The notes under the pieces: generated by a model
What the model was told of the DNA's origin: nothing
The model's input: the letters and a program-made list of their open reading frames with translations, nothing else
The model's database searches: none
Origin: Arachis hypogaea
Lineage: Eukaryota > Streptophyta > Magnoliopsida > Fabales > Fabaceae
Assembly: GCF_003086295.3 (NCBI RefSeq)
Contig: NC_092045.1
Span: 88,674,693 to 88,738,692 of the forward strand
Length of the DNA: 64,000 nt
Reading direction: 5' to 3'
Program-made: the position numbers and the translations under genes
Shown here: positions 1 through 64,000 of the stretch, piece by piece
How positions within the stretch are numbered: the first letter of the stretch is position 1
Layout of the letters: each line of letters begins with the position of its first letter

Positions 1-654
1 TTTTCTATATCTGTTTTTCGGGAACGTTCAATTTTAGCCGGAATGCTGCCCAATTTTCTGCAAATTAATTTTGTCCTTTTACATTCAGACATTGGTTTTG
101 GCATTTCTCATTTTTGTCTTGCTCTACGAATACCAAAACAATTCTTGAATGACCGGGCCAGCATTCTTATTATTTTTATTTTTCTGATCATTAATATAGA
201 CTCTTGATGATGTAATTCTACTCTTTACTACTTCTATATCTATGTAAATCATCATTCATACCCTGTTATCCATGCTTGAATATGAGTTGCATGTTGCTTC
301 AATTTGTGTAATTCTTGTTACTTAGACACCAATCTTCATGCCACTTACTCTAACTTCCTTTTTACTAACTCACTGATTTTTAACTTTCTCACTTCCTATT
401 TCTCCTTTTCAACTAATTTCACTCACGAGATGATTATTGTTTTTCTATTTAACAAGCTTTCCACTTCTAACATATTTTGGAATGCGATTTCTCATCTTAG
501 CTTTTTAACTCCAAAACATTCCAAAAATATGCATCTACTTAACTCATTTCATTTTTCTACTGTTCCTTTGCCACTTACTGCTTATCTTGTTATTTGCCTT
601 CTTATTTTCTTGCTTTTACTCCTCAATTATATCTTAGATATTCTGTTTTTTAGG
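1..654 (+). other. Element H, internal non-coding stretch
   Basis: AT-rich stretch upstream of the env-like ORF of element H. An open frame over about 304-654 is low-complexity Phe/Leu/Ser-rich sequence and I do not call it a gene. The 5' LTR, gag and pol of H would lie left of the window. Nothing else is recognisable. Confidence 0.5.
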
Positions 655-1387
655 ATGTCTGACTCTCAAGGCAGGGGAAAGGGCAAAGTTACCACTGGCA
701 AATGGAAAAGAAATGAATCCTCTGGTTCCATCCTGGACATTTTACATGATGATTCCTGGCGGGAGAAGAACTTTACCCGCAGGAAAAGGCTGATCAGTTG
801 GTACCTTCAGCTGACCCGATAAAATTTACAAACAAATACAGTGAGGTGAAATACCCAACCTTTACCACCGGCAGGAACCTACACCTAGAAAAAACCCTCA
901 AAATTCCAGAAGAACTTTAGCAGAACACCTCGGATCAGATCAAACAGAGAGGCTGGTTCTTCCTGGAGAGGAACCTAACTGAGGTCAATTCATCCTGGAT
1001 TAGAGAATTCTACAGTAATTACTTTCTCTCTTCTCTGGATGCAGTCCAGCTCAGAGGCAAACATATTCTGGTTACTGAGGAAGCAATTGAAGAAATCCTC
1101 CATCTTTCACCTAAATCAGATCAGCCAGATGGTTACCAGAGAGCTGAGGAAGATATGAGATTTATGAGGTTTGATTGGGATGTAGTGAAGAAGGACATCA
1201 CCCTTGATCCTACTGTTCCTTGGGTTATAGGTACAAGCACATTGGTACCAAAGGGAATCAGGCTTATATATCTGAATGATGAGGCTCGTCTATGGCAACA
1301 GATTCTGAGCAACTATGTGATGCCGAATACTCATGAGACAGAGGTGCCAGCTGCCATGATTACCCTCATCTGGTGTGTGATGACGGG
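655..1387 (+). pseudogene. Element H env-like/plant transposon ORF, 5' part
   Basis: Starts at the ATG at 655 (MSDSQGRGKGK..., a basic N-terminus typical of this family). It carries the family landmarks: an RGWFFLE segment, then WIREFYSNYF, then a LRGKHILV strand and a helix-rich tail up to LIWCVMTG at 1387. This is the plant-specific 'putative plant transposon protein' domain (PF20167-like) that lies 3' of pol in Athila-type elements. Function unknown; often called env-like by position only. A frameshift near 780-800 and an in-frame stop near 918 break it. Element A interrupts it at 1387; the reading resumes at 11844 and again, after element B, at 37287. The family call is good from motifs; the activity is not known. 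Confidence 0.75.
1383..1387. repeat. TSD of element A, left copy (ACGGG)
   Basis: ACGGG lies directly left of the A LTR terminus TGGTGCGCG. The same five bases follow the right LTR at 11839-11843. This 5-bp duplication fixes both ends of A. Confidence 0.93.
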
Positions 1388-3112
1388 TGGTGCGCGAAAT
1401 TGTGAACAATACTTTTCACAACTCTCATAATCCCCGGTCATGAACCCCAAAAACTTGGTAGTTCAATACCATGGCATTACACAACTTCGCACAACTAACC
1501 AGCAAGTGCACTGGGTCGTCCAAGTAATAAACCTTACGCGAGTAAGGGTCGATCCCACGGAGATTGTTAGTATTGAAGCAAGCTATGGTCATCTTGTAAA
1601 TCTTAGTCAGGCAAACTCAAATGGTAATGGTGATGAACGAAAATAATAAAAAGGTAAAGATAGAGATACTTATGTAATTCATTGGTAGGAACTTCAGATA
1701 AGCGCATGAAGATGCCTTCCCTTCCGTCTCTCTGCTTTCCTACTGTCTTCATCCAATCCTTCTTATTCCTTTCCATGGAAAGCTTGTGTAGGGTTTCACC
1801 GTTGTCAATGGCTACATCCCATCCTCTCAGTGAAAACGATTGCATATGCTCTGTCACAGCACGCGGAATTCAGCTGTCGGTTCTCGGTCAGGCCGGAATA
1901 GAATCCATCGATTCTTTTGCGTCTGTCACTAACGCCCCGCCTGCTAGGAGTTTGAAGCACGTCACAATCATTCAATCATTGAATCCTACTCAGAATACCA
2001 CAGACAAAGTTAGACCTTCCGGATTCTCTTGAATGCCACCATCAGTTCTTGCCTATACCACGAAGACTCTGATCTCATGGAATGGTTGGCTCGTTTGTCA
2101 GACGAGCACTCGGTTGTCAGGCGATCAACCATGCATCGTGCAATTAGGAATCCAAGAGATATTCACCCAATCGAAGGTAGAACGGAGGTGGTTGTCAGTC
2201 ACACGTTCATAGGTGAGAATGATGATGAGTGTCACGGATCATCACATTCATCAAGTTGAAGAACAAGTGATATCTTAGAACAAGAACAAGCGGAATTGAA
2301 TGGAAGAACAATAGTAATTGCATTAATACTCGAGGTACAGCAGAGCTCCACACCTTAATCTATGGTGTGTAGAAACTCCACCGTTGAAAATACATAAGAA
2401 CAAGGTCTAGGCATGGCCGAATGGCCAGCCTCCCAATAATCTAAGAACTAAATGTCCAAAGATGATCAAAGGATCTAAAATAATCCCCCGATCTGAAAAT
2501 ACAATAGTAAAAGGTCCTACTTATGGAAAACTAGTAGCCTAAGGTTTACAGAAATGAGTAAATGACATAAAAATCCACTTCCGGGCCCACTTGGTGTGTG
2601 CTTGGGCTGAGCAATGAAGCATTTTTCGTGCAGAGACTCTTCTTGGAGTTAAACGCCAGCTTTTATGCCAGTTTGGGCGTTTAACTCCCATTTGGGTGCC
2701 AGTTCCAGCGTTTAACGCTGGAATTTCTGAGGGTGACTTTGAACGCCGGTTTGGGCCATCAAATCTTGGGCAAAGTATGGACTATCATATATTGCTGGAA
2801 AGCCCAGGATGTCTACTTTCCAACGCCGTTGAGAGCGCGCCAATTGGGCTTCTGTAGCTCCAGAAAATCCACTTCGAGTGCAGGGAGGTCAGAATCCAAC
2901 AGCATCTGCAGTCCTTTTTAGTCTCTGAATCAGATTTTTGCTCAGGTCCCTCAATTTCAGCCAGAAAATACCTGAAATCACAGAAAAACACACAAACTCA
3001 TAGTAAAGTCCAGAAAAGTGAATTTTAACTAAAAACTAATAAAAATATACTAAAAACTAACTAGATCATACTAAAAACAATGCCAAAAAGTGTACAAATT
3101 ATCCGCTCATCA
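1388..3112 (-). repeat. Element A 3' LTR
   Basis: On the minus strand it begins TGATGAGCGGATAATTTGTAC and ends in ...CA next to ACGGG. A GCGTT dyad array at about 2645-2760 lies in U3. A PBS-like relic sits near the U5 end at 1429-1460. Short open frames within it recur in every related LTR and are not genes. Confidence 0.92.
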
Positions 3113-3150
3113 CAACACCAAACTTAAATTGTTGCTTGTCCTCAAGCAAC
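3113..3150 (-). promoter_or_regulatory. Element A 3' polypurine-tract box with AGGA stem-loop
   Basis: Reading the minus strand towards the LTR: GTTGCTTG-AGGA-CAAGCAAC (3150-3131, perfect 8-bp arms), then TTTAAGTTTGGTGTTG abutting the LTR start at 3112. The purine-rich box directly before a 3' LTR is the plus-strand priming site by position. The stem-loop is a recurrent feature of this window. Confidence 0.75.
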
Positions 3151-4021
3151 TGAAAATCAAATAAGATAAAAAGAAGAGAATATGCAATGAATCCCAAAAA
3201 CATCTGTGAAGATCAGTATTAATTAGATGAGCGGGGCTTTTAGCTTTTTGCCTCTGAATAGTTTTGGCATCTCACTCTATCCTTTGAAATTCAGAATGAT
3301 TGGTTTCTTTAGGAACTCAGAATCCAGATAGTGTATTGATTCTCCTAGTAGAGTATGATGATTCTTGAACATAGCTACTTATTGAGTCTTGGCTGTGGCC
3401 CAAAGCACTCTGTCTTCCAGTATTACCACCGGATACATACATGCCACAGACACATAATTGGGTGAACCTTTTCAGATTGTGACTCAGCTTTTCTAAAGTC
3501 CCCAATTAGAGGTGTCCAGGGTTCTTAAGCACACTCTTATTTGCCTTGGATCACAACTCTTATTTCTCTATGTTTTTTCGTTTTCTTTTTCTTTTTCTCT
3601 TTTTTTTTTCGATTTTTTTTTTGAATAGAAATGCTTTTTCTTGCTTCAAGAATCATTTTGATGATTTTTCAGATCCTCAGTAACATGTCTCCTTTTTCAT
3701 CATTCTTTCAAGAGCCAACATTCATGAACCACAAATTCAAAAGACATATGCACTGTTTAAGCATACATTCAGAGAACAAAAGCATTGCCACCACATCAAA
3801 ATAATTAAACTGTTATAAAATTCAAAATTCATGCAATTCTTTCTTTTATCAATTAAGCACATTTTTATTTAAGAAAGGTGATGGATTCATAGGACATTCA
3901 TAACTTTAAGGCATAGACACTAAGACACTAATGATCACAAGACACAAACATGGATAAACATAAGCATAAAATTCGAAAAACAGAAGAACAAAGAACAAGG
4001 AAATCAAAGAACGGGTCCACC
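3151..4021 (-). other. Element A 3' non-coding region
   Basis: Lies between the env-like ORF and the 3' PPT. It holds a pyrimidine run on the + strand (about 3575-3625, mostly T) and otherwise AT-rich unique-looking sequence shared with C (18577-19450), E (52932-53980) and D (63470-64000, inverted). No ORF of note. Confidence 0.6.
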
Positions 4022-5163
4022 TTAGTGATGGCGGCTCTTTCTTCCTCTTGAAGATCCTATGGAGTGCTTGAGCTCCTCAATGTCTCTTCCTTGTCTTTGT
4101 TGCTCCTCCCTCATGATTCTTTGATTTTCTCTAATCTCATGAAGGATGATGGAGTGTTCTTGATGCCCCACCCTTAGTTGTCCCATGTTGGAGCTCAACT
4201 CTCCTAGGGAGGTGTTTAATTGCTCCCAGTAGTTTTGTGGAGGAAAGTGCATCCATTGAGGAATCTCAGGGATCTCATGATGAGTGGGATCTCTTGATGA
4301 GTGGGATCTCTTGTGTGCTCCATCCTTTTCTTAGTGATGGGTTTGTCCTCCTCAATGGGGGTGTCTCCCTCTATGTCAACTCCAACTGAATAACAGAGGT
4401 GACAAATAAGATGAGGAAAGGCTAACCTTGCCAAGGTAGAGGACCTGTCCGCCACCTTATAGAGTTCTTGGGCTATAACCTCATGAACCTCTATTTCTTC
4501 TCCAATCATGATGCTATGGATCATGATAGCCCGGTCTATGGTAACTTCGGACTGGTTGCTAGTGGGAATGATTGAGCGTTGTATAAACTCTAACCATCCT
4601 CTAGCCACGGGCTTGAGGTCATGCCTTCTTAATTGAACCGGCTTTCCTCTTGAATCTCTCTTCCATTGGGCGCCCTTTTCACATATGACTGTGAGGACTT
4701 GGTCCAACCTTTGATCAAAGTTGACCCTTCTAGTGTAAGGATGTTCATCTCCTTGCATCATAGGCAAATTGAATGCCAACCTTACACTTTCCGGACTAAA
4801 ATCCAAGTATTTCCCCCGAACTATAGTAAGATAATTCTTTGGATTCGGGTTCACACTTTGGTCATGGTTCTTGGTGATCCATGCATTGGCATAGAACTCT
4901 TGAACCATCAAGATTCCGACTTGTTGAATGGGGTTGGTAAGGACTTCCCAACCTCTTCTTCGGATCTCACGTCGGATCTCCGGATATTCACCCTTTTTGA
5001 GTGAAAAAGGGACCTCGGGGATCACCTTCTTCAAGGCCACAACTTCATAGAAATGGTCTTGATGCACCCTTGAGATGAATCTCTCCATCTCCCATGACTC
5101 GGAGGTGGAAGCTTTTGCCTTCCCTTTCCTCTTTCTAGAGGTTTCTCCGGCCTTGGATGCCAT
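4022..5163 (-). pseudogene. Element A env-like/plant transposon protein (frameshifted)
   Basis: Starts at the ATG at 5163 (MASKAGETSRKRKGK, basic N-terminus). Landmarks: RRRGWEVLTNP about residues 70-80, VQEFYANAWIT about 88-98, IVRGKYLDFSPESVRLAF about 113-130, and a Glu/Gln-rich coiled-coil tail (HEIRENQRIMREEQQRQGRDIEELK). Same family as the ORFs of E and D and the fragments of H. A 17-bp tandem duplication (4279-4295 repeated at 4296-4312) shifts the frame, so 315 codons are followed by the true tail in another frame (to 4022). The rest of the ORF is open. Preceded by an AGGA stem-loop/PPT-like box 36 bp upstream. Function unknown; the env label is positional only, and I see no signal peptide or membrane span. 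Confidence 0.8.
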
Positions 5164-5198
5164 AAATGGTTATGGAAAAACAAAAAGCAATGCTTTTA

Positions 5199-5237
5199 CC
5201 ACACCAAACTTAAAATGTTTGCTCGTCCTCGAGCAAA
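5199..5237 (-). promoter_or_regulatory. Element A internal PPT-like box with AGGA stem-loop
   Basis: Minus strand: TTTGCTCG-AGGA-CGAGCAAA (5237-5218) then TTTAAGTTTGGTGTGG. The box nearly repeats the one at 3113-3150, but the stem has a compensated C/G pair in place of T/A. It lies just before the env-like ATG. Confidence 0.65.
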
Positions 5238-5649
5238 AGAAGAAAGAAGAGAGTAGAAGAAGAAGAAATGAGGAGAAAGGGAATGGCTTTGTATTCGGCC
5301 AAAGGGGAGAGAAATGGTGTTTAGGAGGTGTGAAAATGAAGGAGTGAAGGAGGGTTTATATAGGAGAGGGGAAGAGGGATGTTCGGCCATTTGAGGGTGG
5401 GTTTGGGTGGGAAAGTGGTTTGAATTTGAATGGTTGGGTAGGTGGGGTTTTATGAAGGATGGATGTGAGTGGTGAAGAGAAAGATGGGATTTGATAGGTG
5501 AGGGGTTTTTGGGGAAGAGGTGTTGAGGTGATTGGTGAAGAAGAGAGAGAGTGGCAGGGTAGGTGGGGATCCTGTGGGGTCCACAGATCCTGAGGTGTCA
5601 AGGAAAAGTCATCCCTGCACCAAATGGCATGCAAAATCACGTTTTGTGC
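5238..5649 (-). other. Element A spacer before the env-like ORF
   Basis: Purine-rich on the + strand (GA/GGT-rich), no supported ORF. Open frames are low-complexity Ser/Pro shadows. It ends in GATCCTGTGGGGTCCACAGATCCTGAGG (about 5568-5596), which is also present twice in E at 55568-55625. Confidence 0.5.
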
Positions 5650-5846
5650 CATTTCTGGCGTTAAACGCCGGGCTGGTGCCCATTTCTGGCGTTTAACGCC
5701 AGCTTCTTGCCCTTCTCTGGTGTTTAACGCCAGTCTGGTGCCCCTTTCTGGCGTTAAACGCTCAGAATGGTGCCAGACTGGGCGTTAAACGCCCAACAGC
5801 TAACCTCACTGGCGTTTAAACGCCAGTGGGTGCGTCTTCCAGGGTG
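5650..5846. repeat. GCGTTNAACGC dyad array, post-ORF (element A)
   Basis: Six degenerate units of about 33-36 bp, each centred on a dyad such as CTGGCGTTTAACGCCAG, TGGGCGTTAAACGCCCA and CTGGCGTTTAAACGCCAG. Arms vary between units, generally in pairs. Same position as arrays in C (20128-20345), D (50995-51098 plus 61714-61920) and E (55683-55930). Confidence 0.85.
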
Positions 5847-5965
5847 TGCTGTTTTTCTTCCTGTTTTTCATTCTGTTTTTGCTTTTTTCAGTAATTTTGT
5901 GACTTCTCATGATCATCAACCTACAAAAGACATAAAATAACAAAAGAAAATAGTTAATTATAAAA

Positions 5966-6013
5966 CATTGGGTTGCCTCCCAACAAGCGCTTCTTTATTG
6001 TCATTAGCTTGAC
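5966..6013 (-). promoter_or_regulatory. Post-gag-pro conserved hairpin (element A)
   Basis: Minus strand: AATAAAGAAGCGCTTG followed by a small hairpin, TTGGG-AGGCAA-CCCAA (5983-5968). It follows the gag-pro stop by about 50 nt. The same block follows the pol stop in C and D and the gag-pro stop in E. Confidence 0.6.
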
Positions 6014-6032
6014 AGAGGACTCTCATGGAGCC

Positions 6033-8372
6033 TCACAGATTCTCAGAGCCATGTTGGAACCTCCCAACACCAAACTTAGAGTTTGAATGTGGGGGTTCAA
6101 CACCAAACTTAGAGTTTGGTTGTGGCCTCCCAACACCAAACTTAGAGTTTGACTGTGGGGGCTCTGTTTGGCTCTGTTTTGAGAGATGCTCTTCATGCTT
6201 CCTCTCCATGATGACAGAGGGATATCCTTGGGCCTTAAACACCAAGGACTCCTCATTCACTTGAATGATCAACTCTCCTCTATCAACATCAATTACAGCC
6301 TTTGCTGAGGCTAGGAAGGGTCTGCCAAGGATGATGGATTCATCCATGCACTTCCCAGTCTCTAGGACTATGAAATCAGTAGGGATGTAATGGTCTTCAA
6401 CTTTGACCAGAACATCCTCCACAAGTCCATAGGCTTGTTTTCTTGAGTTGTCTGCCATCTCTAATGAGATTTTTGCAGCTTGCACCTCAAAGATCCCTAA
6501 TTTCTCCATTACAGAGAGGGGCATGAGGTTTACACTTGACCCTAAGTCACACAAGGCCTTCTTGAAGGTCATGGTGCCTATGGTACAAGGTATTGAAAAC
6601 TTTCCAGGGTCCTGTCTCTTTTGAGGCAGTTTCTGCCTAGATAAGTCATCCAGTTCTTTGGTGAGCAAAGGGGGTTCATCCTCCCAAGTCTCATTTCCAA
6701 ATAACTTGTCATTTAGCTTCATGATTGCTCCAAGGTATTTAGCAACTTGCTCTTCAGTGACATACTCATCCTCTTCAGAGGAAGAATACTCATCAGAGCT
6801 CATGAATGGCAGAAGTAAGTCCAATGGAATCTCTATGGTCTCATTTTGAGCCGCAGATTCCCATGGTTCCTCATTGGGGAACTCATTGGAGGCTAGTGGA
6901 TGCCCAGTGAGGTCTTCCTCAGTGGCGTTCACTGCCTCTTCTTCATCCCAGAATTCGGCCATGTTGATGGCCTTGCACTCTCCTTTTGGATTTTCTTCTG
7001 TATTGCTTGGGAGAGTACTTGGAGGGAGTTCAGTAATTTTCTTGCTCAGCTGACCCACTTGTCCGTCCAAATTTCTGATGGAGGACCTTGTTTCAGTCAT
7101 GAAACTTTGAGTGGTTTTGATTAGATCAGAGACCATTGTTGCTAAGTCAGAGGTATTCTGCTTAAAGCTCTCTGTCTGTTGCTGAGAAGATGATGGAAAA
7201 GGCTTGCCATTGCTAAACCTGTTTCTTCCACCATTATTATTGTTGAAACCTTGTTGAGGTCTCTGTTGATTTTTCCATGAAAGATTTGGATGATTCCTCA
7301 ATGAAGGATTGTAGGTGTTTCCATAGGGTTCTCCCATGTAATTCACCTCTTCCATTGAAGGGTTCTCAGGATCATAAGCTTCTTCCTCAGATGAAGCTTC
7401 CTTAGTACTGCTTGGTGCATTTTGCATTCCAGACAGACTTTGAGAAATCATATTGATTTGTTGAGTCAATATTTTGTTCTGAGCCAATATGGCATTCAGA
7501 GTGTCAATCTCAAGAACTCCTTTCTTCTGACTAGTCCCATTGTTCACAGGATTTCTTTCAGAAGTGTACATGAATTGGTTATTTGCAACCATTTCAATCA
7601 GTTCTTGAGCCTCAGTAGGCGTCTTCTTCAGATGAAGAGATCCTCCAGAAGAGCTATCCAAAGACATCTTAGACAGTTCAGAGAGACCATCATAGAAAAT
7701 ACCTATGATGCTCCATTCAGAAAGCATGTCAGAGGGACACTTTCTGATTAATTGTTTGTATCTTTGCCAAGCTTCATAGAGGGATTCTCCTTCCTTCTGT
7801 CTGAAGGTTTGGACTTCCACTCTAAGCTTACTCAATTTTTGAGGTGGAAAGAACTTTGCCAAGAAGGCATTGACTAGCTTTTCTCAAGAGTCCAGGCTTT
7901 CTTTAGGTTGAGAGTCCAACCATGTTCTAGCTCTGTCTCTTACAGCAAAAGGGAATAGCATTAGTCTGTAGACCTCAGGGTCAACCCCATTAGTCTTGAC
8001 AGTGTCACAGATTTGCAAGAATTCAGCTAAAAACTGATGAGGATCTTCCAATGGAAGTCCATGGAACTTGCAATTCTGTTGCATTAGAGAAACTAATTGA
8101 GGCTTAAGCTCAAAGTTGTTTGCTCCAATGGCAGGGATAGAGATGCTTCTCCCATAGAAGTCGGGAGTAGGTGCAGTAAAGTCACCCAGCACCTTCCTTG
8201 CATTGTTGGCATTGTTGTTATTTTCGGCTGCCATGTGTTCTTCTTCTTTGAAGAATTCGGTTAGGTGCTCTAAAGAGAGTTGTGCTTTGGCTTCTCTGAG
8301 CTTTCTCTTCAAGGTCCTTTCAGGTTCAGGATCAGCCTCAACAAGAATGCCTTTGTCTTTGCTCCTGCTCAT
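6033..8372 (-). pseudogene. Element A gag-protease polyprotein (one nonsense codon)
   Basis: One frame of about 780 codons from the ATG at 8372 (MSRSKDKGILVEADPEPERT) with a single in-frame TGA at 7886-7884, where E has CGG (Arg). Gag domain (retrotrans_gag type): ELKPQLVSLMQQNCKF, then FAVRDRARTWLDSQP, FPPQKLSKLRVEVQTF and a helix with SGGSLHLKKTPTEAQELIE. The C-terminal part holds a retroviral-type aspartic protease: catalytic ALCDLGSSVNLMP near residue 440 after the stop and a later ILGRPFLA strand. It ends with three copies of NSKFGV, encoded by a PPT-like motif, then stops without RT. The missing pol is an architectural feature shared with E. Start chosen by match to the E ORF. Confidence 0.88.
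6066..6155 (-). repeat. Triple PPT-like motif at the protease C-terminus (A)
   Basis: Three copies on the minus strand of AACTCTAAGTTTGGTGTT, read in frame as NSKFGV, separated by linkers of 3-8 codons. The + strand copies contain the small dyad CAAACT-TAG-AGTTTG. E has the same triplet at 56168-56255. Confidence 0.75.
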
Positions 8373-9054
8373 AAGAAAGAGAAGAAAACAAGAAAATGTG
8401 GAATCCTCTATGTCACAGTATAGAGATTCCTTGAAGTGTCAGAGGAAAAGAAGAGTAGAGGACAGAAGTAGAAAATTCGAACTTATCAAAGGAGATGGAG
8501 TTCGAATTTTGCATTAAGGGATAGGGTTAGTCCATAAATAGAAGGATGTGAGAAGGAGGGAAGTGATTTTCGAAAATTAAGTAGAAAATTTGAAAACATT
8601 TTTTTTTTGAAAAACATTACTTAATTTTCGAAAATGAAAATGGGAAAAGAAATCAAGTGATTTTTGAAAAAGATTTTGAAATTAGAAATCAAAAAGATTT
8701 GATTGAAAACTATTTTGAAAAAGATGTGGTTAAGAAGATATGATTAGTTTTAAAAAGATGTGATTGAGAAAATATGATTTGAAAAACATTTTAAAAAGAT
8801 TTGATTTGAAAATTAAAAACTTGACTAACAAGAAAAGATATGATTCAAACATTAAACCTTTCTCAACAGAAAAGGTAACATACTTGAAATGTTGAATCAA
8901 ATCATTAATTGATAGTAAGTATCTTTAAAAATAGAAAGAAATCAATTTTGAAAACATATGATTGAAAAGATATGATTTGAAAAAGATTTGATTTTGAAAA
9001 ACTTTGAAAAACTGAAAAAATTTGCATTGAAAAACAGAATCTTCCCCCTTTAGC
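8373..9054 (-). other. Element A leader, A-rich
   Basis: Untranslated leader upstream of gag. On the + strand it is built from repeats of the type TTTGAAAAAGAT(A/T)TGAT, low complexity. No ORF. The E leader (58467-59380) has the same composition. Confidence 0.6.
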
Positions 9055-9205
9055 CATCCTGGCGTTAAACGCCCAGAATGGTGCACACTCTGGCGTTTAA
9101 CGCCCAAAATGCTACCCTTTTGGGCATTAAACGCCCAACCAGGTACCCTGGCTGGCGTTTAAACGCCAGTCTGTCCTTCTTCACTGGGCGTTTTGAACAC
9201 CCAGC
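9055..9205. repeat. GCGTTNAACGC dyad array in the leader of element A
   Basis: Four to five units. The spacers also form dyads: GCCCAAAA/TTTTGGGC (9102-9109 with 9118-9125), and CCAGG/CCTGG around TAC near 9139-9151. I do not see a matching array in the leaders of C or E. Confidence 0.8.
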
Positions 9206-9989
9206 TTTTTCTGTGCAATTCCTCTGCTGTATGTTCTGAATCTTCAATTCTCTGTATTATTGACTTGAGAAGACACAAATTAAAAATATTTTTAGATTTT
9301 TAATAATAAGGAAAAATCAAAATGCAACAAGAATCAAATAACAATGCATGCAAGACACCAAACTTAGCAGTTTGTATACTACTGACACTAACAGGATGAA
9401 AATGCATATGAGACACACAAAACACTCAAGTCAATAGAATTCAAAGATTAGAGCAAGTAAATCGTCAAGAACATCTTGAAGATCACCAAGATACATGAAT
9501 GAATGCATGCAATTGACACCAAACTTAAGATGAGACACTAGACTCAAACAAGAAATATTTTTGGATTTTATGATTTTTTTAATTTTTTTTTTTGTGTTTT
9601 TCGAAAATTAAGTGGAAAAAGATATCAAAATTCTTAATGAGAATTCCAGGAATCAGTGCAATGCTAGTCTAAGACTCCGGTCCAGGAATTAGACATGGCT
9701 TCACAGCCAGCCAAGCTTTCAAAGAAAGCTTCGGTCCAAAACAATAGACATGGCCAAAGGCCAGCCAAGCCTTAGCAGATCACTGCTCCAAAAGCAAGAT
9801 TGATAGAAATCAACAAGCTCTTGTGATGATAAGTTGAAACCTCGGTCCAATGAGATTAGACATGGCTTCTCAGCCAGCCAGACTTCAACAAATCATCATG
9901 AAACTCTAGAATTCATCTTCAAGAATTTCGAAGAAAAAAAAATATCTAATCTAAGCAACAAGATGAACCGTCAGTTGTCCAAACTAGAA
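9206..9989 (-). other. Element A leader with CGGTCCA tandem repeats
   Basis: It holds two ACACCAAACTTA (PPT-like) motifs near 9356 and 9516. Three diverged repeats start near 9676, 9731 and 9840, each with CGGTCCA..., TAGACATGGC and CAGCCAGCC/GGCCAGCC. No ORF is supported. Confidence 0.55.
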
Positions 9990-10020
9990 CAATCCCTGGC
10001 AATAACGCCAAAAACTTGGT
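9990..10020 (-). other. Decayed second primer binding site (element A)
   Basis: CAATCCCTGGCAATAACGCC followed by AAAAACTTGGT is a degenerate copy of the PBS plus spacer plus LTR edge found at 10075-10105. It lies 85 bp inside it. Confidence 0.6.
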
Positions 10021-10074
10021 GTTGTTGCCGGATCTTGGCACTGATGTAACCAAAAGCTTGCTCAAAAACTTGAA

Positions 10075-10095
10075 CAATCCCCGGCAACGGCGCCA
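10075..10095 (-). promoter_or_regulatory. Primer binding site, tRNA-Asp type (element A)
   Basis: Minus strand TGGCGCCGTTGCCGGGGATT, complementary to the 3' end of plant tRNA-Asp including CCA. It is separated from the LTR end (10102) by AGTTTT. It sets the element's minus orientation. Confidence 0.92.
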
Positions 10096-10101
10096 AAAAC
10101 T

Positions 10102-11838
10102 TGGTAGCACGAAATTGTGAACAATACTTTTCACAACTCTCATAATCCCCGGTCATGAACCCCAAAAACTTGGTAGTTCAATACCATGGCATTACACAAC
10201 TTCGCACAACTAACCAGCAAGTGCACTGGGTCGTCCAAGTAATAAACCTTACGCGAGTAAGGGTCGATCCCACGGAGATTGTTAGTATTGAAGCAAGCTA
10301 TGGTCATCTTGTAAATCTTAGTCAGGCAAACTCAAATGGTAATGGTGATGAACGAAAATAATAAAAAGGTAAAGATAGAGATACTTATGTAATTCATTGG
10401 TAGGAACTTCAGATAAGCGCATGAAGATGCCTTCCCTTCCGTCTCTCTGCTTTCCTACTGTCTTCATCCAATCCTTCTTATTCCTTTCCATGGCAAGCTT
10501 GTGTAGGGTTTCACCGTTGTCAATAGCTACCTCCCATCCTCTCAGTGAAAACGATTGCATATGCTCTGTCACAGCACGCGGAATTCAGCTGTCGGTTCTC
10601 GGTCAGGCCGGAATAGAATCTATCGATTCTTTTGCGTCTGTCACTAACGCCCCGCCTGCTAGGAGTTTGAAGCACGTCACAGTCATTCAATCATTGAATC
10701 CTACTCAGAATACCACAGACAAGGTTAGACCTACCGGATTCTCTTGAATGCCGCCATCAGTTCTTGCCTATACCACGAAGACTCTGATCTCACGGAATGG
10801 TTGGCTCATTTGTCAGACGAGCACTCGGTTGTCAGGCAATCAACCATGCATCGTGCAATCAGGAATCCAAGAGATATTCACCCAATCGAAGGTAGAACGG
10901 AGGTGGTTGTCAGTCACACGTTCATAGGTGAGAATGATGATGAGTGTCACAGATAATCACATTCATCAAGTTGAAGAACAAGTGATATCTTAGAACAAGA
11001 ACAAGCGGAATTAAATGGAAGAACAATAGTAATTGCATTAATACTCGAGGTACAGCAGAGCTCCACACCTTAATCTATGGTGTGAAGAAACTCCACCGTT
11101 GAAAATACATAAGAACAAGGTCTAGGCATGGCCGAATGGCCAGCCTCCCAATAATCTAAGAACTAGATGTCCAAAGATGATCGAAGGATCTAAAATAATC
11201 CCCCGATCTGAAAATACAATAGTAAAAGGTCCTACTTATAGAAAACTAGTAGCCTAAGGTTTACAGAAATGAGTAAATGACATAAAAATCCACTTCCGGG
11301 CCCACTTGGTGTGTGCTTGGGCTGAGCAATGAAGCATTTTTCGTGCAGAGACTCTTCTTGGAGTTAAACGCCAGCTTTTATGCCAGTTTGGGCGTTTAAC
11401 TCCCATTTGGGTGCCAGTTCCAGCGTTTAACGCTGGAATTTCTGAGGGTGACTTTGAACGCCGGTTTGGGCCATCAAATCTTGGGCAAAGTATGGACTAT
11501 TATATATTGCTGGAAAGCCCAGGATGTCTACTTTCCAACGCCGTTGAGAGCGCGCCAATTGGGCTTTTGTAGCTCCAGAAAATCCACTTCGAGTGCAGGG
11601 AGGTCAGAATCCAACAGCATCTGCAGTCCTTTTTAGTCTCTGAATCAGATTTTTGCTCAGGTCCCTCAATTTCAGCCAGAAAATACCTGAAATCACAGAA
11701 AAACACACAAACTCATAGTAAAGTCCAGAAAAGTGAATTTTAACTAAAAACTAATAAAAATATACTAAAAACTAACTAGATCATACTAAAAACATACTAA
11801 AAACAATGCCAAAAAGTGTACAAATTATCCGCTCATCA
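10102..11838 (-). repeat. Element A 5' LTR
   Basis: 1737 bp, TG...CA, ending at the ACGGG TSD (11839-11843). The extra length over the left LTR comes from an 11-bp insertion near 11793 and one base at the terminus. It contains a PBS-like relic at 10144-10175. The U3 dyad array (11360-11470) includes the longest perfect dyad of A (11418-11438). Confidence 0.92.
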
Positions 11839-11843
11839 ACGGG
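11839..11843. repeat. TSD of element A, right copy (ACGGG)
   Basis: Matches 1383-1387 exactly; element H sequence resumes here. Confidence 0.93.
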
Positions 11844-11907
11844 TAAGGACCTTTATCTACCTCGCTTCATCCGGCATTACATGGCCAGGGTCCATGTTAG
11901 AGGTACC
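11844..11907 (+). pseudogene. Element H env-like ORF, middle fragment (64 bp)
   Basis: In the frame that ends at 1387 it reads KDLYLPRFIRHYMARVHVRGT with no break, continuing the host ORF between elements A and B. Both flanks are element termini. It ends in GTACC (11903-11907), the TSD of element B. Confidence 0.85.
11903..11907. repeat. TSD of element B, left copy (GTACC)
   Basis: GTACC precedes the LTR start TGACGATTGG at 11908. The same five bases follow the far-right LTR at 37287-37291. Confidence 0.92.
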
Positions 11908-13459
11908 TGACGATTGGATTTTTGATGGTTTAGAATTCACAAATGAATTCTCGTTGCAAGTATAGTTTCTAAACCAATCACTAATCCTTTCATACAAAAA
12001 GTTGTTTGTCACTAAAACAAACCCCTAAATTTATAAACCGAAGTATTTAAACCTTGGGTCGTTCTCCCTAGGATTTACAATAAAGTGTCTTGTTATTGGT
12101 TGTGAGTTATTTTGGGGTTTTTGAGATTTTAGACAAGAAATATAAATGGCAAGGGAAATAACCTAACAACTAATAAAGCTCTTGGCAAGATATGAGAACT
12201 AGAAGTCCTATCCTAGTTATCCTCCTCAATTGTGATAACAAATTATCCATTGCTCCCACTTAGTTAACCTCTAACCATGGAGGAAAGTCAAGTGGATGAA
12301 TCAATTTGATTCCTCAAGTCCTAATCAACTCCTAAAGGAAAGACTAGCTTTAGAGGTATTCAAATCAATTAGCAACTTCTAATTATCAATCAACAAAAGA
12401 ATTAGATAACTCAAGAGTCACTAATTACTCTACCTAGGCCAAGAGGAACAAAAGCTACACTAATATCCTACCAAGCATTTCATCAAACACTTGGAAGGCA
12501 TAAAAGAAAAGCAAAGCAAATTGACAACAAGAATAGAATCTAGCAACAATTATTGAAAAGAATTAATAACAACAATCAAAAGAAACACATCTATTATGAA
12601 TTACCTTGAATTGAATTGGAAGAAAGTAGAAGAAACAAAAGTAGATCTACAACAAAACACAAGAACAACATAAAGGAAATTACAACAAAAGAATGGAAGG
12701 AGAATGAATGTAACTACAAGGAATTGAAAGGTAGAAGTAGAAGAAAGCAAAGATTAAAATCTAGATCTAAAAACTAAACCTAATCCTAATCCTAATTCTA
12801 GAGAGAAGTGAGAGCTTCTCTCTCTAGAAACTAGTTCTAACTACTAAACTATACTAATGGTAACTAACATGTGTTTCCCTCTTCCTTCCTTGGGTTAAAT
12901 AGCATCAGAAATGAGTTGGATTGGGCCCACAAGGCTTCTAAAATCGCTGGCCACGTTTTGCTTCAAGTGGACTAGGTGGCAGCAACGGCGCGTGCGCGTA
13001 CTTTGCGCGTGCGCGCCACCATACTTGTAGCAACTATGGCAAATCTTATATTGTTTCGAATCCCCAGATGTTAGCTTTCTAACCCAACTGGAACCGCATC
13101 ATTTGGACCTCTGTAGCTCAAGTTATGGTCGTTTAAGTGCGAAGAGGTCGGCTTGACAGCTTTCCGGTTCTTTCATTTCTTCATGAGTTCTCCAACTTTT
13201 CATGCTTTCTTTCTTCATTCCCTTGATCCAATCTTTGCCTCCTAAACCTTAAATCACTTAACAAACATATCAAGGCATCTAATGGAATCAAGGAGAATTA
13301 GATTTAGCTATTTTGAGTCCTAAAAAGCATGTTTTCACTTTTAAGCACAATTAAGGGAGAAGTTATAAAACCATGCTATTTGATTGAATAAATGTGGGTA
13401 AAAGGTTATAAAATCCCCTAAATTAAGCACAAGATAAACCCTCAAAATGGGGTTTGTCA
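11908..13459 (-). repeat. Element B LTR1 (3' LTR of the tandem)
   Basis: 1552 bp. A CpG-rich segment at 12985-13018 (alternating GCGCGT). A TATA-like TATTTAA on the minus strand lies near 12894-12903. Its sequence is a patchwork of LTR2-like and LTR3-like segments. Confidence 0.9.
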
Positions 13460-13496
13460 ACCTCCCCACACTTAAACCAAGCATGTCCTCATGCTT
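13460..13496 (-). promoter_or_regulatory. Element B1 3' PPT box with AGGA stem-loop
   Basis: Minus strand: AAGCATG-AGGA-CATGCTT (13496-13479), then GGTTTAAGTGTGGGGAGGT abutting LTR1. A purine-rich tract next to the LTR is the expected PPT. Confidence 0.8.
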
Positions 13497-14339
13497 AAAC
13501 CAAGAGAAAGCAAAGGGTATGGCATTTATTCAATGGGAACTAACTAAATGCAATCTACCTATATGCAACTATCTAAATGAATGCAATTTGCTTAGTCAAA
13601 ATAAATTAATTCCCAAGAAGCATATATAAGCACAAGGGTAAAAGGTATTAACAACCATGCCAAACGACAATTGAATTGAGCTATTAAATATTTTTACAAA
13701 CTTGCATGAAAGGAGATGATCATTGGTGGAAACATGTAATTGAGCATCAAACCCTCACCGGATGTATTTTCACTCTATTCACTCAAGTGTTTAGGGTTGA
13801 TTCACTCAATTCTCTCCTAATCATGCTTTCTAAGATTTGTTTTCCTAATCAACAAATATTTCATGCATGCATACATATATCATGAGATCTTTTCATAGGT
13901 TGTAATGGGGCTAGGGTCAAGGTATGATGCATATATGGTTAAGTGAGCTTGAAATTTGAATCTTTGATAAGCTTAAACTTCCCACCTAACCTATGACATC
14001 CTATACAATTAAGTTCTAATCTAACTACCCATTCCTCACTTTTTCACATACTCATGTATTCCTTTTTAATTTCACAACACCTATGCATTGATTTTATTGG
14101 ACTATACTTTGATTTGGGGCATTTTGTCCCCTTTTTATTGCTTTTTTTCTTTTTCTTTTATTTTTCTTTTTTTTTCTTTTTCATATTATTTTTCTTTTTT
14201 TCTTTTCTTTTTTTCTTTTGTTTTTCTCATTTTTTTTCTTTCTATATACAAGAGCATCAATGCATAAGGTCTATACATTTGATCAATACATGAGCATGTA
14301 CCCAATTCCCAATATTTTTTAATAATAATACAAAACTAC
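13497..14339 (-). other. Element B1 3' non-coding region
   Basis: AT-rich. It contains a T-rich run on the + strand at about 14135-14250. It diverges visibly from the matching B2 stretch (30971-31800). No ORF is supported. Confidence 0.5.
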
Positions 14340-15650
14340 CCTTTTATTCACCCAATGTCCCAAGGTTCCCACACTTGAATGATACTCACACACACTAGCC
14401 TAAGCCAATCAAAGATCCAAATTAAGGACATTTATTGTTTTTCACTTTAAGGCTTGTAATGTGCTAAAATAAGAATAAGTGGGTTAAGTGTAGGCTCAAA
14501 GTTGGCTAACAAAGGAAGATAAAAGGTAAGGCTATTTGGATAAGTGAGCTAATGAAATGATGGCCTCAATCATATAAATGCATGAATACACAAAATGATG
14601 GACATAAAGAATCAAACAAATCAAAGATTACATTCATAGAAAGAGAATAATGCACACAATAATGGAAAATAGGTGGTTATAAGATGTAACCACACAATTA
14701 GGCTCAAAACTCACATGCGTGTGTTCTTAGCTCAAGAACCATGTTCTAAAATACATTCTTTCAAGCAAGTTCAACAAATTTTCTTTTTTTCAAATTGGTA
14801 GGGTGCCCTAAAACAGTTTCTTGGAAAGGAAATCATCACCCTAACCAAGTAGTCCTAAAAAAAAGAGTGGTAAAAATATGTACAAATTCTAACTAACATG
14901 CAACCTATCATGCAATGCAACGACTAACTAACATTGGTGTTGAAAAAGAAAATTGTTACCCATGGAGATCGGTCAGACGACCTCCCCACACGTGAAGATT
15001 GCACCGTCCTCGGTGCATGCAAAGAAGAGCAAGGTGGACGGGTTGCTACAATTGATGAGCTCCTCAAATGGTTGTGCGGATGACTTGTTTGTTGCCCCAT
15101 TTAAAGGTATTTGTTTCTCCCTTCTTGGTGGCCAACCTAAAAGGGGAGGAAAGAAGAACGACAATGAGGCCTACAACAAAGATATCAGAACAAATATAAC
15201 GTAGGCCTGGGCTAATGCCAAATAAGAGTAAGGTTCTCAGTACATGTTAGCTACGCATGTAGGTGAGAAAACAATATAAGCAAATGGCATATTAACTAAT
15301 ACTTGATGCAAGAGTAAAGTGAGAGCATGAAGAGCATATGGCACATCAAGTTCACATAAGAAGAAGTGGGTCATGAAAGACAATATGAGGTCATATCAAT
15401 GCACAAAGAACACAAGTGCATAAAAGATTGAGCATTGATTTGAAGAGGAACATCACCCAACAATATGAAACAAGTCAAGAAGCACCAAAGTAATGCAATG
15501 AATTCTCAACAATTGAGTAGGAAGATGCAACACCATTAGTAAAATGAGTTAGAAAAAACGAAAACATGCTACAAAAAATAAATGAAAATGGGAAGAGTAG
15601 AAGTATGCGAATGTGATAAGCAAAAGAAAATGGAAGAGGGGGAAAAAACT
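14340..15650 (-). repeat. Element B1 patch nearly identical to B2 31800-33125
   Basis: About 1.3 kb that by eye differs from 31800-33125 at only a few sites, although both neighbours have diverged. It contains an AGGA stem-loop with a GTGTGGGGAGGT box (14980-15017). Open frames on both strands (83 codons + at 14953-15204; 63 codons - at 14973-15164) are identical in the two copies, but the DNA is identical too, so coding is not supported. Confidence 0.65.
14980..15017 (-). promoter_or_regulatory. Element B1 internal PPT-like box with AGGA stem-loop
   Basis: Minus strand: TGCACCG-AGGA-CGGTGCA (15017-15000), then CACGTGTGGGGAGGTC. The stem sequence is unlike the other copies but is perfectly paired; the loop is unchanged. 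Confidence 0.65.
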
Positions 15651-15655
15651 CTTTT

Positions 15656-15925
15656 TTTTTTTTTACCGACGCGTGCGCGTCATGCATGTTTACGCGTCGA
15701 TGGGTATATTGGTCGAAGGACGCGTACGTGCCGTGTGCGCGCACGCGTGCATCGAGTTAGGCCGGAGGCATAATGTCGGCCCAAGTCTGGCACAACTCTC
15801 GGGTAAAAGTACCAGGAGTGTGGATCGTGCAATCGACGCGCGCGCGCACAGTGCGCGTGCGCGTGCATTGCGAATTTAAGATGATGTGCGCGTACGCGCC
15901 AAGTGCGCGCACGCGTGGATGGTGT
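15656..15925. repeat. CpG-rich GCGCGTACGCGC array, element B1
   Basis: Clusters of alternating purine-pyrimidine CpG runs, for example near 15668, 15720, 15740, 15836 and 15890-15920, in AT-rich surroundings. Several are self-complementary. B2 has the same array with about one more unit. Confidence 0.75.
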
Positions 15926-16248
15926 TCTGTTTTTCAAAAAATATTTTTCTAAGTTCTTACACCAATCCAAGCCTTTCAATCCTCCAAACAGCTACCAAAA
16001 CGCCCTAGAACCTTATTCAACATACTATACTACTAACTAAACTCAATAAAACAATAAAACAAGAAATTAAACTAATTCTACCAATATTTTCAAAAGATAA
16101 AAATGAAAATGCGAATCTACCTACAATGGCAACTCAATTCACTTATTAACAAAACTAAAAGAGTATGGAAAGAGTTTACCATGGTGGGGTGTCTCCCACC
16201 TAGCACTTTTAGTTTAAGTCCTTAAGTTGGACTTATGGGGAGCTCCTC
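15926..16248 (-). other. Element B1 spacer after the ORF, with hairpin
   Basis: Unique-looking AT-rich sequence. At 16183-16200 the minus strand reads GGTGGG-AGACAC-CCCACC, a perfect 6-bp hairpin preceded by AGTGCTA. It resembles in form and position the post-pol hairpin of the Athila-type elements. Confidence 0.55.
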
Positions 16249-17007
16249 TCAAGGTGGCTTGTGCTTGTACTCATCTTGGAACTTCCACCAATGCTTGGAC
16301 TTCCAATAAGCTCCATCATTCAAGATTAATATCTCCAAGCTTTGATAGAGTTCTTCACAAACCATGGGCTCCCAATGTTGATCCTCATGTGTTCCCGGAT
16401 CCCATATTTTGTTTTCACACCCGTCTTGAGGTTGATCATCATTATTAGTCCAACCGGGTGGTGAGTAAGGTGAATTCTCTATGAAGTTCCCAACAATCCT
16501 TCTAGACCCATCTATTTGAGCACTACTCCAACCTTTATATCTCATGTTTGATGCATCAACCATAATGAGCCTTGATTTGCAACGCCAACCACAAAACGTT
16601 TTCCGCTTACGCTTCATCCCACAAACTTCCCTAAGTTGGCCATCCGTTTCAAGCAAACCATATTCAAGTGGGATAATAAAACTAATAGAAATGAATTTCA
16701 CCCACTCAAATGAAGGTGTAGATGGCAACCTAGGCAAAGATGCTTCCAAAGATCTTGACAAAGCATAACCAACCCTCGTTCTTCTATTTCTAGGGACATC
16801 CACCTCTTCACAAGATCTCTTAATCTCAATCCTTTGTTCAACAATTTTATCTAAACCTTTTCCTTTACTCAAATCATAATAGGGAGGGTGAAAAAAATTT
16901 ACCTCCTCAACGCTTTCAAATCCAACCGGGGAAGGTTCTTCATGTTCAAAGGATTCTTCACCACTAAGACTTGATGCTTGATCTTCACTACCAAGGGAAC
17001 TCAATCC
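16249..17007 (-). pseudogene. Element B1 ORF, C-terminal part (interrupted by C)
   Basis: Continues, in frame across element C, from 28075. It reads GLSSLGSEDQ... and ends WWKFQDEYKHKPP. The C-terminal region has conserved segments also present in B2: KWVKF, LEYGL, DGQLR, PPGW, VWDPG and a strongly conserved last 15 residues. No catalytic motif or known family is recognised. Family-wide conservation suggests a structural or packaging role, but that is a guess. B1 and B2 proteins are clearly homologous but quite divergent here (roughly half identical by eye). Confidence 0.6.
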
Positions 17008-17012
17008 TTGCT
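17008..17012. repeat. TSD of element C, left copy (TTGCT)
   Basis: TTGCT precedes the LTR edge TGGTGCACG at 17013 and is repeated at 28070-28074. Confidence 0.93.
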
Positions 17013-18538
17013 TGGTGCACGAATTTGCAATCCGCACAACTAACCAGCAAGTGCACTGGGTCGTCCAAGTAATACCTTACGTGAGTAAGGGTCGAATCCC
17101 ACGGAGATTGTTGGTTTGAAGCAAGCTATGTTTATCTTATTATTCTTAGTTAGGATACTAACAACAGTGTTTTTCAAGTTCAGTGAAGAAAGGAAAAAGG
17201 GCATAAAATAAATACTTGTTATGCAGTAATGGAGAATGTGTTGGAGTTTTGGAGATGCTTTGTCTGATTTATTCCTGTAATGTAATATTCCATCCATGGA
17301 AAAGTGCAAAGTTCCTCCATGGCAAGCTGTATGTAGGGTGTCACCGTTGTCAATGGCTACTTCCCATCCTCTCAGTGAAAACGTTCCTATGCTCTGTCAC
17401 AGCACGACTAATCATCTGTCGGTTCTCAATCCGGTTGGAATAGAATCCATTGATTCTTTTGCGTCTGTCACTAACGCCCAGCCTTCAGGAGTTTGAAGCT
17501 CGTCACAGTCATTCAATCCCAGAATCCTACTCGGAATACCACGGACAAGGTTTAGACTTTCCGGATTCTCATGAATGCCGCCATCAATCTAGCTTATACC
17601 ACGAAGATTCTGATTAAAGAATCTAAGAGAAGCTCATTCAATCTGATGTAGAACGGAGGTGGTTGTCAGGCACACGTTCATGGATTGAGGAAGGTGATGA
17701 GTGTCACGGATCATCACCTTCTTCATAATTAAGCGCGAATGAACATCTTGGATAGGAACACACACGTTTGAATGGAGAAATAGAAACAATTGCATTAATT
17801 CATCGAGACGCTGCAGAGCTCCTCACCCCCAACAATGGAGTTTAGAGACTTATGCCATCAAAGTGTATAAAATTCAGATCTGAAAATGTCATGAGGTACA
17901 AGAATAATCTCTAAAAGTAGTTTAAATAGTAAACTAGTAACCTAGGTTTACAGAATATGAGTAAACTAAGATAATTGGTGCAGAAATCCACTTCTGGGGC
18001 CCACTTGGTGTGTGCTGGGGCTGAGATTAAAGCTATCCACGAGTTGAGGCCTTTCTTGGCGTTAAACTCCAGGTTATGACGTGTTTTGGGCGTTCAACTC
18101 CGGATTATGACGTTTTTCTGGCGTTTAACTCCAGACAGCAGCATGAACTTGGCGTTCAACGCCAAGTTACGTCGTCTATCCTCGCGCAAAGTATGGACTA
18201 TTATATATTGCTGGAAAGCCCTGGATGTCTACTTTCCAACGCCGTTGAGAGCGCGTCAATTGGACTCCTGTAGCTCCAAAAAATCCATCTCGAGTGCAGG
18301 GAGGTCAGGATCCAACAGCATCAGCAGTCCTTTTTCAGCCTAACTCAGATTTTTGCTCAGCTCCCTCAGTTTCAGCCAGAAAATACCTGAAATCACAGAA
18401 AAACACACAAACTCATAGTAAAGTCCAGAAATATGATTTTTGCCTAAAAACTAATAATATTCTACTAAAAATTAATTAAAACATACTAAAATCTACATGA
18501 AATTACCCCCAAAAAGCGTATAAAATATCCGCTCATCA
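17013..18538 (-). repeat. Element C 3' LTR
   Basis: 1526 bp, minus-strand TGATGAGCGGATATTTTATAC...CGTGCACCA. The U3 dyad array at 18055-18170 includes an 11-bp-arm palindrome at 18146-18168. Confidence 0.93.
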
Positions 18539-18576
18539 CAACACCAAACTTAAACTGTTGCTTGTCCTCAAGCAAC
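18539..18576 (-). promoter_or_regulatory. Element C 3' PPT box with AGGA stem-loop
   Basis: Minus strand: GTTGCTTG-AGGA-CAAGCAAC (18576-18557), then TTTAAGTTTGGTGTTG abutting the LTR. Confidence 0.75.
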
Positions 18577-19634
18577 TAGATAAATAAAATAGGATGAAAA
18601 GAAATTAAGAAGCAATAATATCTCAGAGTTTTAAGTGAAGCTCAGATTCTTATTAGATGAGCGGGGCTTGTAGCTTTTTGCCTCTGAATAGTTTTGGCAT
18701 CTCACTTTATCCTTTGAAATTCAGAATGGTTGGCATCCATAGGAACTCAGAATTCAGATAGTGTTATTGACTCTCCTAGTTTAGTATGTTGATTCTTGAA
18801 CACAGCTACTTATTGAGTTTTGGCCGTGGCCCTAAGCATTTTGTTTTCCAGTATTACCACCGGATACATAAATGCCACAGACACATAACTGGGTGAACCT
18901 TTTCAGATTGTGACTCAGCTTTGCTAAAGTCCCCAATTAGAGGTGTCCAGAGTTCTTAAGCACACTCTTTTTGCTTTGGATCACGACTTTAACCACTCAG
19001 TCTCAAGCTTTTCACTTGGACCTGCATGCCACAAGCACATGGTTAGGGACAGCTTGATTTAGCCGCTTAGGCCTGGATTTATTTCCTTGGGCCCTCCTAT
19101 CCATTGATGCTCAAAGCCTTGGATCCTTTTTACCCCTGCCTTTTGGTTTTAAGGGCTATTGGCTTTTTCTGCTTGCTTTTTCTTTTTCTTTCTATTTTAT
19201 TCCCCTTTTTTTTTTCGCACAAGCTTTTGCTTTTTCACTGCTTTTTCTTGCTTCAAGAATCACTTTCATGATTTTTCAGATCATCAATAACATTTCTCTT
19301 GTTCATCATTCTTTCAGGAGCCAACAATTTTAACATTCATAAAATTCAATATCAAAAATATGCACTGTTCAAGCATTCATTCAGAAGACAAAAAGTATTG
19401 CCACCACATATAATTAATTAGAATTTTTCTTATTAAGAACTCGAAAAAAATATTGCCTCTTTATTCTAAAAATCTACTATTTTATTCATGTTTAATGATG
19501 ATGAGAAAAATAAATTATAACTTAATTGGAATTAAAATCAAAGTAGAGATACTAATTACTACTACTAATATATAACTTCTAAGGTAAATTTCTAATAAGA
19601 ACAGTTATCACAGAGTTAAGGCAAAGATTAGAAC
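18577..19634 (-). other. Element C 3' non-coding region
   Basis: Homologous to the 3' region of A, E and D. Contains T-rich runs around 19180-19215 and AT-rich sequence. No ORF. Confidence 0.55.
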
Positions 19635-19759
19635 TCAACGACCTGTGTCTTGGCAAGTGGATGTTCCTCTAGTCTGTGGGGTGCCTTCAAGAATTAATTT
19701 CTGACGCTTCAGCTCCTTTAAGTTCACATCCTTGCTCTTCTTGTTCCCTTGGGTGCCAT
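19635..19759 (-). pseudogene. Element C env-like ORF remnant (about 1 kb deleted)
   Basis: The minus strand begins with an ATG at 19759 (MAPKGT...) and passes almost at once into the C-terminal coding sequence of the same family (LKELKRQK-like, then ...TSTCQD... and a TGA at 19637-19635). Compared with the D ORF (62331-63461), the central ~1.0 kb is missing. The joint lies in AAGGGAACAAGA, which resembles both AAAGGAAAACAA at the D start and AAGGAACAAGA near its end, so a microhomology deletion is likely. Confidence 0.7.
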
Positions 19760-19798
19760 GATCTTGATGAGTTTTAGCTCAGTGATCATGGCAACTCA

Positions 19799-19833
19799 CA
19801 CCAAACTTAGAGGTTTGCTTGTCCTCAAGCAAA
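19799..19833 (-). promoter_or_regulatory. Element C internal PPT-like box with AGGA stem-loop
   Basis: Minus strand: TTTGCTTG-AGGA-CAAGCAAA (19833-19814), then CTCTAAGTTTGGTGTG, just before the env-like ATG. Confidence 0.65.
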
Positions 19834-20127
19834 AGAAAGGACAGGAGAGGAATAGAGGGAGAGGCAATTTCAAAATTCAAAAGATATGATGAGTTGAAAA
19901 AGATTTGAAAAAGATTTGGATTGGAAAAGAGTTGGGTTTATGAATTAAGATATATTTGATATTTTTGAAAAAGGGATTTTAGAAATTAGTGTTTTTAGAA
20001 ATTAGGATTAAAAATTGTGGAATTGAAGGATGACATTTTGAAACATGTTTATGCAAGAAATCATGAATTGAAACATAAAAATTTAGAAAAATTAGAAAGA
20101 AAAACGAATTTTACCTCCTCCCCACCA
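19834..20127 (-). other. Element C spacer, A-rich
   Basis: Low-complexity GAAAAAGAT-type sequence between the dyad array and the env-like region. No ORF or other signal. Confidence 0.45.
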
Positions 20128-20345
20128 TCCTGGCGTTAAACGCCCAAACGATGCATGTTTTGGGCGTTTAACGCCCAAATGCTGCTTCTCCTGGGCGTTC
20201 AACACCCAGCTGATGCTTCTTTCTGGCGTTGAACGCCCAGATGGCTACCCTTACTGGCGTTGAACGCCCAGTGGGTGCTTCTTTTGGGCGTTCAACGCCC
20301 AAAATGTTTCTTACTGGCTTTTTCACGCCAGTGAGCTTCCAAATT
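20128..20345. repeat. GCGTTNAACGC dyad array after pol (element C)
   Basis: Six units about 33-37 bp apart with central base T, A, C or G: TGGCGTTAAACGCCCA, TGGGCGTTTAACGCCCA, CTGGCGTTGAACGCCCAG and so on. Confidence 0.85.
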
Positions 20346-20461
20346 TCCCTGTAACTCTGTGACTTCAACCAATTGCTATTTCACCTTTTGAAGATACTGT
20401 AGCATCTACCTGTAAAACTTTAATTTATTAGAAAAACGAATAAAATTAAATTTTGTGATTG

Positions 20462-20506
20462 GCTGGGTTGCCTCCCAGCAAGCGCTTCTTTAATGTCATT
20501 AGCTGG
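20462..20506 (-). promoter_or_regulatory. Post-pol conserved hairpin (element C)
   Basis: Minus strand, 16 nt after the pol stop: CCAGCTAATGACATTAAAG, AAGCGCTT, then GCTGGG-AGGCAA-CCCAGC (20479-20462). The arms are perfect and carry a G-C/C-G change relative to the TTGGG/CCCAA arms of A. Confidence 0.65.
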
Positions 20507-20521
20507 ACTATTACTGAGCTT

Positions 20522-22963
20522 TTAATCAAGTCTCAGTTTTGAGCATTCTTGCTCAAAATTGTCTTCAAGATAATGTTTAACTCTCTGTCCATTAACAATG
20601 AACTTTTTGTTAGATTCATTATCCTGAAGCTCTACGTATCCATATGGTGATACACTTGTAATTACATATGGACCTCTCCACCGGGATTTTAATTTCCCGG
20701 GGAATAATTTGAGCCTAGAATTAAATAGCAGAACTTTCTGCCCTGGCTCAAAGACTCTGGATGACAATTTCTTATCATGCCATCTTTTTGCTTTTTCCTT
20801 GTAAATTTTTGCATTCTCAAAAGCATTGAGTCTAAATTCCTCTAGCTCATTTAACTGGAGCAATCGTCTTTCTCCAGCTAACTTGGCATCAAGGTTCAGG
20901 AATCTGGTTGCCCAGTAGGCCTTGTGTTCCAGTTCCACTGGCAAGTGACATGCCTTTCCATACACAAGCTGGTATGGAGAGGTCCCTATGGGGGTCTTGA
21001 ATGCTGTTCTGTATGCCCACAGAGCATCATCCAAGCTTCTTGCCCAATCCTTTCTACGGTTAATTACAGTCCGTTTCAGGATTCTTTTAAGTTCTCTATT
21101 TGAGACTTCAGCTTGCCCATTAGTTTGTGGGTGATATGGAGTAGCTACCCTGTGGTTGACTCCATAACGTACCAGAGCAGAGTAAAGCTGTTTATTACAG
21201 AAATGAGTGCCCCCATCACTGATTAACACTCTAGGGATACCAAATCTGCTGAAGATATGTTTCTGGAGGAATTTTAACACTGTTTTAGTGTCATTAGTGG
21301 GTGTTGCAATAGCCTCCACCCATTTGGATACATAATCCACTGCCACCAGAATATAAGTGTTTGAGTATGATGGTGGGAAAGGTCCCATGAAGTCAATGCC
21401 CCATACATCAAACAACTCAATCTCCAAGATTCCTTGTTGAGGCATGGCATAACTGTGAGGCAGGTTGCCTGATCTTTGGCAACTATCACAATTAAGCACA
21501 AACGCTCGGGAATCTTTATAGAGAGTAGGCCAGTAGAAGCCACTTTGGAGGACTCTTGTGGCTGTTCGTTCACTTCCAAAATGTCCTCCATACTGTGATC
21601 CATGGCAATGCCAAAGGATCTTCTGTGCTTCTTCTTTAGGCACACATCTACGGATTACTCCGTCTGCACATCTCTTAAAGAGATATGGTTCATCCCAAAG
21701 ATAGTACTTTGCATCTGTGATTAATTTCTTTGATTGCACCCTACTGTACTCTCTGGGTATAAATCTCACTGCCTTGTAGTTTGCAATGTCTGCAAACCAT
21801 GGCACTTCCTGGATGGCAAACAGTTGCTCATCCGGAAAGGTTTCAGAGATCTCAGTGAGAGGGAGGGACGCCCCTTCCACTGGTTCTATTCGGGACAGGT
21901 GATCGGCCACTTGATTCTCTGTCCCTTTTCTGTCTCTTATTTCTATATCAAACTCTTGCAGAAGCAACACCCATCTGATGAGTCTGGGTTTTGAATCCTG
22001 CTTTGTGAGTAGATATTTAAGAGCAGCATGATCAGTGTACACAATCACTTTTGATCCTACTAAATAGGATCTGAATTTGTCAATGGCGTAAACCACTGCT
22101 AGTAGCTCTTTTTCTGTGGTTGTGTAATTCTTCTGTGCATCATTTAGAACACGGCTGGCATAGTAAATGATGTGCAGAAGCTTGTCATGCCTTTGTCCCA
22201 ACACTGCACCAATGGCATGGTCACTGGCATCACACATCAGTTCAAATGGTAATGTCCAGTCTGGTGCAGAGATTATTGGTGCTGTAACCAATTTAGCTTT
22301 CAGAGTCTCAAATGCCTGCAGACACTCTTTATCAAAGATAAATGGCGTGTCAGCAGCTAGCAGGTTGCTCAGAGGTTTGGCGATTTTTGAAAAATCCTTT
22401 ATGAACCTCCTATAGAATCCTGCATGCCCCAGAAAGCTTCTGATTGCCTTAACATTAGCAGGTGGTGGTAATTTTTCAATTACTTCTACCTTAGCTTGAT
22501 CCACCTCTATTCCCTTGTTCGAAATTTTGTGCCCAAGGACAATTCCTTCAGTCACCATAAAGTGACATTTTTCCCAGTTTAAAACCAGGTTAGTCTCTTG
22601 GCATCTTTTCAGAACAAGTGCTAAATGGTTAAGGCAGGAGCTGAATGAGTCTCCAAATACTGAAAAGTCATCCATGAAGACTTCCAGGAATTTTTCCACC
22701 ATATCAGAGAAAATTGAGAGCATGCACCTCTGAAAGGTTGCAGGTGCATTGCACAGGCCAAATGGCATCCTTCTGTATGCAAATACTCCAGATGGGCATG
22801 TGAATGCCGTTTTCTCCTGATCCTGGGGATCTACTGCAATTTGATTATAACCTAAGTATCCATCCAGGAAGCAGTAGTATTCATGACCTGCTAGTCTTTC
22901 TAGCATCTGGTCTATGAATGGTAAAGGAAAATGATCCTTTCTGGTGGCTGTATTGAGCCTTCA
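20522..22963 (-). pseudogene. Element C pol: RT, RNase H and integrase
   Basis: Continues the gag-pol frame after a TGA at 22963-22961, where D has AGA. Open from there to the stop at 20522. Counting from the Met at 22906: RT with [14 protein letters not shown] (47-60) and catalytic FMDD (77-80); RNase H with D226, E267, D292 and D335; integrase zinc finger H433/H435/H442 region with CDSC at 473-476; DDE triad D505 (GIDFMG), D564 (SDGGTHF) and E600 (NGQAEVSN). FMDDFSVFG is typical of the Athila lineage. The C-terminus ends ...QECSKLRLD. The order PR-RT-RH-INT confirms Ty3/Gypsy. Apart from the nonsense codon this part looks intact. Confidence 0.93.
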
Positions 22964-24583
22964 ATAATCAATGCACATACGCCACCCTGTAACTGTCCTT
23001 GTAGGAACCAGTTCATTTTTCTCATTATGAACCACTGTCATGCCTCCTTTCTTAGGGACAACTTGGACAGGGCTTACCCAGGGGCTGTCAGAAATAGGAT
23101 AAATAATCCCAGCCTCTAGTAATTTAGTGACCTCTTTCTGCACCACTTCTTTCATAGCTGGATTCAGCCGCCTTTGTGGTTGAACCACTGGCTTGGCGTC
23201 ATCCTCCAGCAAGATTTTGTGCATGCATCTGGCTGGGCTAATGCCCTTAAGATCACTAATGGACCACCCAAGAGCTGTCTTGTGTGTCCTTAGCACTTGA
23301 ATTAGTGCTTCCTCTTCCTGTGGCTCTAAGGTAGAGCTTATAATTACAGGAAAGGTATCACCTTCTCCCAGAAATGCATATTTCAGGGATGGTGGTAATG
23401 GTTTGAGTTCGGGTTTTGGAGGTTTCTCCTCTTCTTGAGGGATTTTCAGAGGTTCTATTATTCTCTCTGATTCCTCCAGATCAGGCTGAACATCTTTAAA
23501 GATGTCCTCTAGCTCTGATTCGAGACTCTCAGCCAGATTGACCTCTCTTACCAGAGAGTCAATAATATCAACACTCATGCAGTCATTTGGGGTGTCTGGA
23601 TGTTGCATGGCTTTAACAACATTCAACTTGAACTCCTCCTCATTGACTCTCAAGGTTACTTCCCCTTTTTGGACATCAATAAGGGTTCGGCCAGTTGCTA
23701 GGAAAGGTCTTCCTAGAATGAGAGTTGCACTCTTGTGCTCCTCCATTTCCAGCACTACAAAGTCAGTAGGAAAGGCAAATGGCCCAACCTTGACAATCAT
23801 GTCTTCAATCACTCCTGATGGGTATTTAATTGAGCCATCAGCAAGTTGAAGGCATATCCTGGTTGGTTTGATTTCTTCAGCTAAACCAAGCTTTCTGATA
23901 GTAGATGCAGGTATTAGGTTGATACTTGCCCCAAGATCACATAAAGCTTGCTTGGTACAAACACCTTCTAATGTGCATGGTATCATAAAGCTCCCAGGAT
24001 CTTTAAGCTTCTCAGGTAAGCTTTTCAGAATGACTGCACTGCATTCTTCAGTGAGGTAAACTTTTTCAGTTTCCCTCCAATCCTTCTTATGACTTAAGAT
24101 CTCTTTCATGAACTTAGCATAAGAGGGTATTTGCTCAAGTGCTTCTGCAAACGGAATCTTTATTTCAAGAGTCCTGAGATAGTCTGCAAAGCGGGTAAAT
24201 TGCTTATCCTATTCCGCTTGGCGGAGTTTTTGAGGATAAGGCATTTTGGCTTTGTATTCCTCAACCCTAGTTGCTGCAGGTTTATTACCTACGGAAGTGG
24301 GTTGGGAAGCCTTTTTAGAAGGGTTGTTATCATCACTTGTATGTGACTGATCCCCCACTGGCATTTGAATACCAGGGGTGGAAGCCGGGGTGGCGTTAAA
24401 CGCCACCTCCTTGCTTGTTACTGGCGTTTGAACGCCAGAACCATGTTCCCTTTGGGCGTTCAACGCCAGATCCATGCTTGTTTCTGGCGTTGAACGCCAG
24501 GAATGAGCATGGGCTGGGCGTTCAGCGTCAGCATTATTCCTCTCTGGGCTCTGATTGTCCTCAGAGGGATTTTGATTGGCCAT
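22961..24583 (-). pseudogene. Element C gag-pol linker and aspartic protease
   Basis: Same frame as gag. From 24583 the linker (MANQNPSEDNQSPERNNADA) contains a translated dyad array (24390-24530). A TAG at 24211-24209 interrupts, followed by the conserved block leading to MKEILSHKKDW at 24109. Protease: PCTLEGVCTKQALCDLGASINLIP with the catalytic DLGA at residues 58-61 from 24109, and the later LILGRPFLATG. The tail is acidic and Pro-rich (PKPELKPLPPSLKYAFLG), then the RT N-terminus (VSPVQVVPKKGG) begins. It ends at the TGA at 22961. Confidence 0.88.
24390..24535. repeat. GCGTTNAACGC dyad array inside the coding frame (element C)
   Basis: Four units (GGCGTTAAACGCC, CTGGCGTTTGAACGCCAG, GGGCGTTCAACGCC, CTGGCGTTGAACGCCAG) lie in the gag-protease linker. 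They are read as short ALNAQ/AFNAT-like peptides. The array is therefore carried within an otherwise open frame. Confidence 0.8.
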
Positions 24584-24673
24584 CTGTTCATTTCTTAGCT
24601 TCCTGTTGCTTTGAAGTGAGGTATTTAATGTTTTCCCACTTCTTAATTGAACTGCTTGGCATTCTTCTGCTAT

Positions 24674-25540
24674 TTATTTTGACAGTTGCTTTTCTGTCTG
24701 CTTCAATTGCACTTCCATATTCCTGTTAGCCATTCTTGTTTCCTGTAATATTTCCTTGAATTCGGCTAGCTGCTGAGTTAGAAAGTCCAATTGTTGATTA
24801 ATTTCATTAGCCTGATCCACCGGACTGAGTTCTGCAGTCACTGTTTTAGCTTCTTCTTTCATGGAAGATTCACTGCTTAGGTACAGATGCTGATTTCTGG
24901 CAACTGTATCAATGAGCTCTTGAGCTTCTTCAATTGTTTTTCTCATATGTATAGATCCACCAGCTGAGTGGTCTAGAGAAATCTGAGCTTTTTCTGTAAG
25001 CCCATAATAGAAGATGTCTAATTGCACCCATTCTGAAAACATTTCAGAGGGGCATTTTCTTAGCATCTCTCTGTATCTCTCCCAGGCATCATAAAGGGAT
25101 TCATTATCTCCTTGTTTGAAGCCTTGGATGCTTAGCCTTAGCTGTGTCATCCGTTTTGGAGGGAAATAGTGATTCAGGAATTTTTCTGACAGCTGTTTCC
25201 ATGTTTTTATGCTGTTCTTAGGCTGGTTATTTAACCACCTCTTAGCTTGATCTTTTACAGCAAATGGAAACAGTAATAATCTGTAGACATCCTGATCTAC
25301 TTCCTTATCATGTACTGTATCAGCAATTTGCAGAAATTGTGCCAGAAATTCTGTAGGTTCTTCATGTGGAAGACCAGAGTACTGGCAGTTTTGCTGCACC
25401 ATGATAATGAGCTGAGGATTCAGCTCAAAGCTACTAACTCCAATGGAGGGTATGCAGATAATACTCCCATATGAAGCAGTAGTGGGGTTAGCATATGACC
25501 CCAGAGTCCTCTTGGACTGTTCATTCCTACTTGCTTCCAT
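24674..25540 (-). pseudogene. Element C gag
   Basis: 288 codons from the ATG at 25540 (MEASRNEQSKRTLG). Homologous to the gag of A and E: FELNPQLIIMVQQNCQYSG, FAVKDQAKRWLNNQP, FPPKRMTQLRLSIQGFKQG, SLYDAWERYREMLRKCP and the HSAGGSIHMRKTIEEAQELI helix. It ends with a coiled-coil-like tail (QTEKQLSK) and a TAA at 24676-24674. The frame continues after this stop into the linker and protease, so it may be a nonsense mutation or a regulated gag/pol boundary; one copy cannot decide. Retrotrans_gag-type capsid/nucleocapsid protein; no CCHC knuckle seen. Confidence 0.88.
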
Positions 25541-26516
25541 ATCAGATTACAAGAGATAATTTATATGTTGATTTAAAAAAAATGGAATAAGTAAAAACAA
25601 AATATATAAAAAGAAGTTAAAAATAAATATATATATATATATATATATTTTTTTTAGAAATTTTTTTTTTCGAAAAAAATGCAATTAAAATCTAAAAAAA
25701 TTTAAAAAAAAATTTCGAAAAGGTAGTTAGAAAATAAAAAAATTTTTGAATTTTGAATTTTATGATGAAAGAGAAAAACACACAAAAGACACAAGACTTA
25801 AAATTTTTAGATCTAGTGCTCCTTGTTTTCGAAAATTTTTGGAGGGAAAACACCAAGGAACACCAAACTTAAAAATTTTAAGATCAAGACACAAGAAAGA
25901 CTCAAGAACACCTTGAAGATTCACAAGAACACCAAGAACAAAAGAAAGAACACCAAACTTAAAATTTTTAGAAAACCAAGACAAATTTTTGAAAATTAAA
26001 GAAAAGTTAACAAGAAAACACCAAACTTAGAGTTTGGCACTGATTAAATCAAGAAAAATTATTTTTGAAAAAGATTTTCAAAAGAACTGGTGCCCAATTG
26101 CCAAGAACATAAGCCAACGCTATAACCAACTGAGTTAAAAATGTAATGTATTTTAAAGATGTATTATTTTTGTGGATAAAAGTATAATTTTTGAAAGTTA
26201 ATGTTTTGAAAAAGCACAAGAAAAACAAGAAAAGACACAAAACAAGAAAAACTCAAGATCAAACAAGAAAAATAACCAAGAACAACTTGAAGATCAATGA
26301 AGAACGCAGACACTAAAACGAAAATTTTAAATAAAAATAAAAATATAAAATATAAAATTGACACCAAACTTAAGATAAGACACTAGACTCAAAGAGATAT
26401 TAAAAATCAAAAGAGAAAAATAATATTTTTGAAAAGAAAATAAAAGACTCTGACCCAATTACCAAAATCTTCCTAATCTAAGAAATAAAATAAACCTTTA
26501 GTTGTTCAAACTCGAA
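25541..26516 (-). other. Element C leader
   Basis: Untranslated, AT-rich. Holds an (AT)n run at about 25628-25649, four ACACCAAACTTA motifs (near 25859, 25949, 26020 and 26361), and a tRNA-like stretch near 26093-26140. No ORF is supported. Confidence 0.6.
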
Positions 26517-26537
26517 CAATCCCCGGCAACGGCGCCA
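26517..26537 (-). promoter_or_regulatory. Primer binding site, tRNA-Asp type (element C)
   Basis: Minus-strand TGGCGCCGTTGCCGGGGATT, six bases (AGTTTT) from the LTR end at 26544. Confidence 0.93.
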
Positions 26538-26543
26538 AAAACT

Positions 26544-28069
26544 TGGTGCACGAATTTGCAATCCGCACAACTAACCAGCAAGTGCACTGGGTCGTCCAAG
26601 TAATACCTTACGTGAGTAAGGGTCGAATCCCACGGAGATTGTTGGTTTGAAGCAAGCTATGTTTATCTTATTATTCTTAGTTAGGATACTAACAACAGTG
26701 TTTTTCAAGTTCAGTGAAGAAAGGAAAAAGGGCATAAAATAAATACTTGTTATGCAGTAATGGAGAATGTGTTGGAGTTTTGGAGATGCTTTGTCTGATT
26801 TATTCCTGTAATGTAATATTCCATCCATGGAAAAGTGCAAAGTTCCTCCATGGCAAGCTGTATGTAGGGTGTCACCGTTGTCAATGGCTACTTCCCATCC
26901 TCTCAGTGAAAACGTTCCTATGCTCTGTCACAGCACGGCTAATCATCTGTCGGTTCTCAATCGGGTTGGAATAGAATCCATTGATTCTTTTGCGTCTGTC
27001 ACTAACGCCCAGCCTTCAGGAGTTTGAAGCTCGTCACAGTCATTCAATCCCAGAATCCTACTCGGAATACCACGGACAAGGTTTAGACTTTCCGGATTCT
27101 CATGAATGCCGCCATCAATCTAGCTTATACCACGAAGATTCTGATTAAAGAATCTAAGAGAAGCTCATTCAATCTGATGTAGAACGGAGGTGGTTGTCAG
27201 GCACACGTTCATGGATTGAGGAAGGTGATGAGTGTCACGGATCATCACCTTCTTCATAATTAAGCGCGAATGAACATCTTGGATAGGAACACACACGTTT
27301 GAATGGAGAAATAGAAACAATTGCATTAATTCATCGAGACGTTGCAGAGCTCCTCACCCCCAACAATGGAGTTTAGAGACTCATGCCGTCAAAGTGTATA
27401 AAATTCAGATCTGAAAATGTCATGAGGTACAAGAATAATCTCTAAAAGTAGTTTAAATAGTAAACTAGTAACCTAGGTTTACAGAATATGAGTAAACTAA
27501 GATAATTGGTGCAGAAATCCACTTCTGGGGCCCACTTGGTGTGTGCTGGGGCTGAGATTAAAGCTATCCATGAGTTGAGGCCTTTCTTGGCGTTAAACTC
27601 CAGGTTATGACGTGTTTTGGGCGTTCAACTCCGGATTATGACGTTTTTCTGGCGTTTAACTCCAGACAGCAGCATGAACTTGGCGTTCAACGCCAAGTTA
27701 CGTCATCTATCCTCGCGCAAAGTATGGACTATTATATATTGCTGGAAAGCCCTGGATGTCTACTTTCCAACGCCGTTGAGAGCGCGTCAATTGGACTCCT
27801 GTAGCTCCAAAAAATCCATCTCGAGTGCAGGGAGGTCAGGATCCAACAGCATCAGCAGTCCTTTTTCAGCCTAACTCAAATTTTTGCTCAGCTCCCTCAA
27901 TTTCAGCCAGAAAATACCTGAAATCACAGAAAAACACACAAACTCATAGTAAAGTCCAGAAATATGATTTTTGCCTAAAAACTAATAATATTCTACTAAA
28001 AATTAATTAAAACATACTAAAATCTACATGAAATTACCCCCAAAAAGCGTATAAAATATCCGCTCATCA
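26544..28069 (-). repeat. Element C 5' LTR
   Basis: 1526 bp, the same length as its partner. Dyad array at 27585-27700. Flanked on the right by TTGCT (28070-28074). Confidence 0.93.
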
Positions 28070-28074
28070 TTGCT
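28070..28074. repeat. TSD of element C, right copy (TTGCT)
   Basis: Matches 17008-17012. Confidence 0.93.
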
Positions 28075-29224
28075 CTATCCCATCCAAGTCTTCATATGGA
28101 ATATGCCTTGGAAGGTGTGCACTTTCCTCCCTAGCATCAATTTCAATCATCTTGGAGGGGTTTTCTTCAACTCTATGTTCCCATGGAGGCTCCGCATCTC
28201 CTAAGTCTTCTACCACTTCTTCCTTGTATTCAACAATTAAAGCTTCCTCCAATTGTTCCAATACAAAGCAACTTCCTTCATTTCCCACCGGAGTTTCCAA
28301 TCTCTCCTTCATGCTATGTTCTTCATTTGATTCTCCACATGTAGCCGTGGGAGTTCCTTGAGTGTTCAAGCATTGGGAGGCTAATTGATTGGTTACCGCA
28401 TCCAAGGCAGCCATGAAATTTTGCACATCCCTTTGCATCTCTTCTTGCCCTTGAACAAGAACACCAAGGGTTTCATCCATTAGAGATTGGGGTGGTTGGA
28501 AGGATTCATCATTTTGGGGGAAGGGTTCATAGTAGGAAGGTGGTTCTTCTTGGTAGAGTTGTGGTGGTTCAATATTCTCCACTCTTTCCACTTGTTGCAC
28601 AACACACTCCATGGTTGCTTGAAATTGATCCAATGCTTCCTTGAGACGATCCCTTGACTCTTGTTCCTCTTGGATATCATGAGTAGGACCATAAGGCTCT
28701 TGGATTGAAAGACATGAATATTCTTCCATGGGAGGTTGTGGTGAAAGGTAGAATTCATCTTGTGGTTGAAAATTTTCATATATTGGGGGTGGTTCATCTT
28801 GGTAATAATATGGAGGGGGTGGCTCTTGAAAATGTTGATGTTGGAATGGTGGTGGCTCTATGTGTGGTTCATATTGCTCATATGGTTGTTGGTAGGATGG
28901 ATATGGATTAGGGTCATATGAAGGTGGTTGGTGAAAAGGGGCTTGTGAGTGTGGTTGGGGGCCATGTTGAGGAGGGGGTTCATAAGCATATGGTGGTGGC
29001 TCTTGAAAGTCACAAGGAGGTTCACCATAGCCATTGGATTGATATGCATCAAAAAATGGCTCTTCTTCATAGTGCATTGGTGGAGGTTGTTGCCATGAGG
29101 ATTGATCATATGCATATGGCTCCTCCCACCATTGATTGTCCCATCCTTGATGCATCTCTTCATTGAAGTTCTCATCACCTACAACATAGTTGTAATCACA
29201 CTCATAGCCAAAATGAGAATTCAT
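28075..29224 (-). pseudogene. Element B1 ORF, N-terminal part
   Basis: Starts at the ATG at 29224 (MNSHFGYECDYNYVVGDENF), chosen because B2 has the same start. About 380 codons, rich in Pro, Gln, Tyr and Glu (PPPxxYEPPP, HFQEPPPPYYYQ), then a helical region (QGQEEMQRDVQNFMAALDAV) and a conserved KERLETPVGNEGSCFVLEQLEE block. Element C enters after ...GIEQ; the frame resumes at 17007. It is the only large ORF of internal 1. No recognised domain. The position after the PBS is that of gag, but I do not see a gag motif. Confidence 0.65.
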
Positions 29225-29361
29225 GGTGAAAAGAGAAAATAAAAACAAAAACTACTAAGAAATAATGATACAAAGTCCTAACTAGCAAGCAATCCAAAAA
29301 AAATCAAGCTATTCACAATATTCACATATATACAATAACCAATAACATAACACCATTGCAA

Positions 29362-29380
29362 TTCCCCGGCAACGGCGCCA
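29362..29380 (-). promoter_or_regulatory. Primer binding site of internal B1
   Basis: Minus strand TGGCGCCGTTGCCGGGGAA, three bases from LTR2 (29384). It shows that LTR2 acts as the 5' LTR for internal 1. Confidence 0.9.
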
Positions 29381-29383
29381 TTT

Positions 29384-30933
29384 TGACGATTGGATTTTTG
29401 ATGGTTTAGAATTCACAAATGAATTCTCGTTGCAAGTATAGTTTCTAAACCAATCACTAATCCTTTCATACAAAAAGTTGTTTGTCACTAAAACAAACCC
29501 CTAAATTTATAAACCGAAGTATTGGACCTCGGGTCGTTCTCCCTAGGAATTACAATAAAGTGTCTTGTTATTGGTTGTGAGTTATTTTTGGGGTTTTGAT
29601 ATGAAAAATGAAAGATAAATGGCAAAAAAAGTAAACTAATGGCTAAAAAGATCTTGGCAAGGGTTGGTGGTCAAGGATCTCTATCCTAATCACTAACCAC
29701 AATATGAGAATTGGCAAGGATTAATCTCACTAAATCATCCTCTAACTAATAGTAAAGGAAAGTCAAATGAGCTATATCAATCCTAGTCCATAAGTCCTAA
29801 CTCTCCACTAATTCAATTAGTGAGAACTAGAGTCAATGGCTCCCAATCATCAATCACTTGGACATTAGTAACTCAAGAGGTCCTAAGTTACCTTTCCAAG
29901 CCAAGAGTATAAAATTCTACTCTAAAGTCCAACCAAGCATTTCATCAAACACTTGGAAGGCATAAAAGGAAAACATAGTAAATCAATAACAAGAACAAAA
30001 CCTAACAACAATTATTGCAAGGAATTAATAACAACAAATCAAAAGGAACACAATTATTATGATTTACCTTGAATTGAATTGAAAGAGAAAGGAAGGAACA
30101 AAAATAGATCTACACCAAAACACAAGAACAATATAAAAGAAATTACAACAAAAGAATAGAGGAAGATGAATGTAACTACAAGGAATTGAAAGGTAGAAGT
30201 AGAAGAAAGCAAAGATTAAAATCTAGATCTAAAAACTAAACCTAATCCTAATCCTAATTCTAGAGAGAAGTGAGAGCTTCTCTCTCTAGAAACTAGTTCT
30301 AACTACTAAACTAAACTAATGGTAACTAACATATGGTAAAGTGTGTTCATTCCCCCTTCAATCCTTGGCTTAAATAGCATTAGAAATGAGTTGGATTGGG
30401 CCCACAAGGCTTGTAAATTCGCTAGCCACGAGTTTGCATGAAGTGATCACGTGCACCAACGGCGTGTGCGCGTACTTTGCGCGTGCGCGCCACCATACGT
30501 GTAGCAACTATGGCAAATCTTATATCGTTTCGAAGCCCCGGATGTTAGCTTTCTAACCCAACTGGAACCGCATCATTTGGATCTCTGTAGCTCAAGTTAT
30601 GGTCGTTTAAGTGCGAAGAGGTCGGCTTGACAGCTTTCCGGTTCTTTCATTTCTTCATGAGTTCTCCAACTTTTCATGCTTTCTTTCTTCATTCCCTTGA
30701 TCCAATCTTTGCCTCCTAAACCTTAAATCACTTAACAAACATATCAAGGCATATAATGGAATCAAGGTAAATTATATTTATCTATTTTAAGACCTAAAAA
30801 GCATGTTTTCACTCTTAAGCACAATTAAAGGAGAATATACAAAACCATGCTATTTCATTGAATAAATGTGGGTGAAAGGTGATAAAATCCCTTAAAGTTA
30901 ATACAAGATAAACCCTACAAATGGGGTTTGTCA
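29384..30933 (-). repeat. Element B LTR2 (shared middle LTR)
   Basis: 1550 bp with complete termini on both sides. It is flanked by a PBS (left) and a PPT (right), and has no TSD of its own. CpG segment at about 30462-30495. Clearly more diverged than LTR1 from LTR3 in the middle part. Confidence 0.9.
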
Positions 30934-30970
30934 ACCTCCCCACACTTAAACCAAGCATGTCCTCATGCTT
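30934..30970 (-). promoter_or_regulatory. Element B2 3' PPT box with AGGA stem-loop
   Basis: Minus strand: AAGCATG-AGGA-CATGCTT (30970-30953), then GGTTTAAGTGTGGGGAGGT abutting LTR2. Confidence 0.8.
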
Positions 30971-33125
30971 AAGCCAAGAGAGAAACAAAGGGTATCAACA
31001 TTTATTCAATGTGAATAAACTATATGCATCTATCTATATGAATGCAACTAAATGCAAAATGATTCTACTTACTTGGTTAAAAATAAATCAATCCTCCAGG
31101 AGCATGTATGCACAAGTAGGGCCAAGATCATATAATGATTCATGAATCCTACCAATTCAAGTATAAAAATTGAAGTTCAAATGGACTTGCGAGAAGAACG
31201 CTCATGAAAGCCGGGAATCAAGGAATTGAGCATCGAACCCTCACCGGAAGTGTTTGCACTCTAGTCGCTCGGTGTTTGGGGTTGATTCTCTCAATTCTCT
31301 CCTAATCATGCTTTCCAAGATTTGTTTTTCATCTAACAATCAACAATTATTTCATGCATGCATACAATTATCATGAGGTCTTTTCTTTAGGTTGTAATGG
31401 GGCTAGGGTTAAGGTAGGATCATATTTAGTCAAGTGAGCTTGAAATTTGAATCTTTGATAAGCTTAAACCTCCCACCTAACCTATGACATCCTATACAAT
31501 TTCAAAGCTAACCTAACTACCCATTTCTCACTTTTTCACATACTCATGCAATTTCTTTTCATTTCACAACACTTATGCATTGATCTTTATTGAGCTTCAC
31601 TTTGTTTTGGGGCATTTTGTCCCCTTTTTATTTCTTTCTTTTTCTATATTTTTTTTCTTTTCCTTTTCCATATTATTTTTTTTCTTTTCTTTTTCTTTTG
31701 TTTTTCTCATTTTTTTTCTTTCTATATACAAAAACATCAATGCATAAGGTTTTACATTTGATCAATATATGAGTATGTACCCAATTTCCAATATTTTCAA
31801 TAAAAATACAAAACTACCCTTTTATTCACCCAATGTCCCAAGATTCCCACACTTGAATGATACTCACACACACTAGCCTAAGCCAATCAAAGATCCAAAT
31901 TAAGGACATTTATTGTTTTTCACTTTAAGGCTTGTAATGTGCTAAAATAAGAATAAGTGGGTTAAGTGTAGGCTCAAAGTTGGCTAACAAAGGAAGATAA
32001 AAGGTAAGACTATTTGGATAAGTGAGCTAATGAAATGATGGCCTCAATCATATAAATGCATGAATACACAAAATAATGGACATAAAGAATCAAACAAATC
32101 AAAGATTACAATCATAGAAAGAGAATAATGCACACAATAATGGAAAATAGGTGGTTATAAGATGTAACCACACAATTAGGCTCAAAACTCACATGCGTGT
32201 GTTCTTAGCTCAAGAACCATGTTCCAAAATACATTCTTTCAAGCAAGTTCAACAAATTTTCTTTTTTTTTCAAATTGGTAGGGTGCCCTAAAACAGTTTC
32301 TTGGAAAGGAAATCATCACCCTAACCAAGTAGTCCTAAAAAAAGGAGTGGTAAAAATATGTACAAATTCTAACTAACATGCAACCTATCATGCAATGCAA
32401 CGACTAACTAACATTGGTGTTGAAAAAGAAAATTGTTACCCATGGAGATCGGTCAGACGACCTCCCCACACGTGAAGATTGCACCGTCCTCGGTGCATGC
32501 AAAGAAGAGCAAGGTGGACGGGTTGCTACAATTGATGAGCTCCTCAAATGGTTGTGCGGATGACTTGTTTGTTGCCCCATTTAAAGGTATTTGTTTCTCC
32601 CTTCTTGGTGGCCAACCTAAAAGGGGAGGAAAGAAGAACGACAATGAGGCCTACAACAAAGATATCAGAACAAATATAACGTAGGCCTGGGCTAATGCCA
32701 AATAAGAGTAAGGTTCTCAGTACATGTTAGCTACGCATGTAGGTGAGAAAACAATATAAGCAAATGGCATATTAACTAATACTTGATGCAAGAGTAAAGT
32801 GAGAGCATGAAGAGCATATGGCACATCAAGTTCACATAAGAAGAAGTGGGTCATGAAAGACAATATGAGGTCATATCAATGCACAAAGAACACAAGTGCA
32901 TAAAAGATTGAGCATTGATTTGAAGAGGAACATCACCCAACAATATGAAACAAGTCAAGAAGCACCAAAGTAATGCAATGAATTCTCAACAATTGAGTAG
33001 GAAGATACAACACCATTAGTAAAATGAGTTAAAAAAAACGAAAACATGCTACAAAAACTAAATGAAAATGGGAAGAGTAGAAGTATGCGAATGTGATAAG
33101 CAAAAGAAAATGGAAGAGGGGGAAA
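30971..33125 (-). other. Element B2 3' non-coding region
   Basis: First part (to about 31800) diverged from B1, with a T-rich run at 31620-31720. The rest (31800-33125) is the near-identical patch. An internal AGGA stem-loop, TGCACCG-AGGA-CGGTGCA, is at 32497-32480 with CACGTGTGGGGAGGTC after it. No supported ORF. Confidence 0.6.
32460..32497 (-). promoter_or_regulatory. Element B2 internal PPT-like box with AGGA stem-loop
   Basis: Same sequence as the B1 copy at 14980-15017. Confidence 0.65.
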
Positions 33126-33139
33126 AAACTCTTTTTTTT

Positions 33140-33545
33140 TTACCAACGCGTGCGCGTCATGCGTGCTTACGCGTCGATGTGCATATTGGTTGAAGGACGC
33201 GTACACGCCAGGTGCGCGCACGCGTGCATCGAGTTAGGCCGGAGGCATAATGTCGGCCCAAGTCTGGCACAACTCTCGGGTAAAAGTACCGGGGGTGCAG
33301 ATTGTGCAATCGACGCGCGCGCGCACAGTGTGCGTGCGCGTGCATTGCCAATTTAAGATCATGTGCGCGTACGCGCCACGTGCGCGCACGCGTGCATAGA
33401 CTGGTGCCTTAGGCCCAATGTTCGCACAGTGCAAGCCTAACTCTCGGGTTTTTGGCTGGAGTTGAATTTTTTTGCATCCACGCGTACGCGTACAGTGCGC
33501 GTCCGCGTGGGTGGTGGAAAAATGCTTAGGTGCGCGCATGCGTGG
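33140..33545. repeat. CpG-rich GCGCGTACGCGC array, element B2
   Basis: As in B1, but with about 150 bp more (about 33397-33545), including further ACGCGTACGCGT and GTGCGCGCATGCGTGG units. Confidence 0.75.
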
Positions 33546-33838
33546 ATGGTGTTCTGTTTTTCAAAAAATATTTTTCTAAGTTCTTACACCAATCCAAGCC
33601 TTTCAATCCTCCAAACAGCTACTAACTAAACTTGATAAAACAATAAAAACAAGAAATTAAACTAATTCTACCAATATTTACAAAAGATAAAAAATGAAAA
33701 TGAGAATCTACCTATAATGGCAACTCAATTCACTTATTAACAAACTAAAAGAGTATGGAAAGAGTTTACCATGGTGGGGTGTCTCCCACCTAGCACTTTT
33801 AGTTTAAGTCCTTAAGTTGGACTTATGGGGAGCTCTTC
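33546..33838 (-). other. Element B2 spacer with post-ORF hairpin
   Basis: AT-rich. Minus-strand hairpin GGTGGG-AGACAC-CCCACC at 33790-33773. Confidence 0.55.
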
Positions 33839-35605
33839 TCAAGGTGGCTTGTGCTTGTACTCATCTTGGAACTTCCACCAATGCTTGAATCTCCAATAAG
33901 CTCCATTCTTCAATTTCAATATCTTCAAGATTTTATGGAGTTCTCCACAAACCATGAGCTCCCAAATTTGATTTTCATTGTGCGATCCGGGATCCCACAC
34001 TTTGTTTTGACACCGGTCCTTAGATTGATCGTCATTATTCCATCCGGGTGGTATGGCCTTGGAATTCTCAAAGAAACCTCCAAACAACTTCCTAGACCCA
34101 TGCCATTTGGTTTCACACCAACCATTGCTCTTGAATTTTGAGCTTACAACCGTCATGAGCTTAGAATGATGTTTCCAACCACTACACAACTCTCTTATAC
34201 TTTTGACTCCGCAAAGAACTCTAAGTTGACCATCATTTTCAATTAAACCATATTCAAGTGAGAAAGTAAAGCTTAGGGATAAGAATTTTACCCACTTGAA
34301 TGTCGTGTTGGATGGTGACTTGGGAAGGGAGACCTCCCCACACTTAGACAATGCAAGGTCTACTTCTTTAGGCTCTTCTTTGTGTATTTCCACCTTTTCA
34401 CAAACTTCTTCAATTTCAACCTTTTCCCTTTTACTTGGCTTGGTGTTGTCTTCAAGAGCTTCATCTTGTTTAATGGGAGGTGATTCAACTTTGGATAGGA
34501 ATTCATTGATGAATGAGTTCATCTATTGATCAACCTCTTCATATTCTTCAATTTCAATATATACCATGCCATTTTCGTTATCCTTGGGAGGTTGTGCACA
34601 CTCTTTTATAGTTTCAACTTCATGTCCAATGTGAGAGGATTCCATTGTAGAGAGGAATTCATCCATGATTGAATCCATCTCTTGATAAGCTTCTCCCAAG
34701 TCTTCAACTATGACATGCCTTGGAGGTTGCGCACCCTCCTCAACATCAATATCAAGCTTCTTGGGAAAGTGCTCCATGATGCTACATTCCCATGGACTTT
34801 CAACATCCCCTAGATCTTCAACCACTTCTTCCTTTTCTTCAATGATCATAGGCTCCTCCAATTGTTCCAACACAAAATAGCATCCCTCATCCCCCACCGG
34901 AGTTTTCAATCTCTCCTTCATGCTTTGTTCTTCAATTGATTCTCCATATGTGGCTAGGGAAGCACCTTGAGTGTTCAAACATTTGTAGGCTAAAGTATGC
35001 ACTACCTTGGTCAAGTTAGTCACAAACTCTAAGGTGTTCCTTTGCATATCCGCTTGTCCTTGAAGTAGCAAGGTAAGAGAATCATCTATGGGGGCTTGGG
35101 GTGAGTAGGAAGGTTCATTATTTTGGAGAGAGGATTCATGGTAGGAAGGTGGTTCTTCTTGATAAAATTGTGGAGATGGTGTGTATTGAGGTGGTTCTTG
35201 GGAGAAATCTTCATAGGGTTGTGGTGGTTCTAAGGGTTCTCGCTCATAATGGTCATAAGAATATGGCATGGATGATTGGTCATATGGTGAATATGGATCA
35301 TAGGACGGTGCTTGGTATGGAAAGGCTTGTGAGAATGGTTGAGGTTCATGTTGAGGATGAGATTCATATGCATATGATGGTGATTGTTGAGTGTCACAAA
35401 AAGAGTCATCATAGCCGTTAAATTGACATGCATTAGGATGGGAGTTATACCTATAAGTATCCGGGGGTTGTTGCCAATAGGAGTGATCAATTCCTTGAGA
35501 CTCCTCCCATCTTGGAGTGTTCCATCCTTGGTACATGTTGCCATTAAAGTCCACATTTCCTACAACACAATTAGAACCAAACTCAAAGCCAAAGTGAGAG
35601 TTCAT
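33839..35605 (-). pseudogene. Element B2 ORF (one nonsense codon)
   Basis: Starts at the ATG at 35605 (MNSHFGFEFGSNCVVGNVDF); 588 codons in one frame with a TAG at 34525-34523, after ...EEYEEVDQ. N-terminal half rich in Pro, Tyr, Gln and Ser; a KERLKTPVGDEGCYFVLEQLEE block as in B1; acidic middle; C-terminal half with KWVKFLSLSF, DGQLRVLCGV, PPGWNNDDQ, KVWDPGSHN and the last residues WWKFQDEYKHKPP. Homologous to the split B1 ORF but strongly diverged except for these blocks, which suggests past selection on the protein. No known domain recognised. It is the only ORF of a pol-less element, and occupies the gag position. Confidence 0.7.
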
Positions 35606-35714
35606 AATGAGAGAACAAAATAAAACTAACAAAAATTTAAGAAGCAAACAAAAGGTAAACCTATTCACAATATTCACATATGTACAATAACCAATAACAT
35701 AACACCATTGCAAG

Positions 35715-35732
35715 TCCCCGGCAACGGCGCCA
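35715..35732 (-). promoter_or_regulatory. Primer binding site of internal B2
   Basis: Minus strand TGGCGCCGTTGCCGGGGA, three bases from LTR3. Confidence 0.9.
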
Positions 35733-35735
35733 TTT

Positions 35736-37286
35736 TGACGATTGGATTTTTGACGGTTTAGAATTTCTCAAATAAAATCTCGTCGAAGTATAGTTTCTAA
35801 ACCAAGCAATAATCCTTTCATACAAAAATTTGTTTGTCACAAGTACAAACCCCTAAAATTAATAACCGAAGTATTTAAACCTCGGGTCGTTCTCCCTAGG
35901 ATTTACAATAAAGTGTCTTGTTATTGGTTGTGAGTTATTATGGGATTTTTGAGATTTTAGACAAGAAATATAAATGGCAAGGGAAATAACCTAACAACTA
36001 ATAAAGCTCTTGGCAAGATATGAGAACTAGAAGTCCTATCCTAGTTATCCTCCTCAATTGTGATAACAAATTATCCATTGCTCCCACTTAGTTAACCTCT
36101 AACCATGGAGGAAAGTCAAGTGGATGAATCAATTTGATTCCTCAAGTCCTAATCAACTCCTAAAGGAAAGACTAGCTTTAGAGGTATTCAAATCAATTAG
36201 CAACTTCTAATTATCAATCAACAAAAGAATTAGATAACTCAAGAGTCACTAATTACTCTACCTAGGCCAAGAGGAACAAAAGCTACACTAAAATCCTACC
36301 AAGCATTTCATCAAACACTTGGAAGGCATAAAAGAAAAGCAAAGCAAATTGACAACAAGAATAGAATCTAGCAACAATTATTGAAAAGAATTAATAACAA
36401 CAATCAAAAGAAACACATCTATTATGAATTACCTTGAATTGAATTGGAAGAAAGTAGAAGAAACAAAAGTAGATCTACAACAAAACACAAGAACAACATA
36501 AAGGAAATTACAACAAAAGAATGGAAGGAGAATGAATGTAACTACAAGGAATTGAGAAGGTAGAAGTAGAAGAAGATGAATCTAAATCTAGATCTAAGAA
36601 CTAAACCTAATCCTAATCCTAATTCTAGAGAGAAGTGAGAGCTTCTCTCTCTAGAAACTAGTTCTAACTACTAAACTAAACTAATGGTAACTAACATGTG
36701 TTTCCCTCTTCATTCCTTGGGTTAAATAGCATCAGAAATGAGTTGGATTGGGCCCACAAGGCTTCTAAAATCGCTGGCCACGTTTTGCTTCAAGTGGACT
36801 AGGTGGCAGCAACGGCGCGTGCGCGTACTTTGCGCGTGCGCGCCACCATACTTGTAGCAACTATGGCAAATCTTATATCGTTTCGAAGCACTGGATGTTA
36901 GCTTTCTAACCCAACTGGAACCGCATCATTTGGACCTCTGTAGCTCAAGTTATGGTCGTTTAAGTGTGAAGAGGTCGGCTTGACAGCTTTCCGGTTCTTT
37001 CATTTCTTCATGAGTTCTCCAACTTTTCATGCTTTCTTTCTTCATTCCCTTGATCCAATCTTTGCCTTCTAAACCTTAAATCACTTAACAAACATATCAA
37101 GGCATCTAATGGAATCAAGGAGAATTAGATTTAGCTATTTTGAGTCCTAAAAAGCATGTTTTCACTTTTAAGCACAATTAAGGGAGAAGTTATAAAACCA
37201 TGCTATTTGATTGAATAAATGTGGGTAAAAGGTTATAAAATCCCCTAAATTAAGCACAAGATAAACCCTCAAAATGGGGTTTGTCA
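35736..37286 (-). repeat. Element B LTR3 (5' LTR of the tandem)
   Basis: 1551 bp, flanked on the right by GTACC (37287-37291). TATA-like sequence near 36718-36730 (minus TATTTAA). CpG segment at 36812-36845. Confidence 0.9.
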
Positions 37287-37291
37287 GTACC
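37287..37291. repeat. TSD of element B, right copy (GTACC)
   Basis: Matches 11903-11907. Confidence 0.92.
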
Positions 37292-37832
37292 CTCTCTTTT
37301 CTTACCTGATTACTCAGTTGGGTCGCCGAGCTGAGGTACCTTGGGAGGCTATTGATGAAAAGCCACCTGCCGCAGAGTGCCTAAAGATCATCCCTCACAG
37401 TTGGAAGTTCCTGGCTTTCGGCTACAGTCCTCCATTTCTCACTGACACTACTGAGGCCGCCACTTCTTCAGCTACCTCTTCTGCCCCTACTGGCCCAGCA
37501 CCACCCACTGCACCCCACCTGCTCTTGAGCCCGTCTACCGTTTGGTGCGCCGCCTCTTTGACCGCCTAGATCAGATGGAGCGTCATCACCAACAGCAGAT
37601 TACGATATCTGACCATCGTACCAGGCAAATTTTTGAGAGGTCTGAGCGTCGCCACAAGCGACGCTATGAGCACCTCAAGCTGATGATCCGCTCTGGTGGT
37701 GACATTCCCTCCGAGCCCGACACGCCCTCCGACACTTCTGAGGAGGAGGTGAGCGATCATGAGGAAGCACCTACCCAGGCTGAGCAGGGAGGTCCCAGCC
37801 ACACTGCACCACATCGTGAGGAGCATCACTAG
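37287..37832 (+). pseudogene. Element H env-like ORF, 3' part
   Basis: Resumes after element B in a frame reading ...LFSYLITQLGRRAEVPW, the usual continuation of this plant transposon protein, then a Ser/Thr/Pro-rich stretch (ATSSATSSAPTGP). Near 37530-37560 the frame changes again, to VRRLFDRLDQMERHHQQQ and a basic helix (RSERRHKRRYEHLKLMI), ending in an acidic tail at 37832. At least two frameshifts (near the B junction and near 37540) show that it is dead. The C-terminal basic helix and Gln-rich segment suggest a coiled coil. Confidence 0.75.
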
Positions 37833-39637
37833 CTACAGACTGCAGATCTGGAAATTCCTCTACGGACAGAGCCCCCGCTTCAGCAGACCACTCATTCGAT
37901 CCTCACAGCGACTGCAGACCCTCAGCCTACCATCGAGACACCAGCAGCCCATCCTTCCGGAGATGACACTCCTTCACACCCAGCTTGAGTGAGCATCGAG
38001 GACGATGCTATTATTTAAGTGTGGGGAGGTTGCCATCTCTGGCATATATTTATTTTGGTGAACCACTACAAACTCTCTTCTTATTTTGTTCATTTTCTAT
38101 ATTTTTTCATATTTTTCTCTTTTTTGCCTTTTATTGTACTTTTTGCATTATGCACTTTGAGCTATATGTATACTATCTTGGATATTTTAGCTTGAGTTGT
38201 ACATTAGTTTACTAGTTATATTTTAAGTGGATTAATTAGTATAGTTTACCCTTTTTAGCATATGATAGTTGATTTGATTGAAAATAAAAAGGAAGTAAGC
38301 TAGAAACTTTAACAGAATAAAAACAATCCACACCTTGTATATATAGCATTACATGTTTGTTAGTTAACAATATTTCATCAAGGAGGAACACTGAAAGTTT
38401 AAAGCCATCCAATATATATTTTACATTGAGAATAATGGGAACTCTTGATTTCTACCTGCATGACATATATAAGTGATATATGATTTTTGAGTTAGAGAAC
38501 ACACAGCCTGTGAGTTTTGAGCTTAATTGTATGGTTACATTTAAACCATAATATTTTATTCCTGTGTGTTTCGCCCTTCTTATTTATTCTGGTGTTCTTT
38601 ACTTTGTTTTAATCTGTATGTCCGATTATAGAATATAGATACATACCAAGAAAGTGATTGAGGCCATTGTTTGATTCTAGCTCACCACTCCCAAATTAGC
38701 CTACCTTTTACATCACCATTGTTAGCCCCCTTGAGCCTTTTAATCCGCTTCTTCCTTATAACCACATTACTAGCCTTAAGCAGAAAAACAAAATAAAAAT
38801 TCCAAGTTGAATCCTTGGTTAGCTTAAGATAGATTTGTGTAAAATTTAAGTGTAGGGAACTTTATGGGAACATGGGATGATAGAAAAGTAGGAAATTAAA
38901 TTAAACAAGTTATGTGAAAATAATTTGGGAAGCATGCTCATGTGAAGTCAAAATAAATTAATTACCATGTGTAGAAAAAAAAAAGCGATGCACATGGAAT
39001 ACAAATAAATAGAAAAAAATCAGAATATGAGCATGTAATATAAAAATGGGAGAAATATGGGAAAATAGGTGAAGAAGCTTTGCTTTACAAAATATATATG
39101 TTAGGTGAGATCTTAGACTAATCAAGAATTCACTTAATTAGCTCACTTAGCCTTATACATATATCCTTACCTTTACCTTGGCCCCATTACAACCTTAATC
39201 AAAGACCTCATGATTTTTGTATGCCTATATTCTATAATTGTTGATTGGATAGATGAAGAACAAAGTTATGGAAAACAAGAATAAAAAGAAGAATAGAGTG
39301 ATTAACCCAATAAACACTAAGTGACTAGAGAGTAAACACAAAATCCAGTAAGAGTTCAATAGCTCATCACCATATATCTCTACTTCTATTATTAATTGTC
39401 TTGCAAGTTTGAAAAATATTTTATTTGCCCATCTCAATTGTAAAAGTGCCTTAACATTATCTAAGGTTGGCTATGCATATATGATTCCTTGAGAATGTGA
39501 ATTAATTTAACTACATGTAAAGTTTTATATATAAGTGGATAATAACTAGATTTGCATGACTCATTTAGGTAGATGCATTTAGAATAGATTGCATTGCATG
39601 AGATTCCACCACTTTACCTTACTCTTTATCTTGGATT
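37833..39637 (+). other. Element H 3' non-coding region
   Basis: AT-rich with no supported ORF. An AGGA stem-loop with a PPT-like box lies at 37992-38032. The rest contains T-rich and A-rich tracts. Confidence 0.55.
37992..38032 (+). promoter_or_regulatory. Element H internal PPT-like box with AGGA stem-loop
   Basis: AGCATCG-AGGA-CGATGCT (37992-38009), then TTTAAGTGTGGGGAGGTTG. It follows the end of the ORF. Confidence 0.7.
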
Positions 39638-39675
39638 TAGCATGAGGACATGCTATTGTTTAAGTGTGGGGAGGT
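39638..39675 (+). promoter_or_regulatory. Element H 3' PPT box with AGGA stem-loop
   Basis: TAGCATG-AGGA-CATGCTA (39638-39655), then GTTTAAGTGTGGGGAGGT immediately before the LTR start at 39676. Confidence 0.82.
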
Positions 39676-41148
39676 TGATAAACCTATATTTTATGATATA
39701 ATTTGTGTTGAATTTAAGTGTTTTATTCAATCCTTCACCCACTTATGCATGTGAAATTGCATGGTTTTACCTTCCCTTCCTTATTATGAGATGTATGTGA
39801 AAACATATTTTCTAGGCTTTAAAAGTATTAATTTTAATTATCTTTTATTGCCATTCGATGCCGTGATTCGTGTGTTGAGTAATTTCAGATCTTCTAAGGC
39901 AGGAATGACTTAAAGGATGAAAAGGAAACATGCAAAAATGGAAGGAAAGCATAAAAGGAGTTTTTGAAGAAACTGGCAGCGACGCGATAGCATGGGCGAC
40001 GCGGTCGCATGCCAGCGCGAAATGGCAGTGACGCGATTGCATGATTGACGCGATCGCGCGCCACAAGCGAAACACATATGACGCGGACGCATGACTGAAG
40101 CGACCGCGTGACAAGGAAAATTCCACATGACGCGACCGCGTGACCCACGCGGACACGTGACAGAGGCCATGCACCAGAAATTATAGAAAGCGATCCCAGC
40201 GATTTCTGAAGCCTGTTTTGGCCCAAATCCAAGTCCAGAAAGCACAGACCAGAGGTTATGAAGTAGGAGAACGCATCCGAAAGGAAAGGAGAGCTAGCCA
40301 ATTAGTAACTTTTCATAGTTTAGATGTAGTTTTAGTGAGAGAGGTTCTCTCCTCTCTCTTAGGATTTAGAAATTAGGATTTTTTAGAAATTAAGGATTTA
40401 ATTCAACTCTTCATATCAGGTTCAATATTCCTTTATTTTGACCTCTCTTCTACTTTGAGATACTTTAATGCTTTTATTTATGTTTGATTTATGTTGCCCA
40501 ATTGGCTTATGAATATTTTCCATGTTAGATTTGACTGCTTTAAATGAATGTTATTTGAGGTATTCCAGATATTTATGATTTTAATTTAGCTTTCTACTTT
40601 CCTGGCTTTGGTTAAGAAATCAGTAACTCTTGAGTTATCAAACTCAACGTGATCGATAATCGCTATCTTTGCTAATTAGCTTGAACTTCTATAATCCCAA
40701 TCTTTTTTGAGGAATTAACTAGGATTTGAAGATCAAACTAATTAGCCACTTGACCTTCCTTCGCACCAGCAGAGGTTAACTAAGTGGAATTAAGATTCAA
40801 TTTTCATCATCATTGATAAGGATAACTAGGATAGGACTTCCAATTTCTCATACCTTGCCAAGAGTTTATTTTACAGTCATTTATTTATTTTATTTGTCAT
40901 TTATCATACTTGTTCCTCATTCTCAAAACCCCCAATTTACAAAACTCATAATCAATAATAAGAACACACCTCCCTACAATTCCTTGAGAAGACGACCCGA
41001 TGTTTAAATACTTCGGTTATCAATTTATTTAGGGTTTTGTTACTTGTGACAACTAAAACGTTTGTACGAAGGGATTTCTATTGGTTCAGAATCTATACTT
41101 ACAACGCGACTTTATAAAATTCTTTCACTAGCAAAAATCCCGACGTCA
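39676..41148 (+). repeat. Element H 3' LTR
   Basis: 1473 bp from TGATAAACC to ...CCCGACGTCA. A PPT lies directly 5', so this is the 3' LTR and not a solo LTR; the bases on the two sides do not form a TSD. Ends resemble those of element B (TGACAAACC...CGTCA). The partner LTR lies left of the window; its outer flank should be ATGGC. Confidence 0.85.
39966..40170. repeat. CpG dyad array in the element H LTR
   Basis: About eight units with GACGCG/CGCG cores, 20-30 bp apart, such as GACGCGATCGCGCG and TGACGCGACCGCGTGAC. Lies in the LTR, in AT-rich surroundings. Confidence 0.75.
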
Positions 41149-42093
41149 ATGGCCAAGAATAATGATGTGATGAAGGCTTTCAAGAAGGCGAGGAAAGCTA
41201 CTGCAGCTCAAAACATCTCGGCCGGGGCTGATGGGGAAGGAACTTCCCAAGCTCCTTTGAAGCCATCCGTGCCGAGCTCTCCTGGCCCGAGGAGAATGAT
41301 CCCTACACCTCGGGTCCGTTTAGTAGATCCCCCTCAATCTTCTACTGCTGCTGTGATTTCTTCTTCGGCCGCCCCTCCTCCAAAAAGACCCCGAACTGTT
41401 GAACCTTTCAATCTAGATGCCCCGGATTTTGATCCTATTGGTTTTGTAGACCAGCAGATCGCTCATTATGGTGCTCTTTCAATGGATGATGTATCTCTCC
41501 TTTATCCCTTGGATTTTATAACTTGGAGTAGTGTTAAGATGGCTCATATGGGAGCTGCTTTCTATCGCACTGCCCAAAATCTGCCTCTACATGCTACCAA
41601 AGCTTTTATGGAGGAAGCTAAGCAAGAATTTGATCGGATGAAGGGTCTAAAGGAGGAGTTTGAAGCAGAGGTGACTAAACTGAAGAAGGAGCTGGAGGGG
41701 GAGAAGGCCATCTCTCTTGCCCTAGCGGCCTCTGTGCGATTGGCTGAGGATGTGGCTTTGAAGCACAAAGAAAGCTACGTCACGTCCTACTGAAAAGTGA
41801 TGCATCTTTGGGAGGAGCTAGAGTTGGTCCGGGTTGATTATTCCAAGCTCCAGGGTCATCTTGTGGGTAGCGTAACTGCTGCTTATGAGAACCTGAAGGA
41901 GCAGGTTCAGGTTATCGCCCCGGGAGCTGATCTTGCTTTATTTAGTTTGGATAATGTTGTGAAGGATGGCAAGATCGTTCCCAAGGACTCTGATGATGAT
42001 GATGTTGAACCCCCCTCTGAGCCTATTGCTAAAGCTTCTGTCGTGTCAGTTTCTTCAACTCCTGCTTGTTCTGTGGCCGATCCTGAATGCTAG
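41149..42093 (+). pseudogene. Element T antisense ORF (Tat-lineage aORF), 5'-truncated
   Basis: Plus strand, while T pol is on the minus strand; it lies 3' of pol, where Tat-lineage elements (Retand/Grande-like) are known to carry an antisense ORF. From 41149 (MAKNNDVMKAFKKARKA): basic N-terminus, Pro/Ser-rich linker, a segment ALSMDDVSLLYPLDFI, a conserved helical domain ending in a long coiled coil (EEFEAEVTKLKKELEGEKAI) and an acidic tail. A TGA at 41791-41793 breaks the frame, which then continues to 42093. Element H is inserted at 41148/41149, so anything 5' lies outside the window. Function unknown. Confidence 0.7.
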
Positions 42094-42470
42094 ATTTTGA
42101 ATCGGGATGACGGGACAGTGGACGCAGTGCCTCTCCAGACTCGCCCTCCTTCACCATGTGTTGATGCTGTCGAGAAGCCCTCGGGTGCCTGATTTGACTT
42201 CTGTAACTATCTTGTGTAGATAGCCCGGTTTGTGGGCGTTTAAACTCTTTATCTTTGTAAATGGTGTTTTGCTGACTGTTGATAATTTTGGGTTGCTTGT
42301 TTAGCAACTTTTATTTTGCAAAAAACAAAGTAGTTTCCGAGCTTCCGGGGCTGATTTTGGTGGCCTCTGAAGCTTGCTATTTATCATAACTTAGTAGTTT
42401 TTATATCATATCTGCTTGCGCTCGTCTTGTTACCTTTGTAGGCTGGGACTTTGTTTGTAATCCTCCTTTT
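42094..42470 (-). other. Element T spacer
   Basis: Between the antisense ORF and the tandem repeats. Nothing recognised. Confidence 0.4.
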
Positions 42471-43183
42471 GGACCTTATTTAGGTCTCTTTTGGGGATTA
42501 CCTTTTGTAGCTTTATATCCTTCTGGGCCGACTTCGTCATGTCTGGCCTTGTCGAGTTACTTGGTAATCCTCTTTTCTTGGACCTTGTTCAGGTCTCTTT
42601 CGAGGATTACTTTTTGTAGCTTTACCTCTTTCTGGGCCGACTTCGTCATGTCGGGCCCTGTCGATACTTGATAATCCTCTTTCTTGGACCTTGTTCAGGT
42701 CTCTTTCAGGGATTTATCTTTTGTAACTTATCTTTCTGGGCCGAATTCGTCACGTCGGGCCTTGTCGAGTTACTTGATAATCCTCTTTCTTGGACCTTGT
42801 TCAGGTCTCTTTCAGGGATTTATCTTTTGTAACTTTGTCTTTCTGGGCCAACTTCGTCACGTCAGGCCCTGTCGAGTTACTTGATAATCCTCTTTCTTGG
42901 ACCTTGTTTAGGTCTCTTTCAGGGATTATCTTTGTAACTTCTTGTAGGATCCGACTTCATCAAGTCGGGCTCTTCAAAGTTATAGTAATCCTCTTTTATA
43001 GGGTTGGCCAGACCTCTTTCCAGGGCTTTACTTATAACTTGGGTTGCTGTGGCTGGTCTGACTTTTCGTGCCGGCCAGTCTTTAAGTTATTTTATAGCAA
43101 TCCATTTTTTTAGGACCTCGTCAGGTCCTTTCTATGGATCACTTTCTATAACCTCTTGCATTATTCTGTTTTCATCTCTGCCG
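42471..43183. repeat. ~106-bp tandem repeats in the element T 3' region
   Basis: About 6.5 units beginning near 42471, 42580, 42686, 42792, 42899, 43001 and 43112 with GGACCTTGTTCAGGTCTCTT. The middle units are the most alike; outer ones diverge. Each unit has an inverted repeat GGCCGAC...GTCGGGCC. Tat/Ogre 3' regions are known sources of satellites. Confidence 0.85.
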
Positions 43184-43480
43184 ATTTTGTAGAATTTGGG
43201 TTTTAACCCTCGTTTTTATCGTGATCGCACAGTGAATTTGGTTTTTACTTTCTGTCAATCTGTAGCTTTATAATCGGACGATGAATGTTTTCAGAATAAT
43301 ACAAGAATGCAAATATACATGAGGAGTTAATTTCCTAAGTCGGGTGATTGGTAGGTCTTGGCTGGGCGCCTCGTTAAAAAACCTTTTTCAGGAAAAAGAG
43401 TGCGCCTTGTCCAAGATCTTTTATCATCCCTAGCTATAGTACCTTCTTAGGTTGCAGGCATGCCATGACCTAGGAAGCTC
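43184..43480 (-). other. Element T spacer after integrase
   Basis: Contains GGGCGCCTCGTTAAAAAACC near 43366, a block I associate with Tat/Ogre elements downstream of pol. No ORF. Confidence 0.45.
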
Positions 43481-44518
43481 TCACCCGTCGAGTTCAGAAA
43501 GCCTGTAGTAGCCCTTTCCCAGTACTTCTATGACTCGGAAGGGTCCTTTCCAGTTTGCTGCCAGCTTTCCTTCTCCAGGTCGAGTTGTTCCTATGTCATT
43601 TCGGATTAGGATGAGGTCGTCTTCAGCAAAGTCCCGCTGTATTACTTTTCGGTTGTATCTGGAGGCCATCCGTCGTTTCAACGCCTCTTCCCTTATCCGA
43701 GCTCTTTCTCGGACTTCCGGAAGTAAGTCGAGCTCTTCCCTTTGAAGTTGGGAATTGGCTTTTTTGTTAAAATGGATTACTCTGAGTGATCCTTCTTCGC
43801 CCTCCACTGGGATCATTGCCTCCATTCCGTAAGCTAGTTGGAAAGGTGACTCTTTTGTCGTGGAATGTGGAGTCGTTCGATATGCCCATAGGACTTGCGG
43901 GAGCTCCTCAGCCCAGGCTACCTTTGCATCCTGTAATCTCCATTTTAACCCTGCTAATATAACTTTTGTTAGCAGCTTCAGCTTGCCCATTGGCTTGGGG
44001 GTGCTCAACAGAGGTGAATTATTGTTTATATTTAAGTCGGCCGCTAGTTTTCTGAAGCCTGCGTCTGTGAACTGGGTACCATTGTCAGTAGTGATGGAGT
44101 ATGGAACTCCGAACCTTGTGACGATATTTCTATATAGAAATTTCTGACTTCTTTGAGCTGTGGCATTGGCTAGGGGTTCTGCCTCGATCCATTTTGTGAA
44201 GCAATCTATTCCTACTATGAGAAATTTGACTTGTCCCGATCCTTGAGGGAAAGGTCCGAGGAAATCGAGTCCCCATTTTGCGAATGGCCAAGGTGAGGTT
44301 ACGCTGATAAGTTCCTTTGGCGGGGCGGTGTTAAAGTTGGCATGTTTCTGGCATGATGAACATGTCCTTACAAATTTTGTGGCTTCTTTTTGTAGAGTTG
44401 GCCAATAAAATCCTGCCCGAAGTACTTTTTTTGCGAGTGCCTGCGCTCCAGGTGATTGCCACAAATGCCACTGTGTACTTCTTCTAGGACATCTTTTGTA
44501 TTGGAAGTCGGCATGCAT
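43481..44518 (-). pseudogene. Element T integrase
   Basis: 345 codons open in one frame. The zinc-finger His residues and upstream part are in a different frame (a frameshift near 44450); CSSCQKHA is seen. First catalytic Asp in GLDFLGPF and second in TTDNGTQF. The glutamate segment (normally NGQAE) is frameshifted near 43990-43970, so the third residue is not in frame. C-terminal GPFRVIEVLGKGYYRL chromatin/DNA-binding part present. A dead Ty3/Gypsy integrase of the Tat type. Confidence 0.82.
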
Positions 44519-44730
44519 TTTAGCAATGGTATTGAAATCCCTCTTTTGTATAAAGTATTATTTATGATGGTATAGTATTGTACTTCCCGTTTTAACCTCT
44601 TTGCCTCTTTCTCATCTGTAGGGAGGGCTTCTGTTATGAGGTAATTAATTATGGGGGTTATCCATCCCTGATCGCGACCTGTTATGGCTAGGACTTTTTC
44701 TTCTTCTGAGATTGATGGATTCTGTAGAAT
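44519..44730 (-). pseudogene. Element T RNase H-integrase linker, decayed
   Basis: Reads as the linker (SISEEEKVLAITGRD, then INYLITEALPTDEKEAKRL) after a TAA at 44733-44731, then shifts frame before the integrase. Degenerate. Confidence 0.6.
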
Positions 44731-45867
44731 TTATTGGATAAGGCTTCTATTGTTGCCTCCTGGTTTGGTGCTGGCTAATTTTGAGAGTGCATCGGCCCGG
44801 ACATTCTGTTCTCGGGGTATGTGACGAATCTCATACTCTGCGAGTTGTCTGAGCTGTTCCCTGGTTTTGTCCAAGTACTTTTTCATAGTGGGATCTTTGG
44901 CTTGGTAGCTTCTTGTTATTTGTGAAGTGACTACCTGTGAGTCGCTGAAGACAATAAGTTTTTGAGCTCCAACCTCCCTAGCCAGCTTCAAACCAGCTAG
45001 TAGTGCCTCATATTCCGCTTGATTGTTCGAGGTAGGGAACCCAAATTTGAGGGAGAGTTCGATTTGGGTTCCCTGGTCGCTTTCAATTATTATGCCCGCG
45101 CCACTTCCCGTTTTATTTGAGGAACAATCCACATATAGATTCCATTCTGTGGGGATTTCCGATGTGTCCGTGAATTCCGCAATGAAGTCGGCCAGATATT
45201 GAGATTTGATGGCTATCCGAGCTTCGTATTGAAGGTCGAATTCGGACAACTTGACTGCCCATTGCAAGATTCTACCTGCCAAGTCTGTTTTCTGTAAGAT
45301 CCTTTTTATGGGCTGGTTAGTCCGAACTTTAATGGTGTGAGACTGGAAGTATGGGCGAAGTCGTCGAGATGTTATTATGAGAGCGTAAGCGAACTTTTCT
45401 ATTTTCTGATAGTTCAGCTCGAATCCTTGTAATGCTTTGCTGATAAAGTATATGGGTTGTTGCCCACTATTGTCTTCTCGGACCAGTGCTGAGGCTATTG
45501 CCTGATTTCCCACCGCGAGGTACAATATGAGTGGTTCTCCTTCCCGTGGCCGACTTAGTATAGGTGGCCGTCCCAAGAATCTTTTGAAGTCTTGGAAGGC
45601 TTGCTTGCATTCTGCTGTCCATTCAAACTCCTTTCCCTTCCTTAGAGTGGCGTAGAAGGGGAGGGATCTTATTGCTGATCCGGCCAGGAATCTGGACAAG
45701 GCTGCCAACCTCCCGTTGAGTTGTTGTACCTCTTTGACACAAGTTGGACTTTTCATGTCGAGTACGACCCTGTACTTGTCTGGGTTTGCCTCGATTCCTC
45801 TTTGCGTGATCATAAAACCCAAGAATTTACCAGCTTCTACTGCGAAGGTACATTTTGCGGGATTGAG
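44731..45867 (-). pseudogene. Element T RT thumb, RNase H and second RNase H
   Basis: Open from 45822. It begins with the RT thumb (KFLGFMITQRGIEANP), passes the connection and a decayed first RNase H (PLILYLAVGNQAIASALV; VRTNQPIKRIL, with the catalytic Asp residues replaced), and ends in an archaeal-type RNase H: LYVDCSSN, NNQAEYEALLAGL, VFSDSQVV and NVRADALSKLAS hold the four acidic residues. Dual RNase H is the hallmark of the Tat lineage. Confidence 0.85.
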
Positions 45868-46193
45868 TCACATGCCGTGTCGTCTTAGGGTGTTGAATAC
45901 TTGTGTCAGATCGTATAATAGCATCTCTTCATTTTGCGTCTTCACCAGCATATCGTCTACGTAGACCTCCATCATCTTTTCGATGTGATCTGAAAAGACC
46001 TTGTTCATTAATCTTTGGTAAGTGGCTCCCGTGTTTTTAAGACCGAAGGGCATAACAATGTAGTAGTAATTTCCCTTTGGGGTTAAGAATGAGGTTTTTT
46101 CTTGGTCGGGTGGGAACATTGGGATTTGGTTATATCCTGAGTATGCATCCATGAAAGAGAGGTATTTATATCCAGAGGAGGCATCTACCAGAG
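45868..46193 (-). pseudogene. Element T RT, palm fragment
   Basis: Starts at the D insertion point in the middle of RT. LVDASSGYKYLSFMDAYSGYNQIPM, FGLKNTGATYQRLMNKVF and catalytic YVDDM are visible. A TGA at 45870-45868 (after RRHGM) breaks the frame. The N-terminal RT part should lie beyond element D, right of the window. Confidence 0.82.
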
Positions 46194-47228
46194 TGATGAG
46201 CGGATAATTTATACGCTTTTGGCATTGTTTTTAGTATATTTTTAGTATGTTTTAGTTAGTTTTTATTATGTTTTTATTAGTTTTTAATTAAAAATCACAT
46301 TTCTAGACTTTACTATGAGTTTGTGTGTTTTTCTGTGATTTCAGGTATTTTCTGGCTGAAATTGAGGGACCTGAGCAAAAATCTGATTCAGAGGGTGAAA
46401 AAGGACTGCAGATATTGTTGGATTCTGACCTCCCTGCACACAAAGTGGATTTTCTGGAGCTACAGAAGCCCAATTGATGGCCCAAACCGGCGTTTCAAAT
46501 CAGCTTCAGAATTTCTGGCGTTTAATGCCAGAACTGGCACAAAAGTTGGAGTTAAACGCCCAAACTGGCACAAAAGCTGGCGTTTAACTCCAGGAAAAGT
46601 CTCTACACATGAAAGCTTCAATGCTCAGCCCAAGCACACACCAAGTGGACCCCGGAAGTGGATTTTTATGTCATTTACTCATTCTTGTAAACTCTAGGTC
46701 ACCAGTTCACTATAAATAGGACCTTTTGCTATTGTATCTTTACCTCATGACACAATACATGTTTTATATTGTATCTTCTACGGCATAAGTCTCTAAACCC
46801 CATGGTTGGGGGTGAGAAGCTCTGCTGTGTCTTAATGGATTAATGCAATTACTACTATTTTTCATTCAATCACGCTTGCTTCTATTCTAAGATATCACTT
46901 GTTCCTAAACTTGATGAATGTGATGATCCGTGACACTCATCATCATTCTCACCCATGAACGTGTGCCTGACAACCACCTCCGTTCTGCCTTAGATTGAGT
47001 GGATATCTCTTGGATTCCTTAATCAGAATCTTCGTGGTATAAGCTAGAATCCATTGGCAGCCATTCATGAGAATTCGGAAGGTCTAAACCTTGTCTGTGG
47101 TATTCTGAGTAGGATTCAGGGATTGAATAACTGTGACGAGCTTCAAACTCACGATTGTGGGGCGTTAGTGACAGACGCAAAAGAATCACTAGATTCTATT
47201 CCGACATGATCGAGAACCGACAGATGAA
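46194..47228 (+). repeat. Element D partial 5' LTR
   Basis: U3 dyad array at about 46510-46590, TATA box TATAAATAGG at 46711-46720, then the shared R/U5 motifs (GTGATGATCCGTGACACTC, GAACGTGTGCCTGACAACC) up to GAACCGACAGATGAATAG. The remaining ~190-300 bp of U5 are missing. Confidence 0.85.
46711..46720 (+). promoter_or_regulatory. TATA box of the element D LTR
   Basis: TATAAATAGG, about 120 bp downstream of the U3 dyads. E has the same box on the minus strand at 52294-52285 and 61114-61105. Confidence 0.6.
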
Positions 47229-50200
47229 TAGCTTCAAACTGAAAAGGTGTTTCTCACTGAAGAATGTAGTGCAGTTATTCTGAAAAACTTGCCAGAGAAA
47301 CTTCAAGATCCAGGAAGCTTTGTGATACCATGCACATTAGAAGGTGCTTGTACCAAGACAGCCCTATGTGAACTTGGAGCAAGTATCAACCTAATACCTG
47401 CATCCACTATCAGAAAGCTTGGGATGACTGAAGAAGTCAAACCAACCCGGATATGTCTCCAACTTGCTGATGGCTCCATTAAACATCCATCAGGCATAAT
47501 TGAGGACATGATTGTCAAGGTTGGGCCATTTGCCTTTCCCACTGACTTTGTAGTGCTGGAAATGGAGGAGCACAAGAGTGCAACCCTCATCCTAGGAAGA
47601 CCTTTCCTAGCAACTGGACGCACTCTTATTGATGTACAAAAAGGGGAAGTGACCCTGAGAGTCAATGAGGATGAGTTCAAGTTGAATGTTGTCAAAGCTA
47701 TGCAGCATCCAGACACATCAAATTACTGCATGAGCGTTGATATTATTGACTCTTTGGTGGAAGAGATCAATATGACTGAGAGTCTCGAATCAAAGTTAGA
47801 GGACATCTTTAAAGATGTTCATCCTGATTAGGAAGAACCAGAGGAAATAGAAGAACCTCTGAAAATTCCTCAGGAAGAGGATAAACCTCCCAAACCTGAG
47901 CTCAAACCACTACCACCATCCCTGAAGTATGCATTTCTGGGAGAAGGTAATACTTTTCCAGTGATCATAAGCTCTGATTTAAATTCACAGGAAAAGGAAG
48001 CACTAATTCAAGTGTTAAGGACACACAAGACAGCTCTTGGATGGTCCATAAGTGATCTTAAGGGCATTAGCCAAGCAAGATGCATGCACAAGATCCTATT
48101 GAAGGATGATGCTAAGCCAGTGGTTCAACCACAAAGGCGACTAAATCCAGCCATGAAGGAGGTGGTGCAGAAAGAGGTCACTAAGTTGCTAGAGGTTGGG
48201 ATTATTTATCCTATTTCTGATAGCCCCTGGGTGAGCCCTGTCCACGTTGTTCCGAAGAAGGGAGGCATGACAGTGGTTCATAATGAAAAGAATGAAATGG
48301 TTCCTACAAGAACAGTTACAGGGTGGCGTATGTGTATTGACTACAGAAGGCTCAATACAGCCACCAGGAAGGATCATTTTCCTTTACCATTCATAGACCA
48401 GATGCTAGAGAGACTGGCAGGTCATAAATATTATTGCTTTTTGGATGGCTATTCAGGTTACAACCAAATTGCAGTAGATCCTCAAGACCAAGAGAAAACA
48501 GCATTCACATGTCCTTCTGGAGTGTTTGCCTACAGAAGGATGCCTTTTGGTCTGTGTAATGCACCTGCAACCTTTCAGAGGTGCATGCTCTCTATCTTCT
48601 CAGATATGGTAGAGAAATTTCTGGAAGTCTTCATGGATGACTTTTCAGTATTTGGAGACTCATTCAACTCCTGCCTTAACCATCTAGCACTTGTTTTGAA
48701 AAGATATCAAGAGACCAACCTAGTTTTAAACTGGGAAAATGTCACTTTATGGTGACTGAAGGGATTGTCCTTGGGCATAAAATTTCAAACAAGGGAATAG
48801 AGGTGGATCAAGCTAAAGTTGAAGTAATTGAAAGATTACCACCACCTACCAATGTTAAGGCAATCAGAAGCTTTCTGGGGCATGCATGATTCTACAGAAG
48901 GTTTATAAAGGATTTTTCAAAAATTGCAAAATCTCTGAGTAATCTGCTAGCTGCAGACACACCATTTATCTTTGATAAGGAATGTCTGCAGGCATTTGAC
49001 CTTCTGAAAGCTAAGCTGGTCACAGCACCAGTTATCTCTGCACCAGACTGGACACTGTCATTCGAACTAATGTGTGATGCTAGTGACCATGCTATTGGTG
49101 CAGTGTTGGGACAGAGGCACAACAAGCTTCTGCACGTCATTTATTATGCTAGCCATGTTCTAAATGACGCACAGAAGAATTACACAACCACAAAAAAAGA
49201 GTTACTTGCAGTGGTTTATGCCATTGACAAGTTTAGATCCTATTTAGTAGGATCAAAAGTGATTGTGTACACTGACCATGCTGCTCTTAAGTACTTACTC
49301 ACAAAGCAGGATTCAAAACCCAGGCTCATAAGATGGGTGTTGCTTCTGCAAGAGTTTGATATAGAAATAAGAGACAGAAAAGGGACAGAGAACCAGGTAG
49401 CTGATCACTTGTCCCGGATAGAACCAGTAGCTGGGGCGTTCCTCCCCTCTACTGAGATCTCTGAGACATTTCCAGATGAGCAACTCTTTGCCATTCAGGA
49501 AGAACCATAGTTTGCATATATTGCAAACTATAAAGCTGTGAGGTTCATACCCCAGGAGTACAGCAGGGTGCAAAGAAAAAAATTAATTTCAGATGCCAAG
49601 TACTACCTATGGGATGAGCCATATCTCTTTAAGAGATGTGCAGACGGAATGATCCGCAGATGTGTACCTAGAGAGGAAGCACAAAGGATCCTATGGCATT
49701 GCCATGGATCACAGTATGGGGGACATTTCGGAAGTGAGCGAACAGCCACTAAAGTCCTCCAATGCGGCTTCTACTGGCCTACTCTCTATAGGGATACCCG
49801 AGAGTTTGTGCGTAATTGTGACAGTTGCCAAAGAGCTGGTAACTTGCCTCATGGTTACGCCATGCCTCAACAAGGGATCTTAGAGATTGAATTGTTTGAT
49901 ATATGGGGTATTGACTTCATGGGTCCCTTCCCACCATCATACTCAAACACTTATATTCTGGTGGCAGTAGACTATGTATCTAAATGGGTAGAAGCAATTG
50001 CCACACCCAATAATGATACTAAAACCGTGTTGAAATTCCTCCAGAAACACATCTTCAGCAGGTTTGGTGTTCCCAGAGTACTAATCACTGATGGGGGCAC
50101 TCATTTCTGCAATAAACAGCTGTACTCTGCTATGGTCCGATATGGAATTAGCCACAAAGTAGCAACTCCGTATCATCCACAGACAAATGGGCAAGTTGAA

Positions 50201-50785
50201 GTCTCTAATAAAGAGCTAAAAAGAATCCTGGAACGGACTGTAATTGCCCGTAGAAAGGATTGGGCAAAGAGCTTGGATGATGCTCTGTGGACATACAGAA
50301 CAGCATTCAAGACTCCTATAGGAACCTCTTCATACCAACTTGTCTATGGCAAGGCCTGTCATCGGCCTGTGGAACTGGAACATAAAGCCTACTGGACAAC
50401 CAGATTCCTAAACCTGGATGCTAAGTTAGCTGGTGAAAAAAGATTGCTCCAGCTAAATGAGTTATAGGAATTCAGACTCAGTGCCTTTGAAAATGCAAAA
50501 ATTTATAAGGAAAAGGCAAAAAAAGTGGCATGACAAGAAGTTGTCATCCAAAGTCTTTGAGCAGGGACAAAAAGTTCTGCTCTTCAGCTCTAGGCTCCGA
50601 CTATTCCCAGGAAAACTAAAATCCCAGTAGAGGGGTCCTTATGTGATTACAGGAGTGTCACCATATGGATATGTTGAGCTTCAGGATATTGATTCTGACA
50701 AAAAGTTCATTGTTAATGGACAAAGGATTAAACATTATCTTGAAAGTAATTTTGAGCAGGAATGCTCAAAACTGAGGCTAGAATG
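47229..50785 (+). pseudogene. Element D pol remnant (PR, RT, RNase H, INT)
   Basis: Homologous to the C polyprotein from VYLTEECSAVI onwards. Protease core LCELGASINLIP: the catalytic Asp of C (LCDLGAS) is Glu here. RT with FMDD near 48635; RNase H DASDH, TDHAAL and VADHLS; INT with the CDSC finger and D/D/E ([21 protein letters not shown]). Damage seen: stops at 47829-47831, 48887-48889, 49508-49510, 50465-50467 and 50628-50630; a 1-bp loss near 48738 and a 1-bp gain near 50525. Ends ...QECSKLRLE at 50785. Older than C by its lesion load. Confidence 0.88.
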
Positions 50786-50799
50786 AGTCTCAGTAAAGG

Positions 50800-50850
50800 T
50801 CCAGCTAAAGACAATAAAGAAGCGCTTGTTGGGAGGCAACCCAGTCATTA
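50800..50850 (+). promoter_or_regulatory. Post-pol conserved hairpin (element D)
   Basis: CCAGCTAAAGACAATAAAG, AAGCGCTTG, then TTGGG-AGGCAA-CCCAG (50829-50844). Confidence 0.6.
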
Positions 50851-50994
50851 GCAGGTTATTTGTTTTATAAAAGTTTGATATATATTCTTCAAGGTTGATC
50901 ATTGAAATTGAAGGAATTCACAGAGTTACAGAAGGATTCAGTGAAATAAGCAGAGAAAAGGAGCTTACTGGCAAGGAAATGCCAATAAAGGGCA

Positions 50995-51098
50995 TCCTGG
51001 GCGTTAAACGCCAGAATGGATACTATTCTGGGCGTTTAATGCTAGTAAAGGCACCATTTTGGGCGTTAAACGCCAGAATGGGCACCATTCTGGGCGTT
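50995..51098. repeat. GCGTTNAACGC dyad array of element D, left part
   Basis: Three full units and the first half of a fourth, cut by E. The spacer at 51073-51093 is itself a dyad, CCAGAATGG and CCATTCTGG around GCA. Confidence 0.85.
51094..51098. repeat. TSD of element E, left copy (GCGTT)
   Basis: GCGTT precedes the LTR edge TGGTGGACG at 51099 and follows the right LTR at 61714-61718. It is the half-site of the D dyad. Confidence 0.92.
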
Positions 51099-52893
51099 TG
51101 GTGGACGAAATTGCGATCCATGTTCTTTTGTACTTTGTATGAAATCATTATTATGGCACCAGTTGAATTCACAACTCCGTTCAACTAACCAGCAAGTGTA
51201 CTGGGTCGTCCAAGTAATAAACCTTACGCGAGTAAGGGTCGATCCCACAGAGATTGTTGGTATGAAGCAAGCTATGGTCACCTTGTAAATCTCAGTTAGG
51301 CAGATTGAATTGGTTTATGGGTTTTCGAAAATTAATAAATAAAAAGAAAATAAAAAGGGATAGAAATACTTATGTAAATCAATAGTGAGAATTTCAGATA
51401 AGTGTATGGAGATGCTGTGCTCCTCTTGAAACTCTACTTCACCACTCACTCTTCCTTCAATCCTTCTTACTCCTTTCCATGGCAAGCTGTATGTAGGGCT
51501 TCACCATCATCGGTGGCTACTTTCAATCCTCTCGGGAAAATGGTCCTATGCGCTGTCACTGCACGGCTAATCGTCTGGAGGCATCACCCTTGGTTGATGG
51601 CTACATCCCATCCTCTCAGTGAAAATGGTCCAAATGCTCTGTCACAGCACGGCTAATCATCTGTCGGTTCTCAATCAGGTTGGAATAAAATCTATTGATT
51701 CTTTTGCGTCTGTCACTAACGCCCAGCCTTCAGGAGTTTGAAGCTCGTCACAGTCATTCAATACCGGAATCCTACTCGGAATACCACAGACAAGGTGAGA
51801 CTTTCCGGATTCCCAGGATCCTACTCGGAATACCACAGACAAGGTTAGACTTTCCAGATCCTCATGAATGCCGCCATCTATCTAGCTTATACCACGAAGA
51901 TTCTGTTGGGGAATCTAAGAGATATGCGCCCGGCCTAAGGTAGAACGGAAGTGGTTGTCAATCACGTGCGTTCATAGGTGAGAATGATGATGAGTGTCAC
52001 GGATCATCATATTCATCAAGTTAAGTGTAACGTATATCTTGGAATAAGAAGAAAAGAGAATTGAATAAAAAGTAGTAGTGATTGTATTGAAACTTGAGGT
52101 ACAGCAGAGCTCCACACCCTTAATCTATGGTGTGCAGAAACTCCACTGTTGAAAATACATAAGTAAAAGGTTCAGGAATGGCCGAATGGCCAGCCCCCTT
52201 GAGTGATCAAGAGACCAAATAATCAAAGGCTAAACAGTCAAGAGATTAAACTGTCAAAAGATGTCTAATACAATAGTAACTTATCCTATTTATACTAGAC
52301 TAGCTACTAGGGTTTACATGAGTAAGTATTTGATGAATAAATCCACTTCCGGGGCCCACTTGGTGTATGCTTGGGCTGAGCTTTATCTATCCACGAGCTG
52401 AGGCTTTTCTTGGAGTTGAACTCCAAGTTATGACGTGTTTTGGGCGTTCAACTCCGGATCATGACGTTTTTCTGGCGTTTAACTCCAGACAGCAGCATGT
52501 ACTTGGCGTTCAACGCCAAGTTACGTCGTCAATTTCCGAATAAAGTATAGACTATTATATATTGCTGGAAAGCTCTGGATGTCTACTTTCCAACGCCGTT
52601 GAGAGCGCGCCATTTTGGGTTCTGTAGCTCCAGAAAATCCATTTTGAGTGTAGGGAGGTCAGATTCCAACAGCATCAGCAGTCCTTTTGTCAGCCTTTTT
52701 CAGAGTTTTGCTCAAGTCCCTCAATTTCAGCCAGAATTTACCTGAAATCACAAAAAAACACACAAACTCATAGTAAAGTCCAGAAATGTGAATTTAACAT
52801 AAAAACTAATGAAAACATCCCTAAAAGTAGCTTGAACTTACTAAAAACTACCTAAAAACAATGCCAAAAAGCGTATAAATTATCCGCTCATCA
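51099..52893 (-). repeat. Element E 3' LTR
   Basis: 1795 bp. Contains an 86-bp segment absent from the other LTR, bounded by GCACGGCTAATC at 51561-51572 and 51647-51658. U3 dyads at 52410-52525; TATA on the minus strand at 52294-52285. Confidence 0.92.
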
Positions 52894-52931
52894 CAACACC
52901 AAACTTAAATTGTTGCTTGTCCCCAAGCAAC
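52894..52931 (-). promoter_or_regulatory. Element E 3' PPT box with stem-loop (GGGA loop)
   Basis: Minus strand: GTTGCTTG-GGGA-CAAGCAAC (52931-52912), then TTTAAGTTTGGTGTTG abutting the LTR. The loop's first base differs; the stem is intact. Confidence 0.7.
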
Positions 52932-53986
52932 TGAAAATCAAATAGGATAAAAAGAAGAGAATATACTATAAATTTCAGAATATCAATGAATATTAATTAT
53001 AATTAGATGAGCGGGACTTGTAGCTTTTTTGCTTCTGAACAGTTTTGGCATCTCACTTTTTCCTTTGAAGTTCAGAGTGATTGGCGTCTCTGGGAACTTA
53101 GAATTTTGGATAGTGTTATTGACTTTCCTAGTTAAGCATGTTGATGCTTGAACACAGCTACTTATGAGTCTTGGCCGTGGCCCTAAGCACTTTGTTTTCC
53201 AGTATTACCACCGGATACATAAATGCCACAGACACATAACTGGGTGAACCTTTTCAGATTGTGACTTAGCTTTGCTAGAGTCCCCAGTTAGAGGTGTCCA
53301 GAGCTCTTAAGCACACTCTTTTGCTTTGGATCACGACTTTAACCACTCAGTCTCAAGCTTTTCACTTGGACCTTCATGACACAAGCACATGGTTAGGGAC
53401 AGCTTGGTTTAGCCGCTTAGGCCTGTATTTTATTTCCTTGGGCCCTCCTATCCATTGATGCTCAAAGCCTTGGATCTTTTTTTTTACCCTTGCCTTTTGG
53501 TTTTAAGGGCTATTGGCTTTTTCTTTTTCTTTCTATTTTTTTTTCGCCACCTTTTTTTTTTCACAAGCTTTTGCTTTTTCACTGCTTTTTCTTGCTTCAA
53601 GAATCAATTTCATGATTTTTCAGATCATCAATAACATTTCTCTTTGTTCATCATTCTTTCAAGAGCCAACAATTTTAACACTCATAAACAACAATATCAA
53701 AAGACATATGTACTGTTCAATCATTCATTCAGAAAACAAAAAGTATTGTCACCACATCAATATAATTAAATTAAATTCAAGGATAAATTCGAAATTCATG
53801 TACTTCTTGTTCTTTTGAATTAAAACATTTTTCGTTTAAGAGAGGTGAAGGATTAATGGAATTTATTCATAGCTTTAAGACATGGTTACATACTAATGAT
53901 CATGAAGTAGAGACACAAAACATAGATAAACACAACATTAAAAACCGAAAACAGAAAGAAATAAAGAACAAGGAATGAATCCACCT
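52932..53986 (-). other. Element E 3' non-coding region
   Basis: Homologous to the 3' regions of A and C. T-rich runs at 53479-53570. No supported ORF. Confidence 0.55.
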
Positions 53987-55135
53987 TTAGTGGCGTCTTC
54001 TTCTTGAAGGTCCAACAATGTCCTTAAGCTCTTCTATGTCCCTTCCTTGCCTTTGTTGCTCCTCCCTTATTGCTCTTTGGTCTTCTCTTATTTCTTGGAG
54101 AATGATGGAGTGCTCATGATGTTCCACCCTTAATTGTTCCACATTGTGGCTCAAATCTTCTAAGGAGGTGTTGAGTTGCTCCCAATAGTTGTTGGGAGGA
54201 AAGTGCATCCCTTGAGGCATCTCAGGGATTTCTTGATGATGAGCTTCCTCATACATCTCTTGAGAACCGTGAGGGATCTCTCTTGCTTGCTCCATCCTCT
54301 TCTTGGTGATGGGCTTATCCTCTTCAATGGGGATGTCTCCTTCTATGATAACTCCAGCTGAGTAACATAGATGGCAAATAAGGTGAGGGAAAGCTAGCCG
54401 TGCCATATTGGAGGACTTGTCGGCTATTTTGTAGATTTCATTGGAGATGACCTCATGAACTTCTACTTCCTCTCCAATCATGATGCTATGAATCATGATG
54501 GCCCGATCCACAGTAACTTCAGATCAGTTGCTTGTAGGAATGATGGAGCGTTGAATGAACTCCAACCATCCTCTAGCCACAGGCTTGAGGTCCAGTCTTC
54601 TTAGTTGGACTGGCTTACCTTTGGAGTCTCTCTTCCATTGAGCTCCTTCCACACATATGTCCATAAAGACTTGGTCCAACCTTTGATTAAAGTTGACCCT
54701 TCTAGTGTAGGGGCGTTCATCTCCTTGCATCATGGGCAAGTGAAACGCCAACCTCACATTTTCCGGACTAAAATCTAAGTATTTCCCCCGAACCATTGTG
54801 AGATAATTCTTTGGACTCGGGTTCATACTTTGATCATGGTTCCTAGTGATCCATGCATTGGCATAGAACTCTTGAACCATTAAGATTCCGACTTGTTGCA
54901 TGGGGTTGGTTAAGACTTCCCAACCTCTTCTTCGGATCTCATGTCGGATCTCCGGATACTCATTCTTTTTGAGCTTGAAAGGGACCTCAGGGATCACCTT
55001 CTTCTTTGCCACAACATCATAGAAGTGGTCTTGATGGCTCTTGGAGATGAATCTTTCCATCTCCCATGACTCGGATGTGGAAGCTTTTGTCTTCCCTTTT
55101 CCTTTTCTAGAGGATACTCCGACCTTAGGTGCCAT
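53987..55135 (-). pseudogene. Element E env-like/plant transposon protein (one nonsense codon)
   Basis: Starts at the ATG at 55135 (MAPKVGVSSRKGKGK). 382 codons in one frame with a TGA at 54526-54524, where A has CAG (TSNQSEV). Landmarks: RRRGWEVLTNP, VQEFYANAWIT, MVRGKYLDFSPENVRLAF, RRLDLKPVARGWLEF, then an acidic coiled-coil tail (LQEIREDQRAIREEQQRQG). Same family as the A, D and H ORFs and clearly closest to A. Confidence 0.82.
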
Positions 55136-55174
55136 TGATGGTAATGGAAAAACAAAAAGCTTATGCTTTTACCA

Positions 55175-55208
55175 CACCAAACTTAAAATATTGCTCGCCC
55201 TCGAGCAA
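55175..55208 (-). promoter_or_regulatory. Element E internal PPT-like box with stem-loop (AGGG loop)
   Basis: Minus strand: TTGCTCG-AGGG-CGAGCAA (55208-55191), then TTTTAAGTTTGGTGTGG, 40 bp before the env-like ATG. Confidence 0.65.
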
Positions 55209-55682
55209 GAAAGAAAAGAAGAGAGGAAGAAGAAGAAGAAAATATGGTAGAGATGGAGAGATGTAGGTTCGGCTAAGTGGGAGAAGAGGGGTTTGTGTTG
55301 TGTGAAAATGAAGGAGAATGGAAGGGTATTTATAGGGAGAGGGGGGGTTGCATTCGGCCATTTAGGGTAGGAATGGGTGGGAAAAATGTTTTTGAATTTT
55401 GAAGGTAGGTGGGGTTTATGGGGAAGAGTGGATGGATGTGAATGGTGAAGGGTTTTGGGAAAGAGTGTTTATTGGGAAGAGAGATTCAGTGATTGAAGTT
55501 GTTGGGAAGTGTGACATGGGGAAGAGTAAAACAGGATTAGGAGGTAAGGTGGGAATATGGTAGGTGGGGATCCTGTGGGGTCCACAGATCCTGAGATGAT
55601 CCTGTGGGGTCCACAGGATCCTGAGGTGTCAAGGAATTCCATCCCTACACCAAATAGGCATGTAAAATGCCTTTGCACACTA
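55209..55682 (-). other. Element E spacer
   Basis: Purine-rich on the + strand. GATCCTGTGGGGTCCACAG occurs twice (55568-55586 and 55599-55617), also found in A near 5568. No gene. Confidence 0.5.
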
Positions 55683-55930
55683 TTCTGGCGTTTAAACGCC
55701 CATTGGTGCACATTCTGGGCGTTCAACGCCCATGTAAAGCATGTTTCTGGCGTTGAACGCCAATTTCATGCTTGTTGCTGGCGTTCAGCGCCAGCTTTTC
55801 TTCTCTGGGCACATTCCTGGCGTTCAGCGCCAGAATGTTGCTTGTTTCTGGCGTTCAGCGCCAGAATGATGCTCTGTTCTGGCGCTGAACGCCGGCCAGA
55901 TGCATCTTACTGGCGTTGAACGCCAGCCTG
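55683..55930. repeat. GCGTTNAACGC dyad array, post-ORF (element E)
   Basis: Seven units, 33-36 bp apart. Includes CTGGCGTTTAAACGCC, CTGGCGTTGAACGCCA, CTGGCGTTCAGCGCCAG (twice) and CTGGCGCTGAACGCC. Confidence 0.85.
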
Positions 55931-56070
55931 TGCTTCCTCCAGGGTGCGAATTTTTTTTTTCTGCTGTTTTTGATTCTGTTTTTAATTTTTATGATTTTTT
56001 CGTGACTCCACATGATCATGTACCTAATAAAACACAAAATAACAATAAAATAAAAATTAGATAAATAAGA

Positions 56071-56118
56071 TTGGGGTTGCCTCCCAACAAGCGCTTCTTT
56101 AATGTCAATAGCTTGACA
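56071..56118 (-). promoter_or_regulatory. Post-gag-pro conserved hairpin (element E)
   Basis: Same block as in A; minus strand AAAGAAGCGCTTG, TTGGG-AGGCAA-CCCCAA with one extra C in the 3' arm. Confidence 0.55.
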
Positions 56119-56144
56119 GTGGCTCTCATGGAGCCACAAGGTGA

Positions 56145-58466
56145 TCAGGTCAATGTTTGTGTAGTCCCAACACCAAACTTAGAGTTTGGATATGGGGTCT
56201 GAACACCAAACTTAGAGTTTGGTTGTGGCCTCACAACACCAAACTTAGAGTTTGACTGTGGGGGCTCTTCTTGACTCTGAACTGAGAGAAGCTCTTCATG
56301 CTTACTCTCTTTTGTCACAGAGGGATGGCCATGTGCCTTAAACACAAGGTAGTCCCCATTCAATTGAAGGACTAATTCACCTCTGTTGACATCCATCACA
56401 GCTCCTGCTGTGGCTAGGAAAGGTCTTCCAAGGATGATGCAATCATCCTCTTCCTTCCTAGTGTCTAAGATTATGAAATCAGCAGGGATGTAAAGGCCTT
56501 CAACCTTTACTAACACGTCCTCTACTATTCCATAAGCTTGTCTCAATGACTTGTCTGCCAATTGTAATGAGAACAAGGCAGGTTGTACCTCAATGATCCC
56601 CAGCTTCTCCATTACAGAGAGTGGTATAAGATTTATTCCTGACCCCAGATCACATAGAGCTTTTTCAAAGCTCATGGTGCCTATGGTACAAGGTATTAAG
56701 AACTTACCAGGATCTTGTTTCTTTTGAGGTAGAATTTGCTGAATCCAGGTATCCAGTTCACTAATGAGCAAGGGAGGTTCACTTTCCAAAGTCTCATCAC
56801 CAAACAACTTGGCATTCAGCTTCATGATAGCTCCTAAGTATTGAGCAATTTGCTCTCCAGTCACATCTTCATCCTCTTCAGAGGAAGAATAGTCTTCAGA
56901 GCTCATGAATGGCAGAAGGAGATTTAATGGAATCTCTATGGTCTCTATATGAGCCTCAGATTCCTTTGGATCCTTAATAGGAAACTCCTTCTTGCTTGAG
57001 GGACGTCCCAGGAGGTCTTCCTCACTAGGATTTTCGTCCTCCTCCTCCCTTGTGCATTCGGCCATATTGATCACATCAATGGCCTTGCACTCTCCTTTTG
57101 GATTTTCTTCTGTATTGCTTGGGAGAATACTGGGAGGAGTTTCAATAACTTTCTTACTCAGCTGGCCCACTTGTGCCTCCAAATTTCTGATGGAGGATCT
57201 TGTTTCATTCATGAAACTGAAAGTGGCCTTTGACAGATCAGAGACTATATTGGCTAAATTAGAAGTGTTTTGTTCAGAATTCTCTGTCTGTTGCTGAGAA
57301 GATGATGGATATGGCTTACTATTGCCTAGCCTAGTGCGTCCACCATTGTTAAAGCCTTGTTGAGGCTTTTGTTGATCCTTCCATGAGAAATTTGGATGAT
57401 TTCTCCATGATGAGTTATAGGTGTTTCCATAAGGTTCACCCATGTAATTAACCTCTGCCATGGCAGGGTTCTCAGGATCATAAGCTTCTTCAGAAGCTGC
57501 CTCTTTAGTACTGTTGGATGCATGTTGCCATCCATTCAGACTTTGAGAGATCATGTTGACCTACTGAGTCAACACTTTGTTCTGAGCCAATATGGCATTC
57601 AGAGCATCAATTTCAAGAACTCCTTTCTTCTGAGGTATCCCATTATTCACGGAATTCCTCTCAGAAGTGTACATGAATTGGTTGTTTGCAACCATATCAA
57701 TGAGTTCTTGAGCCTCTTCAGGCATTTTCTTTAGGTGAATAGATCCACCTACAGAATGGTCCAATGACATTTTCGAAAATTCAGATAGACCATAATAGAA
57801 TATATCTAATATGGTCCATTCTGAAAACATGTCAGATGAACATCTTTTGGTCAGCTGCTTGTATCTTTCCCAAGCTTCATAGAGGGATTCACCATCTTTT
57901 TGTTTGAAGGTTTGAACATCTACTCTCAGCTTACTCAGCTTTTGAGGAGGAAAGAATTTATCTAAGAAGGCAGTGACCAGCTTATCCCGGGAGTCCAGGC
58001 TATCCTTAGGTTGTGAATCCAACCATATTCTAGCTCTGTCTCTTACAGCAAAAGGGAAAAGCATGAGTCTGTAGACTTCAGGATCAACTCCATTTGTCTT
58101 TACAGTCTCACAGATCTGCAAGAAATCAGTTAAAAACTGATAAGGATCTTCAGACGGAAGTCCATAAAACTTACAGTTTTGTTGCATTAAGGCAACTAGC
58201 TGAGGTTTCAGCTCAAAGTTATTGGCTCCAATGGCAGGAATGGAGATGCTTCTTCCATCAAACTTGGACGTTGGCTTTGTGAAGTCACTAAGCATTCTCC
58301 TTGCATTATTATTATTTTTGGCTGCCATCTCCTTCTCTTGTTCAAAAATTTCTGAAAGGTTGTTTCTGGATTGTTGTAATTTAGCTTCTCTTAATTTTCT
58401 CTTCAGAGTCCTTTCAGGTTCTGGATCAATTTCAACAAGAGTGCCTTTTTCCCTGTTCCTGCTCAT
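56145..58466 (-). pseudogene. Element E gag-protease polyprotein (one nonsense codon)
   Basis: Starts at the ATG at 58466 (MSRNREKGTLVEIDPEPERT). 774 codons in one frame with a TAG at 57563-57561, where A has a Gln codon. Gag domain: ELKPQLVALMQQNCKF, FAVRDRARIWLDSQP, FPPQKLSKLRVDVQTF, HSVGGSIHLKKMPEEAQELID. Protease: catalytic ALCDLGSGINLIP and CIILGRPFLAT. Ends with three NSKFGV repeats and stops without RT, exactly as in A. Clear ortholog of the A ORF, which supports this as a stable architecture. Confidence 0.88.
56168..56255 (-). repeat. Triple PPT-like motif at the protease C-terminus (E)
   Basis: Three copies of AACTCTAAGTTTGGTGTT on the minus strand, in frame as NSKFGV. Confidence 0.75.
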
Positions 58467-59978
58467 ATGAAAGAGAAGAAAACAAGAAAAGAAAGAGGAA
58501 TCCTCTATGTCACAGTATAGAGATTCCTTTATGTTAGTAGAAGAAGAAAGGGGGAAGAAAGTAGAAGAGGGGATTCGGATATTAAGTGAAGAGGGATGAA
58601 GAGAAGTGTTAGTAATTAAATAATTAAATAGAATAAGAAAAGAGATAGAGAATTTTCGAAAACAATTTTGAAAAAGGGGTTAGTAATTTTCGAAAATTAG
58701 AGATAAGATAAGATTAAATTTAAAATTTAAAACAAAAGAATTTTTGAAAAAGAGATGAGATATTTTCGAAAACTAGAGAGGGAAAAGTAGTTAGATGGTT
58801 TTGAAAAAGATAAGAAATAAACAAAAAGTTAGTTAGTTGATTGAAAAAGATATTAAAATCAAATTTGAAAAAGATAAGAAGATAAGAAGTTAGATAAGAT
58901 ATTTTGAAATCAAATTTTGAAAAAGATAAAATTTTTGCAAAAGATAAGATAAAAGATAAAGAGATATATTTTGAAAAAGATTTAATTTTTAAATTTAAAA
59001 TTACTTACTTCACTAACAAGAAACTTCAAGATAAGATTCTAGAATTTAAAGATTGGACCTTTCTTAACAAGAAAGTGACAAACTTCAAATTTTTGAATCA
59101 ATCACATTAATTATTAGTGAATTTTCGAAAATTAGATGTAAAGATAAGAAAAAGATTTTGAAAAATATTTTGAAAAAGATTTTTGAAATTTTCGAAAAAT
59201 AGAAAAAAATGAAAAAGATATAATTTTTGAAAAAGATTTTGAAAAGATAAGATTTTTTTTTTAAATTGAAATTTTGACTTGACTTGTGAGAAACAGCTAA
59301 TTTTAAAAATTTTTGACCAAGTCAACCCAAAATTTCAAAAATTTGGAGGGAAATAAGGAAAAGATATTTTTTTGATTTTTGAATTTTTAATTATGAGAGA
59401 GAAAAACAACAAAAATACTCAATGCATGAAATTTTTAGATCAAAACAATGAATGCATGCAAGAATGCTATGAATGTCAAGATGAACACCAAGAACACTTT
59501 GAAGATCATGATGAACATCAAGAACATAATTTTGAAAAATTTTTGATGCAAAGAAAACATGTAAGACACCAAACTTAGAAATTTCTAATGCTTGAAAAAT
59601 ATGAATGCAAAGATGCACATGAAAAACAAGAAAAGACACAAAACAAGAAAACATCAAGATCAAACAAGAAGACTTTATCAAGAACAACTTGAAGATCATG
59701 AAGAACACTATGAATGCATGGAATTTTCGAAAAAATGCAAGAAAAATTTTAAGAGCATGCAATTGACACCAAACTTAAAATTAAAACAAAACTCAAACAA
59801 GAAACACAAAATATTTTTGATTTTTATGATTTTTTAATTTTTTTGTATTTCTATTTAATTTTTTCGAAAAACATGGTTAAAAAAACGAAAAAGAAAAGAA
59901 AAATTTTTAAAAATATTTTTGAAAAGAAAATTACCTAATCTGAGCAACAAGATGAACTGTCAGTTGTCCATACTCGAA
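58467..59978 (-). other. Element E leader
   Basis: A-rich GAAAAAGATAAGAT repeats (58620-59260), then a stretch with AGAACA/CAAGAACA repeats (59440-59720) and ACACCAAACTTA motifs near 59567 and 59766. No supported ORF. Confidence 0.6.
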
Positions 59979-59999
59979 CAATCCCCGGCAACGGCGCCA
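59979..59999 (-). promoter_or_regulatory. Primer binding site, tRNA-Asp type (element E)
   Basis: Minus-strand TGGCGCCGTTGCCGGGGATT, six bases from the LTR end at 60006. Confidence 0.93.
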
Positions 60000-60005
60000 A
60001 AAACT

Positions 60006-61713
60006 TGGTGGACGAAATTGTGATCCATGTTCTTTTGTACTTTGTATGAAATCATTATTATGGCACCAGTTGAATTCACAACTCCGTTCAACTAACCAGC
60101 AAGTGTACTGGGTCGTCCAAGTAATAAACCTTACGCGAGTAAGGGTCGATCCCACAGAGATTGTTGGTATGAAGCAAGCTATGGTCACCTTGTAAATCTC
60201 AGTTAGGCAGATTGAATTGGTTTATGGGTTTTCGAAAATTAATAAATAAAAAGAAAATAAAAAGGGATAGAAATACTTATGTAAATCAATAGTGAGAATT
60301 TCAGATAAGTGTATGGAGATGCTGTGCTCCTCTTGAAACTCTACTTCACTACTCACTCTTCCTTAATCCTTCTTACTCCTTTCTATGGCAAGCTGTATGT
60401 AGGGCTTCACCATCATCGGTGGCTACTTTCAATCCTCTCGGGAAAATGGTCCTATGCGCTGTCACTGCACGGCTAATCATCTGTCGGTTCTCAATCAGGT
60501 TGGAATAGAATCCATTGATTCTTTTGCGTCTGTCACTAACGCCCAGCCTTCAGGAGTTTGAAGCTCGTCACAGTCATTCAATACCGGAATCCTACTCGGA
60601 ATACCACAGACAAGGTGAGACTTTTCGGATTCCCAGGATCCTACTCGGAATACCACAGACAAGGTTAGACTTTCTAGATCCTCATGAATGCCGCCATCTA
60701 TCTAGCTTATACCACGAAGATTCTGTTGGGGAATCTAAGAGATATGCGCCCGGCCTAAGGTAGAACGGAAGTGGTTGTCAATCACGTGCGTTCATAGGTG
60801 AGAATGATGATGAGTGTCACGGATCATCATATTCATCAAGTTAAGTGTAACGTATATCTTGGAATAAGAAGAAAAGAGAATTGAATAAAAAGTAGTAGTG
60901 ATTGTATTGAAACTTGAGGTACAGCAGAGCTCCACACCCTTAATCTATGGTGTGCAGAAACTCCACTGTTGAAAATACATAAGTAAAAGGTTCAGGCATG
61001 GCCGAATGGTCAGCCCCCTTGAATGATCAAGAGACCAAATAATCAAAGGCTAAACAGTCAAGAGATTAAACTGTCAAAAGATGTCTAATACAATAGTAAC
61101 TTATCCTATTTATACTAGACTAACTACTAGGGTTTACATGAGTAAGTATTTGATGCATAAATCCACTTCCGGGGCCCACTTGGTGTATGCTTGGACTGAG
61201 CTTGATCTATCCACGAGCTGAGGCTTTTCTTGGAGTTGAACTCCAAGTTATGACGTGTTTTGGGCGTTCAACTCCGGATCATGACGTTTTTCTGGCGTTT
61301 AACTCCAGACAGCAGCATATACTTGGCGTTCAACGCCAAGTTACGTCGTCAATTTCCAAATAAAGTATGGACTATTATATATTGCTGGAAAGCTCTGGAT
61401 GTCTACTTTCCAACGCCGTTGAGAGCGCGCCATTTGGAGTTCTGTAGCTCCAGAAAATCCATTTCGAGTGCAGGGAGGTCAGATTCCAACAGCATCAGCA
61501 GTCCTTTTGTCAGCCTTTTTCAGAGTTTTGCTCAAGTCCCTCAGTTTCAGCCAGAATTTACCTGAAATCACAGAAAAACACACAAACTCATAGTAAAGTC
61601 CAGAAATGTGAATTTAACATAAAAACTAATGAAAACATCCTTAAAAGTAGCTTGAACTTACTAAAAACTACCTAAAAACAATGCCAAAAAGCGTATAAAT
61701 TATCCGCTCATCA
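60006..61713 (-). repeat. Element E 5' LTR
   Basis: 1708 bp; U3 dyads at 61230-61345, TATA on the minus strand at 61114-61105. Lacks the 86-bp segment of the left LTR. Confidence 0.92.
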
Positions 61714-61718
61714 GCGTT
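61714..61718. repeat. TSD of element E, right copy (GCGTT)
   Basis: Matches 51094-51098; the D dyad continues as GCGTTTAACACC. Confidence 0.92.
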
Positions 61719-61920
61719 TAACACCAGAATTGCAGCATCCTAGGCGTTCAGCAAAACGCCCAGTGATAATGGGGTTTTTGGTGTTTAACGCCAGCCAGGG
61801 TGCCTGGCTGGGCGTTAAACGCCCATAATGGCCACCAATTGGGCGTTAAACGCTAGAATGGATACCATTCTGGGCGTTAAACGTCAGAATGGATACCATT
61901 CTGGGCATTTAACGCCAGAA
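61714..61920. repeat. GCGTTNAACGC dyad array of element D, right part
   Basis: About six units. Spacers at 61791-61811, 61855-61871 and 61885-61903 are each inverted repeats with different sequences. Confidence 0.85.
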
Positions 61921-62256
61921 AGGCAGGGGAAGGAGATTTTGCTTTCCACTTCAATTTTTTTCACACTTTCATGTTTTGACCCATAATTTTCTACATAAAC
62001 ATGTTACAAATTTTCATTATTCACCCTCAAATTTCAAAAATCCAACAATTTTCTAAATTATTTCTCCAATCTCTTTCAAATCCTTTCCAAATCTTCTTCA
62101 AAAACTCAAGTATTTTCTCAAATTCTTTCCATATCTTCTCAAATCTCTTTCAAAACTTTCGAAATCCCTCTCCCTCCTTATAAATACACATTCGGCCATC
62201 CCCCTCTCTTCACCATTCGAATTTGCTTCTCCTCCTCTCTCTCCTCTTTCCTTTCT
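61921..62256 (+). other. Element D spacer
   Basis: T- and C-rich, with TTTCAAAAATCC-type low complexity. No gene. Ends in CTCTCCTC-rich sequence before the stem-loop. Confidence 0.45.
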
Positions 62257-62294
62257 TTTGCTTGAGGACAAGCAAACCTATAAGTTTGGTGTGC
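62257..62294 (+). promoter_or_regulatory. Element D internal PPT-like box with AGGA stem-loop
   Basis: TTTGCTTG-AGGA-CAAGCAAA (62257-62276), then CCTATAAGTTTGGTGTGC. It precedes the env-like ATG by about 37 bp. Confidence 0.7.
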
Positions 62295-62330
62295 TTTTCC
62301 GTGATCACTAAGCTAGGGCTCATCAAGACC

Positions 62331-63461
62331 ATGGCTCCCAAAGGAAAACAAACCAATTCAAGAGGCAAGAAAGAGAATGCTCCAAAGAATCTTTGGAGTC
62401 AAGAGAGGTTCTTAACCAAAGAACATGCAGACCATTACCACAAAATAATGGGTCTAAGGTCAGTGATCCCGGAAGTTAAATTCGATCTGAAAGAAGACGA
62501 ATATCCGGAGGTCCAAGAGCAAATTCGAAATAGAGGATGGGAAATTCTAGCCAATCCTGAAACAAAGGTTGGAAGAAACATGGTTCAGGAATTCTACTCA
62601 AATCTGTGGTTGACAGATAAGCAGAGAATGACTGGAACTGCTTTCCATACCTTTAGAACCATGGTCAGAGGGAGAACTATTTACTTCCATCTGGACAAAA
62701 TAAGAGAGGTCTTCAAACTGCCTCAACTACAAGATGATCCTGAATCCTTTAATAGGAGAATGGTGAGAGTAGATAAGGGGTTGGATCAAGTTCTAGAGGA
62801 CATATGCCTCCCTGGAACTAAGTGGATAACCAATTCAAAAGGTGTCACAAACCAACTCAAGAGGGGAGATCTCAAACCAGTTGCAAGAGGTTGGCTAGAC
62901 TTCATTGGGCGTTCTATTTTGCCCACTAGTAACCGTTCTGAGGTTACTATCAAGAGAGCAGTGATGATTCATTACATTATGCTGGGAAAAGAAGTGGAGG
63001 TTTATCATCTGATTGCTTGTGAGATTTACACAATTGCAAACAAAAACTCTATTGAAGCCAAACTGGCTTACCCAAGCTTAATCTCTTTGCTATGTAAAGA
63101 TGCTGGGGTGAGGATGGGAGTAGATGAATTCATCCCAATTGAACATCCAATCACCAAGAAGTCAATGGAAGGACAAATGCAAGATAACTCTATCAAAAGG
63201 AAGGCGCAGGAGTTCCTCCCTGAACTTCCTGAAATTGACTACTGGGCCCGCCTAGAAGCATCTGTTGCCAAGCTGCAAGAAGCTATGGAACAACTTAAGG
63301 AAGAACAGCAGAATCAAAACTGCATGCTCTGTAAACTACTGAAGGAACAAGAGAAGCAGGGGCGTGAGCTACAGGAGCTGAAGCGCCAGAAGCTCTCCCT
63401 TGAAGGGTCAAACATCCCACAAGTTGAGGGAGCATCCACTTCTCAAAATCAAGGTTGTTGA
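62331..63461 (+). CDS. Element D env-like/plant transposon protein, open
   Basis: 376 codons, fully open from the ATG at 62331 (MAPKGKQTNSRGKKENAPKN) to a TGA at 63459-63461. The frame is open upstream to 62223, but family alignment with A, C and E supports MAPKG as the start. Basic N-terminus; NRGWEILANP about residues 69-78; MVQEFYSNLW; TMVRGRTIYFHLDKI; LKPVARGWLDFIGRSILPTSNRSEVTI; C-terminal coiled coil (KLQEAMEQLKEEQQNQ and KEQEKQGRELQELKRQK). No signal peptide or membrane span seen. Remarkable because the pol of the same element is full of lesions. Function unknown. Confidence 0.82.
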   Translation: MAPKGKQTNSRGKKENAPKNLWSQERFLTKEHADHYHKIMGLRSVIPEVKFDLKEDEYPEVQEQIRNRGWEILANPETKVGRNMVQEFYSNLWLTDKQRMTGTAFHTFRTMVRGRTIYFHLDKIREVFKLPQLQDDPESFNRRMVRVDKGLDQVLEDICLPGTKWITNSKGVTNQLKRGDLKPVARGWLDFIGRSILPTSNRSEVTIKRAVMIHYIMLGKEVEVYHLIACEIYTIANKNSIEAKLAYPSLISLLCKDAGVRMGVDEFIPIEHPITKKSMEGQMQDNSIKRKAQEFLPELPEIDYWARLEASVAKLQEAMEQLKEEQQNQNCMLCKLLKEQEKQGRELQELKRQKLSLEGSNIPQVEGASTSQNQGC

Positions 63462-64000
63462 GTCCTAACTCTGTGATAACCTCTATCATTAGGAATCAAT
63501 TTTAGAGTCATTTAAATTTCTATTTTTAATTTTTTGTTTTTTCTATTATTATTAGTCTTCTCTTATAATTATCTTTGAGTCTTGTTCTTATTCCATGATT
63601 AATAAAATTTAAAGTTCATATCTTAAAGCTATAAATGTCCTATGAATCCATCACCTCTCTTAAATGAAAAATGCTTTAATCACAAAAGAACAAGAAGTAC
63701 AGGATTTCGAATTCATCTTTGAAACTAGTTGAATTAGTTTGATGTGGTGACAATACTTTTTATTTTCTGAATGAATGCTTGAATAGTGCATATGTCTTTT
63801 GAATTTGTTGTCTTAAGAATGTTAAAATTGTTGGCTCTTGAAAGAATGATGGAAAAGAAAAAATGTTATTGAGGATCTGAAAAACCATTAAATTGATTCT
63901 TGAAGCAAGAAAAAGCAGTGAATACAAAAAAAAGGAGAGAAAAAGCAAGCAGAAAAAGCCAATAGCCCTTTAAACCAAAAGGTAAGGGTAAAAATAAAAA
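63462..64000 (+). other. Element D 3' non-coding region, cut by the window end
   Basis: Same sequence family as 3' regions of A, C and E, here in plus orientation. A-rich at the end. The PPT and 3' LTR should follow within about 0.8 kb. Confidence 0.6.

Follow-up and report, generated by a model that had tools for sequence, protein, structure and literature searches.

The window analysed here is a 64,000-nt stretch of Arachis hypogaea DNA (GCF_003086295.3, NC_092045.1, positions 88,674,693-88,738,692, forward strand). It holds LTR retroelements, designated E1 to E7, that look from their sequence like Athila-type Ty3/gypsy elements of Arachis (Table 1). LTR ends were set by 5-bp TSDs (E1, E2, E3 and the E5/E6 outer LTRs). 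According to the accessible text of PMC6317226, the Athila lineage is recognised by a Ty3 pol of non-chromovirus type that lacks the extra archaeal RNase H found in Tat. The E2 pol ORF has RVT_1, RT_RNaseH, H2C2 and rve domains and no RVT_3 or RNase_H match at an E value of 0.001, and thus fits Athila as regards the extra archaeal RNase H; RVT_3 is present in a separate, Tat-like ORF (44731-45867). Athila elements are expected to have a PBS of the tRNA-Asp type within a few bases of the 5' LTR; TGGCGCCGTTGCCGGGGA, a candidate for it, lies directly downstream of the 5' LTR in E1, E2, E3 and E6. The PF20167 extra ORF of E1, E3 and E4, placed between pol and the 3' LTR, is an Athila feature, one of the two E3 pieces scoring below the curated cut-off; the E4 copy matches protein P0001 at 90% and an Arachis hypogaea protein at 79%, and no ORF of at least 150 aa occupies the corresponding region of E2. 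The Athila ORF-1 domain PF03078 was absent from the Pfam matches of the scanned ORFs (20 of the 25 listed for the window). As the accessible text of PMC6317226 gives PF03078 in only 16% of Athila elements, its absence does not exclude membership of the lineage.

Table 1. LTRs, extra ORF frames and hairpin modules in the window
Feature	Position	Strand	Remarks
E1 3' LTR	1388..3112	-	5' LTR 11838-10102, 98%
E1 3' spacer and PPT-type box	3113..3130	-	abuts 3' LTR (3112-1388); TSD CCCGT fixes LTR ends
E1 3' hairpin GTTGCTTG-AGGA-CAAGCAAC	3131..3150	-	18 nt before 3' LTR start 3112
E1 extra ORF frame	4216..5169	-	PF20167, 1.5e-38
E1 internal hairpin TTTGCTCG-AGGA-CGAGCAAA	5218..5237	-	first ATG +55
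E5 3' hairpin AAGCATG-AGGA-CATGCTT	13479..13496	-	19 nt before LTR start 13459
E5 internal hairpin TGCACCG-AGGA-CGGTGCA	15000..15017	-	
E2 3' LTR	17013..18538	-	5' LTR from 28069, 99.4%
E2 3' hairpin GTTGCTTG-AGGA-CAAGCAAC	18557..18576	-	18 nt before LTR start 18538; TSD AGCAA
E2 internal hairpin TTTGCTTG-AGGA-CAAGCAAA	19814..19833	-	
E6 3' hairpin AAGCATG-AGGA-CATGCTT	30953..30970	-	19 nt before LTR start 30933
E6 internal hairpin TGCACCG-AGGA-CGGTGCA	32480..32497	-	
E7 internal hairpin AGCATCG-AGGA-CGATGCT	37992..38009	+	
E7 3' hairpin TAGCATG-AGGA-CATGCTA	39638..39655	+	20 nt before LTR start 39676
E3 3' LTR	51099..52893	-	5' LTR from 61713; 97.7% and 99.0% in two aligned pieces
E3 3' hairpin GTTGCTTG-GGGA-CAAGCAAC	52912..52931	-	18 nt before LTR start 52893; TSD AACGC
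E3 internal hairpin TTGCTCG-AGGG-CGAGCAA	55191..55208	-	first ATG +56
E4 extra ORF frame	62184..63461	+	PF20167, 1.8e-39
E4 internal hairpin TTTGCTTG-AGGA-CAAGCAAA	62257..62276	+	first ATG +55; E4 3' LTR not seen in window

A first-pass annotation of this DNA had listed 13 hairpins beside PPT-type boxes, and the coordinates, stems and loops of all 13 proved correct. Every stem has 7-8 perfect Watson-Crick pairs, and the loop is AGGA in 11 of 13 cases, the exceptions being GGGA (52931-52912) and AGGG (55208-55191). When pairs are counted from the loop across these hairpins, which are not independent (only 8 distinct 18-mers, several common to related copies), all 91 cells of pairs 1-7 hold Watson-Crick pairs and none a G-T pair; only the G-C pair closing the loop is invariant, and the six other positions vary, both sides always changing together. 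Over the 8 distinct 18-mers, covariation reached 0.908, compared to 0.239 after shuffling, and none of 500 shuffles scored as high. A tolerant scan of the window ([AG]GG[AG] loops, at most one mismatch per 7 pairs) recovered as perfect stems these 13 alone, each followed by a box, and no one-mismatch stem followed by a box; 100 dinucleotide shuffles of the window, searched with AGGA, GGGA or AGGG loops, yielded 0.15 on average and never more than 2. No Rfam 15 model matched the window at gathering score. Thermodynamic folding of 101-nt stretches placed the hairpin within the MFE structure at 10 of 13 sites, other folds being preferred at 19833, 62257 and 30970. A lower stem, formed by an upstream pyrimidine-rich tract and the box, was frequent in the folds but was dropped, as it exceeded shuffled tracts at p<0.05 at only 2 of 13 sites.

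In all six elements in which both places can be seen, the anatomy is in two parts: one hairpin with its box is found 18-20 nt ahead of the 3' LTR, and a second such set lies 1.2-2.3 kb further upstream, within the element. This arrangement had been missed by the first-pass annotation; no more than 6 of the 13 hairpins stand next to a 3' LTR, the remaining 7 being internal. Modules were present at each of the six 3' LTRs identified in the window (distances 18, 18, 18, 19, 19 and 20 nt) and at none of the five stretches upstream of outer 5' LTRs; only the 3' modules sit immediately 5' of a 3' LTR, as expected of a functional PPT. The hairpin itself consists of a 6-8 bp stem and a purine tetraloop (AGGA, GGGA or AGGG), and a gap of 4-6 nt separates its end from the TAAGT of the box downstream. 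Among the 28 exact box sites of the window, 13 have the hairpin, again 4-6 nt upstream of the box, and the other 15 (5' leaders, ORF repeats and one other) do not.

The structure was followed through the 2.56-Gb Arachis hypogaea genome, where two patterns combining half of the hairpin with the box gave 38,385 and 30,503 matches, compared to 1 and 0 for reversed-pattern controls. Pair 3 covaries strongly in the three of four cells counted: T-A occurred 21,143 times and A-T 23,046 times, A.A just 140 times (the off-diagonal cells counted genome-wide were pair 3 A.A and pair 7 A.A only). At pair 7, the outermost, A.A (AAGCATG/CATGCTA, 3,735) outnumbers A-T (AAGCATG/CATGCTT, 2,950), so that the stem of the AAGCATG family is 6 bp and pair 7 is ruled out as a member of its conserved core. 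When 70 sites were picked for their loop core and box without regard to pairing, 64 proved perfect. On another contig, in a 200-kb block, perfect hairpins with AGGA, GGGA or AGGG loops adjoined a loosely defined box in 15 of 15 cases, and all 7 pairs were found at 7 of 7 TTGTGATG-type and 1 of 2 TTGATAAACC-type junctions. Outside this genome, no stem of at least 5 followed by a box occurred among the 123 matches listed for viral contig loci, 10 bacterial loci from a scan of genome contigs had stems of 1-3 bp only, and protein-level scans of viral contigs gave no confirmed relative.

The hairpin is maintained by selection, since paired positions vary in concert and the loop is kept. The first-pass annotation had read the structure in this way, and its reading stands for the inner stem, whose letters change pairwise between families over a constant loop, but not for pair 7, which is unpaired in a large family. 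Independent drift of the arms, looked for in part in the larger samples, was seen in single decayed copies, and pair 7 is unpaired in the large A.A family. The further suggestion of a role in PPT selection is favoured by the position at the 3' LTR and by the absence of the hairpin from the 15 other boxes; it is consistent with the data, although unproven.

The hairpin probably helps to copy the element. The chances seem to us about even that hairpin and PPT together make up a cis-acting module, present twice in each element of the Athila-type Ty3/gypsy group, that marks or delimits the plus-strand primer in reverse transcription. One module would lie at the 3' PPT and the other further inside, at a PPT-like box in the region separating the 3' LTR from the gag or gag-pol ORFs. 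Reverse transcriptase copying the RNA from the LTR side would meet the box first and the hairpin next; a pause at the hairpin could keep RNase H positioned on the 3' part of the junction between box and LTR, whereupon the hairpin-bearing box would be cut and used and other boxes would not. The internal copy might then serve as a second (central-type) plus-strand start. Of the two halves of the proposal, this pause model is the less certain. Only tentatively, and as a rather doubtful extension, do we suggest a duplicated cassette in which a stop formed by the upstream RNA hairpin positions RNase H on the PPT and a box without hairpin is ignored, i.e., the hairpin would be a code for plus-strand starts, specifying terminal and central origins. 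E1, E3, E5 and E6 retain both modules although no pol domain was found for them in the scanned ORFs (20 of 25, none surely E7's), which fits a cis element used in trans.

The polymerase and RNase H sites of HIV reverse transcriptase are 18 bp apart, a distance that the 18-20 nt spacer fits. However, in the accessible text of PMC5371799 the two sites of the Ty3 enzyme are ~13 bp apart, which counts against a role in reverse transcription. So do the box TTTAAGTTTGGTGTTG, which is no purine run, the predicted RNA pairing, weak at 19833 and 62257 and partial at 30970 and 13496, the unpaired position 7 of the large family, and the internal GGTAAAA-type modules of the 200-kb block, intact in only 4 of 6 cases.

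Small stems with a fixed purine loop and free stem sequence are common among protein-bound RNA hairpins. The hairpin has this form, and it may be asked whether it serves as an RNA signal, be it for binding by Gag/nucleocapsid, for packaging or for RNA handling, and stands beside the PPT by chance. Two copies per element and their retention where no pol domain was found would suit such a signal, but the 4-6 nt spacing to the box and the 18-20 nt spacing to the LTR would be left unexplained, and we regard it as unlikely.

A second possibility is that there is no structural selection, the palindromes having been spread by copying or their arms corrected through hairpin template switching during reverse transcription. 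Stems are indeed simply identical within families, and the lack of G-T pairs in the 91 window cells fits correction. However, in 27 junction-anchored 3' copies, most of them retrieved via a pattern containing GAGGAC, the mean pairwise difference of the arms was 0.000 amid a flank divergence of 0.31; the two modules of E5, and likewise those of E7, differ from each other at 12 of 14 stem letters while sharing the loop and most of the box; and 15 window boxes have no such hairpin. Moreover, decayed genomic copies (L157, L175, L183, L192 and L200) lose pairs without compensation, therefore no correction of the arms follows insertion, and the frequency of A.A at pair 7 means that the arms are not forced to be perfect. 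This explanation is already disfavoured, and we give it little credence.

The hairpin could also lie in the leader of an mRNA made separately for the extra (env-like) ORF, controlling the start of that ORF, with the 3' copies derived from it. The first ATG comes 55, 56 and 55 nt past the hairpin in E1, E3 and E4, and a TATA[AT]A motif occurs 125, 126 and 78 nt before the hairpin. However, the internal hairpin is intact in E7, where no ATG ORF of at least 60 aa follows the module, and in E5, where none follows on the sense strand; what follows the 3' modules is an LTR and not an ORF; and TATA[AT]A is absent from the 260 nt that precede the internal module in E2, E5, E6 and E7 while preceding two 3' modules (E5 and E7). 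A TATA-led mRNA leader accounts for part of the internal modules only, and as a general explanation it is improbable; the internal modules of E1, E3 and E4 may nevertheless have another job, given the ATG 55-56 nt downstream and the TATA-like box upstream. Least probable, and already disfavoured, is a double-stranded palindromic binding site for a host factor or integrase, which would suit a place adjoining the LTR end but would conserve letters, whereas the arm letters vary widely with their complementarity kept.

The interest of the module lies in the way a compact covarying hairpin sets the LTR and internal boxes apart from similar boxes in other parts of these elements, which makes primer choice testable on short templates. 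If general, the hairpin would also help to locate both 3' ends and internal PPTs in plant LTR elements. A description of it was not found in the accessible texts of PMC1142308, PMC11963269, PMC2829016, PMC6317226, PMC7264820, PMC2410132, PMC3601003, PMC4032725, PMC3185511, PMC5371799 and PMC4003855 or in wider literature searches; the 2002 Athila4/Calypso paper was outside this scope, and a prior mention is possible.

Three known systems invite comparison, as far as the accessible portions of these sources describe them. Internal PPTs are named for HIV-1 and Ty1 (PMC2829016, PMC5371799), and the Arachis elements resemble these in having, in addition to the 3' PPT, a putative internal start for the plus strand; they differ in that an upstream hairpin is not mentioned there for the internal PPTs, and in that priming in Arachis is predicted. 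According to PMC2829016, which cites Wright and Voytas 2002, the linkers of Athila4 and Calypso hold an additional PPT; there too, a PPT-like box follows pol and precedes the 3' LTR, but the account of it in that portion of PMC2829016 does not mention a hairpin. In Sireviruses (Ty1/copia), a structured PPT neighbourhood has been proposed to guide RNase H (PMC2829016): as in Arachis, the structure, an inverted repeat, sits precisely where a plant LTR element has its terminal PPT, and a single structured copy exists among multiple PPT copies. The arms of the Sirevirus repeat, ~28 bp long, flank the PPT, the left one upstream and the right one on average 28 bp inside the LTR (PMC2829016). At the 13 sites of the window the PPT is not looped out between the arms of the hairpin, and pairing of the upstream tract with the box exceeded shuffles at p<0.05 at only 2 of them; unlike the Sirevirus repeat, the Arachis module is a compact 6-8 bp hairpin with a near-fixed purine loop, wholly upstream of the box and present at an internal box as well.

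All 13 AGGA-type stem-loops claimed by the first-pass annotation were present as described, against 0.15 such hairpins on average in shuffled windows, and pairs 1–7 (numbered outward from the loop) were Watson-Crick in 91 of 91 cells. Pair 1 was only GC, pair 2 TA or CG, pair 3 TA, AT or CG, pair 4 CG or AT, pair 5 GC or CG, pair 6 TA, AT or GC, and pair 7 TA or AT. For the 8 distinct window 18-mers, the covariation score was 0.908, compared to 0.239 when shuffled (0 of 500 shuffles reached 0.908); slid controls did not exceed 0.235. Two weaker measures, the count of pairs changed on both sides and the number of further pair types, were reached by 15 and 57 of 500 shuffles, respectively.

The genome searched comprises 2,557,474,382 bases (window at C10:88,674,693-88,738,692), and its pattern counts of repeats are lower bounds. 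GAGGAC with box TAAGTTTGGTG gave at least 38,385 matches (control: 1), and with box TAAGTGTGGGGAGG at least 30,503 (control: 0). All seven pairs formed in 29 of 30 loci cut at the TAAGTTTGGTG pattern and in 17 of 20 further places, these 50 being the first listed on C1 and not a random sample; the three imperfect ones among the 20 were a chance match in a 33-bp repeat (L176), a decayed copy (L183) and a T.G copy (L175). Among 70 non-identical sites chosen blind to pairing, 64 were perfect (window, 12/12; pattern, 38/42; a 200-kb block of another contig, 14/16), the internal sites of elements E5 and E6 being entered once because they are identical over 100 nt. With imperfect and spurious sites included, 15 distinct 18-mers paired in 92.4% of cells and scored 0.754 (shuffled, 0.167; 0 of 500).

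The stem had been said to change in pairs around a fixed loop. With pairs 1, 2, 4 and 5 held fixed, this was borne out at pair 3 in the three combinations counted: T-A at least 21,143 times (box TAAGTTTGG), A-T at least 23,046 times and A.A at least 140 times (both box TAAGTNTGG). Pair 2 was T-A at least 21,143 and C-G at least 12,525 times, its mismatches among the 70 sites being two T.G and one C.A. In the GCATG family, however, A.A at pair 7 (at least 3,735) outnumbered A-T (at least 2,950), which leaves this family a 6-bp stem with an unconstrained outer pair; here paired change failed, and the unpaired pair counts against the selected-structure reading. Independent drift of the arms, named beforehand as refuting if found in a larger set, was seen in single decayed copies and at this outermost pair. 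The counts show that A.A is rare at pair 3 and not rare at pair 7; they cannot tell inheritance from a common ancestor apart from recurrent change. At L193:3113-3130, a locus elsewhere in the genome, a stem type absent from the window (TGCACGG-AGGA-CCGTGCA) preceded TTTAAGTGTGGGGGAGG. A 3′ copy at L200 (near 4616, minus) had an intact stem with loop GAGA; this loop and GGGA belong to the GNRA type, unlike the main AGGA.

When a hairpin-blind script anchored 27 copies at the junction of box and LTR (most of them had been fetched with a GAGGAC-containing pattern), the mean pairwise difference was 0.000 in both 7-nt arms, 0.118 in the loop, 0.113 in the spacer, and 0.309 and 0.310 in the flanks. 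Within the window, all seven pairs of like modules (hairpin plus box) had 0 stem differences; flanks were 76–88% identical in six (aligned positions, gaps left out) and 99–100% in the seventh (E5/E6 internal).

The boxes TAAGTTTGGTGT, TAAGTGTGGGGAGG and the variant CACGTGTGGGGAGG, the last included to cover the internal boxes of E5 and E6, define 28 window sites. The hairpin lay 4–6 nt from 13 and was absent from the other 15; at two of these, a 33-bp repeat creates a different type of 8-bp palindrome at a distance of 23 nt. At the 54 box sites listed in the 200-kb block, seven pairs formed at 15, six at 1, five at 3 (two being repeat sites) and none at 35. Exact TAAGTTTGGTGT occurred 21 times in the window (shuffled mean 0.01), always on the element sense strand (20 minus, 1 plus); the copies lacking the hairpin are found in 5′ leaders and, as part of 33-bp repeats, within ORFs.

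LTR retroelements (E1–E7) are nested across the window, in an order that we infer from LTR positions. For E1, E2, E3 and the outer E6/E5 unit, the ends are set by 5-bp target-site duplications (TSDs). E4 appears to host the E3 insertion. E2 is inserted within the E6/E5 unit, whose outer LTRs are 97.5% alike and whose inner LTR is more diverged, with its own PBS-like sequence after it.

Features of the window (LTR pairs of E1–E3 found by self-comparison of the window)
Feature	Coordinates	Strand	Remarks
E1 LTRs	5′ from 11838; 3′ 3112-1388	minus	TSD CCCGT
E2 LTRs	5′ from 28069; 3′ from 18538	minus	TSD AGCAA
E3 LTRs	5′ from 61713; 3′ from 52893	minus	TSD AACGC
E4	5′ LTR from ~46193; resumes past 61714	plus	
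E6/E5 three-LTR unit	11908-37286; outer LTRs from 37286 and 13459; inner LTR 30933-29384	minus	outer TSD GGTAC
E7 (3′ part only)	3′ LTR from 39676	plus	
E5 hairpins	15000-15017 vs 13479-13496		12/14 stem letters changed
E7 hairpins	37992-38009 vs 39638-39655		12/14 stem letters changed
TATA[AT]A, E4	~62179	plus	78 nt before internal hairpin
TATA[AT]A, E1	5362	minus	125 nt before internal hairpin
TATA[AT]A, E3	55334	minus	126 nt before internal hairpin
Hairpin-less TAAGTTTGGTGT	6078-6144, 9366-9527, 25871-26372, 56181-56247, 59577-59777	minus	
107-bp tandem repeat	42458-42940		4.5 copies, beside Tat-like pol
Tat-like pol	43481-45867		extra RNase H-type domain (RVT_3)

The 3′ hairpin and box lie 18, 18, 18, 19, 19 and 20 nt ahead of the 3′ LTR in E1, E2, E3, E5, E6 and E7, each with a second module 1.2–2.3 kb upstream; with the internal module of E4, whose 3′ LTR was not seen in the window, these account for all 13 hairpins. 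Six more close module pairs were found in the 200-kb block (L190, L197, L198, L200, L202, L204), the internal module of L200 containing T.G. Within an element, the internal and 3′ hairpins differ at 2 stem letters in E1 and at 0 in E2. The Pfam scan covered 20 of 25 ORFs, none surely of E7: among those scanned, pol domains were found in E2 and E4, gag and no pol domain in E1 and E3, and no match in E5/E6. Protein relatives with a named source (2 of 6 matches) were from Arachis hypogaea. Near the Tat-like pol and its tandem repeat, the window hairpin scan found no perfect AGGA-type hairpin. An extra ORF (PF20167) lies downstream of the internal modules of E1, E3 and E4, where the first ATG comes 55, 56 and 55 nt after the hairpin. 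For E2 the values are +25 for the first ATG and, counted from the printed sequence, +55 for an aligned ATGGCAC start. A TATA-like box and pyrimidine-rich leader precede the PF20167 ORF in E4, E1 and E3, and an internal promoter for it is possible.

In folding predictions, 10 of 13 101-nt stretches had the hairpin in their MFE structure, and 7 of 13 hairpins had a mean pair probability >0.9 in three sense-RNA contexts. Values were low for the E2 and E4 internal hairpins (0.00–0.62) and the E6 3′ hairpin (~0.4); with 150-nt flanks, the E5 3′ hairpin dropped to 0.00 and the E5 and E6 internal ones to 0.78–0.79. Most low values rose with DNA parameters.

The near-fixed box/LTR distance, the restriction to LTR-side and internal boxes and the retention in elements without a found pol point to a replication step served in cis. 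The hairpin must act single-stranded, as RNA before copying or as minus-strand DNA once the RNA is removed. Absence of G-T in the window would suit pairing needed in both strands; T.G copies exist elsewhere. From sequence, we favour primer definition at the polypurine tract (PPT), the main rival being a packaging signal. For primer definition, pausing of RT at the hairpin would provide a concrete model. The distance between polymerase and RNase H sites is 18 bp for the HIV enzyme. Such an enzyme would fit the 18–20 nt that separate the hairpin foot from the LTR; for Ty3 RT, PMC5371799 reports ~13 bp.

A search for PPT hairpins is called for in PMC3601003. The duplicated upstream hairpin with its near-fixed purine loop is new as far as found, with no description in the literature searched (the 2002 Athila4/Calypso paper excepted), whereas the extra PPT is known: PMC2829016 states that Athila4 and Calypso carry one in their linkers. 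Multiple PPT copies are reported in Sireviruses, of which the recurring hairpin-less TAAGTTTGGTGT boxes are reminiscent. However, the Sirevirus inverted repeat surrounds the PPT, as given in PMC2829016, whereas the Arachis hairpin lies upstream of the box.
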